DNA from: Alligator mississippiensis
Lineage: Eukaryota; Chordata; Crocodylia; Alligatoridae
Reading direction: 5' to 3'
Length of the DNA: 64,000 nucleotides
NCBI RefSeq assembly: GCF_030867095.1
Contig: NC_081836.1
Coordinates: 30,082,338 to 30,146,337, forward strand
The number at the start of each line of letters is the position of its first letter. The stretch's first letter is position 1. The notes beneath the pieces were generated by a model, which saw only the letters and a list, made by a program, of their open reading frames with translations, ran no database searches and had not been told where the DNA came from. Of the stretch, positions 1-64,000 are shown in pieces. The position numbers and the translations under genes are program-made.

Positions 1-525
1 TTCTTTTTGCTGCTGACATACTTGTAGAAGCCCTTCTTCTTACCCTTCATGTCCCTTGCTAACTGCAACTCCAATTGCTTTTTGGCCTTCCTGAATTCAT
101 CCCTGCATGCCCAAATAGTACTCTTATACTCCTCCCTAGTTGTTTGTCCAAGTTACCACTTCTTATAAGCTTTTTTTTTGTGTTTTAGCTTGCTGAAGAG
201 TTTGCTGCTAAGCCAAGCTGGTCTTCTGCCATACTTGCTAGTCTTCCTGTGCATCAGGATGGTTTGTTCCTTCACTCTCAGTAAGGCTTCTTTAAAATAC
301 AGCCAGCAATCCTGGACTCCTCTCCCGCTCAGACTGGATTCCTAAGGGATCCTGCCCATCAGTTCCCTGAGTGAGTCACTCTGCTTTTCTGAAGTCCAAG
401 GTCCTTACTCTGCTGTTCTCCTTCCTTCCTTTCTTCAGGATCCTGAACTCGATCTTCTTCTGGTTGCTGCTGCCTAAGTTGTTACCTACTATACTACATT
501 CCCCACCAATTCTTTCCTTTCACCC
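1..525 (-). mobile_element. CR1 LINE fragment, endonuclease-RT linker region
   Basis: Read on the minus strand it gives decayed but clear CR1 ORF2 linker peptide, for example YFKEALLRVKEQTI, SKYGRRPAWL and KLKHK. It runs off the left edge and ends near 525 where the match stops. It lies in a CFAP70 intron. Confidence 0.8.
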
Positions 526-772
526 CATTCACCCTTTCTATTACTTAAGACCAAGGCATGGCAGGAAAATCCAGGGGTGTCAGGAATAGAGAGTGGGGAC
601 ATCAGTCAATACCTCTGCCACTGGAGTGCTCTAGCCCTCACTCCTATTGTACATTTGTACACTTGCAGACTAACATCCTGAAAAAGTGAACCACAAAAGC
701 AAAGACATGTAGCTGGATATGTACAAAGAGCTCATTGACATGTTGGTGTTTTAGGTCTTTGCATGCCCTCAC

Positions 773-949
773 CTCTCCAGCTGTTGGCACTTGCAAGGAA
801 ACCATATAGTTCTGCTGAGGTCCTGTGGGAATAAATGCATCAGGGACGGAATAAGCAGCCTCCAGTGTAACCCTCAGGAGATTGCCACCTGACAGCTGAG
901 CTGCAGAAAGCAGGGACTCTTGGACAGACACTGCCACTTCGAGGGCACA
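773..949 (-). CDS. CFAP70: CFAP70 coding exon, residues 167-225
   Basis: 177 nt (59 codons), acceptor ACCTGCAG|TGTGCC, donor GAGAG|GTGAGG, phase 0 at both ends. It carries [17 protein letters not shown] and [10 protein letters not shown], nearly identical to human. It is the last CFAP70 exon before the left edge. Confidence 0.94.
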
Positions 950-3900
950 CTGCAGGTAAGAACAAAGGGAACTGACATTACCTGCTAAAAAAAGCAACTG
1001 CTAAAAAGTTCAAATGCACCTGTGTGCACATAAAGCAGGCAGATACCTAAGTGGAGAATTTATAATGTTGTAATAGTTACTTATTTAAATGAAGTAGAAT
1101 ATAACAGTATTGTGAGATAAAGGCATCATATGGTTATTTTGTGACCATTGCATTCAATTTGAAACAATCTCCTACTTAAAACATCAGTGTCTTGAAACAG
1201 GAAAATAAAACCAGCTCTACTGAAAGAACACTAAGGCTGCAACATATTGTACAAAGAATTCAAGAGAAGCCAAACCTAAGGTTGCAAGTGCAATCCTAGC
1301 TATACCCCTTTTATCCACCTATATGATTATTTAGGCACATACTCACAATAAAGGATGGATGGCCTGCAGGTGTTCAATGTTTATTATCACTATTGTTCAA
1401 CGGGTAGACTCTTGCCTTATTTATTACATGTAGCTGATCAGTCTAACAGCAAAAATACGTTTTCAAATGCACTAGTGTAAATTTTAAGTCCACTGATTTA
1501 ACGAATTTACACTAGTAACTGCACACAGAATTTGGTCAGAATTAGGCCCATTTCCCCATAAACTTCATTACATTCACTGTGTATCTCTGCTTTGCTCATT
1601 GAATATTGCTCAGCCTGTAAGCTGAGACTGGGATGCCACATGAAAATAGTCCTTACTGCATAATCGCAAGCTATGCAGCATTTAGTTTGCACAAAGAAAG
1701 AGAGTAAATGTTATACAAGCAACCTCATCTTTGCCAATTTCTGATTTTTCAACACTTCACTTTGCAAATGTATTGTTCTTTCAACTGCTTTTTAAATGAC
1801 AAACAATAGTATTTATGGGCTCACTTCTGATCTAATTATCAGTTGAAAATTTGTGATATTCTTCAATGGGAATACAAGAGGTCCCTGTATTTTTATATGT
1901 ATGATTTTAACATTTCATGTGCAAAGAGGCAAAGTCACAGTTACTGAGAAAAACAAACAGTGTTTAACTAAAAAGCAATAGGCAGCTGAATGACTGAATT
2001 ACTGAATGAATGAACCAGCAAAGTTCCACATACCTTGGCATCTGGGCGCAAGTTCTCCATTGGAGAACCAGGTGCTGCATGCAATGGAACAGTTGCTTCA
2101 AATGAACACTTGCCTATGAAGAAATAAAGATGGAAATGGCATAAAGCCTGAAACTTCTCTTATAGAGAAATTGTGTACCGACAGAAAAAGCTGTGGCATC
2201 TGCCCCCCTCACTGAATAGTCCTCTTAGAGAACTGGATATTTTTGTCAATAAATGAGGATTTATGAAAAAAAGTTTATGGTACAGCTTCAAAGAAAGCAA
2301 GGAAAGTAAAAGGAGGGTGAGGTGACAGTGTGAAGTTTCTACTGCACCTTGAAGCAAAGGTAGGAGGTCAACAACAGCCTGGCCAAGAGCCACAGTCTTC
2401 TCATCCTTCTGCCTCTTCTCCTTTGGCAAGACTTCAATCACAGTCACTGGCAAAAAGGGAAAAAAAAACAGACTCTATGGAAGTTGCTCAATCATCTTAA
2501 AACAGTCACTGAAAACAATATCATTTAGGGGTGCTTAAAAAGTGAGGAACTGTATTAGCTTTTGGCTAATGTTCCTATTCTGTTCCTCAGAGCCAGAAGA
2601 GAACAGAATGGTTGAGAGCTGTCTGTTACCAGTGCTCACACACTACATTCTCCACATCCTCTTGCAGGAAGAGGATGAAAATGGAGGAGCTTAGAGCTCC
2701 TCACAGATGATACTCCTACTCCATTCTCTAACAAGAGACTTCTAGTAGGAGCAGATGGCAATGGCCTTGCTGAGAGGCCTTGGGCAAGATCTCCGCTCCT
2801 GACAGTGAATCTGAATGCATAGCTAACAGACAGTTACGTACAGAATATGGGCTTGTGTGCAATGTCATCCAAAGAGTTAGGCCCATCAGGGTTATAGTCG
2901 AAGCTGGTGGTGAAATTATATATCACTGTTCCAGTGGAAGAAACATCAGTTTTTGAGGAATCGCCCAGGGTTGTGCCATTATATTCTACACGAACATATG
3001 TAACTGGAGTTTCTCCTTTTACACCTTTCTAATCAAGCACAAACAATCATTAGGGTTAATTATTTAATTTAATTTATAAGAAAGGCATATTTCAAACTGC
3101 ATGCAAATCCTAAGAGATTAAATACTAATACATAACTGTTTTCAGAAAGGTTCCACTTTTTGTAAGGTGTTAAGAGGTAGCTCACAAGTAGTATAGCTGA
3201 GTTAATATCTAGTGGCAATTTCAGCAACTTTGCTGAAGATATTTAGTATTTGGAATCTGTAGGCTCCTTTTACTTTACAGTAGTGCAGTGGTTTTCAAAT
3301 TTCCTGAAGTCACAGAACTCGTTCATATCACTCCTGCTTCTGTAGAACTCCTAACCACATCCATAGAGCCAGGTGGCCTGGCCCACTCCATTACTCACAA
3401 TCTCTTTGCAGAATCCCTGACAACCTATCATGAAACCCCTGGGTTCTGCAGAACAAAGTTTGAAAACTACTGCAGTAGTGGCTTTAAAGAAGGGTCCAGT
3501 TCTGAACATGTTTTCAAAGGTTTTCTTAAACATAGGAACACACTAATTGCTAGAGCAGGGTTTCACTTAACCTAGCAGCCTTTCACTGACAATGACCAGT
3601 ATCATATAAAATACTGGAAGAAATGCTATGGAAAAACTGGTGGCAGTGGGGTGGTGACCACCCATGGAAGCCAGTGGTGAGGCGGGGGCTGGCAACTGCC
3701 CACAGAAGCTGGCAGCAGTGTTGGCGGGGGGGAGGGGCAACCGCCCGCAGCAGGTGATGGAACCGTAGCAGGGCCTGCACGGCACTGTCCGCAGAGCCTC
3801 CCAAAGCGTGATTCGTGCCCCCCCGCCAGGGACAGCCATGGCCGCCACCCACTGCCCCGCACCTCGTGTGCCACTTTTCCATGGCTGGCCACACGTGTGG

Positions 3901-5720
3901 CTCCGCAGGTTGCTGATGGGCCTCCCACCCGGCCAATCACACACTGCCCATCAGCAGCCCATGGAGTCGCACGTGCGACCAGTCATTGGAAAGCTGTGCA
4001 CGGCAGCAATGCAGGGTCATGGGCAGCGGCGCAGGGTGGTGGATGGTGGTGGCAGCCACCATGTGCGAGCTACCCCCTCCCCTTCCCATGTCTGCCCGGC
4101 CAGATGGTGCCTGTGCGACCTGCAAAGGGGCACCATTGCCCTTGCCTCCCTGGCCCTGTTCCTGTAAGGTGGTGGTGCGGGGTGGTGGTGCTCTGTCCCT
4201 GCCCGCCCACGCGTACCCTCTAGGACCTTTCCAAGTACCCCTAGGGGTACATGTACCCCTGGTTTACAACCCCTGCTTTATCTGATTCCTACTAAGCATT
4301 TTGCTTCTACATATTGTAGTAAAATGCTCTATACTATGGGCATGTTGTGCAGTGTATAAAAAAGGATTTCATTATATCAGTTTTAAATTTACTGCACTTT
4401 AATTTCGCTATTTCCTTCTTTGAAGACTAGAGCAGCTAAATACAAGTCCCCAATTTACCTTTCCTAGACTGTCTGCTATATTTTATTTATTTATCCTACT
4501 CTTTTTATGCATCTCTTCTCTAACCCAACATTCCCCATCTTTTTCAATTTCCCTTTATCTGGAAGCTTTTACAGACCTATCATCATTATTATTGCCTGTA
4601 TCTTGGCCCTCATTATATTTGCTACATCCTTTTGGAGATGGAATGACCCAAACTGAACATGATATTCTACATGAGCTTGTATTATTGGTTTATATAGTGA
4701 CATTATATTATTTTTAGTATTTTTTTAATCTATCCATATTTTCCTAGCTCCCAGGGCTTGTGTGTGTAAATTTATTACTGAGGGAGAGATACTTAGATAC
4801 TATGGATGAAATACCCACATGGATGTACTCTTAACTTTTTCTTCATTTTTCTGTTTGAGTTGTCCTCAAAGGCACTCAGAGCTTTTCCTGAGCTGTTACT
4901 AGAAGCCAGTAAAGACACCCGTATAATGCAAAAGCCTCATAAAGACTGGATTCGGATCGCCACTGTAATCAAATGACCTTTAAAAGCACTGACTTCACCG
5001 AGGTCACTTGGGATTTACCTTACTAAAAGTGAAACCAGAATCTGGCCCTACAGCAGAGCACAATAAGAAAGATTTAAACATCTCTTTCATGTGTGTTTGT
5101 CTCTATGCTATGCTAGTTGTGGAAGAAGAGGAACATGTTAGTACAACAATATTTTTTGCATAATTTGCATTGTACATTGCTTAGAACACCCTGTAGGGAC
5201 GAACACAGTCCATATACACATAGTACTGCAGGAAGAGGCATGGTAGGCCACATTATATATACAGATAATCATGTAAGAGGGGGAACAGTAGAACTCATTA
5301 CATATTAACGTCCAGGCAGCTCATCACCCTGGCAAGTGATGTGGGGACTGAAAGAGCTTGAGAATGCAAATCTCTATATGTGGACTAACCACAAGTGGGG
5401 AACCAACAGCCATACTGTGACATTATGAACCACACTGAGTTTCTGGTGTCAGAACAGATGGCTCACAATTATATGTTCTCCCTCCATGCCTCTGCTGAGT
5501 CCACAACAAGCAGGTCCATTCCTGACCCATCTACTAACGGAGATAAAGTTACTGACAGACAAGTTGAGACATTTTCAGAATACTTTACCAGGTCATGCCC
5601 CTCCAACACTGTGATCTGCACTGATTTGACTGGGATCAGCGATGCTTCAGTAGATTGAAGAGGAGGAATAGCAACAGCTAGGGATCCTCTTTTGGCAGAC
5701 TGCCCGACAGGGGCAGCCAT
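773..5720 (-). CDS. CFAP70: CFAP70 (TTC18), 5' part of gene, five coding exons
   Basis: Cilia- and flagella-associated protein 70, known as an axonemal protein at the outer-dynein-arm base with C-terminal TPR repeats. Coding exons seen, in transcript order: 5720-5589, 3028-2842, 2446-2348, 2113-2034, 949-773. All junctions are GT..AG and the reading frame stays open across them, giving residues 1-225. The protein matches remembered human CFAP70 along this whole length, with anchors such as [41 protein letters not shown] and [10 protein letters not shown]. The TPR part and stop lie beyond the left edge. The start is taken at the ATG at 5720; an upstream ATG in the CpG-island exon is possible. 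Introns hold hAT-like elements and a CR1 fragment. The identification is firm; the exact N-terminus is not. Confidence 0.93.
2034..2113 (-). CDS. CFAP70: CFAP70 coding exon, residues 140-166
   Basis: 80 nt, acceptor TTCATAG|GCAAG, donor CCAAG|GTATGT. It reads [18 protein letters not shown] in frame, matching human GQSSFQTTVPLHPVQGSP. It is found only by following phase between its neighbours. Confidence 0.88.
2348..2446 (-). CDS. CFAP70: CFAP70 coding exon, residues 107-140
   Basis: 99 nt with a T-rich polypyrimidine tract before TGCCAG|TGACTG and donor CAAG|GTGCAG. Joined to the exon before, the split codon gives [14 protein letters not shown], as in human PVFLTVTEVLPKEK. Confidence 0.92.
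2842..3028 (-). CDS. CFAP70: CFAP70 coding exon, residues 45-107
   Basis: 187 nt, acceptor GATTAG|AAAGG, donor TTCT|GTACGT, phase 0 in and 1 out. It encodes [16 protein letters not shown] at the start and [10 protein letters not shown] at the end, matching human KGFKGDTPVTFIRAEF and SDDLAHKPVF. Confidence 0.9.
3286..3472. mobile_element. Short hAT-type nonautonomous DNA transposon (187 bp)
   Basis: Flanked by a perfect 8-bp target duplication, CAGTAGTG, at 3278-3285 and 3473-3480. Termini CAGTGGTTTTCAAATTT and, inverted, CAGTAGTTTTCAAACTT are near-identical and begin with the hAT-style CAG. There is no coding capacity; the open frames here are chance. Confidence 0.85.
3556..4275. mobile_element. 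GC-rich foldback, hAT-like element
   Basis: Starts CAGGGTTTCACTTAACC and ends GGTTTACAACCCCTG, similar inverted ends of a hAT-type repeat whose right end resembles a common reptile family with CCCCTAGGGGTAC. The interior is strongly GC-rich and folds on itself: TGCTGATGGGC near 3913 pairs with GCCCATCAGCA near 3947, and similarity continues outward on both sides. No flanking 8-bp duplication is found, so the ends are approximate. Confidence 0.5.
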
Positions 5721-5724
5721 GTCT
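5589..5724 (-). CDS. CFAP70: CFAP70 first fully coding exon
   Basis: Coding part 5720-5589, 44 codons, ending in phase 0 at donor CTG|GTAAAG. The end of the exon, [12 protein letters not shown], matches human VQITVTEGYDL. The acceptor is a tandem AG (TGTAGAG) just before the ATG: using the first AG the exon starts at 5724, using the second at 5722. Confidence 0.85.
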
Positions 5725-8049
5725 CTACAGGAACATGAACATTACAGTGAAACATTCTAGTAACTTTTTTGATGGATTCTGCTTTGCACAAACTCAGCAC
5801 AGCCACCCATGCCCTCAACAATGCTATTATTTTTATGCGAGTTCTCCTTCCTTCTCTAAACATAGCCCCCTCTCCTAGTTAATATATATAATGTCAATGG
5901 TACACAGACCAAGACAGAGCATTGAAGACATCCTGCTACAGTTCCAGAGGCCAGAGCTCAAGTCCTGCTGGAATCACTTCCTGACAAGGCATGAATATTG
6001 AAACAGCCCATAAAGCATCTGGTGTATGCATCACAATCAAACTCATTTTGGAATGTAGTTTGATTTGACTGCACACTCCAAGTGAAAAGTGCCTCATGAA
6101 AAGAGTAATTGCAGTGGGAATGAGCAGAAAGCATATACAAATAGGTGTGGGGTATCTGGTGCTGTGTGTGTTATGGTCAGATACACAATGCCTTTAAAAT
6201 TGCAAGGGTTTACTGTCTGTTGAAACATGGCTGCATGTTAGGTTTAGGGCACTGTTACTAAGTGCTCTCTCTCAGACACAGAACCATCTTTGGCTGTGTA
6301 TCTTTGTGCCCCTTATCTGCCTGGTGCCTGTGCCCCAGGGATCATGTTGTCTCCAAATCCACAGGTCCTAAGCACCTCTGAAAACAGGTCCTTCACTCTG
6401 AATGGTTTCCACTATAGGAGCTCAAAACAACCAGAAAGCAGGCTTAACAGGCTACCCAGAAATTCCCCTTTTCCAACCCTCTCTGCTTTACCTCAGTATG
6501 AGGACATGTCCCAAATGCAGCTGCACTTTGTCACTTCTGATTGCCAGCTCAAAGGCTACTATAGCTTACACTAGGAGACTGTATTAGTCCCTGAATGGAA
6601 TTAGGCGGTTGAAAAATGACACAGAAATACCTGCCTTTGATCTCACATCCACCAATATCTTCAGCTACCATAAAAACCAAGGCCTACAGAACTAGACTGC
6701 TTCTGAAAATATGATTGCCTTGCATCAGATTGGATATATTAGCACTATCCTTCCAGAAGCCATATGAACACAAATCTAACAATAAATAATATGAACCCTA
6801 GTAGGACTGTAAGATATGCCAAACCTCTCGCTGCACTAGCTAATGACATCAGCGTGCAGCTTCCCAGATACACACATAGCTTTTACTTCTGTGATCCATT
6901 CCTCTCCACTTCATTCCTTTTCTGACTCACACACCTGTTCCATGGGTCTTTTTAAAACTGTTAAATCTTTGGGGCACTGCCACTGATGGCGTGTTTGCAC
7001 CCTGGCCAGAACAGTAAGTCTCTCACCTGCCTAGGACTTCTAAGCACTGCCCTGATATAAATGCTAAATAATACTAAAACTAAGCAGTGAAAGCATATCT
7101 TCAGTGATTAGATTTTATTATCTTGGCTAATCAACAGTGCCAGGTAATCTAAAGCTCTTTATGTTGTGCAAAATCCAACAGCAAAACTATGAATTAGCTA
7201 AGGGATGTCAGCCTGACAGGCAAGATTGTCCAAAATGTCTGAACATGTTGACCTTATCTATAACATATGTCCTATGAGCCCAGGCATTTCATCATATGAT
7301 AGTTCACTGGCACTGCAATAAACAACCTGGCATTTGCTGTATATCATTCACCTATGGTATTTTTCCAGGGCTCACAGCTTACAGTCCATGTTTATTTATT
7401 ATATTAGGTATGAAACTGAAGACAGTCATATAGTGTTGCCTTTGGGGATATAAATTGAATACAAATGTATCTAAGTGTTCTCCTAAGAGCTAGTTCTTGC
7501 TCTTTCAGTACTCGGACTACCTGATCTCTACTATCTGATGTCTGCAACTAGGAAACAGTGTCTGTGACCGGGGACTTTGATTTGGAGAAGTTATGAGCCT
7601 GAAGAGAGGTCTGACAGGAACTATCTGCTTTAGGTTGGTTTCCTGGGAATCAAAGACTGTGTTAAAAGGGCAGCCCCAGTATAAAGGTAAAACACAAGGA
7701 AACTGTCATAAAGGATACGTTTTAAAAAGCGTCTGTACGTTTATTTTGTGCATTTGACGGCACGTCTATAGTCAGCGGCCCTGCTTTCCCAGCTCAGTCT
7801 GCGAGTCAGTCGATGTCGGCGACTCAGCCTGTGCCACGAGGGAAGAGAAAAGCGGAAGGTGACTGGAAATGCCGAGACTGGCGGGGAGGGTCCGAGGCAG
7901 AGCGCGCTCGTGTGCTTGGCGCCCCCACGCCCCGGCCGCAGGCGCCCCTCCACCCCGTGCCCTGTCGCAGAGGCGCTCGGGCGGGGGGGCGGGGGGTGCA
8001 GGGGCCGCCCCGCTCCGCCCCGCCCCCGGGAAGGTGCTGCGGCTCCTAC

Positions 8050-8100
8050 CTGAGCCCATCGCGTCCGCCGTAACCACAGCAACGGCCCTGCTCTCGCCGG
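8050..8100 (-). other. CFAP70: Candidate CFAP70 first exon (mostly 5' UTR), upper limit approximate
   Basis: Inside the CpG island the minus strand has a good donor, GGCTCAG|GTAGGA, at 8050/8049. It follows an ATG at 8059-8057. Spliced to the second AG of the next exon, this ATG reads in frame (MGSD then MAAPVG); spliced to the first AG it opens an 18-codon frame ending past the main ATG. The transcription start is not visible, so the upper bound is a guess. Confidence 0.45.
8070..8083 (+). promoter_or_regulatory. RFX X-box motif in CFAP70 promoter
   Basis: GTAACCACAGCAAC fits the X-box consensus GTNRCC-N2-RGYAAC at every defined position. RFX factors drive many cilium genes through this site close to the start, which fits CFAP70. 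The motif lies 11 bp upstream of the candidate first-exon ATG. Confidence 0.65.
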
Positions 8101-9030
8101 TCCGCACGGGGCTGGCCGCTGGGGGTCACGTGATGTGGAGCGGAGCCTGCCGTCGCCATGTTTGTTGTGGGCACCGGGGCTGGAGCCCGGGCAGCGGCAT
8201 GGTTGTGGGCCTGGTCCCCGCCCGTAGACCTCCCGTAGCCCGGAGTCGCGGGCCACAGCCGCTCCTGCATCCTCACCGGACCGCACAGTCGCAGCGCACG
8301 AGATCCCGCCCGACTGGGTGTATTGGCAGAGCGCACGGTGACCTCACATGGCTACGTCATGGGAACGTGCCTTGACCTCATGGGGCTGCAGGCGACGGGG
8401 CGGTGCCCTCACGTGCGGTGCCCTGGGGGCTCGTTTGAACGGGCATGGTGCCGCGTCCTCGTGACTGCGAGGCCGAGAGCGGGCCGGGAGCCGCGCGGTC
8501 CTGGCTCTGGGTGGATCCTCTTGATTTAAGGACGGTCCCTGACTGATGCTGCAGCCTAGGACACGTCAAATCAGCAGAGCACCACCAAGCCTGCAGACCG
8601 CGAGGCAGGCTCCAAAATCACATGATTCACTTTAAAAATCAAGGGATTTTGAAAAAAAAGTACATTTGGGGCCAGTTCCTGCCCCTTCTGGAGTCTGATT
8701 TCTTCAGGGCCTTTCTCATTCTTTTCTCTGCAAAGCCTAGATCAGACATTAAAAAAAATAAAAGCAAATACAGAACAGCTCACATAATCAAACTGCTCCA
8801 TGAACTGGGGCTTTAGAGCAACAGTCAATATCATGAGACTCGTGACCTGATCATGGGAGTTTGCAACACTGTAAAGACACATCCTTCTCCGTTGCAGCAG
8901 GCACCGCGCTGGGGAACACGCACGCTATAGAAAAGAAGGGCTTTGCACCAGGAATGAAACACTACTGAGAGGTCCTGACAGCCAGACAGGATGGGGTCCT
9001 TTACTTCTGTGACTCATTGATGGGGATCAT

Positions 9031-9145
9031 AGGCAGACAAAGCTCTTTGGGTTAATCCAATATCTCTTATTAGACCAATTCAAATGGTTGGAAAATTCTT
9101 AGCAAGCTTTTGGGCACAAACACCCTTTGTCAGGCTGAGGAAACA
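9031..9145 (-). mobile_element. Penelope-like element terminal repeat, copy 1 with hammerhead-like core
   Basis: Minus strand ends with the family motif GGTCTAATAA...CCCAAAGAGCTTTGTCTGCC. At 9132-9099 it holds a hammerhead-ribozyme-like core: CUGA..., a GGG..CCC stem with loop, a purine run, and the short stem AGC..GCU. Penelope-like retroelements are known to carry such ribozymes. The core looks decayed, with about two departures from consensus. The family call is from memory. Confidence 0.5.
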
Positions 9146-9250
9146 TCAGCAGATGATCTGTGGTCTTCCTGGATGGAGTGGTAAAGCAGCCAGAGGCCAG
9201 TACATTTGCAAGGGTGTCCAGTATAGCTGTGTTGGTGTAAGGACATACAT

Positions 9251-9320
9251 AGGCAGACGAGGCTCTTCGGGTGAATATGATACCTTTTATTAGACCAACT
9301 TAAATAGTTGGAAAAAAATA
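9251..9320 (-). mobile_element. Penelope-like element terminal repeat, copy 2 (partial)
   Basis: Same motif as copy 1 in the same orientation, 219 bp further on (AGGCAGACGAGGCTCTTCGG against AGGCAGACAAAGCTCTTTGG). It loses similarity before the hammerhead-like core. Two direct copies fit the tandem terminal repeats these elements use. Confidence 0.5.
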
Positions 9321-10899
9321 TTTCCCATATGCAAGAAGGTACATATGCAAGAAAGCCAGTCAGTTAAAATGTAAATTGAGGTGGTCGGTGTGAGCGACAG
9401 ATAGGAGGGAAGGGGGAATGAGACATGAGAGACATGAGGGTGGAGGGAAGGGAATGAGAATAGCTGGTAAAAAGTGGAGGATTTACCTAGGGATCGTTGT
9501 ATTTGATCTGCAGGACATGGGATATAGCTGTAAGAAACTAGATTCTTCACCAAGCTCAGTTGCATAACATCCAGGGATCATTATCAAAAGGAGGGGGAAT
9601 CCTTAGCTGTGAACACCTTCCTTGTACAGAGGCAAGAATTGGTGCAGGTGATATTTTTTATTGAGCCAACTGTGGTTGTCACAGTACTGTTCCTTAGGTC
9701 TCTGGGAGAGAAAGTCATAGCAGAGCTAATAGCAAATGCAGCAGTAATTTTATTAGTGTCATATTGCAGTGAAGAGAGCAGTAACAAATTATCAGATGCA
9801 CTCGACTCGCAAGCCACAGATTCCCTGCAGGATGAAGCGCTACATGGTACGTGAGGAATGGGGCAGCAGAATGAGGGTGAACTGGATGTTGCACAGTATC
9901 CTAGGCTATGGGAAAGGCATGGGATAGGGTAGATATTTTCTCTTCTCTTCCACAGGGGTGAGCAGGGTCATACACACAGTCCTCCAGCACAGTGAATGCG
10001 TGGAGTGGGGTGGGTGATACTCACCAACCCAGCACAGGGGTAGATTGGGGGATAAACAGTGTGGTCAGCTCAAGGGTAGTGGATTGCACTGCCTCTTCAG
10101 GCAGGGGGCAAGTGTGACATGGGTTTCTGAAGTTCCTTTAGGGAAGACCTGATAAGAGTTTTTACACGTGTTCCTCCTGGGAGCCAAGCCCTGAGGTCTC
10201 AGTCACTCTACCCACTAGAAGCCATTCTTTTTGGAAAGGGTCTGGGCAGGCAGGATATTCTTAGACCGAAAGGTTCTTCTTAGCATTTCAGCAGATTGAA
10301 GCAGAAAAGACTCCAGGAGACAGCAGGCTGCTGCAGCCCAGAGACAAGCCCCAAGCAAGGGAAGGAGTCACTGAGTGGGAGAAAAAAAAAGAGAAAGAAG
10401 AGGGAAAGTAGGACAGAAAGCACCTGGAAGGTGAGTCCTGGAACATGCTATACCTCCCACATATATAGTCAGGGAAGAGGTGGTTTAACTCTCTCCAGCT
10501 CAGGGTTTACCCTTCTCCTTAGATTCCCTCTTTTCATCGCTTTCTTCCCCTCTTCTCTCATCTCTATTTAGTTCTTGATAGTCTTCCTCTTCCTGGAGTA
10601 ATTTTGAGATCTGTTACATCTCTCTGTTTTTCCTTTCTGACAAACGGGTCTACAAGTGAAGCAGACTGAGGATTCAGGTGGGAGGAGAGACAGTCCTCTG
10701 ACCCTTATATTCAGGTGCTAAGCATTATGTTCTCCCCTTAGATAATTGTACACAATTCCAGGGTAATATAGGGGCTAAGGTGTGTTTTGATGAAAAAAGC
10801 ATTTAACTATTTTGTTAATATGGGTTACACCCACTGATTTCTACAGGGCATCAGGGTTGTGCTCTGACTAGTTAGAGGAGCTGTATTTGGGGAGAGGGA

Positions 10900-11542
10900 G
10901 GGCACGTCTACACAAGACGTTTATTGTGGAGCTGACTAGCTCCACAGTAAACATTTCAGTAGGTGTGTCTACATGTGTGCCGGACTGCACAGTCATTTAG
11001 TACTTGCTTGAAGTACTTGCCTGTTGCTACTGTGCAGTAGTGTTGGTGTTACTGTTCATGCCCTCCAACACTACACTGCCATAGCAATGAGCTATGGTGG
11101 TGTAGCTTATCACTATGTCAATGTAACCTCTTGTGTAGATCTGCCCAGTGTCTACATGTGTGCCCCTATTAGGGTGCAGGAAATTAATGAACTCTGCAGC
11201 AAGACAGTACTTTTAAATACAAGTAATACCCTGCTGCGGAGGTTTTTTTGTGCACAGCAGTGCACATGTAGATGCTGCCCAGGCTGGCTGGGGCATGAGG
11301 GGCTTCAGCACAGGGGCTGCCTGCTGACTAGCTTTGTGCTGAAGCACCCTCGTGCCCCAGTTAGTCCCCGCACGGTACACTGAGCCCAGTCAAAGCATCC
11401 CCAGGCTGACAGGCTGACTCCCAGAACTGCCTGCCAGCTGGGACTGCTTTGACTGAGCTCCATGTACTGCACATGAATAAATTCCAGAGCTGATTGCACC
11501 AGAATTTATTTATGTGCACTAACTGTGTGTGTAGACAGGCCC
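10900..11542. mobile_element. Palindromic MITE cluster
   Basis: Begins GGGCACGTCTACACAAGACG. An inner end at 11146 reads, inverted, GGGCAGATCTACACAAGAGG, so 10900-11146 is one unit. A second similar end, TGTGTAGACAGGCCC, closes at 11542, suggesting two adjacent or nested copies. The interior CCATAGCAATGAGCTATGGT recurs at 37.5 kb. No open frame of interest. Confidence 0.6.
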
Positions 11543-13485
11543 AAAGAGCAGGAAGGATAGGGTGGAACTGGGGAGCAGAATAGGACAAAGGCTTGAAAAG
11601 TTCCAGGGAAAAAGGAGTTAATGGAAATCCCTGCTGCCATTATAATGGCCTCTGGCTTCATTCCTGTCAGGTCTTTGACACCTCCCAGAGTTGATTGGCC
11701 AGCTCCATGAGGGTGGCCCCCTGACCAAAATAGCATTGCTATCAGATTCATGGGGGGAGGGTGCTTTTTGGTGGTACTATCTTCTTGTCCCCCTGATATC
11801 TGAGCATGGGTCTCCTTTGCCAGGCCTGGGCCTTGCATCAAGAGTGTTCTCTTTTTTTTGCTCTCCACCCTATCACCATAGCTTTAGTGCAGTATCTTAT
11901 TTTGGAATGGAAAATCAGGGGGCTTCACATGGGCTACATGTGTCAGCTCTGGAGGGGGAAGGGGCTGGCATCTTCTGGGAGGGCACTGGGAGCAGTCCAG
12001 CTGGACCCCCCTCAGATCTGCCATCATCCAAACAGGTAAGCCATGGCTGTGGTCCCTTAGGTAAGCACTGTTCCGCAGCCATCAGCTTCTGCTGAGCTTG
12101 GCTCATTATATGCCATGAGGTACAGGTCCCTGGAATTCAAGCTGCTCATGTATAGCCACTGTCAGCATGTGTGTGTATGTCTGTACATATATGCAGAGGA
12201 GCATCATACCGCTGCCTGAAGGACTTCTACCTCTGAATCCCACAGACCAGCCACAGGCTTGTCCAGAAGTTTGTGCTCAGCGGCTGTTCCAACACTTCTT
12301 TCTGAAGGCTCAACAAGTATCCCTCCCCTCTCTCCTATATCCCTGGACCAGCTGCAGGATAGAAAGGGTTGGGACCATGGCCATGAACAATAGCCCTCCT
12401 ACTGGGGTGTCTAGCACTAGTACCTCTCTCAGTGTTCACCTGCCCGTGGAGTCTGCCATGGCCCACTGTTCAATAAACTGGTCTCTCAATACTCTAACTG
12501 GTGGTGGCATCACTCTTTTCCCCTTTCCTCTCTGCTTTCTCTCGCTTGGCTGATTGGCACCCTGGGTACAGTCAGGTCACATACACCAGTCGTAAATGCC
12601 TGGAATCTTGTTTGAATGAGACACAGACAGTGAAGACCACCAGGAGGCCCTGCCCTTGCTGTCTCATGCCTCTGTGAGTCAGTAAAATCTACCTTGCTCC
12701 CAGCTGTCTGTGAGGCACTTAGAGATGAAAAACAAAATATGCAATAGCTTTCAACTGACAGATGTTTCAGTTGTGAACAAAGCCAGGCTTCCCGGCTGTC
12801 AGCCAGCTGACTCTCAGACAGACCCCCAACCATGTACACCATAATACAATGATTTTTTTCTGAACGGGGACCACAGCCAAGTCCACTGGCAGGGAAAGGA
12901 TTTCCTCCATGACTGGGGCCTGGAAAACCTTCTACGTTCCCACTCTGCTTTGGGACTCAGTTAGGATAATGAAACCAAACTTGTTCCAAATCAGTAATGG
13001 GAAGGGGAGCTTGCTGATGTAACAGGAAGACAGGGAAAGAAGAGGAAGAGAGAGATGAGAAGTAGGTGTCTGTAGCTGGGTGGAGAGGTTGGGCCTACTA
13101 AGGTGAAGCAGCTACTGATGTTACTCGCATCAGGAGCACCTTCCTGTTAGGCCTGGGTTTCGTGCCCTCAAACTGGCACCCAGATCTACATTCTGCACCT
13201 TAGGCAGCTTCCATCCCAGGAGCTAAAAATGCCCTGCAGTCCCCTCTGCTCCTGGAGAAGTGTTGCCACACCCTTCTAGTCAGGGGAGCTGAGCAGCACA
13301 GAGGCAGTGATACCCTTTTTGGCACAGCAGCCATCAGAACCCAGGCTAGCAGTCTCCTGGCCCCACACATGGTTGACCCCCACTGCTTCCCTGCAGATTA
13401 TTAGCCAGGAGGACATCTCCAGCATAGCAAGAGGAGGAGCCCTGACCTCAGCAGCTGTGCTGCATTCCTGCACAGAGCATGCTAG

Positions 13486-22593
<9,108 letters not shown>

Positions 22594-23534
22594 AGAAGAA
22601 ATGCTCACACCTGCTTGGTATCAAGTAAACCAGGCACTTCACTGCCCCTAGACAGACCCTGATATGCCACCTCCAACCCCTGCCTCCATTCCTCTGGCTT
22701 GGCTGCATTCAGGGCCAGTGCTCCCCTCTCAGCTTGGGCAGCAACCCCAACAGGTAGCAGCTCTTCATGGGGTCTAGGGAGGGGAACCTGGCTGTGCTGG
22801 CTGCTTTTATAGCTGCCTCCTTCAGCAATACAGAGGTCTCTGAGGGACACTGGAGAGAGCAAGCTCTCTTGGCTATGCCTCAGAGCTGACCTCCACCCCA
22901 AACCAGCACAATGAACAATGGGAGAGAGAGAAACCAAGCACTTGCCTGAGCAGGGCTGCAAGCATTTAGCAAGCACTGCAGAGTCTGTTGCAGTACCTGT
23001 GCTGGCTCAGCCCACTCTCACCTTGGGGTGGGGGCTGCCCATTATCAGTGCAGTGCTGTCACAGCCATTTGCAGCATATGTGGTAGCAGAGATGTGAGAA
23101 GTGGTGTTCACAGAAAAGGCCCTGCCTGCTACTGCTCACTTACCACAGCTCAGCAACATACTTGTCAAGGGCACTTCCCATCAGTGACCTGTCTGCTGGG
23201 AGCTGAAGTGTGGAGAGCAGCCCTCCTGTTCTTTCCTACAGGCTCTCACTTAACTACCTTTGCTAAGAGCCTAAACACTGTCCCCTCTGACTGAATGGCA
23301 GGGGGCAGCAGTTTTCCTGTATTCCTGGTTTTTGGGACAAAAACATAGCCATAGCTATCAGCTCTCCAGCGCTTGCCCTATCTAGCTCAGAGCTAGCTAA
23401 GTGAGGTGGAAACATTTGTCCCAGCTCACCTGGGGTTATGAGGAGGGTTTTCCATTCAGCAGACCTCTGCAACCAGGCTCTCACCCCCAGTAGCTAGAGA
23501 CAGGACATCTGTCCCAGACCTAGTGCCTCTAGGT

Positions 23535-23696
23535 CTGCGGTTCCCAAACTCTGACAGATTGTGCACCACCAATTTAAATGATACAACCTTAAGTCCCACC
23601 AGCAATTTTTCAATTCAACCTGAAGTACCACCAGCAAATTTTTGTCATATAATTATAATAAATCTGCTAATGCATACCACAGATTGGGAATGGCTG
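23535..23696. mobile_element. Short hAT-type nonautonomous element (162 bp)
   Basis: Perfect 8-bp target duplication CTCTAGGT at 23527-23534 and 23697-23704. Inverted ends CTGCGGTTCCCAAACTCTG and CAGCCATTCCCAATCTG. The AT-rich interior contains the first AATAAA after MSS51. Confidence 0.82.
23657..23662 (+). terminator. First poly(A) hexamer downstream of MSS51
   Basis: AATAAA about 1.06 kb past the MSS51 stop, lying inside a hAT-type element. A second plus-strand AATAAA is at 24448-24453. Either could end the MSS51 transcript. Confidence 0.4.
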
Positions 23697-24447
23697 CTCT
23701 AGGTTATGGACTGTGATCCTCTTGGCAAACCAAGCCAAGCCCTGTTAGTATTTAATCACCTGTTTGAGGTGCCAGAGGAGACCTGGCTGGGAGAGGCTGG
23801 CTGCAAGGGAACAAGCAATGCCTGGTGGAGACACACCGCTTCCTGTGTCTGCCTAGGGGATATCGGGAAGGAGGAACGCTCCCTCCAGTGTACTGACTCC
23901 TGGGTACTGAGTTCATCTGGAAGAAGCTGGAGGGGGCATTCCCCATGCTGAGGTAGTGAATACACCTTGAGTCAGTGGATGCCTTGCGCAGCCTCAGATT
24001 TGCATTAGACCCAGGGGTACATCTGCACTGACCCTTGTGTGGGTCATTGTGTGGTCTATCCATTCAGTCTCCTCTGCTCTTCAGGCCTTGTTCCCTGCCC
24101 TGGTGACCCTCAAAGATCACAGCAATGGGAGATGCTGGGGGCTTCCAGGTACGGTTCTTAGCAGCACACACAAAATGACCTCTTCACCATGGTGTCTGCC
24201 TTGGTTAATTTATCCCTCAGTCTAATGGGTGAATTGTTGTGATAAATGCAGCATTAGGAGAAGCATCATTTCTATATACTCACAGGCCATTGCCCTGTCT
24301 TGATCCCCTGTTGTTCCTCTTCTGCCCAATGCTTCAGGAGTGTGCGTGTCACTGGCCCTGGATCACTCCCCTCAGCCATCTTCCCCTGCCACCCACTCCC
24401 ACAGCTAGGAGGGGCTCATGGCAGCAGTGGGAGATGTAGAGGGGACA

Positions 24448-24453
24448 AATAAA
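24448..24453 (+). terminator. Second candidate MSS51 poly(A) hexamer
   Basis: AATAAA in GGGACAAATAAACAGC. It is a cleaner intergenic site than the one inside the hAT element, but would make a 3' UTR of about 1.9 kb. Confidence 0.35.
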
Positions 24454-24485
24454 CAGCAGAGAGGAGCCGCAGCAGCTTCTTTTGC

Positions 24486-24491
24486 TTTATT
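24486..24491 (-). terminator. Possible distal poly(A) signal of PITPNC1-like gene
   Basis: AATAAA on the minus strand about 4 kb past the stop. It would give a long 3' UTR. It lies only 33 bp from a plus-strand AATAAA that could serve MSS51. Confidence 0.3.
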
Positions 24492-25166
24492 TCTCAAAAG
24501 GCCTTTGTTGTAACAAAGAAAGCCAAGGCCTGAGCCAGCCACTGCCTCGCCCCCTCCAAACACAAGTGGCCTCCAAGTGAGCGGTAAGTGGCAAGGGCAA
24601 TCAGTGAGGAACTGGCTCACGAGGAACGATTCACATTGCCTGAAGCAGACACCAGGGGATGTTAGCACTTTCCAGGGCAAGCCTGCTCCCCCTAGGCCCC
24701 GGCTGTGTTGCTGGAGATGGCGGGGCCCACGGGCCTTATGACAGGCAGGGGTGGCGGGGACAAGTCCCATGCTCACACCTGGAGCAGGGGCCTGGCCTCT
24801 GAGCAGGGAAAATCCTTTGTGGTCTCTCTTCACAAGTGTCTGTTGGGAGGGAGCTTCCAGGAGCTGGGCCTGGGCCCTGAGGGCTCTCCAACTCAGTGAC
24901 CAGCTGCCTCCTGGGATGGGGACCTGGGGCAGGAGAGAAATAAAGAGACTCCTGAGGATGCAGGAGGCTAGAGAGGAGACAGGCTGGGTGGGGCAGGGGA
25001 AGGGGTAGGGAATGCTACATCATGTGGTACATTCATGCAAGATACATTCAACCCCACAGACATCTGGCCCCTCCTGGCTCACGCTTGGTTTGGTCATCAG
25101 CAAATCCCTGCTTCCAGGTATGGGGCCACAGAGCAAAGCCCAGGAGCTGGTGCTCTAAGCAGGGAG

Positions 25167-25191
25167 GGAGGAGGGAGGGAGGGAGGGATGA
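25167..25191 (+). repeat. (GGGA)n low-complexity run
   Basis: Short purine-rich GGGA/GGA tract in the region between MSS51 and the PITP stop. Confidence 0.8.
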
Positions 25192-28100
25192 GGGGCTCTG
25201 CAGAGACAGAACCATCAGCCTCAGGTGCCTGCTGCAAAGGGCTAAGCACCATGGCATTGTCCCCTCGCTCCAGCACTTGCCTCTATCCTTCCTGCACAGT
25301 ACTAGAACTAACCTCCCTATGCAGCCCCTGCCATCACCAGCTACTGCACAGCTCCACGGTGGGCATATCAGGAAGGCCTTGGGACCTGGACACATGCATG
25401 AGATGAACCAAAATGTCCAGGGACAAGAGCCAGAGCAGCCTGGCTGCAGGAGGAAAACACAAGCTCACATATACCCAAGGCTGATACCAACAGCCTCACA
25501 CAGGCTTTCCACAGCCCAAGAGGTGGGCACGAAGGGGAAACCCTTGAGGGGTGAGAATTAAAGACACAACGCAGAGAAGTCCGGACTGGCTTGACGCATC
25601 TGCTCCAGGCGAGGCAGAGACCAAGCCCCTCACAAGGGTCTGAGCCCCAGAGAACAAGGCTCAGGCTACAAGGAACCTAGGGACAGGTTCTAGCCCATTC
25701 TGTACAAAGTTTGGGCAAGGGGCATACAATTCAGTGGACGTGAGAAGGGGCTTTAAAATTTGTTTGGCGAGGGAAAATACCCTTCAGAAGAGATGGGCTG
25801 AGGACACCAGGCTCAACCTGTATAGAGCTGGGCTCTGACTTAGACCAAAGCAAGACGCTCGGCCTCAGTGCAAATGTGATGGTGCAAAATCTTGCCGTAT
25901 GGCTTTTCTGGGGAGATTTCGACTACATCCAAACTAGAACAGGAAACATCCTTTCCAGTGTGGAACTGACTCAGAGCCCGTGGGTGTGGGTGGATGCCTT
26001 ATTCCCAAGCCAAGTCCTTCCCTTTTGAAGGGGTTCAGAATCCAGCTGTGGCCCATCTTAAATACCCAGTCCCCAGTGTCATTTGTGGGACCATTCCTTT
26101 CCATTACAGCAAACAGGTTTTCTGCATGACTCCTTTGGCCCTTTGCACAGTCTGGGTTGAAGAGGAGGCCAAACTAGAATCCAATTAAAAACTACCCCAC
26201 ACCTTCTCCCCAGACCTAAACACAATCTTGTCCAAGGTCCACAAACAATCAATAAATCTTCTCCCATGTTCACAAGGCTTCTGGCCATCCTGGCTCCAGA
26301 GGCAAAGGTGATAAAATAGTCAGAGCCTGTTCCTATTAGACTTCCAGACCCATTTTGCAGACCCTAGGGGTTCTGACAAGTTAGGAGAAGCAGCCAACCC
26401 TGTGGGGGCTCCTCCAGACCCAGCCTCTTCCTGTCATGACCTAATGCTTCATAGGGATCACTGAATCCCAACCAGCCTCCAAGCTACTCTTCCAGTGGCT
26501 CATATCACACAGCAGAGGCATGATCCACCATGTATGGTGTTGGTGACCCTCAACCCCCAGTGGGAAGTACAGAGCAGGGTGTTGAAGCAGATAACCCCTG
26601 AGGTCCCTCCCAAGCCCCAAGTTCCATGAGGACAGCATTCTGGATGTCATGGAGTACAGCAGGTTCACCTGGGCTTGGCCCATCCAGATTAGCTGGCAGA
26701 GCTGCCTCCCATGTAGACCTTTGGTTGATCCATCAGCAGCATGTAGTTTCTTGGAGGAGAGGCTGGCTGTTCCATTTCTGCTTGTCCAGGACACAAACTG
26801 TAGCAAAGACTGTTAAAAAATACTTGAACAAAGGGACCTGTGCTCAGGCCCAAGCAGAGGGCAGTGGGTTGGGGGATTCCTGTTTAGGAATCAGTGCAAT
26901 TCAACGTGTGCTTGTATCTGAGGCCCAAACCCAGTGTGAAGGCTCAGCTGGTTTGTGCTGGATGCACTTGGAGCTGGAGTCTGCACATGTTCAGTACCCA
27001 TGGTTGACATACCCCGCAGGCTCAGCTATGATGGGACCCATTTCTCAGGGACCTGAGCGAGTGTGAGGCAGTTTGGAGGCTAAGTCCAGGTGCCTGGAGG
27101 GCAATGGGAATAGCTGGTGACGAAGCAGGTCCAGCCATGGGTCCAGATAGTTGCCAGAAATCTTTGCTGGAGCAGTGGCGTGGGGATGGCCCTTGTCCTG
27201 AAGGCACCAGTGGGGAGAAGGCTGCTTGGCAGAAGGCTAGGTGGGTTGGGATGGACAGATCTTCACCCCTTCTTGCTGTAGGACTCTGGAGGGGACTGGT
27301 GAAAGTAAAGGGCCTTGGCAAGACCAAGAACACAACTCTGGACACAGGAAAGGCTCAACTGGGAAGGACAGAGGCAAGACATGGCGAGCAGTACTTTTTG
27401 GGCTTGTCTATAGGGACAATGGCTAGGCCTGTCCCACTATGACAAGCATTAATCCAGAGCCGCAACTCAGTGATGGTGTTTTGTCACCAGTGGCTTCATA
27501 CCAAGTGGGCTTCTCATTCACACCCAGAATGCCATACTCCACTCTGCAGGGAAAGGTTTCCCACAGCCTAAGCATGACTAAAATCAGCCCCGCCAGTCCT
27601 ACAATCCCTTGCTTAGAAGAGGATCAACTGACTGCGTCACAGCCTTTTCCACACTACAACACTGCTAGTGCTGGACAAGCCAGTGCTAGTGACAGGTGGA
27701 AAAGGTCTCCAGAGTAGAGATGGTTGAGATGCTGGCTCTTCACCAGTGGCCTGGAGCATGACATCAGGAACAGGAGAAGCAGTCCTGACAACTCAGCTCT
27801 ACCCTCCTGTCAAAGCTGGAGGGACACGGGTGACATTGGCACAGCTGCAGAGTTACAGTCTGGATGCTGGTGGGCTCAGGGTTGCTGTGGTACTGTGAAG
27901 CTCGGAGGTACAGTCAGCAATCCTCAGGAGGTGGCAAGGACATAGGTTAAACATCCTGGTGGGTCTCACTGCCAATGGGAACGGGGAGCAGTCAATGCCT
28001 GCCAGTTTTTATCAAGTCTGAAAGGTGCTTCCAAGTTCCTTCAGGGAAGGGCTGGGCTGGCACTGGCTGCCACCTGGCTCTAGCAAAAGCAGCTCTGAGG

Positions 28101-28335
28101 GATGTTACCTGCCAGGACAGAGCTGTCTGCAGATGGGTCAAGGAATGGCTCTAACATGCTGGAGCTCCTCCCCGAACCAATGGCAGGGAAAGCAGGGCAT
28201 GTGCTGGAATGATGAGAAGAGAGTGGGGCTGGGTAGCAGGTTGAGGGGAGCCCAAGGCCCACGTGATGGCAGGGAAATCTGGGACCTCACAAAGGGGCTT
28301 CTCCCATCTGGCTCAGGATAGGATCTGCTGTCTTT

Positions 28336-28341
28336 TTTATT
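28336..28341 (-). terminator. Proximal poly(A) signal of PITPNC1-like gene
   Basis: AATAAA on the minus strand, 144 nt past the stop codon. It is the first such hexamer downstream and would give a short 3' UTR. Confidence 0.5.
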
Positions 28342-28484
28342 GGGGACAAGGGACAGGAATGATGTTGGGGGAGCGGTAGACTTTACATTTCTCAAGGCAG
28401 GCAAAGTGGGTAGGGTGCCCTGATTTGAGGGGTGGGGAATGAGGGCCAAGCATCTGTCCACCAAGCATGTCTGTAGGGCGGCCA

Positions 28485-28750
28485 TTACTCAGCATTGGCG
28501 CGCTCCCGCAGGGCTGGCAGCGTCAGTGTTTCCGGAGCAGATTTCTTCCGGGGCCTGTCCTTGGGAGCGCTGAGGAAGTCTGGGGGATCATCACTCAGTG
28601 GTGTAGAAGGGGCACTGGCTGGGGCGCTGTGAGTGACCGGAGCTTGCCCCACCTCACTTATGGAAATGGAGGGTGTGACCACACCAATGATCTCGTTGGT
28701 CGCTTCCTGGGTTTCTCTCTCATACTTGCGCACCTCCTCCATTGTCATTC
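28485..28750 (-). CDS. PITPNC1-like exon 9, regulatory tail and stop
   Basis: Acceptor TTTGCCAG|GAATGA. It encodes the last helix (MTMEEVRKYERETQEATN), then a Ser/Pro-rich disordered tail with SAPSTPLSDDPPDFLS and RPRKKSAPETLTLP (basophilic S298). The C-terminus, PALRERANAE, is shorter than and unlike that of PITPNC1. TAA at 28487-28485. Confidence 0.93.
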
Positions 28751-31700
28751 CTGGCAAAGGAAAACAGAAGCAGAGTTCACAGGCTGGCTTGGGAGGACCC
28801 ACCCGTCTGCTTCTGCTTGGATGTGTTAAACAGAGGAACACGGGGGTGAGGCTGCTCTGGGAGTGGCTCTCACACACACTGGAGAGACATCCTGAGCACA
28901 GCCACAAGGGAGGTTTGGGGGCTTGGAGTGCATGAGACAAAGCAGGCAAGTGAAGGGTGAGCAAGCCTCCCCAAGTGTGTCAGCAATGTGGGGTGGCCAG
29001 GCCCTTTGTGTTCATGTGCTGGGCACAAGCCAGCTTCTACATCTACTACCTGAGCCACGAGGGGTGGCCTCCTCCCTATAGTCCTCACCTTGCTTCTAGC
29101 TTACCTATCCCAGTAGGCACTGTCCATGGAGGAGGATGCTGCTGCTGTGGCTGAAGGCAATTCTCACCAGCATCTCTCACCTAATCCATGAAGATGTTTA
29201 CACAGTGCCCCTTACTGCTGTCTCTAAAGCAGCCTGCAGGTCCAGGGGGTGGAAATCTGCAGTCCTATCAGGCTAAAGGCCTAAGCCACAGATGAGATGT
29301 TGAGCTTGAAACCACAGCCTGAGGAGACTTACTCACTGGAGGGGGATGGAGGATCTTTTTCAGTATCAGAAACAGTAGTTTTCCTTAGGTTTCTAATTTT
29401 TCTGTAGTGTGGACCACATAACAGAAGTTGCCTTATTGCTACCTCCCCTCTCACATACAATTCCACAGATCATCTCTGCTCCAACTGGGGATGCAGCAAT
29501 GTCCCTGTGGCAACTAAAGCTGTTCCTTCCATGGAAAAATAAGGTCAGAGAAGGAATGAGGTATTCTTTGAATACATGATCCAGCAGCTGGGAGTGAGGA
29601 AGAGTAATCAGCATCATGTGATGCACAGGCTCTGTACAGAACAGGTGCTGCTGGTGGCTGATGGGCTGCAGGCTGGGCAGAAGCTCCAGCTCACCTCTGT
29701 TGGGTTCCTTTCCCCAGAGGGCATTATTCTGTGGAGCTGAGGCTTACTGAAGTACCTATTGAGCTGTCTCTACTGAGGTTCCCATGACCACCTTGGCCAA
29801 GAGCAAAGATACATCAGGAAGAATAGAACAAACCAATTCCTTAGCTTCTACTGCTGTCCTGCTGCCAGGATGTGCGCATCACCCTGGTATCTGAGTGCCT
29901 TGCTCCATGTAAACACTGCATGACTGGGCAAAGCTCTACTGCCCTGGGAGAGTCTGTCCTAGTTTTATGTAGGTTTTTCTCCCTTGTAACTTGGTTAGCT
30001 ATTGTGTCATCTTCTTCACAACAGGCCTGAGAAGACTGAACTGCTTCAGAAGACCCAGGAAATATGCTTTAGCTGTTGTGTGGAGTCAAAGATGACTTTA
30101 AAGGCCAAGTTTCCCCATGGGAATAAATTTTCCAAGGAACTTGTAACAGCTCTTATCTCTAATAGGCTGAACAGGGCAGCAGAGGCCACCAAGCCAGAGC
30201 TTTCAGATCTGGTTCTGAGCTCTGTGTGGGTTGATTTAATTTACTGTCCTGTGCGTATCTTCCAGGCTGCCCAGTGTCAGGGCTGTGGCTGAGATCAGCA
30301 TGAGAAGGAAGGAGACTTCCCTAAGCTTTGACGCTGAGGTTCTACAGGGAACTCACCCTTCAGTGACTTACTTCTACACATACCTGGGTGTGAAGCTCTA
30401 AGGGATGATGCAGTGCATGAAGCAGAGGGCAATAGGATTGGGTCAACAGCAGAGAAACCACCTCAAGGAGGCTGTTGAACACAGCAGTAGGCAGATGGCC
30501 TTGATTTCTGCCTCTTAGAGAGGCCAGGTCAAGAAAGAAGTATGGGGCCTGCCTATGTGCTATCTGCCTGCTGCCAGCTCCCTGAGGTCATCAGTACCCA
30601 GGCTTCCACTGTGGGCTGTTGAACTCCCTTGCAAAGGTTGTATACTGGAACGGCAAGGATACTGCAGGGCAGGAATGAGGTGTAGCACTGGGGAGGGATC
30701 AGGAGTGGAATGCAGGGGGTGCAGGCAGGAGGGAGGTGCATTGGCAAAGCTATGTGCAGGGAGATGGTGGGAGCAGAGGGAGGCGCACTGGCAGAGCCAT
30801 GGGGCCCAGGCTGCTGAAGCAGGCAGAGTGCACAGAAGGCTTAAGGTACATCTGCACATCTGCCCTGGGGAAGCAGACCTGGCATCTGCTCTGTCCATAC
30901 AGCTGTTGAACTCCTGCAAGTTCTGGCTCAATACCACCCCCCAGTGCAAGCCATTCTGATGGGAACTGCTCCAGGTGAAATATGTGGTCCATTTGCCATG
31001 GGATCGCTGAGAGCTCCCAGGATCTCCCCTACTCATGTGTAAATGTTTCTGGCTGCATGGTCTCTATCCTGTTTTAACAAGCAGCTGCACTGTGGTCTCA
31101 CAGCTATGGACCAGGTTCATCCATCCCCAGCACAATCACCTCTCGTTGTGGGGGATGATGAGCTCCCTGCAGAGTCAAGAAGAAGCCCTCACATGAGAAC
31201 ACTATGGCAGTGCTACCAAAGAGGAGGCAGATACTCTGATGTCCCACCACAGCCCCCACTGCAGAAAAGCCTGACCACTGCCCTGCATCAGAGAGGATGA
31301 GCGCCACCCTCTGGTTCAGCTCCTTTGCCCACAGTCCAGTGCATGCTCCAGTTCTGATCCAGACCATGCACCCTCCCTGGGCTGAGGCCACCCCCACCAG
31401 CCAGACCCCAGTGTAAAGAATGGCTGCCCCAGAGTGCACTCTGTGACCGGGGAGGGGCAGGGGTGAACTATGAGGCTGCATGGAGAAAGAGAAAACCAAA
31501 TGGAAGGTACATACAAAGGGAGGTCCTGGGCGAGCTGGGCAGGCAGGAAGCTAAGGGTCCTGGCTTCCGAACTTTTGATTTGTGGCCACTTGCATCTGAG
31601 TCTCGAAGACACGGACCTCTTCCAGGGACATGTCTGTAACATGCAGAGAGCCTCTCACTGCTCGGCCAGCAGGGCAACACTAGGTGAATGCCCCACACAT

Positions 31701-34700
31701 CCAGTCCAGGGCACAGCAACAGGGAAGCAAGTGCTACACCAACACCAGGGGCCACCAGCCACAGCCAGAAACACATCCACCCATCTGCCACCTGGCTTTC
31801 CATCCATTTACCCATCACTTGGGTTTCCCTTCTGGATGCTTACCCTCCCCACTTCACGCCCTACTGGGGAATACCCTCTGCAAGATGCACACTCTCCCAT
31901 GCAATGGGCATGACCGCACACACAAAACACATTCATGCTGACACCTGCTGTCAAGTGCTCTCTACTTGCGCTTTGTACAGACAGGCTTACAAAGCTCTGC
32001 TTGAAACAGTGAGGTGTCCTGAGAGACAGGAAGGTCTTCAAGCCATGGCACAGAGACCCCACAGGGAGCTGTGTCACCTTCCCAGCCTGCATAGTCAGCC
32101 AGCTGCAGGGTTCCTCACAACTGGCTTCTCCCGAGTCATGGCTGTCAGTGCCTCATATAGGTCCATCGTCCAGAAGCAACACAGGCCATATCTCACACAC
32201 ACACCCACACACACCAGCAGTCTCCCACCGCTTACTGCAAGCTCAGGCATTTGCAGTTGTGGGCTCTTGAAAGCACAGACAGCGATATCCCCAAGAACAA
32301 GCATTCATGGACAGACCACAAGGTTTGCACAGACTTCAATGGGGCCCCCCTTTCAACAGGCATATGGCCCTCCCCTTTCAGGGCCCGTGCATCCTTAGAG
32401 GCTGCCCCTGAGCTCCCAAAGAGCAGCCAACCCTAGCAATCAGCAGGAGAAGTTGCTGTCTCTTGAATTCCCTATCCAGCAACCTGGCTGACCTAGAGCT
32501 GCCAGACCCAAGACACTGGGAAGCCCTTTGAGTCAAAGGGCTGACAGGTCTGGGAGGAGCAGGAGGCCAGGCACAGACCAAGAGATGGATGGATGCTTCT
32601 CTACTGAGCCAGCCTGCCTCACAGGATGCTGAGGGCTGTGGATGGGGGCTGTGTTGTTAGTAGCATTACAGGGAAGTGAGACTGTTAAGCACTACCCCAG
32701 AAGGCTGATGGGGAAAGAAGGTACCAGCAAACTTCCCAGCTATCATCTGCTCAGCCCTGATATCTCTGTTGGGTAGAGACCATTGGCCACTAAGTAGAGC
32801 CTGTGAAGGAAGCTCTTTGTGGTCCATTGGTAATTCTAGCAACCTCAAGATGCTTGGCCTGTGCCGCTCATGGGGTGCCCAATGGTAGGAGGGTCATGTC
32901 AATCCAAGCAGGCGATGGCGTAAAGAATGGTGCCCCCAGTTAGTCCAATCTCAGTCATTCCCAGCGGAGCTGCCGTAGAGGAGGGTGGAAGAGCTCTGGC
33001 AGCAGAGGAAGCCTGCAGTCACATCAGCTGGCACTGGGAGCACGCACCCCAGGGTTTCCTCTGAGGTTCTGCAGGCGATGAATGCAGCCGCCTGGCTGAG
33101 CTGCTTGTTGGCTCAGCCACAGCCTCACCTAATGGGGGAGGAGCTGTGTGGGAGCACAGCAACAGCTACTCCAGGCCTAGCTTCTCCTTTGTAGTAGCAG
33201 TAGCTGCTTCCTTTGGTTTCCCCATTGATGAAGCTGATCCCCTGGTTGTCAGTATGCTTCATGGTCTGCTCCTGGGCTCAGATGCACCAAAACCTTTGCC
33301 AAGTGGGTTCTGCTCTGCCCTTTTCTCCAAGAGATTCCCTCGCTCCATCCCTGCCCCCTTCCCCTGGGCAACACTGAGCACATGGTCTGCTGAGGATCCT
33401 CTCATGCAACCAGCCCTGGCTACCAGCTGATGTGCAGGTAAGGGCAAAGGCTGCTTCAGGTTCCGCCCAGAGTCCTGGACAGCAGTTGCTGGCCTGGGGC
33501 TGCCATGATGGTTTGGGCAGCAACACCCTCACAGGGAAAATGTCAAGTACAGTTGTGAATCCTGGGAGGAGCTGGGTGCTAGCTGGCCTGGCTGGACGCA
33601 AAGGCTGATGGACGTGGGCTGTGTGGTTTCCCTGTACACCCATCTCCAGGAGATGGGATTTTCAGGAGCTGGGCCTTCGTAGATGGCCCAGCAAGCTAGT
33701 GCTTCACTTCATGTCACTGCTGCTGCTATGGGCCAGCAGGGGGCAGCAGTGCCCAACACACAGCTGGCCTGGAGACCTGGTCCACAGCCCTGGCCCCACA
33801 CAGACTAGATGGGAGGGGAGGAGCTGTCAGCACTCTATGTCTTCTTGTCCTCTGTTTGACAGACACTTCCTCTCTGCTTCCCCAGGCTCAGTCATGCCTC
33901 TCAGAATGTGAGCTTGAATCGCCTCCTGGTGCCAGCATTTCTGGACGATGCCAATGACGTGTGGGGCGAGAATCCTTCCAGCCATCACCATGATCTGGAT
34001 CCATCTGCACCAGTTGAAGAGGAGCCATGTGCTCCATCTCTAATGTCAGCACAGCCCAGCTTCATGGTCCTTGCTGGGCAGCAGAGCAAGGCTGCAGAGC
34101 CACTTGGCTGTGAGCTGATGCCATTCTCACCCTGGCCCTGTCTCCTGCCCCGTGCCCCTGAACCAGACTCCAAGGCCAGTACCTCAGCAAAGACAGTGAT
34201 TGCAGGGCAGCCCTGCACTGTGCAGAGCGCCCAGCCCACCCATGTGTCTAGGTCCCCAGGATGTGCAGCGAAGGGTCAGTGGCAGTGAGAGAGGCCATGT
34301 GCAAGCAGAGCCAAGCAGGAAGTGGAGGGTGCTTGTGGACAGATGGGGTGGAAGTGCTGGGGTGCGCAGCAGCAGGAGGCAAAGCCAGAACAGCAGTGAG
34401 CAGGGGTGGGGGTGTGGGGGGTAGGGTTAGTGGGGTTAGCAGCAGGAGATGGAGCTCTGCCTGCAGATGATCTTGCCTAAGCATTTCAGCTTGCAGCTAT
34501 CTCTTGCAGAGAAGGTGGAATGCATCCTTAAAGGGCCAGCACACTCCTGCAGAGGCAGGAGGGGGGCTGCTTGGTGTCTGTGCTGTCTTCTTGCAGGAAG
34601 TCCATTAATTCCTTCCCAACACCCGCTGTGTGTGCAGGGGCCAAATTCAGCCCTAGTGTAAGTGGGCTAGCAAAGTCAACAGGAATTATCCTTCCTAGGC

Positions 34701-37700
34701 CAAATTCAGCCCTGGAGTGAATGCCAGCCTTCGATGGGGAACCTGATCCCTGGTTGGGCTGGACATATTCACAATGCCTTGAGCCTAGGAGGCAGCAGCC
34801 CTACTGGAGCCCTTATGCACTGCCTGACTCCCAGGGTGCATGAGGAGTGCCAGGGCCCCTGGCATGGGCAGTTCTGTTCCACATGCCTTCCCTACACATG
34901 AAGAATGGTCACCCTGGCACTCTGCCCTTACTAGACAGCACCAATCCCAGAGCAAAAGGCAGTGCAGTGTGGGCATGGGATACCCTCCTGCTCCTCCAGC
35001 CTGGGGGGAAGTGTGTCTGTTTGGTGAAGGGAAGGGGGTGACTCTTTAACCCCTGGAGCCCATGTGCCAGACTGTCCCTATAACTGGGAAAGAGAGGGTC
35101 CATTGAAGTACATCCAGGTGTTGTAACCAGCACAGACCCACAGCAAGGACCTGGGAACGGGGAAGCAGGGGCATGTTCCCTAGTAGAGCCTGGGGGGGAG
35201 GAGGGGCATCTCCCACCATCCTGGTGCTTAGCTTTGTTGCCCCCCCACAAGAGGAGCAGTACTGCAGGCCACTTACCGCACCACTCGTCTACCCAGGCGA
35301 ATGCCTGTCGGTGTCCTATCAACAGGATGTCCCGGATCACCTGCAAGCCGCAGCACAGTTAGAGCCCTGGCATGCAGCAGAGTGCTCTCCCCTCCCCTCC
35401 CTTTGGCTCTACATGCACCCTCTAGGTAGAATGGGCAGTTATGGAGCTGATTGGGGCCCTCCCAAGAGATGGCATCTGCATGCCATATCCTAGTGCCCAG
35501 CATATGCCTTTTCTCAGAGCGCAGGGCTGGAGAGGCATCTGTGGGGTGGGAACACTGAGTTAGACCTACCCTCAATGAAGAACATGGCACAAGCCCAGGC
35601 CACATACTTTTCTTCAGTTCCCACTTACCAGGAGCCAGCAGGGCCTTCCACCTCTCCAGAAGGTCCCCACCTAAGCCTGGTGGGAGTCTTTACAGGCAGC
35701 CCTGCCCGACACCCCAGCTCCCAGGGAAATGGAGGTGCTCTACTCCAAAGCGTCCTGGATTTTCATAGATTTCATAGACATTAGGGCTGCAAGGGACCTT
35801 GAAGATCATCAAGTCCAGCCCCCTGCCCCAGGGGCAGGAAGTCAGCTAGGGTCAAAAGATCCCAGCAAGATAGACATCCAATCATTTCTTGAATGAGTCC
35901 AGAGTAGGTGCCTGCACCACTTCTGGAGGGAGTCTATTCCAGGCCTTGGGGGCTCAGACAGTAAAGAAGTTTTTCCTTATGTCCAGCCTAAAATGGTCAT
36001 GGAGGAGTTTATGACCGTTAGTCCTTGTTATCCCTTGGGGCGCTCTGGTGAACAGATGCTCCCCCAGATCCTGATGCACACCCCTTACATACTTATAGGC
36101 AGCCACCAGGTCACCCGAGCCTGTGCTTTTCCAGGCTGAAGAGTCCCATGGCTCTCAGCCTTTCATCATAAGACCTATTCTCTTGCCCTCTGATCATGTG
36201 CGTGGCTCTCCTCTGGACTCTCTCAAACTTCTCGACATCCTTCTTGAATTGTGGAGCCCAGAATTGGATGCAGTACTCCAGCTGCGGCCTCACCAAGGCT
36301 GAGTACAGCAGGAGGATGACATCCTGAGATCTACCTGAGAAGCATCTATGGATGCAAGCCATAGTTTTGTTTGCTTTACCAGCTGTGACATCGCATTGGT
36401 GGCTCACGTTCATCTTGTGGTCAATCATGACCCCCAAGTCTCTTTCAGCCATGGTGCTAGCAAGCGTAGCACTGCCAAGCCTATGAGCATGCTGCAGGTT
36501 TTTTTTCCACAAGGTGGAGTACCAAGGTGGATGAAGAGATTCTACACTGTCCCCAAGCACAGGGCTTAGAAGGGGCTTTCAATAGGCCAAACTACACAGC
36601 CTGGAGGAGTCTGTAAAGCTTGACTGGGCCTGGGTGACTGACTGGGTTATTTATACAGGGCTTTCTAGCTTAGAACACTTCAGAAAGTGGTTTACAGGCT
36701 CTACTGAATACGTGTCACATTGCACTGCTGAAATGCAGCCACAGCAAGGGTGGAACAGGGCAGCTATTTAGCACACAGACATTACTGTAACCACATGAAC
36801 TGCACAGGGTTTTTTAAAGGCAGGGGAAGCATCATTGGCCTGAGCTAGAATTTGGTCCAGACAATGGATCAAATGCCAGCATCCAATGCCAGGTGTGTAC
36901 CTGTGACTGGGGGCTCTGTTGTATGTCCCACCATAGGGGCTATCGCTCTTCGTATTCAATAAGAAATTAAAACCAAAATGCATCCAGCATAAAATGCTGT
37001 TGCCATGTACTTTCCTGTTATGCCATAAATAAGCAGTGGGCATGCACAACTTCGCATCTGTAGCATCATGCCATGGGTAACTGCAAGAGCAGGACAGTGC
37101 TCCCATCCCCCTGCTCCAGAAGGAGCTAAAGGAGGATCTCCGTGCAGCAGTAGCAGTATGGGGGCTATGACCTGCGATGGGACAGCTCTGATCGCCTACA
37201 GTAGATGGCAGTGGCACGCATGTCACTTGAGGTGCGGGCAGACATAACACTTGAACCATTCCAAGAATGTCACCAATTGGAAACTGGCTCACATTTGTCC
37301 TTGGTTAAAGCCAAGGACAAATGTCCAGTCACATGTCCAGTCCTAACAGTTCTAAGCAGAGTGGTCACTTCTGAAGTACTGCAGTGCTGTGGACCCACCA
37401 TCTGGGAGTAGTAGTGAGTATCCAGTCCAGCTGAAGTTTTCTGCTCTCTCTTCTCACTGGGCGCAGCTACACAAGACGCTACATTGCCATAGCAATGAGC
37501 TATGGTGACGTAACTTGTCGCTACAGTGCTGTAATGTTGATGGGCACTAACCATGCTGCTGCTGCTGCTGCTACTGCACAGTAGCAATGAGCTACTGTGC
37601 AGTAGGGTCAGAAACAACTGATGTGCTGCCAGGACTGTGTAGTACCAACTGTACAGTGGGGCACACGTGTAGACATGCCCACTGAGTTTAAAACCCATTC

Positions 37701-40700
37701 CTGCACTTTACCGAGCTCTGTGTACAATGGGGCTCTGACTAGGAGTGCCTAGGTGTGCCAGTAGGATTGGTATGGGGGCTGCCTGGACTCCTGCCTGGGA
37801 GCTCCAGGGGCTGTGTAAGGACTCCCCTGCCACCAATGGAAGAAAACTGACCAGCTCTTTAAAAGCAGCAGAAAGCTGCCCTGAGCCTCCAGTCAGGGGA
37901 CCTGCAGTCAAGTGCAAGTAACACAGGACATGGCAGTAGAGTTCTGGCTGTGTACCAGAGTTGCCAGTTGCCTGGAGAAGATTGGGCTGGCAGGGAGGGG
38001 TGTGAGCAGTGGGGCGGTGTGGGATGCCTGGAGGACTGGCCAGACATTAGTCATGAAAAGCCTGGTGTCTGCAGATAACACTGAACTGGTTCATGGAAAA
38101 CTGCTTCAAAACAGTACTTGTTAATCCAAGTAGGTTTTTGAGATGGTTCAGGAGGTTTAAAATGTTCTGAACTGGCTCATATGTCTGGGCAATTGCAGTA
38201 CAAATCTCATTTAAACCATCCAACCATAGAAAAGTAGGGCTGGAAAGGACCTCAGGAGGTCGTCTAGTTCAACCCTCTGCTCAAACAGGACCATCCCCAA
38301 CTAGATAATCCCAGCCAGGGCTTTTTCAAACAGGGCCTTAAAAACTTCCAAGGATGGAGATTCCACCACCTCATTGGGTAAACTGTTCCAGTGTTTTACT
38401 ACCCTCCAAGTGAGAAAGTTTTTCCTAATATCCAACCTAAAGCTCCCTTGCTGCAAAACTTGACCATTGCTCCTTGTTCCATCGTCTGTCACCACTGAGA
38501 AGTCTAGCTCCAGTCCAAGTGTTATATCTGTCTGCGCTCTCTCTCACACACTCTCTCTCTAACCAACTCATGACAATAGAGTAACAAACCACTTCATTTC
38601 AGTAGCCACAGTCAGCAAGACGCATTGGAAGTTACTGCCTGCTCGGGTCTCTGGTCCTGACTAAGGGCTGGCATGTTCCCAGCTAGCTGTAGGGCTCTGG
38701 GGTGTTTCCTGCAGCTTGTAAATGGGCATGTGGGCTTCCCCCACATGTTGAGTCCCTGGCTGTCATGGGGGCAGCTCCTTCCTAGAAGCATGTATTATGG
38801 TTACCAGGGGAACCAGGAGGTTTCCTCTCCTTGGAGGGGCAGAGGTGCCCCCTCACCTTGTGAACAAATTGCTCCACTCGTGTCTGCAGCCCCCACACCT
38901 CAAACTTGACGGTGACCAGTTTGTAGGAGCACATGACGGGCTTGGTGTGCTCCCGCCAGCCTTCTCGCAAGGGCCCGCGGCCTGTCTTCACTGAACTGAA
39001 GTATCGTGGGTCCTACACGGAGAAAGAGAAAGGAGCAGGCAGGTCAGTGTGCCAAGGACAAGGAAAGAGGACCAGCCATGCCGTTGACCAAGCCCCAATC
39101 CAGACTTCACCTCCCACTGCTAACAGCTGTGCCAGGAATGGCACAGCACACTGATATGAGACAAACCTGGCAGTGGGGTGGGTGGATTTGGGTGCATGAG
39201 CGGGTGGGAGGAAGACAGGCCAAGAGTGTGCAGGCAGGTGTGGGGCTGGGTGGCTGTGACTAGGCAGATGGGCAGGGGCAGGCGCACAGACATGTATGGG
39301 CACTGGCAGACAGTTGGTGTCAGGTTGGCCATCTTGGGTGGGCACAGGCAGATGCGTGGGTCCCAGGGACAGGGTCAACGGGATTGTGTTTTCTCCTGTC
39401 AGCAACATTACCTCCAGGGACCGGTAGTAGCGCTCGGGAATCTCATCGAAGGCAATATCCAGGAATGAAACTTCATGGTCTCCCAGGATTTTATCGCTGT
39501 GGAAGATCTGCAGAGGGAAGGGCCCAATGAGACCCACAGCCAGTCACCAACATCCTCCCCAGGCCAGCCAATGCCAGTGGGGAAATGGCTTTGTATGCCC
39601 GGCCAAGGGCCTCCCTGCACTGGAACAGCAGCATCTGTAAACTGCAACAAGTCCATGAAAAGATCCATTTACTGCTGCTGCCACCCGAGCAAGGAACCTG
39701 GGCTGAGTGCATACAGGCATCCCCTCTGGCATCGGATGGGGGTCAGTGGACTGTGGCCTAGGTTGCTTGCCTGGGCAAGGGGGTTGCAGGCTCAGGAGAT
39801 ATCGTGCCCCTCCCAGCTAGCCTGGATCAACTCCCACCTGGTGGCAAGGGGCCATAGCTCCCCTCAGGTCACTGGTGGCGGGGATGGTGCCCATGCAACA
39901 GGGAAAGAACAGGAGGCTAATCTCTCTCCACAGCACCACCCTCAGCAGGATGGGCAGAGGCAGCAGGTGGGGATGGGGGAGGGAGTGGCCTGTGCCAAGG
40001 GAATGCAAGCGAGAGGCAAGGAGCGGGTGGGGGGGACTTACATTCTCGCTGTCTCCGCAGTTATCCTCATACTTGGTCTCTATGTAAATGGAGAACTTAG
40101 GCAGGAAAGAGCACTGCAGAAAGAGCACAGGCCGTCAGCTCTGGCCCAGCCTGGCTGCCCCACTAAAGACCAAGGACTTGGTGGGCCCGGAGCAGCATCC
40201 AGTCCTGACTGGCTCCCCAGCCCCAGACACTGAAGTATCTCATTGATCAGGTCCAGACTTAGCAGTTTCCCCCACTACCCAGCTCTGTCAGCCTGTCTCT
40301 GCCCTGGAGGATGCTGACAAGCAAGGAGTCCACAGGCACATGTGGGAAGGGGAACCACAGCACAAAGTAATCCCTTATGCCTCCCTTTTCCTTGGGGGCC
40401 CCACCTGAGAGTAAAAGCTTCCACACAGCATTTGGTGTGGAAGGAGTCAGCCATGCTCTTCATGATGGAGAGGACCCATGGGGGCCTGTGTTCAGGACTG
40501 GGTGGGTGGTGTGGCAAGGTGGGCTGTGGGCAGTTAATTATTTTCACTGAAGAAGGGATAAGCTGTTAGCAGGGGCTGAGTCCAGCTGTGAGCAGGGGCC
40601 ACAAGCCTCTGAGCCTCTTCAGGCATCACAGCACCAGGGGCAGCAGTGCCTGTCATCACCTTCCCCTTAATGCCCTTCTGCAGCCCATGCCTAGGGCTGT

Positions 40701-43700
40701 GGCAGGGCCAGAATGGGGTTCCATTGCCAGTCTTGCCCAGTCTGGTTCCAGCTGTGGAGCAGGCTGGGAGGGTGATGAATGGAGAGCTGAACAACTGCCT
40801 GACGCAGCCAGTCCTTACCGTGTACTCTGAGCCGGCAGCACAGCGAATCCAGGAAGCGCCAGGGTGGGTGAGGGCGGCAGGGAGAAAGGGGGAAAGGATG
40901 ATGAGTCAGAGGAACCATTATTGCATCTACACAGCCAAGCGCTCCTGAGTGGTTCCAATCAGCTGGACAATGAGGTGGCTCCATTGCCATGGCCAGCCGA
41001 GGAGGAGGGACACACGAGCACTGCCAGCCCTGCTCACCTCAATGGGGCCAGGGCCAGCACGAGTTTGGCTGTCAGGGTGAGTTGTGCCAAGGGAGCTGGC
41101 TCCTAGCTCGATGCTTAGGACTCCGCAGCATGCAGATGCTGGTGGGATGAGCTGACTGAGGAACAGGCCTTAAGAGAGGAGCTTGGCTCTGCCTGGGCAG
41201 GACAGGGTCAACTGAGGTGTGGAGCTTGGGCAAGTTGCCTGCCAGACACTGAGCCCACTTGTTGGGCTTTGGGCTCTGCCTCAGGGCTGTGGCTCTTTTG
41301 GGCCCTTGGGGGCCTTTTGCTGTGCCTTGTGCCCTCCTCCCAGGTCCTGTGCTGGGGGAGTCTGTGTGGGTGGCAGTGAAGTGCAGCTTGTCATGTGCCA
41401 GGGCCCAGTTCACACATGGGGTGGGGGTCACCAGAAAAGTTAGACTGACCAGGCAGTGTTGGTGACACCCCCGGAGTGCCTGCTTCCTGGGGACAGGGCC
41501 CACAAAGAGAATCACTTTGTCTTCATGCCCATCAGGGTGAGATCCCTGAGACTGCTCCTGTCTTCCCCTCTGCTGGCATCTTACTCCCTCCCTGGAACAA
41601 CCTGATGGAGAGGCAGGGCTACAGGAGATCTGGGCTCCAAGCAGTGCCTGGTTAGGGAAGGGGAGAAGACTGGTGCTCCCAGCCCAGCACAAGGTTCAGA
41701 GGCCACATGGGAGTGCAGCTGGAGCTGGGCAGAAGGAGGGCGCCTTACCTGTAATGGTGTAGGGATAGTAGTTCCAGGCCTTCTCCGTGATGTAGAATAT
41801 GCGGGGAGTCACAGCGCGGGCCCAGCTGGGCAGTTTGCTGGGGAGGTGCAGAATAAGGGGCTCCAGTCACCACCCACTGGATTTCTGTCTTGTGTACCTC
41901 AACACTGACCAGTCACCCTTAGGACCAACTTCTCCACAGCGCAGGTACGAAGCAGGTGGACCCCTCCTTCAGCCTGCCTCAGCCCTGAGTGGGAGTGGCT
42001 GCTTCTGGCAGGAGGGAGAAGAGTGCCCTCCAGGGCCAAAGCCAAGCTTGAGACACAGTGCTACCACCCCTGCATCAGGGCCTGGGCATCAGCTCCCTAG
42101 CCCTGCAGTCCCCAAATTGCCAGCGTCCTTCCAGCTGCCTGCATGCCCAGGATATACCTGTACCCCCAGCATCACTCCCTGAGTGCCACACCCTCCCTGG
42201 TCCTCCACTGCTGTGCTCTCCCAACCAGTCTCCATCTCCATGCCCCACAAGGCACCCAGACCTACACCCTTCCCCTTGCTCATCCCCCACTTGCAGCCCT
42301 CACACTCTAGCAACCCTAAGAGCTGATCCTGCTCCCACAGCAGCCATGGGAAGCTGTGCTCTTGGTTAAGAAAAGCAAGTTAAGAACCACAGGCTGGAAC
42401 AGGTACTGCTTCTGCTCCCAGCCCCTCAGATCCCCCCCGCTGTCATGGTAAGGAGAGGACACTGGCATATGGATGCACTGAAGGGCACAGACCCTCTGCA
42501 CCAAGGAAGGAGCATCAGTGAAAGCTACCTGCCAGCAGGCAGGCAGCAGCTGGGCTCACTCCAGCCCACTCCACAGGGGCTGGAAATGAGCTGCCAGCTC
42601 TTGCTTTCCTCTGGCCGTGACAGCTGTTCCTCACCCAATCGGAGGGGAGCTCGGGGGGAGGGGAGAGACAAGGGGATTTTTGATTAATCTTCAGCCTCTA
42701 TAAATAGCATCCCCGAGAGGAGAATCGTGAGTGCCTCGGCTAAAAATATCCTGGCTGGCGCTGGCAGTCCCCCTGCTGAGTGCACAGCCCAGTAACGTGC
42801 TGCAGTGAGATGGAGCCATGCTGCTAGGGCTGCCTCGCTGATATGCACTGTCCATCACACCTTTCCACCTGCTGGGCACTGGGGGTGGGAATACAGAACA
42901 GGCCTCAGTTCTCCCCTCTGAGAGCCATGCATGTGAATAAGCAATCATCAAGGAGAGAATGGGACAGCTGGGCTGCAGCAGGGGAAAGGGAGGTGCAGGA
43001 CAGGCAGCAGCCAAGGGATCAAGGGGCAGCAAGGGGACAGGTAGTGAAACAGATGCAAAGGCCACTCCTGCATTAGGTCTGTCCTCAGCAAGGGGCAACC
43101 GGTTACTGCACAGCACATGGACAGAGGAACACATACCCCAGTGTAAATGACCTCAGCTTTGCATACAGGAAGGGGTCAGGAATGGACAGACTGGCAGTTC
43201 TCCTGGGGTAGGTCACACAGCAGGCAACCTTTAAAGACTTTCCAGTAGGTAGGGGGAGAACAAGTCATAGTCTTTTCACCTTTATTCCTGATTCCCCTGG
43301 GATGGATGCAGGCAGGAGCCAAACAAACCTGTGCTGCATGCACCAGTAGTGTTTCACCCCTGATTCTTTCAGGTCTAATTCTCCACTGGACTAAGCAGCT
43401 GCTCCAGTTTGAGGCTTAGATTATCTGCCCACTACTCTTCCACTTGATGCAACCCCTGTCTGCCCAGGGCCATGGTGAAGCACTCTGTGGACAGAGCCCC
43501 TTTCAGCCCTAGTGATGATGGGGCTGAAGCTTTGAATAGTCCTGGCCTCAGGCTGGCTCGATCTACACCACAAGGAACCTGTCTACATTGCAGCTAGCAC
43601 TGGGGATGTGAGAGTTCCCTGACTCAGCTGTAAGATTCCCCCTAGAAACAAAAGGGGACAAAACCGTGGGCCCCCTTAGGAGCTGACAGCCACAGAATCA

Positions 43701-46700
43701 TCTCATGGCTCACTGCTGGAGGCTATTCTGAGCATTCAGAACTGAACCCGAGGTCAGAAGGAGCTCCATACACAGACAGCTGGCAGTAGCAGGCTCTGGC
43801 TTGGGGAAGCCAGACGCAATCTCAGTGTATTTTCTTTTTTCTCTGCAGCCTTGGGATGGGCTTTATGTCTCTCCTCCAAAGACTCCTGTCAATGGACGAG
43901 GAAGTGAAATGTACTGGACAAGGGAGTGAAATGTACTCTGTCCAAGTTTGCAGATGACACAAAGCTATGGGGAGAAGTCTGAACTCCTCAACGAGTTCTT
44001 TGCCTCAGTGTTCCTAAGCGAGGGGCAGGACAAGTCTCTCACTGGGGTTGTAGAGAGGCAGCAGCAAGGCGCCAGACTTCCATGCGTAGACCCTGAGATG
44101 GTGCAGAGTCACTTGGAAGAACTGGATGCCTTTAAGTCCGCAGGCCCGGATGAGCTCCATCCGAGGGTGCTGAAGGCACTGGCTGACGTCATTGCAGAGC
44201 CACTGGCGGGAATATTTGAACGCTCGTGGCGCACGGGCCAAGTCCCGGAGGACTGGAAAAGGGCCAATGTGGTCCCCATTTTCAAGAAGGGGAGGAAGGA
44301 GGACCCGGGCAACTATAGGCCAGTCAGTCTCACCTCCATCCTTGGCAAAGTCTTTGAAAAAATTATCAAGGCTCACATTTGTGAGAGCCCGGCAGGACAA
44401 ATTATGCTGAGGGGAAACCAGCACGGGTTCGTGGCAGGCAGATCGTGCCTGACCAATCTAGTCTCTTTTTATGACCAGGTTATGAAACGCCTGGACACAG
44501 GAGGAGGGGTGGATGTCGTATACTTAGACTTCAGGAAGGCCTTTGATACGGTATCCCACCCCATACTGGTGAACAAGTTAAGAGGCTGTGACTTGGATGA
44601 CTACACAGTCCGGTGGGTGGCGAATTGGCTGGAGGGTCGCACCCAGAGAGTCGTGGTAGATGGGTCGGTTTCGACCTGGAAGGGTGTGGGCAGTGGGGTC
44701 CCGCAGGGTTCGGTCCTTGGACCGATACTCTTTAATGTCTTCATTAGTGACTTGGACGAGGGAGTGAAATGTACTCTGTTCAAGTTTGCAGATGACACAA
44801 AGCTATGGGGAGAAGTGGACACGCCGGAGGGCAGGGAACAGCTGCAAGCAGACCTGGACAGGTGGAACAAGTGGGCAGAAAACAACAGAATGCAATTCAA
44901 CAAGGAGAAATGCAAAGTGCTGCACCTAGGGAGGAAAAATGTCCAGCACACCTACAGCCTAGGGAATGACCTGCTGGGTAGCACAGAAGTGGAAAGGGAT
45001 CTTGGAGTCCTAGTGGACTCCAAGATGAACATGAGTCGGCAGTGTGACGAAGCCATCAAAAAAGCCAATGGCACTTTATCGTGCATCAGCAGATGCATGA
45101 CGAATAGGTCCAAGGAGGTGATACTTCCCCTCTATCAGGCACTGGTCAGACCGCAGTTGGAGTACTGCGTGCAATTTTGGGCGCCGCACTTCAAGAAGGA
45201 TGTGGATAACCTGGAGAGGGTCCAGAGAAGGGCCACTCGTATGGTTAAGGGCCTGCAGACCAAGCCCTACGACGAGAGACTAGAGAAACTGGACCTTTTC
45301 AGCCTCCGCAAGAGAAGGTTGAGAGACGACCTTGTGGATGCCTATAAGTTCATCACGGGGGCACAGAAGGGAATTGGTGAGTATTTATTCACCAAGGCGC
45401 CCCCGGGGGTTACAAGAAATAATGGCCACAAGCTAGCAGAGAGCAGATTTAGACTGGACATTAGGAAGAACTTCTTCACAGTTCGAGTGGCCAAGGTCTG
45501 GAACGGGCTCCCAAGGGAGGTGGTGCTCTCCCCTACCCTGGGGGTCTTCAAGAGGAGGTTAGATGAGTATCTAGCTGGGGTCATCTAGACCCAGCACTCT
45601 TTCCTGCTTATGCAGGGGGTCGAACTCGATGATCTATTGAGGTCCCTTCTGACCCTAACAACTATGAATCTATGAATGTTTCCAAAGCCACTTGGAGATG
45701 TGCTGAGTCTGAGGCGAGCCTCAAACTCATCATCAAACCCACTTTCAGGCTGGTCAGTGAGTGCCCATGCGTTTGGGCATCTCTCACTTCTTTCTATGGG
45801 AGCTGCAAGTGCTCAGCACCTTTGGAATTGACCACTTATCTCAGTGCTGAAGAGCACCAGCCTGCAAATGTCTATAGGGCATCCCACTGGCTTCAGTAGG
45901 GCTCCAGGTAGGCCTGAGTGTCTGACTGGGGACCCCCTGGCAAAATGAGTTTCGGTCTAGCAGTGGATCTAGGTTCAAATATCAGCTCCCCAGCTCAGAA
46001 AGCCTGGGCATATCTGACCAGTCTAAACAGCAAGGCTGGGCAGAGGCAGGAAGGGAAAGCTGGGACTGGGAGTCGGCCTGAGTGGAGCTGGTCAGCTATA
46101 CCTACCCATTGGGGAAGGGGCACCTGAAAGTGAAAGCCCCCAGATGCAGAAAGAAAACTGACTGCCTTAGCTTCACAACCCCTGAAGAAAGACAGGCAAA
46201 GAGGGAAGGAGTTGATTCAGGTGTGGCAGCTGAAATAAACTTTTCCAATTCTTTCCATTCTAATCCCAGGCACTAATAAATTGGGGAGGAGATATTTCAC
46301 ATGTAAGTTGGGGCTCATACAATGCTGATACTGTTGCCTTAGATAAGCAGCAGCAGAGCAATTTCCTTCTGGGTCTTTATTCCAGCCCCCAGTGAGAGCA
46401 AGAAGGAGCAGATCCTAAGTTTATCTAACTGCAAACACATATTAGCCCTCCAGGGCAATTGGCAAGCTCAGCCTAGCCCCATGGAGGGGTAGTTAATGGC
46501 TGGGCTCTCGGATACAAATCATTCCGCTGCCAGCCACAGCAGTCCCGGTTCCACCAGGGGCAGCAGCAAGCTCATCAGCAAGTTGGTTTCATTTTTTATC
46601 TTGGAGCAGCCCCCAGAGTCACTTGCTATGAAAGCTCCTGGGGATGGAGCGAAGCAGCACGCAGCCTGCAGGGAGACTCGTCACCAAGCCATGAGGATGC

Positions 46701-47908
46701 GAGAAAGCCAAATCCTACCACCACATTGTTGCTAGGGCTTCAGCAGCAGGAGCCACTTGCTTGAACACCAGGCACTAGGCTGTATCCCAGGACATGGAGA
46801 GCAGAAGACACCCTCCCCTGCCCTTCCTTCCAGTCACTCCATAGGTCAAACTGGGGCCATGATACCCATCTAGTAGGGGACTGGGAGACTCCATTCACGC
46901 TGGCAAAGCACCAGGGGGCTCAGATGAAACACAGCCCTAGGGGTCTCCAGAGGAGTTGAGCACCCACTTGTATGGCCCCTCCAAACAAGCCACTTGGTGG
47001 CCTCTTCCAAACATAAACCAAGGCTATCAGGAAGGAGATGATTCTGCTGCTTCAGCCCCTGCCTGTGTCATGCCAAAGAGTTGACACGGCCACTCCAAGG
47101 CTGTGGCGTGCTATCGGTCCACTGCTTTCAGGGATTGCTCAAGGGAGGCCCGGCAGTGACATGCCAGCAGCGACAGCCATCAGAACCATGACCAGGGGAC
47201 AGCTCTCCACACTGGGGTGGGGGCTGTGCATAGGGATGGTAATGCAACGTAATGCTCTGCCATGAGCCCCAGGAGTTCTCACTGAGCTCCCCTAAGCCAC
47301 ACATCCTCAGGGCTGTCCTGGGAAACCCCTTTCAGGAGAGGAGAGTTCTACCTGGAGGGAACAAGCAAAGCAAAGCATCTGGTAGTGTTATACAAATAGA
47401 CTTTTTGCCTATTGCTTTTAATTTTATGTATTTTATTGAGTTTTGCATTGCCTTAAGAAACTCCATTTTGTATTGTTCTGTAGCTTAACATAAGTGCTTG
47501 ACCTTTGTATGCTATATGTGTGAGAGAACGGGTAAGAGTGTGTCTGTGGAAAAGGAAAACATCAGCTGGTGACTGGGTGAAGAACGCAAACAGATAAAAG
47601 ACCAAACAAGAAGAATCCGCCCCAGAACAGCGAGAGAACAACGGCAATCAACCTTCAAGAAAGAACACGTGATAACCCAGCAAAAGCCCAGAGGACTGGG
47701 TGAATTGATAAGGTTATAAAAGATGGTGTAAGACATATCGATTTTGGGTCTTGTTCTGCATGTCATCCTGGAGCACTGGCTCATCTGATGAGATGGACTG
47801 CCAGGAATCCAGCTTTTACTCATGATCAACTTGGTTGGCCACTAAATTGATCCAGGCACTGGTAAGACTGGTAACGTATATCAGCGCAGAACAGAAATTG
47901 GGGTATGA

Positions 47909-47944
<36 letters not shown>

Positions 47945-50900
47945 AGTGCTTAATCAATAAACCTGGCATCTTGCCTTATCACTCATAAGGTCTCGCTCGT
48001 GATTTGAGCAATTGGCAATTTGTGTAACACTAAGGCAGGGAGGCAGTGGGATGAAAGGATGCAAGGGGCAGTGGGGAGACAGGGAGCGGGGCCAGTTCAG
48101 CAGGAATCTAAGGAGCTCTTGGTACTAATAATAAGCCAGAGCAAGAGTAGCCAATGTGTCACATTCTTCCCCCTCCCCACCATGTTCCCCAGGGGCCTGA
48201 AGGCTGCCTCTCAAATGCAAAAGACTCCATCCAGTCACTTTTGGCAAGGGGTGAGTCAGAGAGAGAAGTTTGGATGATGCCATGGGGAGAGCGCAGGCCT
48301 TTGTTTCCAAGGGGTTTCAAAGAGAAGCTAACAGACAGAACCAGCAACAAGGTAATTGGGAAGCCCAAAACAGAGGAGAGATGATAGAAACTCTGAGAGT
48401 AAAGGGAGTGGCAGGCAGGGGACTGACAGTGGCTGGTTCAGATCCCACCCAAGCACAGGCAGCTCATGCTACCCCTGGGCCCTATAAACTGGTGAGCCCT
48501 AGACAGACCACCTTTATCTTGGTATAAAAAGGTAGTGGGCAGATAACACAAGACCCTAAGCCAGAGTAATTCTGCCCAATGTGCTGGAGAATCACCCCTG
48601 AAAGAATCCAAGAGAAACTCCGTGGTGTAGGTTCTACTGGTTTAGGTGCTGTCTGTCCATGTCCATCCCCAGGGTTGCTCTTCACTTTAACACCCCACCC
48701 CCCACACTCTCCCCGCCGCTATTAACTTTTCCCCTGCCACCTACTGGCAAGACACTGTAATAGCTTTCTCCTGGGTGAGATTCCCCCCCCCCCCAAAAGA
48801 GCTGCAGGTCTATTCATTACATGTTTACCATATTTCTAGTTTAAAAAAAAAAGGACACATGTGTAGGGGGGATAATATGATTGTGGGGGGCCAGTGATAT
48901 GCCCATGTCCTGCCCCTCAATCCCAACCTGCAGCCCCCTGCCCCTCCCAGCCCTGCTACCCATGCAACTTCTTGCTGCCCCTGAAGAACTGCCACCCCGC
49001 CCCCCGACTTACCTGCCTGCAGCTTCCAGCGCATGCCAGACGCATCTGATGCCCCTGCCTCCAATCTCCCTCTCCCCCTCCCCCACCCCCAAGCAGCTCC
49101 TTGCTGGGGCTAGCCAGGAAAAAACTTTGATGCTGAGCAGAGGCAGACCAAAATCCTGGACATTTGTTGATATTTAAAAAAAAAACGCCCAGACAGAGAT
49201 GGCAGGACCCAAAAAGAGGACAAGCCCAGGAAAACCCTGACATATGGTAACCCTACTAGTACAAGCCAATAGTGCGTGTCTGTTAGTTTGTCTAGGTCTT
49301 TACGTGTAGTGGAAAGTGTCCACATCTCCAGCTCTACCATCCTGCCTAGCTCCAACTGAAAGAGGCTTAGGAGCAAGGCCAAAGACTATGTGGGGTTCCA
49401 GAGACTGAAATACCTTCCTTCTTTTTGAAGATGGGTCTCCACACCAAGGGGAAGCACGTTGGGGGGGGGGGGGGGGGCACTGTACCATCTCCCTGCTCAG
49501 ACAGAGCACTCAGTTACTGCTTGTATCACTGCAGTGCCTGGGAAGCCTAAACAAGGGCCAAGACAGTCCAAAGGGCTGTCACATAGGCAAGGGATGCCCA
49601 GGCAGGGAACTTCTCACTTAGTGATGTGGAGATGTTCTAAAGAAAGGGTTAGCCCCCAAGTGCAGTGGTAGAGCACATGCTCTACAGGACATGAGCATAC
49701 CCTGGCCGATTCAGACTCTCACCTGGAAAGGTGCACACGCTTCTCAGTGAACTGCCCAGGGCCATGCACAGGGTCTTCGTGAGGCTCATTCTTCACCACC
49801 TCCACGCCCTCTCCTTTCTCGCTCTCCTGGTGGCTGTGCTTACTGATGGTGTACAGCTGGCCCACACGATACTGCAATGGCATGAGACATATTAGAGATG
49901 CTGTGCTGCTGGAGGGTCCAGTGAGGCACTAGGCCAAGCAAGAAGCCGTGGATCATATCTGCTCCCTCGCTTGCCTATGTGTGACTGTCTTTAGCTGCCT
50001 AGGGAAGAGCATGCAGCCCAGCTTAGGCTTCGGTTCCCCAAAGGATGGGCTGTCCACCAGCACCCTGGGAACTGCCTCACAGCCCTTGGTACTGGGACGC
50101 TTGGCACAACCTTGCTATCCAGACAATGCTTTCCCTTCCTTCATTTACTCCCAGGACCTCCAAACAGTTCCCCCATAACTTCCATGCTGACACGCATTGT
50201 GGACTTTCCACAGACACCTCTTCTCTCTCCCCATGATTCAGGACCTCCTGGATCTACATCACTGCCCATCTCTGAACTCCCAGAAAATTACTATTACATG
50301 CAACGTGGTGACGAAAAAAGAACAGCTCCCCAGTCACCTTTCATCCTGCACAGCCAGCCTTGGCCAGACTACTTTATGCTCCTTTTCCTCTGGCCGGAAG
50401 CCTGGAAACTTGTCCCAGGACAGCCACCCTAGCGCTAGCCCAGGAGACCTTCCCCTCCTGCCTGCAACAGGGCTCCTGAGCAGCCCTACATTAGACAGGC
50501 CTGTTTGTTCTGCCATGTCCCGCTGCCAGCTGCAAACCGGCTCTCCCAGTCCTTGAGCTCTTCCTGCTGGGCTGGGCTCCCTCTCAGACTAGCTGCTGGT
50601 CAGACTATTTGTCTGCCTTGGGCTGCTGTTTGGCTGACATTCTCCTCCCCTCCCCATGCCTAACCCCTCTGGGCTCCTTGGTACTACTCCTCCACCTTGG
50701 CTCCTGCTCACAGCTCCTCCCAGTGATAAGCACCAGGGAATGTCATTAATTTGCTGTTTGCTCTCTGGGCAGCTCATTAAGGAGGCCATTCAACCTAACT
50801 GTGCCCCAGCTGGCCTTCTCCACACAGCAGTGCTTGCTGAGGGATCCAGCCCTACAGAGGGAGGGGGACACTAGCTGGGGCTGGGGTGTCAAGTCCTGGT

Positions 50901-53900
50901 GCAGCACTGACAGAATGGAGCTTGTGTCAGCTTGGCATTCCTAGTCAGCACCTTCTCTACATGGCTCCACAGAGGACTTTTCTGAGAGGAAAAGCCATGG
51001 GTCTCTCTGGTGTAAAGATTCTTGCAACCTCCCCCAACAGCAGGTCCATTCTGAAGGGTCCCATAGAGGGAGAGACGAGGGAAACAAACCTGTTTGGTGA
51101 TACACTCAGGAAGGCTTCCCAATCCCCAGGGCTGGGCTGGAGTGGGGGGAACCTCCTCCCTTCTAGTGATGTAAGAGTCAGTTTCCATCCCCCTGAGACT
51201 GCCCCAGCCTGTCCAGTCCCACCTGCATGGGAAATCCCACCTGCACACCAGTGTGACACTCCTCTGACCCGGGTGCTTCCTTAGCCTTCCCTTCTTCCCT
51301 TAGTGCAACCTGGCAATGTAGGACCCCACCCCTCTGAAATCAGTAGGATTTAGAAGTGCTCAGTACAACCCAGGACCTGGGCAGAGTCTCTGCGCACCAG
51401 AAGCTCTTCTGACTCCACCTCAGCTCTGCTCCCTCTCTTCCCCATTCCACGTTCAGCTGTGGGAACAGGGGAGCAGGCTCTGCAGGAGCTTTGGCTATGG
51501 AAGACACTCATAACTTGGCACTGCTGTCCCTGGCAGGAGGTGCTGTGGGACCAGGCAGGAGCCAGGCTGCAGGCACACTCTCGGGCCCAGGGGTGTACAG
51601 TGGGGTTGCTCTGATGCATTAGCTGCCCACGAAGCGCCTCTGTGTAGCTGGTAGAAACAGCCTGGCTCGGCCTCTCTGTCCACTACAGAGCCCTGCTGCC
51701 TGTGCAAATAGTAACAGCCAATGCAGCATAGAAACCAAGCGTAGAGATAGCAGCTTATCAGCCTTGCTCACACCTGCCAGCAGCCCCTGCAATACCAATG
51801 CCTGGCTCCCTTGCTGCCCTACCCTGCAGGAGGTGGGGAAGCAGCCCTGGAGGGGCTCACAGGGGAAGAGAGCGGGCCAAGGAAGCCCAGCACTGACAAA
51901 CAATAGCTAAACCCAGCCATGAGTGAAAGCCCCCAGTCACCAAGGCCAGGGGTAGCTAGATGCTGTCATGTTAAGGACTGGCCACCGTGCCCAGCCCCAA
52001 CCATCCTCTTGAATGAAGGACCCACCACAGCCTGGCCTTTCTCCATTACTGAACTCAGTACTGGCTGGAAAGGGAGCTCAAGGGGGTACTTTCCCTGTGC
52101 CTCCCAGGGTCATTTGTACCTATGCAGGGGTCATAAGCCTGGATCTGAGCTCCCTACCTGCCCAGAGGTTAGGGATGGAAGAGGGCTCAGCCCCCAGCCC
52201 AACACTCCCCTCAGCCCACAGCCCTAAGGACGTTCTGGTCCTTCTGCAGGGGATAAGCTATCTGTCCAAACCACCATTTCCAGGATTCCTACACCATCCA
52301 CAAGAACCCTCTAGGCCCCATCCAGTCTCTCATAGCCCAGAAGAGCTGCAGAAAACTGCCTACAGGCTGGCAGCAAAGCTTGGTCACTGGAGAATAGTGC
52401 TTTGGTCCCTCCCCAGCCAGAGGGAAGGCATGCTCAACCAAGCACTCCCAGCCACCAAAGCAGCTCCTTACACTGCCAGGGAGACTGCCCCACAGCCCTC
52501 TCCCTTGGGTAGGTGACATCTCAGCCAACACACCCTGCTACTCATGCCTTCTCCAGCCCCTGCCACTCCTTGGCTAGCCTTCCTTCAGCAGAGCTCCAGC
52601 CAGCCCTTTCCACAGCAGCTGCTTGGGCTCTGTGCAGATGCTCCAATGCACACTCAGGAGCCGGTCCTGAAGCCATTTTAATATTGGAGGGAAGCTGTCC
52701 TGCAGGATGGATTTGGGAGGCCGCACCCAGCTGGCTCAGCGCTTTCCACACCCACCGGGAAGCAGCCCACTTCATTCACTGCCTCTGCAGAACAAACCAC
52801 TCTTGAGCTCCCCTCCCTGAAGCTAAGGCCACTCAAAGGCAAGTTTCCAATACCACCAGGGCCTTATCAGAGGTAGTGTGACAGTGGATAAAGCATTGGA
52901 CTTGGCACACGAGATCTGGGCTCTCCAACTGACCTGCTGGGTCACCCTGGGCAAATCAACAGCTGCCTGTGGCTCAGCTCCTCCTCCCACCCTCATAATT
53001 TTAGCTCATTAGGACCACGATTCCACAGCCTGATGAGATGGGCCCTGATCACAGGGGTCCAGACTCTCCTTAATCCACATAACATGAAAGCTGCTGCCTT
53101 TCTACATTCTGAGCCCAAGCCTGAATTCCAGGTCCAGCTCAGCAAGGGAGTGAGGCAGCCCACTTCAGGGGAATGCTCTGCTCACTCCCACACATTAGCT
53201 GCTGTAATACAGATGATCGGGAGTGCCTTACAGTGGTGGAATTTGCAGCTGGAACACTGCATTGCATGCCACTCCTGTAGTGTTGGGTGGCAGGTGGTGG
53301 TACTTAGGGTGTGGTGCCTTTATTTCTGTCTGTGGGATTCACACCTCTCCCCACAGCCCACTCTGCTCCGAGCCTTTAGGCACAGGCTTCTTTGTCATGC
53401 ACAGCTTGCAGATGTTCCACTGAGCCCTGCTCTCTACTACCCAGCCACCCTAAAAGCATGGGCTGTTAAGGATTTTCACTGCTCTTAATGCAATAAGGTC
53501 CTCTGACCAGCCAGGCTTGTGCTGCTGGAGTGTCTGTACTGTCCCCATGCCATCCTGCTGGTCTGCCTAGGTCTCCTAGGCTGCAAAGCCTCCAGCCATG
53601 GAGCTGGGATAATCCTAGGTTCCCACGTGGATTAGGCTGCTGCCTGGCCAGGAAGGCAGAGCATTAATTGACCTTCGGGGCGTGCATCAATGTCAGACAG
53701 CAGGAGCAGGTAAATAACAGGAACCCAAGTGCAATGCTGCAACTGGGCCCACAGCCCAGCCCAGAGCACTCCCTACATGCCCAGGCAGCCAGGCACTGAA
53801 GCCCAGTCCAGGCAGTGTCCCTGATGCAACTGCATCCCCAGCTACTGCATTTGCAGAGACCATTTGGGGAGCCTAGAGACCATGTCTGGAGCAGAACCTG

Positions 53901-56900
53901 GAACATGTCCCTGCCAGGGCCAGGTCCGCCCCTTTTCCTGGTGAAAGCCCCCTCCAGGTTGCCCAGCCCATGTGGATGAAAAGGGCTGAGGCAGGAATGC
54001 ACACACTGTGTGAGGTGGAGAAGGGTGAGGGTGGGGGGGTAGGGGGGGCAGTGCTTTCTTGCAGGCACACCCAGACCCTTAGGTCAGCAGCTTGGGGATG
54101 GGCTGAGTGAGCTGCCAATTCCTCCCTGCAGACTCAGCCTTGGTATGTGAATTACCCTGGGACCCTTGCCAGCGTAGGATGCTGAATCTCAAGCAGAAGT
54201 ACAGAGGGGACTCTGCTCTGCTGAACAAACATCAATCCAAGTCCAGACATGTGTCGCCATGCAACCTGAGCCAAACATGGAGCCCTAAGGACCTGGTTTG
54301 CAGGGCATCTTGGGGGAACCCTGAATACTCATACCACTGGTCTCCAGGCCTCCTGCCTGCCCTCAATTAAGCACTGGGGGCCTGGAGACCAGTGGTATGA
54401 GTATGCAGGATTCCTCCAAGATGCCCTGCAAACCAGGTCCTTGGGGCTGTGTATCACCCTAGCTGTACTTACCACGCAAGGCAGCCCCAGTCCAAACTGT
54501 GAGGGGAAACTAAGACACAGAGTGAGGACAGGCCTTCCCCAAAGTCATATAATAAAAGCATCATCTTGGTGCCCTAATCCATGTCCAGGGCTTCCACCTG
54601 GCACCATCCTACCAGACCCCTGCTGGGGATGGGGCATGATAAGCACTGGAATGGCTCAGCCAGCCTGCTGTTATTTCCTTTCAAATTCCGCACAGAGATG
54701 GTGAGAAGGTTTCTCAGAGTAACAAGCCCTTTCCAGAGGAGTTGGCTGCAGGGAAATTGGCTTTTTGTTCAATAAATAATGTGGGAGTAGAAAAAAATAT
54801 ATATTGGATGAGGCTTCTGCATCATAATTGTTGTATTGTTCCCTTGAAGATCCCATTCATCATCCTAATTGCCAGAGACATCTTAGCACCACTTCACTCA
54901 GTGCAAATGCTCTCCAGATGTTAACACAGTCTTCGCTCTCACTGTGAGTTAGGGATTGACAGGCCTGCAAACCCTAGAGTATCTCAGGAACAGGATATGC
55001 CACTGGCTTGGGCTGGCCTGACCTTTCTAAACAAGCAGCCTGGATATACAGGTGGTGTGGACTTACTGCCATTGTTATCTCCTGCTGGTGGGTCTACCTG
55101 CTCCCTCATAAATGGTATTAAGCTCCTATGTTAATACAGGAGGCAAAGACTTAGGTCAGAGGAGGGAGATAGCTAGAGCTCTGCAGGTGCAGTGCTATAA
55201 TACTCCACTAGTTCCAAGACACCTGCACTCACAAGTCTTTGCACACATCAATATAGTTTTTTAAGCATGCTATTACTGCTCCCAGTGGGTCATGACAAGC
55301 AACTCTCAGTTCTCAGTTATGTAACAGTGTCCTTAACTACAACCTACCTACCTACCTGCAGTTCTTGACAGCACTGCTTATGACTGACACTCCCAGCTTT
55401 CAAAAGCCCGGGCATGGTAGCTCATTATGGGTAAACTGGCTACTCTTTCTGAAAGGCCCAGTGTGCTTTGACAGGTTACAGCTCTCTGCTGCTACACTCA
55501 GCACAGTGTATGGGACAGTCACAGGCACTGTTACCAGTCCATTCACACAGCAGAGAACATGAACAAGACAAAGGTCTCCTGCCAACAGCAGCTCTCCACA
55601 AGCATCTGGGAAGGCTACTAGTAAATACTCACAGTGCTCCTGTGAAGCAGCGTGCTCTGCTCCTGGCAGAGGCACGCTCACTGTTAGCAATGACAAGGCA
55701 TAGTATTAGTCACGGAATAATTACCGACAACACTCCCACGCCTGGATCTCCTCATCTTCCAGGCTGCACGCTAAAGGGACCTCATTCCTGGAGGTGCTCC
55801 TCCTGCCCTACTCATACCCTGCAGTGTGTTGCTAGCCCACCCAGTACCTTGGCCACAAGCTGCTTTCCACCCCAAGGGCCCAGCGAGGCATCTTCTACTG
55901 CCCAAATTCAATCTACACTGAAGCAATTGCTTTGAGTCTGACAGGAAACACAGTAATTCATTTCTCAGGCTGCAGAAGCCCTTAACAGGGAATTCAAATC
56001 TGCAGCTGGGACCCAGTGTCCTCAAGCCAAGAAAGGTAGGGAGCACTAGCAGGGTGGTGCAGCAACTCTACAGTGTCCTCCCACACCACAAAGTGTCTGC
56101 ACAGCACCCTATCCACCAGGGAGGGCCCTGCTCTGGGCTGGGACCTCTAGGCAGTTGCTGGAAGCCTGAAGGACTGGGTCCCCTATGCAGTGCCCCTGCT
56201 GGCCGTTCTCTGCCTAAATGCCTATGTGTTGACTGCCTGTGGCAGAGGCTCTGCCCTGGGGATGCTCTGCCCATTAGCTCTGCCTTGCTGCTGTGCAGTG
56301 GGAGGGCTGCCCAAAGACAGAATGACAGTGTGAGGGCAGTGTGCAGGGCCCGGGCCTGGCTGTGGGAGCTGAGGGAGGTGCCTCTGCAATTGGCATTGGC
56401 TTGCACCAGCCCAGACAACCTCCTGTTCAGAGGTGCTGGAGACCCCAAATTCCAGCTGAAGTCAGTGAAGCTCTTCTGAAAATGTGGACCAAAGGCCAGG
56501 CCTCAGGAGACGTGCACTGGACAAGGCTCCTGAACAAGCTGGCACAGTGAAGGCACTCGAAACTCAGGCTTCAGGGAATGGTTTGTGGGGGGAGAGGTGT
56601 TAATGGCTTCTTTACCTTGCTCCACACGCACATGCACACACATGCAGTGCCAACAGCACTGTCCCAGGAGCTATCCTTGCCTTTCTTTGAAGGCACAGTG
56701 GGGGTGCTGGCCTAGGTGGGTTGTCTGAGATGGCTTGGGCAGGCCTGACAGATCCAACATGCCCATGCTCTAAAATCCAGGCTGGCCCCACGAGAAGAGG
56801 GAGTGCGTCTTACAGCTAGAGCAGGGGGCAGGGAGCCAGGACTCCTGGACCCTGCTCCTTGAGTGGACAAACAAGTTGCTGCCCCTCTTTGTACCTCAGT

Positions 56901-59900
56901 TTTCCCCATAGGTGAACGCTGGATGCTGCTCCCTCACACAGGCGCTCCCTGGACCAGGCAGGAGGTTTTATGCAGTTGTGCTGCAGCGCCTTGAGCTCTG
57001 GGGCTGGCGCAGGGCAGTGGCCCCTGCAGGGGGAGCGGGGCAGGCCGCAACCCAGAGTGCTGTGGTGCTTGCAGCCTCAGCATACCTCCGCTTGGTTCCT
57101 CTGAAGACATGTCGAGAAGGAAGTTTCCATGACGCATGCTGCCACGGTAACGAAGGCCTTTCACAGGCTGCAGGAAGCTGCCTGACTGACACTTCCCGTG
57201 CAGGGGAGGCCTCGCCTGAAGCTGACCCCAGGCCCTGGAGCCAAAGCAGTCACAGCCCCCAAGCTCAGAGCTGGCCCATCAGCCTGCAAACATTCACCTC
57301 CTAGCCACACGGCCCCTGCCAACCGCAAGCTGCAGCACTGCACTGCACCCCTGCTCTCCACAGTGCTGGTCTGCTAGGCAAGGGTCTGAGGGAGGGGTCT
57401 TGAGCCTGCTGAAAGACAGAGGAGGCTTCTGAGAAGCTGCTCCCCATCTGCTCTGCCCTGTCCCACAGGCTGCCTGGCTAGCTGGGAACCTAGACACTGC
57501 CCAAGGGATGTGGCACTCCCTGAAGTGTGTGCATCTGCTGCTCCTGTCACTGCCATCACTGCTCTCAACACCCATCCCACCATGCTTCATTTCCCAGCAA
57601 ACCCCTCTTCCACCACACCCTTCTGCTCTATGCAACATCACTTGCAATCCAGCGAGATTCAAGGAGGTACTGGTCTAAGGTGGAACAAGCCACTCTCTCC
57701 TCCAGCACACTGATCTCAACCTGCCACTGGCACCACGTCTCCTTCCTTTCCCCTACAATGAATTTGGCCTTATTAAGAATATCTGTGCCAAGCTATGACA
57801 TACCACTGCATGGTCACCAGTGGGACTACGAGCAGATCTGACATGCTCATTTCCTGTGTTGGAAAGTAGCAGCACCACACTGCACCTGGTGCCAGGAAAG
57901 CTGTGCGCCACAGTTCGGTGGCCTAAGGCCAAGAGGAGAACCAGAGTGCTGGCAATCCTGCATTCACCTCTAACATCTTTCACCCAGAAGAATCCCAAAA
58001 TGTTTTGCAGCAGGTACAGGGACCACTCCCACTAACATGCAGTTGGCTCTGAATGGGAATGCAGAAGCTATTTAACAGCCTACTACAACCCTACATGAGT
58101 TTAAGACAGGAAGTGAAGAGTAGCACAATGTATCCAACAGAAACTGGGGGGGGGGTGCAGGGTGCGTGCAGATCTAGCTTGGGAAAGTGCAATGACCCTG
58201 AGCTGGAGCCCAGCCAGGACACAAGCAGCGCACCCCTTTCAAGTGCGCCAGGTTCTTTGACGGCCACGTGTTATCACCTTGGGGGGAACGTTCTTTCCAA
58301 ACAGAAGAGCCACATCCTGCTGCCCCTCACAACAGCAGTTGGAGCTGCAGGCATCACTGCAGATTCATAATGGTGTAAAGCAGAGGGGACTCGGGCCCAG
58401 CCCTACTGTGACCTTGCGCCCTGCATCTCCACCTGCTCTGGTCTTGACACTACTCACTGCAGCCTCTGGGCAGCATGTTGGCTCTGGCACAGATCCGACT
58501 CACAGGGAGGGAACCCTTTTTCCAAATCACTCCCCATGACATTCTGGGATTTCCCATCCCAAACTTGTGCCAGCACAGCCCCACTTAGCTCAATGAGCTA
58601 TACACCCCTGGCAGCCTGCCTTGAGGAATTCTGCCTGCAGGTGCTGAACCTTCTACCTTGCAGTGCCTGTTCCCCAGTTACTCACTAGTCCAGTTCCTTC
58701 ACTGCACAGACACTAACGGCTCAGGCCTTGCAACAGGCAGAGAGAGAGCACTAAAGGCTTCCACAGTTGAGCTGTCAGCATCAGTTTGCCCTCGTGCAGG
58801 TCCCATTTCCAACCAGTCACTGTTCCACCTGCATCCCCATTGCTCAGCACCCTGGGGCTATTGCTACCATGAAAAGGTCTGGTCAGGAGGGCAGCCAGTG
58901 CTTTGGAGCTGGGCTGTAATGCAATGAGGTAGCTCCAAACCCCACACTTGGAGAGGCCCACTTAACACCCCAGGCATGTCTGCTGAGTCCAGGACCCTCT
59001 GTTTGGGGTTCTGCTCTGAATAAGGCTCAGCAGTCTTGCACCCACTTCATAACTGGGGAAACTGAGGCAGCTGCTCAAGGCAACCCCACAAGTCAAAGGC
59101 AATGCTGAGATCCAAGCCCAGATTGTTTCCCTTCCAGCCTTGGGCATACCAGACCCTGAGGTCTCTCCTGTAGCACAGGTCCACTCCAGCAGGGCAGGGG
59201 AAGGAGCCAAGAGCTCAATAAGCTCAGGAGTTCTGCCTGTCAGCCACAGGCCCACATGCCTGGGTTGAAAATGGGGAGTCTAAGGCCTGGCCCCAAGCTC
59301 AGAGCCCAGGAGGGTAAGATAAATACCCTGCAAGAGAAAGCACAGTGTAGAGAGCCCATGGGTCCTAGTGGGGCTGAGCACCATCCTGCTCCAGGGCTGG
59401 GGGTGCCAGGGTAGTGATTAGAGAGCACAGACAGCTCCGTGCCCTGGGACCTGGCATGAATGGCAGGGTACTCCTCACAGGGACACACAGCTTGGCCATG
59501 GGGCTGCATAGCTGCTGGCTTCTTTCAGTTTGCTCCGCAGAAGCTGCAAGCCCTGCGCTCGCTCCTCTCATGTGGGTGCAGTAACGAGCTGCTATACTAG
59601 CTGCTCGTGGGCTGCCTGCATGCCAAGCTCCCTCTGCCCCTCATCAGGGTGCCTGGGCTGGGCGCTAAGAAATTGCCTCTCTCTGGAACCACTTCTCACC
59701 AGCTGCTTGGGCTGGGAGGAGAGGGAGCAGGTGGGCAGCCCCCTCCCTCTCTGCTGCTGTGTTTGAACAGCCTTGGAGGGAGCCTGTCACAGCATGGGGA
59801 GAGTGAGAGGCACTAGGAGGAAAGACAGGGCAGTGGCTGCCCCAGGTCCACAGTCATGTGGAAGATTAGCCTTCCTTGCCTGGCCTCATCCTGGGCCACC

Positions 59901-60260
59901 TCAAGGAGGGGATTTGCTCCACCTAGCAGCCCTGTCACATGCTGCAGGGATGGAGCTTTGCTCCCTCTCAGCAGCATCCTCAGCTCTGCCTTGCTGTGCT
60001 CTGGGCTGGGCTGGGTCTGTCAGGCTGCCACAGGTGATTAGCACTGAGTTCCCACGAGCTGCAGCCTCCCCCCTGCCCCATGAACTCGGGTAAGGCAGGG
60101 CAGAGCAGTCCAGTCCCTCTGGCTGGTGTCTCTGGGGACTGAATGGGGTGTAGTACTGGCTAATCCATCAGCCGTACAAGGTCCAACCTGCACTCCCCAC
60201 CCAGGCACTTACCTCCTCAGTGGTGAGTGGCATGCAGATGCGATACTCCTTGATCAGCAT
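28485..60260 (-). CDS. PITPNC1-like phosphatidylinositol transfer protein, complete, nine exons
   Basis: Class II soluble PITP (RdgB-beta type), moving phosphatidylinositol/phosphatidic acid between membranes. Exons in order: 60260-60213, 49871-49723, 41837-41749, 40826-40819, 40113-40042, 39507-39412, 39012-38857, 35340-35277, 28750-28485; 948 nt, 315 residues, all GT..AG with matching phases. Anchors: MLIKEYRICMPLT, KLPSWARAV, EKAWNYYPYTITEYTCSFLP, CSYKLVTVKFEVWGLQ, RDILLIGHRQAFAWVDEW. T58 and K60 fall where PITP-alpha has headgroup-binding T59 and K61. The tail keeps RPRKKSAPETLTLP, a 14-3-3-type phosphosite region in PITPNC1, then ends early (PALRERANAE; human PITPNC1 about 332). By eye it is roughly three-quarters identical to human PITPNC1, too divergent for a reptile orthologue, and it sits beside MSS51, so I call a paralogue. 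Confidence 0.93.
32192..32213 (+). repeat. Short interrupted CA repeat
   Basis: CA-rich run with one CCA interruption in PITP intron 8. Confidence 0.85.
34639..34713 (+). repeat. 16-bp direct repeat pair
   Basis: GGCCAAATTCAGCCCT occurs exactly at 34639-34654 and 34698-34713. The motif is like the end of palindromic MITEs common in reptiles; probably two half-copies. Confidence 0.5.
35277..35340 (-). CDS. PITPNC1-like exon 8
   Basis: 64 nt, acceptor GCTTGCAG|GTGATC, donor TGCG|GTAAGT. It encodes VIRDILLIGHRQAFAWVDEW, nearly identical to PITPNC1, followed by cysteine where PITPNC1 has tyrosine. Confidence 0.94.
35762..36512 (-). mobile_element. CR1 LINE 3' end in PITP intron
   Basis: The minus strand encodes AERDLGVMIDHKMNVSHQ and [20 protein letters not shown], followed by the CR1 3' UTR and a tail near 35762 (TTCATAGATTTCATAGAC on plus). 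5'-truncated. The RT C-terminal stretch is open for about 120 codons. Confidence 0.88.
37459..37680. mobile_element. Palindromic MITE, same family (222 bp)
   Basis: Starts GGGCGCAGCTACACAAGACG and ends, inverted, GGGCATGTCTACACGTGTGC. ACT flanks both sides, consistent with a 3-bp target duplication as in PIF/Harbinger elements. It shares CCATAGCAATGAGCTATGGT with the 10.9-kb element. It lies in an intron of the PITP gene. Confidence 0.6.
38225..38515 (-). mobile_element. CR1 LINE 3'-end fragment
   Basis: The plus strand shows ACCATAGAAAAGTAGGGCTG and GGAAAGGACCTCAGGAGG, the reverse complement of a CR1 tail, continuing into the end of the RT frame (FRLDIRKNFLTWRVVKHWNS). Located in the intron before PITP exon 8. 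Confidence 0.85.
38857..39012 (-). CDS. PITPNC1-like exon 7, core PITP signature
   Basis: 156 nt (52 codons), acceptor CGTGTAG|GACCCA, donor CACAAG|GTGAGG. It encodes KTGRGPLREGW and CSYKLVTVKFEVWGLQ, then TRVEQFVHK. These are the most conserved PITP-family segments and the basis of family assignment. Confidence 0.96.
39412..39507 (-). CDS. PITPNC1-like exon 6
   Basis: 96 nt, acceptor CTCTGCAG|ATCTTC, donor GGAG|GTAATG. It encodes IFHSDKILGDHEVSFLDIA then FDEIPERYY. The first half is clearly diverged from PITPNC1 (IFDNEAKDVEREVCFIDIA). Confidence 0.92.
40042..40113 (-). CDS. PITPNC1-like exon 5
   Basis: 72 nt (24 codons), acceptor TTTCTGCAG|TGCTCT, donor GAAT|GTAAGT, phase 0. It encodes CSFLPKFSIYIETKYEDN, matching PITPNC1, then a diverged CGDSEN where PITPNC1 has KGSNDT. 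Confidence 0.93.
40819..40826 (-). CDS. PITPNC1-like exon 4, 8-nt microexon
   Basis: The minus strand reads CTCAG|AGTACACG|GTAAGG. The 8 nt complete a glutamate codon and add TYR-THR, giving TIT-EYT-CSF exactly as in PITPNC1. Without it the exons on either side join out of frame. Acceptor and donor are both good. Confidence 0.9.
41749..41837 (-). CDS. PITPNC1-like exon 3
   Basis: 89 nt, acceptor CTCCCCAG|CAAACT, donor TACAG|GTAAGG. It encodes KLPSWARAVTPRIFYITEK and AWNYYPYTIT. It ends one base into a glutamate codon that only the microexon completes. Confidence 0.95.
43893..45678 (+). mobile_element. CR1 LINE with long open RT frame and rearranged 5' end
   Basis: A 546-codon frame, 43948-45588, covers the linker end and the whole reverse-transcriptase domain: NYRPVSLTSILGKVFEKI, YLDFRKAFDTVSH, GVPQGSVLGPILFN, the catalytic FADD at residues 280-283, and [20 protein letters not shown]. 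It ends in the CR1 3' UTR with tail ACTATGAATCTATGAATG. The endonuclease is missing. The first 85 bp are a duplicated internal piece (see findings), so the first ten residues of the frame are not CR1-colinear. An open frame this long suggests one of the younger CR1 copies here. Confidence 0.92.
47386..48029 (+). mobile_element. Possible solo LTR (644 bp)
   Basis: Ends TGTTATACAAAT and ATTTGTGTAACA form an inverted pair of LTR type (TG..CA). Inside, in LTR order, are a TATA box (GTTATAAAAGATGG near 47715) and AATAAA near 47957 followed by a short U5-like stretch. No second copy or internal region is seen. No direct target repeat is found; instead TA flanks both ends, so a TA-inserting DNA element is an alternative. 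Coding: none. Broken or solo fossil of unresolved family. Confidence 0.5.
47911..47942 (+). repeat. (GT)16 microsatellite
   Basis: Uninterrupted GT dinucleotide run inside the LTR-like element, between its TATA box and poly(A) hexamer. Confidence 0.97.
48823..49254. repeat. Probable DNA-transposon-like repeat with inverted ends
   Basis: The left end TTACCATATTTCTAGTTT and the right end, inverted, TTACCATATGTCAGGGTTTT resemble each other, each followed by an A-rich stretch and GGACA or its like. The interior is C-rich. No target duplication was recognised. Family unknown to me. Confidence 0.4.
49461..49477 (+). repeat. G17 homopolymer
   Basis: Seventeen consecutive G in the intron just below PITP exon 2. 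Other G or C runs occur at 48784-48794 and 62879-62890. Confidence 0.9.
49652..49724 (+). repeat. tRNA-like remnant abutting PITP exon 2 donor
   Basis: GTGCAGTGGTAGAGCAC folds as a D arm and matches the alanine-tRNA A-box region; ATGCT..AGCAT pairs as an anticodon stem but with a 12-nt loop; GATTCAGACTC resembles a B box. No good acceptor stem. Either a decayed tRNA pseudogene or the head of a tRNA-derived SINE, not a working tRNA. Confidence 0.4.
49723..49871 (-). CDS. PITPNC1-like exon 2
   Basis: 149 nt, acceptor CATTGCAG|TATCGT, donor TCCAG|GTGAGA. It encodes YRVGQLYTISKHSHQES, GEGVEVVKNEP and GQFTEKRVHL, holding the T/K pair used for headgroup contact. A tRNA-like remnant abuts the donor. 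Confidence 0.95.
52871..53010 (+). repeat. MIR SINE remnant
   Basis: GTGACAGTGGATAAAGCATT, then a degraded box-B region, then GGGTCACCCTGGGCAAATCA and TGGCTCAGCTCCTCC follow the MIR tRNA head and core in order. Confidence 0.65.
54281..54448. repeat. Near-perfect inverted repeat, 70-bp arms
   Basis: Left arm 54281-54350 and right arm 54379-54448 are reverse complements with 4 mismatches in 70 and a 28-nt loop. Similarity stops sharply at both outer edges. No flanking target duplication seen. It lies in PITP intron 1. It resembles no repeat family I know. Confidence 0.95.
60213..60260 (-). CDS. PITPNC1-like exon 1, start codon
   Basis: The ATG at 60260 has Kozak context ACCACCATGC. It encodes MLIKEYRICMPLTTEE, the PITPNC1 N-terminus; donor GAG|GTAAGT. 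The following intron is about 10 kb. Confidence 0.93.
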
Positions 60261-60497
60261 GGTGGTCCTGCTTGGTGTGCTGGGGCACAGGTGGCCCCTT
60301 CGGGAGGAAGCTGGTGGCAATGGGCGAGGCAGATCAGGTAGAGAGGCTGGTGCAGAGAGAGCGGAGCAGCACCCCAGGCTCTTTGGGAGAAGGACTCATT
60401 CTGCAGAGAGACAGAGCCGCCAGCGTGTGGGGAGAGGACAGCTCAGTGCAGAGCAGCAGATGGGACCTCGTGCATCCTGTCCGGGCAGCCCCAAGTG

Positions 60498-60505
60498 CTC
60501 TTATA
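60498..60505 (-). promoter_or_regulatory. TATA-like box of PITPNC1-like gene
   Basis: The minus strand reads GACTATAAGAGCA, about 240 bp upstream of the start codon, predicting transcription from roughly 60475 and a 5' UTR of about 210 nt. An inverted RFX/NF-Y-like palindrome, GTTGCCATGGCAG, lies at 60588-60600. Placement is by motif only; an untranslated upstream exon is not excluded. Confidence 0.45.
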
Positions 60506-63500
60506 GTCCCTGCCTTAGTCAGAGGCAAAGCTCCTCTCTCCTTCCTCCTCTGCTACAGGCACAGCTCCGCTTGTGACTTCATAATCCGTTGCCATGGCAG
60601 TGGTTGTGAGGTCACCAAGCTAGAGAGTAACACCCTGGCATGCACCAACAAGAGCTGGAAGGAGTGGAGGGAGGCCGGCACCTGCCTGTGTCAGCTCCCT
60701 GGGGCCAGGATCCTGGAGAAGGGAGGGAGATTCAGCCCTGCTTTAACCCTTTCCCTGCTAAAGGATGTGTGTTCCCCATGGCAACTGTCCTAAAGGAACT
60801 ATCCAATCGCTGTGCATGGACGGCACAGCCTGTGGCAAACGGGTGCCTCTTCCTTGGGAATCTGAGCCAAATTCCATAGTGATGGGAACCATAAATATCA
60901 GAAGCAAGGGGGGGGGGGAAGCAACCATTATGATTTATTTGTCCTGTGGGAGCAGCCAGGGGTCCAGTCCCAGACAAGGACACCACTGGGCTCAGCTCTA
61001 TGCAGACACAGGCCAAAGAGACCGACCCTGCCCCAAGGAGCTGCTGGTCAGGAAGTAGCTCTGAGCTGGGATCTGGCAGGTGTGTGAGGCCAAGTGTGAA
61101 AGACAGAGGCAGCATCAGGGACTGCAGGGCAGTACAGAAGGCCATCTCCTGACTGCCCACTACTGCAGCCTGCAACTCACTTCCCTGCAGCTTGCACCCT
61201 GGACCCACTGAGACCAAGGGACAAGGTTGCTCTCGCTGCCACTGGTACTGGGTGCTGGCCCCACCGCACACCAGGGCATCGCTATGCTCCTGACCCACCC
61301 CTGACCCATTGCAGACTGCACCCTGCTAAGTTTGGTTCAGCCTTTCTGAGCAAGCAGGGCTAGCAGGCTGCCCCAGACTGCACTCCCACAGCTAGACCAT
61401 GCTGCTGCAGATAGTGTAATAGTGCTGGGCTTGGTACTAGTCATTATCTCAAGCCTGCCTAGATTCTCTCCCTTGTCTCCTTCCTGCTTATCAGCCCCAG
61501 AGCATCCAGACTCTGCTTGCTGTTTCCCTGCCCTATGCCATAGGCTCTCTGTCGCAAGGGGAAGGGGTTTTATTCAGCAGACCATGCCTTCAAGTTCACA
61601 AGACTCCTGCCTGAAACACCCTGGCAGGGTGAGAAGAGGGACAGTGGGCTCTGCTGACTCCTTCAAGTCAGCAGCTTCTTTTGGATATAAGGGAGGCAGG
61701 AGTGGCTCCCTGGGGCAAGAGGACCTAGGGTGTGGGCTGACCAACTATGCAGAAGGAACCACAGGAACAGCCAAACCTGGGGAAGGACAGAGCTGTCCTT
61801 TATGCTGTTAGCTTGTTAACGTTTTGGCCAACCAAGCAAATCTCAGTGAGGGGGAGGAGCTGGACTCGACAGCATACACAAACCAGGCTTGGGGAAGGTC
61901 CCTGTTCACAGCCATTTATCATTACTGATTTCACAAATAACTGCTTTCAGCACTGAGCAACCTCCTGCAAGGCTTGTATGAGGATGGAGTGGGGACAATT
62001 AGCTGGCCCTTTAGAAGCAAGACTTTTTTATATGCAAGGCACAATGGAGGATGGTGCAAAAAGAGAGGGGAACTGAAGGGGCACTGAGGAGGGCAGAGTG
62101 AGAAGTTCCCACAAGGAAGCAGAAATGAAAAAGGGCAAAGATCCAAGTCGGGGAAGAGAGAATCCTACAGAGCTGCAGGCAAGCAGAGCAGACCTCCAAG
62201 AGAGGAGCGAGTGTTTTCTGGGTGTTGTTGCACCAGCGGGCCACTAGCAGTCTAGGCAGAATGGTAAGTGCAGCTTCCCGTGACAGAGGACAACAGGTTT
62301 CCTCCCTCCACTGCTCCTGCAGCAGCTGCACACAGCAGATGGGAGGTGCTGGGGTACTGTCATGCCCTGTGCTGCCCATCAGGAACCACCGTCCCCAAAA
62401 CTGGCTGCTATCTGACGTGCAAGCAGCGTGCCCATGTGAGGAGCTGTGAGGCATATCCACTGCACTTGCTGGGGTGTTGCTTGACCTGGTCCCTCAGCCT
62501 GCCAGTCATGTGAATGGGCAGTTAGTGCTCAGATTGCCAACTCCCCCATGCTCAGAAGAGATGTGCTCCTTCATTTGGCACCCTTCTGAAGAGCCATCTC
62601 CTCCTCAGGGAGGTGCTGAAATAAAGGCATGACAGGGCAGGGCCTAGACCCTAGCCTCCTGAGCACAGCCCCAGCTTCCAGGCAGAACAAGAAGCCATCT
62701 TCTCCCCTAGTTTGAGAGACAGATCCTGGAAACATAAGCAGCTACCAGAGCAGCCGCGATGTCTGCCTGGGTGTGCAGTCTGACTTGCTAGTTGTGGGAG
62801 GCTGGAACTGCCCCATGTACCTCAATGGGATGTCAGTGCTGAGACTCACTGCTCAGGGCATGGGTCACCAACCTCATGGGGGGGGGGGGCTCTGTCTGTG
62901 GGAGGAGCCCTCCAGCAGTATCTAAACATACAATATAACATCCTGCCCCCTCACCCCCCAACTCCTTCCAACTTGGAGGGGTGGAAGAGGGGTGACAAGG
63001 GACCTCTGTTGCTTCTGAGAAGAGAGAGGCCCCACATGGCTACTGGTGCTCTGTGGCAGAGACACCGCTCACAGCCCCTCAGGCTTCAGTATGGCCCTGG
63101 TCATTTTGGGAGCTTCTATCTGCCCAGAGTAGCAGTGCCAGCTCCTTCCTCCAGCTGCTGACTCTCATGGGGGCAGCTCCTGCTACTTGAAGGGATGGAT
63201 AGGCCACAAAGAGCCCCCCCCCCAGGACGGTTGTGAACTCCCAGCCTGTCCCTACTCAGGTGGACTCCCACTCTGAAGGGGGGCCAGGGCCAGGGCAGTA
63301 GAGGGTCAGTCCCACAGAAAGCTCCTTCCTCCTCACCTGGCTCCCAGCCCCTCTCCTCCCCTCCCCCCAGCACTTTCCTAGTAATCTGTGCCAAGCCAGA
63401 ATAGGGGCCATACCACACCTGGGAGGGCAACAGGCTAGGGAGTGGGGTGCAGTGTCACATGGATCAGATGAGCCTCCACCAGGTCCCAGCATAGTTAAGA

Positions 63501-64000
63501 CAGTCAACCCTGCTTGGGGTTGAGCCTGGGACCACAAGTACTGGAAATGCAAGCCTTTAACACCAGAGAAAAAAGGACAGGATCCCCCAGCTAGCAGCTA
63601 TAGCATGCTTATAACACTCTAGCTGCATAAGCCAGGTGGCTAGGCAGGGAGATCCATCAGCATAGAGCAGAAGCTAAAACAAATGAGGAAATGGGACTGG
63701 AGTAAAAGCCACCCATGCTGCTCCTGAGATCATGCTGGAAGGGCAGCAGATAGCTGGGGGAAGGCTGGCAAGCCATAGCCTAGGGATGGCTAGTAAGAAG
63801 ACCAAATCCAGCGGCAGCATGAACAGCATGAGGTCCTGCCCAATGGATGGGCAGAGACAGCAGCATCCCTCTGATGGACAAAGAGTGAGTGAGTGGTGAG
63901 GACAGGGCCTTTCAGTCTTCAGTTCATACTTTGCCCTGGGCCACCGGGCAGCCACCCAGGACAGAATGAAAGTGGTGAGAACAAAATGAAAGGGAGGGGG
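60506..64000. other. Upstream flank of PITP gene
   Basis: 3.5 kb with G runs near 60908 and 62879 and no recognised gene or repeat on either strand. Confidence 0.55.

What the first reader, a model, noticed from the sequence alone, without database searches (positions are those of the whole stretch)
28485..60260. A PITPNC1 paralogue beside MSS51, absent from this place in human
Nine exons give an intact 315-residue class II PITP. By memory, human PITPNC1 is on 17q, while MSS51 is on 10q between ANXA7 and PPP3CB with no PITP gene. The protein is conserved in the lipid-binding core but diverged in the 116-135 loop and has a different, shorter C-terminus. This suggests an old duplicate kept in this lineage and lost or moved in mammals, with its own tail regulation.
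Basis: partly seen in the sequence, partly recalled or inferred. Interest (0 to 1): 0.75.

Follow-up and report, generated by a model that had tools for sequence, protein, structure and literature searches.

The report
An ancient second PITPNC1 gene

Summary
Nine exons (minus strand, 60260-28485; GT-AG; one 8-nt microexon) encode an intact 315-residue PITP (PF02121, 1e-109). I add a missed alternative last exon (31633-31551), giving a 254-residue short form like PITPNC1-sp2. The same genome holds a canonical PITPNC1 on contig C8, near CACNG4-like and PRKCA-like genes. Core identity is 93.4% between C8 and recalled human PITPNC1, but 76.3% and 76.8% between the window protein and these two. A tree puts the window gene outside C8+human (89/87). 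So it is a true paralogue, older than the split from mammals. Best reading: a whole-genome-duplication copy of PITPNC1, kept here, lost in mammals, still a PI/PA-binding class IIB PITP. Zebrafish pitpnc1b is a published second gene; orthology is untested. Both 14-3-3 serines are kept.

The parts
60213..60260 (-). exon 1 (ATG at 60260; MLIKEYRICMPLTTEE)
   Evidence: gtaagt donor
49723..49871 (-). exon 2 (149 nt, holds the QFTEK head-group motif)
   Evidence: same length as C8 exon
41749..41837 (-). exon 3 (89 nt, TEKAWNYYPYTIT)
   Evidence: same length on C8
40819..40826 (-). exon 4, 8-nt microexon AGTACACG (EYT)
   Evidence: C8 has an 8-nt counterpart AATACACA
40042..40113 (-). exon 5 (72 nt)
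39412..39507 (-). exon 6 (96 nt, least conserved core exon, 17 of 32 residues identical to recalled human)
38857..39012 (-). exon 7 (156 nt, KFEVWGLQTRVE)
35277..35340 (-). exon 8 (64 nt)
   Evidence: in-phase AG acceptor; score 55 against exon 9, best of 500 shuffles 30; same order as the sp2-like then sp1-like exons on C8
28485..28750 (-). terminal exon of the long form, with serines aligned to both 14-3-3 sites (S273, S298) and stop 28487-28485
28336..28341 (-). AATAAA signal 3' of the long form
13702..22587 (+). MSS51, tail to tail with the PITP gene (span of exon matches)
   Evidence: PF20179, zf-MYND; recalled human MSS51 tblastn; only MSS51 locus found in the genome

Best explanation
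The window holds an intact second class IIB phosphatidylinositol transfer protein gene, a paralogue of PITPNC1 that arose before this lineage split from mammals, most likely in the early-vertebrate genome duplications, and was kept here but lost in mammals. The protein folds as a PITP domain that takes one PI or PA molecule into its cavity and carries it between membranes. The long form has a disordered tail that phospho-dependent 14-3-3 binding would stabilise. A short form made by the alternative last exon lacks that tail. Shown here: gene model, intact frame, family membership, second locus, relative distances, conserved exon lengths and the alternative exon. Inferred: lipid activity, 14-3-3 binding, use of the alternative exon, origin by genome duplication, loss in mammals.
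For: PF02121 1e-109; PITP-alpha/beta chains are the solved relatives. Two class IIB-like loci, C13 and C8, among 25 exon matches at six loci (the 23 PF02121 matches fall at the same six). C8-human (recalled) core 197/211 identical; window-C8 161/211; window-human 162/211. Tree (window,(C8,human)), class IIB 100/100, inner fork 89/87. Seven internal exons of equal length in both genes (149, 89, 8, 72, 96, 156, 64) and both with a short-form exon upstream of the long-form exon: a DNA copy, not a retrocopy. dN 0.17 against saturated synonymous sites: long purifying selection. C8 locus: PRKCA-like 5.475M, CACNG4-like 5.68-5.73M with a weaker CACNG match at 5.60M, PITPNC1 6.08-6.16M; PRKCB/CACNG3-like pair on C13:58.3-58.4M, the window's chromosome; PRKCG/CACNG8-like pair on C5. 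Septin flanking the window is nearest Septin-12, then Septin-9. Human single PITPNC1 on 17q with a 1q32.1 pseudogene, PI/PA binding, 14-3-3 serines: PMC8266687 passages.
Against: The PRKCB- and CACNG3-like genes lie about 28 Mb from the window gene, so the genome-duplication origin rests on a shared chromosome, not close linkage. The inner fork of the tree (89/87) is below the tool's own mark for firm support and uses a recalled human sequence. No other vertebrate genome could be searched. No transcript evidence for either form. The short exon is nearer to the C8 long-form exon (14/27) than to the C8 short-form exon (11/27), which leaves room for a separate exon duplication; against the PITP-alpha helix 2 of 500 shuffles did as well.
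Confidence: 0.85

Rival explanations
1. It is the PITPNC1 orthologue itself, moved and evolved fast in this lineage.
Against: A second locus on C8 is 93.4% identical to recalled human in the core, sits with CACNG4-like and PRKCA-like genes, and has the human-like short exon.
Confidence: 0.02
2. It is a lineage-specific duplicate of PITPNC1, made by segmental copying after the split from mammals and then fast-evolving.
For: No other species could be searched; the tree fork that argues against it has only 89/87 support.
Against: The window protein is equally far from C8 and from recalled human (76.3% and 76.8%); synonymous sites between the two copies are saturated.
Confidence: 0.07
3. It is an old paralogue, but from a small-scale dispersed duplication in early vertebrates rather than whole-genome duplication.
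For: The window gene is 28 Mb from the PRKCB/CACNG3-like pair; its neighbour MSS51 is elsewhere in human.
Against: It shares the chromosome with that pair and has a Septin-12-like neighbour whose relative SEPTIN9 is on 17q (recalled).
Confidence: 0.3
4. It is the orthologue of zebrafish pitpnc1b, so the second zebrafish gene is not a fish replacement for splice forms but a general vertebrate gene lost in mammals (compatible with the best explanation).
For: Zebrafish pitpnc1b is only 57% identical to human sp1, while pitpnc1a is 81% identical (PMC6092267), as expected for an older paralogue.
Against: Pitpnc1b lacks the 14-3-3 serines and does not bind 14-3-3; the window protein keeps both serines. 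The tongue sole is reported to have one rdgB-beta only (PMC9006047, passages). Sequence and neighbours of pitpnc1b on zebrafish chromosome 16 were not available here.
Confidence: 0.5

Closest known systems
PITPNC1 (RdgB-beta), class IIB PITP; here the C8 gene of the same genome and human 17q24
   Same: PITP domain, internal exon lengths including the 8-nt microexon, two alternative terminal exons in the same order, serines at the 14-3-3 sites; both genes of this genome end the long form earlier than recalled human
   Different: 23-24% of core residues, the 116-135 loop, last residues of the long tail, a shorter short-form tail (27 residues against 58 on C8 and 41 in recalled human), GC3 0.72 against 0.44, another chromosome
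Zebrafish pitpnc1b (chromosome 16, 305 aa)
   Same: a second, more diverged class IIB gene beside a conserved PITPNC1
   Different: no 14-3-3 serines or binding; orthology untested
PITPNA and PITPNB (class I)
   Same: PITP domain and lipid-head residues; phmmer matches of 204-212 bits
   Different: separate 100/100 clade; no tail
PITPNM1/2 (class IIA)
   Same: class II PITP domain
   Different: separate 99/98 clade; the window protein ends after a short tail

Membership tests
PITP family (PF02121) | PITP domain over the curated cut-off | tested here: met
   366.3 bits against 21.3
PITP family (PF02121) | inositol-binding residues T59, K61, E86, N90 | tested here: met
   T58, K60, E84, N88 by alignment with PITP-alpha; residue list from PMC6092267
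class IIB (PITPNC1-type) | groups with PITPNC1 and not with classes I or IIA | tested here: met
   100/100 in a tree of seven sequences
class IIB (PITPNC1-type) | single PITP domain plus short disordered tail | tested here: met
   stop codon after an 88-residue last exon in the spliced model; disorder itself not tested
class IIB (PITPNC1-type) | 14-3-3 sites (Ser274, Ser299 in human sp1) | tested here: inconclusive
   serines present as S273 and S298, second context identical, an arginine before the first lost; binding not testable
class IIB (PITPNC1-type) | binds PI and PA | not testable with these tools
   known for PITPNC1 from PMC8266687 and PMC7385082 passages
PITPNC1 orthologue | falls inside the PITPNC1 orthologue clade | tested here: not met
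   outside C8+human, 89/87; C8 is the orthologue by identity and neighbours
early-vertebrate genome-duplication copy | lies in a duplicated block with other families | tested here: inconclusive
   same chromosome as the PRKCB/CACNG3-like pair, but 28 Mb apart; Septin-12-like neighbour
orthologue of zebrafish pitpnc1b | tree and synteny | not tested
   no zebrafish sequence available; only published identities

The most novel reading that the evidence does not exclude
Jawed vertebrates began with two class IIB PITP genes, each already with a long (14-3-3) and a short alternative last exon. This lineage keeps both, zebrafish keeps the second as pitpnc1b, and mammals lost it, so the published view that fish use two genes instead of splice forms should be turned round.
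Probability: 0.5. Interest if true: 0.5.

Novelty: new member of a known kind. Interest (0 to 1): 0.4.

Why it matters
PITPNC1 is studied in cancer spread, sleep and diabetes as the only class IIB PITP of mammals. A second conserved gene elsewhere among vertebrates means that work in other animals must tell two genes apart. It also gives a natural comparison, same domain and same splice design but a different loop and tail, for asking which parts set PI/PA choice and 14-3-3 control.

Tried and rejected
Scans of viral contigs and genome contigs for stray vertebrate relatives found none. Rfam at gathering scores found nothing in the window. Pfam on the immediate flanks (L021, L022, L023; 30 kb, six frames) gave only reverse transcriptase and one MARVEL gene; of the further 40 kb fetched (L045-L048) only one strand of L048 was given to Pfam, the rest was only screened by codon score and recalled proteins. 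PPP3CB and ANXA7 were not found in the window or the nearest flanks. Placing the gene in the PRKCG/CACNG8 block was my first idea from the MYADM-like neighbour; it was dropped because the PRKCG/CACNG8-like pair is on C5. STUB1, RHOT2 and ROGDI (recalled) gave no match in the fetched flanks, so the 16p13.3 assignment rests on WDR90 and the septin alone. Literature searches for a second PITPNC1 outside zebrafish, for MSS51 synteny and for the paralogon or septins showed none in the listings; these list only the top papers (20 of 2,910, 2 of 2, 20 of 91, 15 of 1,100, 30 of 61, 20 of 26, 10 of 12, 4 of 4, 0 of 0). Structure prediction was not tried: by its stated rule the protein must be read from the DNA letter for letter, which a spliced protein is not, and homology already settles the fold.

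Full report
What is in the window. On the minus strand nine exons, 60260-60213, 49871-49723, 41837-41749, 40826-40819, 40113-40042, 39507-39412, 39012-38857, 35340-35277 and 28750-28485, join in phase with GT-AG borders to an intact 315-residue protein. It matches Pfam PF02121 at 1e-109, and its solved relatives are PITP-alpha and PITP-beta (all 5 distinct PDB sequences at E up to 0.01). An AATAAA lies 144 bases beyond the stop.

A missed exon. Intron 8 holds a second terminal exon, 31633-31551, with an in-phase AG acceptor and its own stop, giving a 254-residue form that still matches PF02121. Scored against exon 9 its peptide reaches 55, while the best of 500 dinucleotide-preserving shuffles of the intron reached 30. 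Against the PITP-alpha helix it reaches 26, equalled or exceeded by 2 of 500. Human PITPNC1 has the same design, sp1 (332 aa, 14-3-3 sites) and sp2 (268 aa, none), as stated in passages of PMC8266687. The short exon is 14/27 identical to the C8 long-form exon, 12/27 to the window's own long-form exon and 11/27 to the C8 short-form exon, so its descent from an sp2-type exon is likely from its position but not proved by sequence.

The other PITPNC1. A family search gives 23 exon matches at six places, and a search with the window protein gives 25 at the same six; the tool warns that such counts are lower bounds. C8:6.077-6.163M is a canonical PITPNC1 with both terminal exons; its first exon was not found. 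Over the 211-residue core (exons 2-8), C8 and recalled human are 197/211 identical, window and C8 161/211, window and human 162/211. The seven internal exons have the same lengths in both genes. A tree of seven sequences gives class IIB 100/100 and C8+human 89/87, with the window gene outside. Synonymous sites between C8 and the window are saturated (pS 0.94) while dN is 0.17. The copy is therefore old, made at DNA level, and long under purifying selection. Published identities agree: zebrafish Pitpnc1a is 81% identical to human sp1 (PMC6092267, passages), whereas the window protein is 73.7%.

Where it lies. In this genome ANXA7 is at C6:25.069-25.089M and PPP3CB at C6:25.096-25.155M, their ends about 7.5 kb apart, with no MSS51 or PITP match between them. 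MSS51 is single-copy on C13 as far as the searches show (two weaker matches on C12 and C6:92.2M cover only query residues 122-157, the MYND region). On C13 the flanks hold, on the left, the WDR90 N-terminal exons with the CFA20 domain, and on the right an intronless MARVEL gene that I recognise as MYADM-like and a septin that scores 317 bits with Septin-12 and 307 with Septin-9. WDR90 is listed at human 16p13.3 in PMC4536608 (one passage); SEPTIN12 at 16p13.3 is recalled. So the human counterpart block is most likely 16p13.3, and it is MSS51 that has a different address in the two species. Whether that is a move or hidden paralogy of MSS51 is open.

Origin. C8 carries PRKCA-like, CACNG-like and PITPNC1 genes within 0.7 Mb; C13 carries a PRKCB/CACNG3-like pair at 58.3-58.4M; C5 a PRKCG/CACNG8-like pair; C4 CACNG2 (the names of the copies are given by identity and recalled human synteny). 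This is the pattern of a block duplicated in early vertebrates, and the window gene is on one of its chromosomes, but 28 Mb from the pair. I put whole-genome duplication at about two in three, against a small dispersed duplication of similar age.

Function. The four inositol-contacting residues are kept (T58, K60, E84, N88). PITPNC1 binds PI and PA, and its long tail binds 14-3-3 through Ser274 and Ser299 (PMC8266687; PMC7385082; passages). The window protein has serines at both aligned positions (S273, S298) and the identical RPRKKSAPETLTLP stretch, but has lost an arginine before the first site. The C8 long form also lacks the last residues of the recalled human tail. I therefore expect the same PI/PA carrier with largely the same tail control, a changed 116-135 loop (6 of 20 residues conserved), and a choice of a tail-less short form. 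None of this activity was tested.

Known or new. A second class IIB gene is in print for zebrafish (pitpnc1b, PMC6092267 and PMC8266687), where the review presents the two fish genes as standing in for splice forms; the tongue sole is reported with one rdgB-beta only (PMC9006047, passages). In the listings and passages that I saw there is no second gene described outside zebrafish. It may well be annotated automatically in databases as PITPNC1-like; I could not check. I file it as a new member of a known kind.

Noticed in passing
window 43930-45588 (+), inside intron 2 of the PITP gene: A 552-residue open reading frame of what looks like a CR1-type retrotransposon with an unbroken reverse-transcriptase domain (PF00078, 4.8e-32), antisense to the gene; the open frame suggests a fairly young insertion.
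   Followed up: partly
window 13702-22587 (+) and G000:C6:25.069-25.155M: Only one MSS51 locus was found, on C13, while ANXA7 and PPP3CB are neighbours on C6 without it. Human MSS51 at 10q22 is therefore either moved or a hidden paralogue.
   Followed up: partly
window about 7001-9000: The only 1-kb bins of the window with CpG observed/expected above 0.5 (0.57 and 0.76), with no Pfam match in the four of six frames scanned. The PITP start at 60260 has no such bin.
   Followed up: no
L022:5781-6713 (-), C13 about 30.162M: Intronless MYADM-like gene (two MARVEL stretches) to the right of the window; the name is recalled.
   Followed up: partly
L009-L017, C8:6.077-6.163M: The ordinary PITPNC1 of this genome ends its long form early relative to recalled human (EKKTL stop), has a GC splice donor after exon 2, and a longer short-form tail.
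   Followed up: partly
L048 about 9373-9453 (-): Weak TPR match (below cut-off) near WDR90; not STUB1 by recalled sequence.
   Followed up: no
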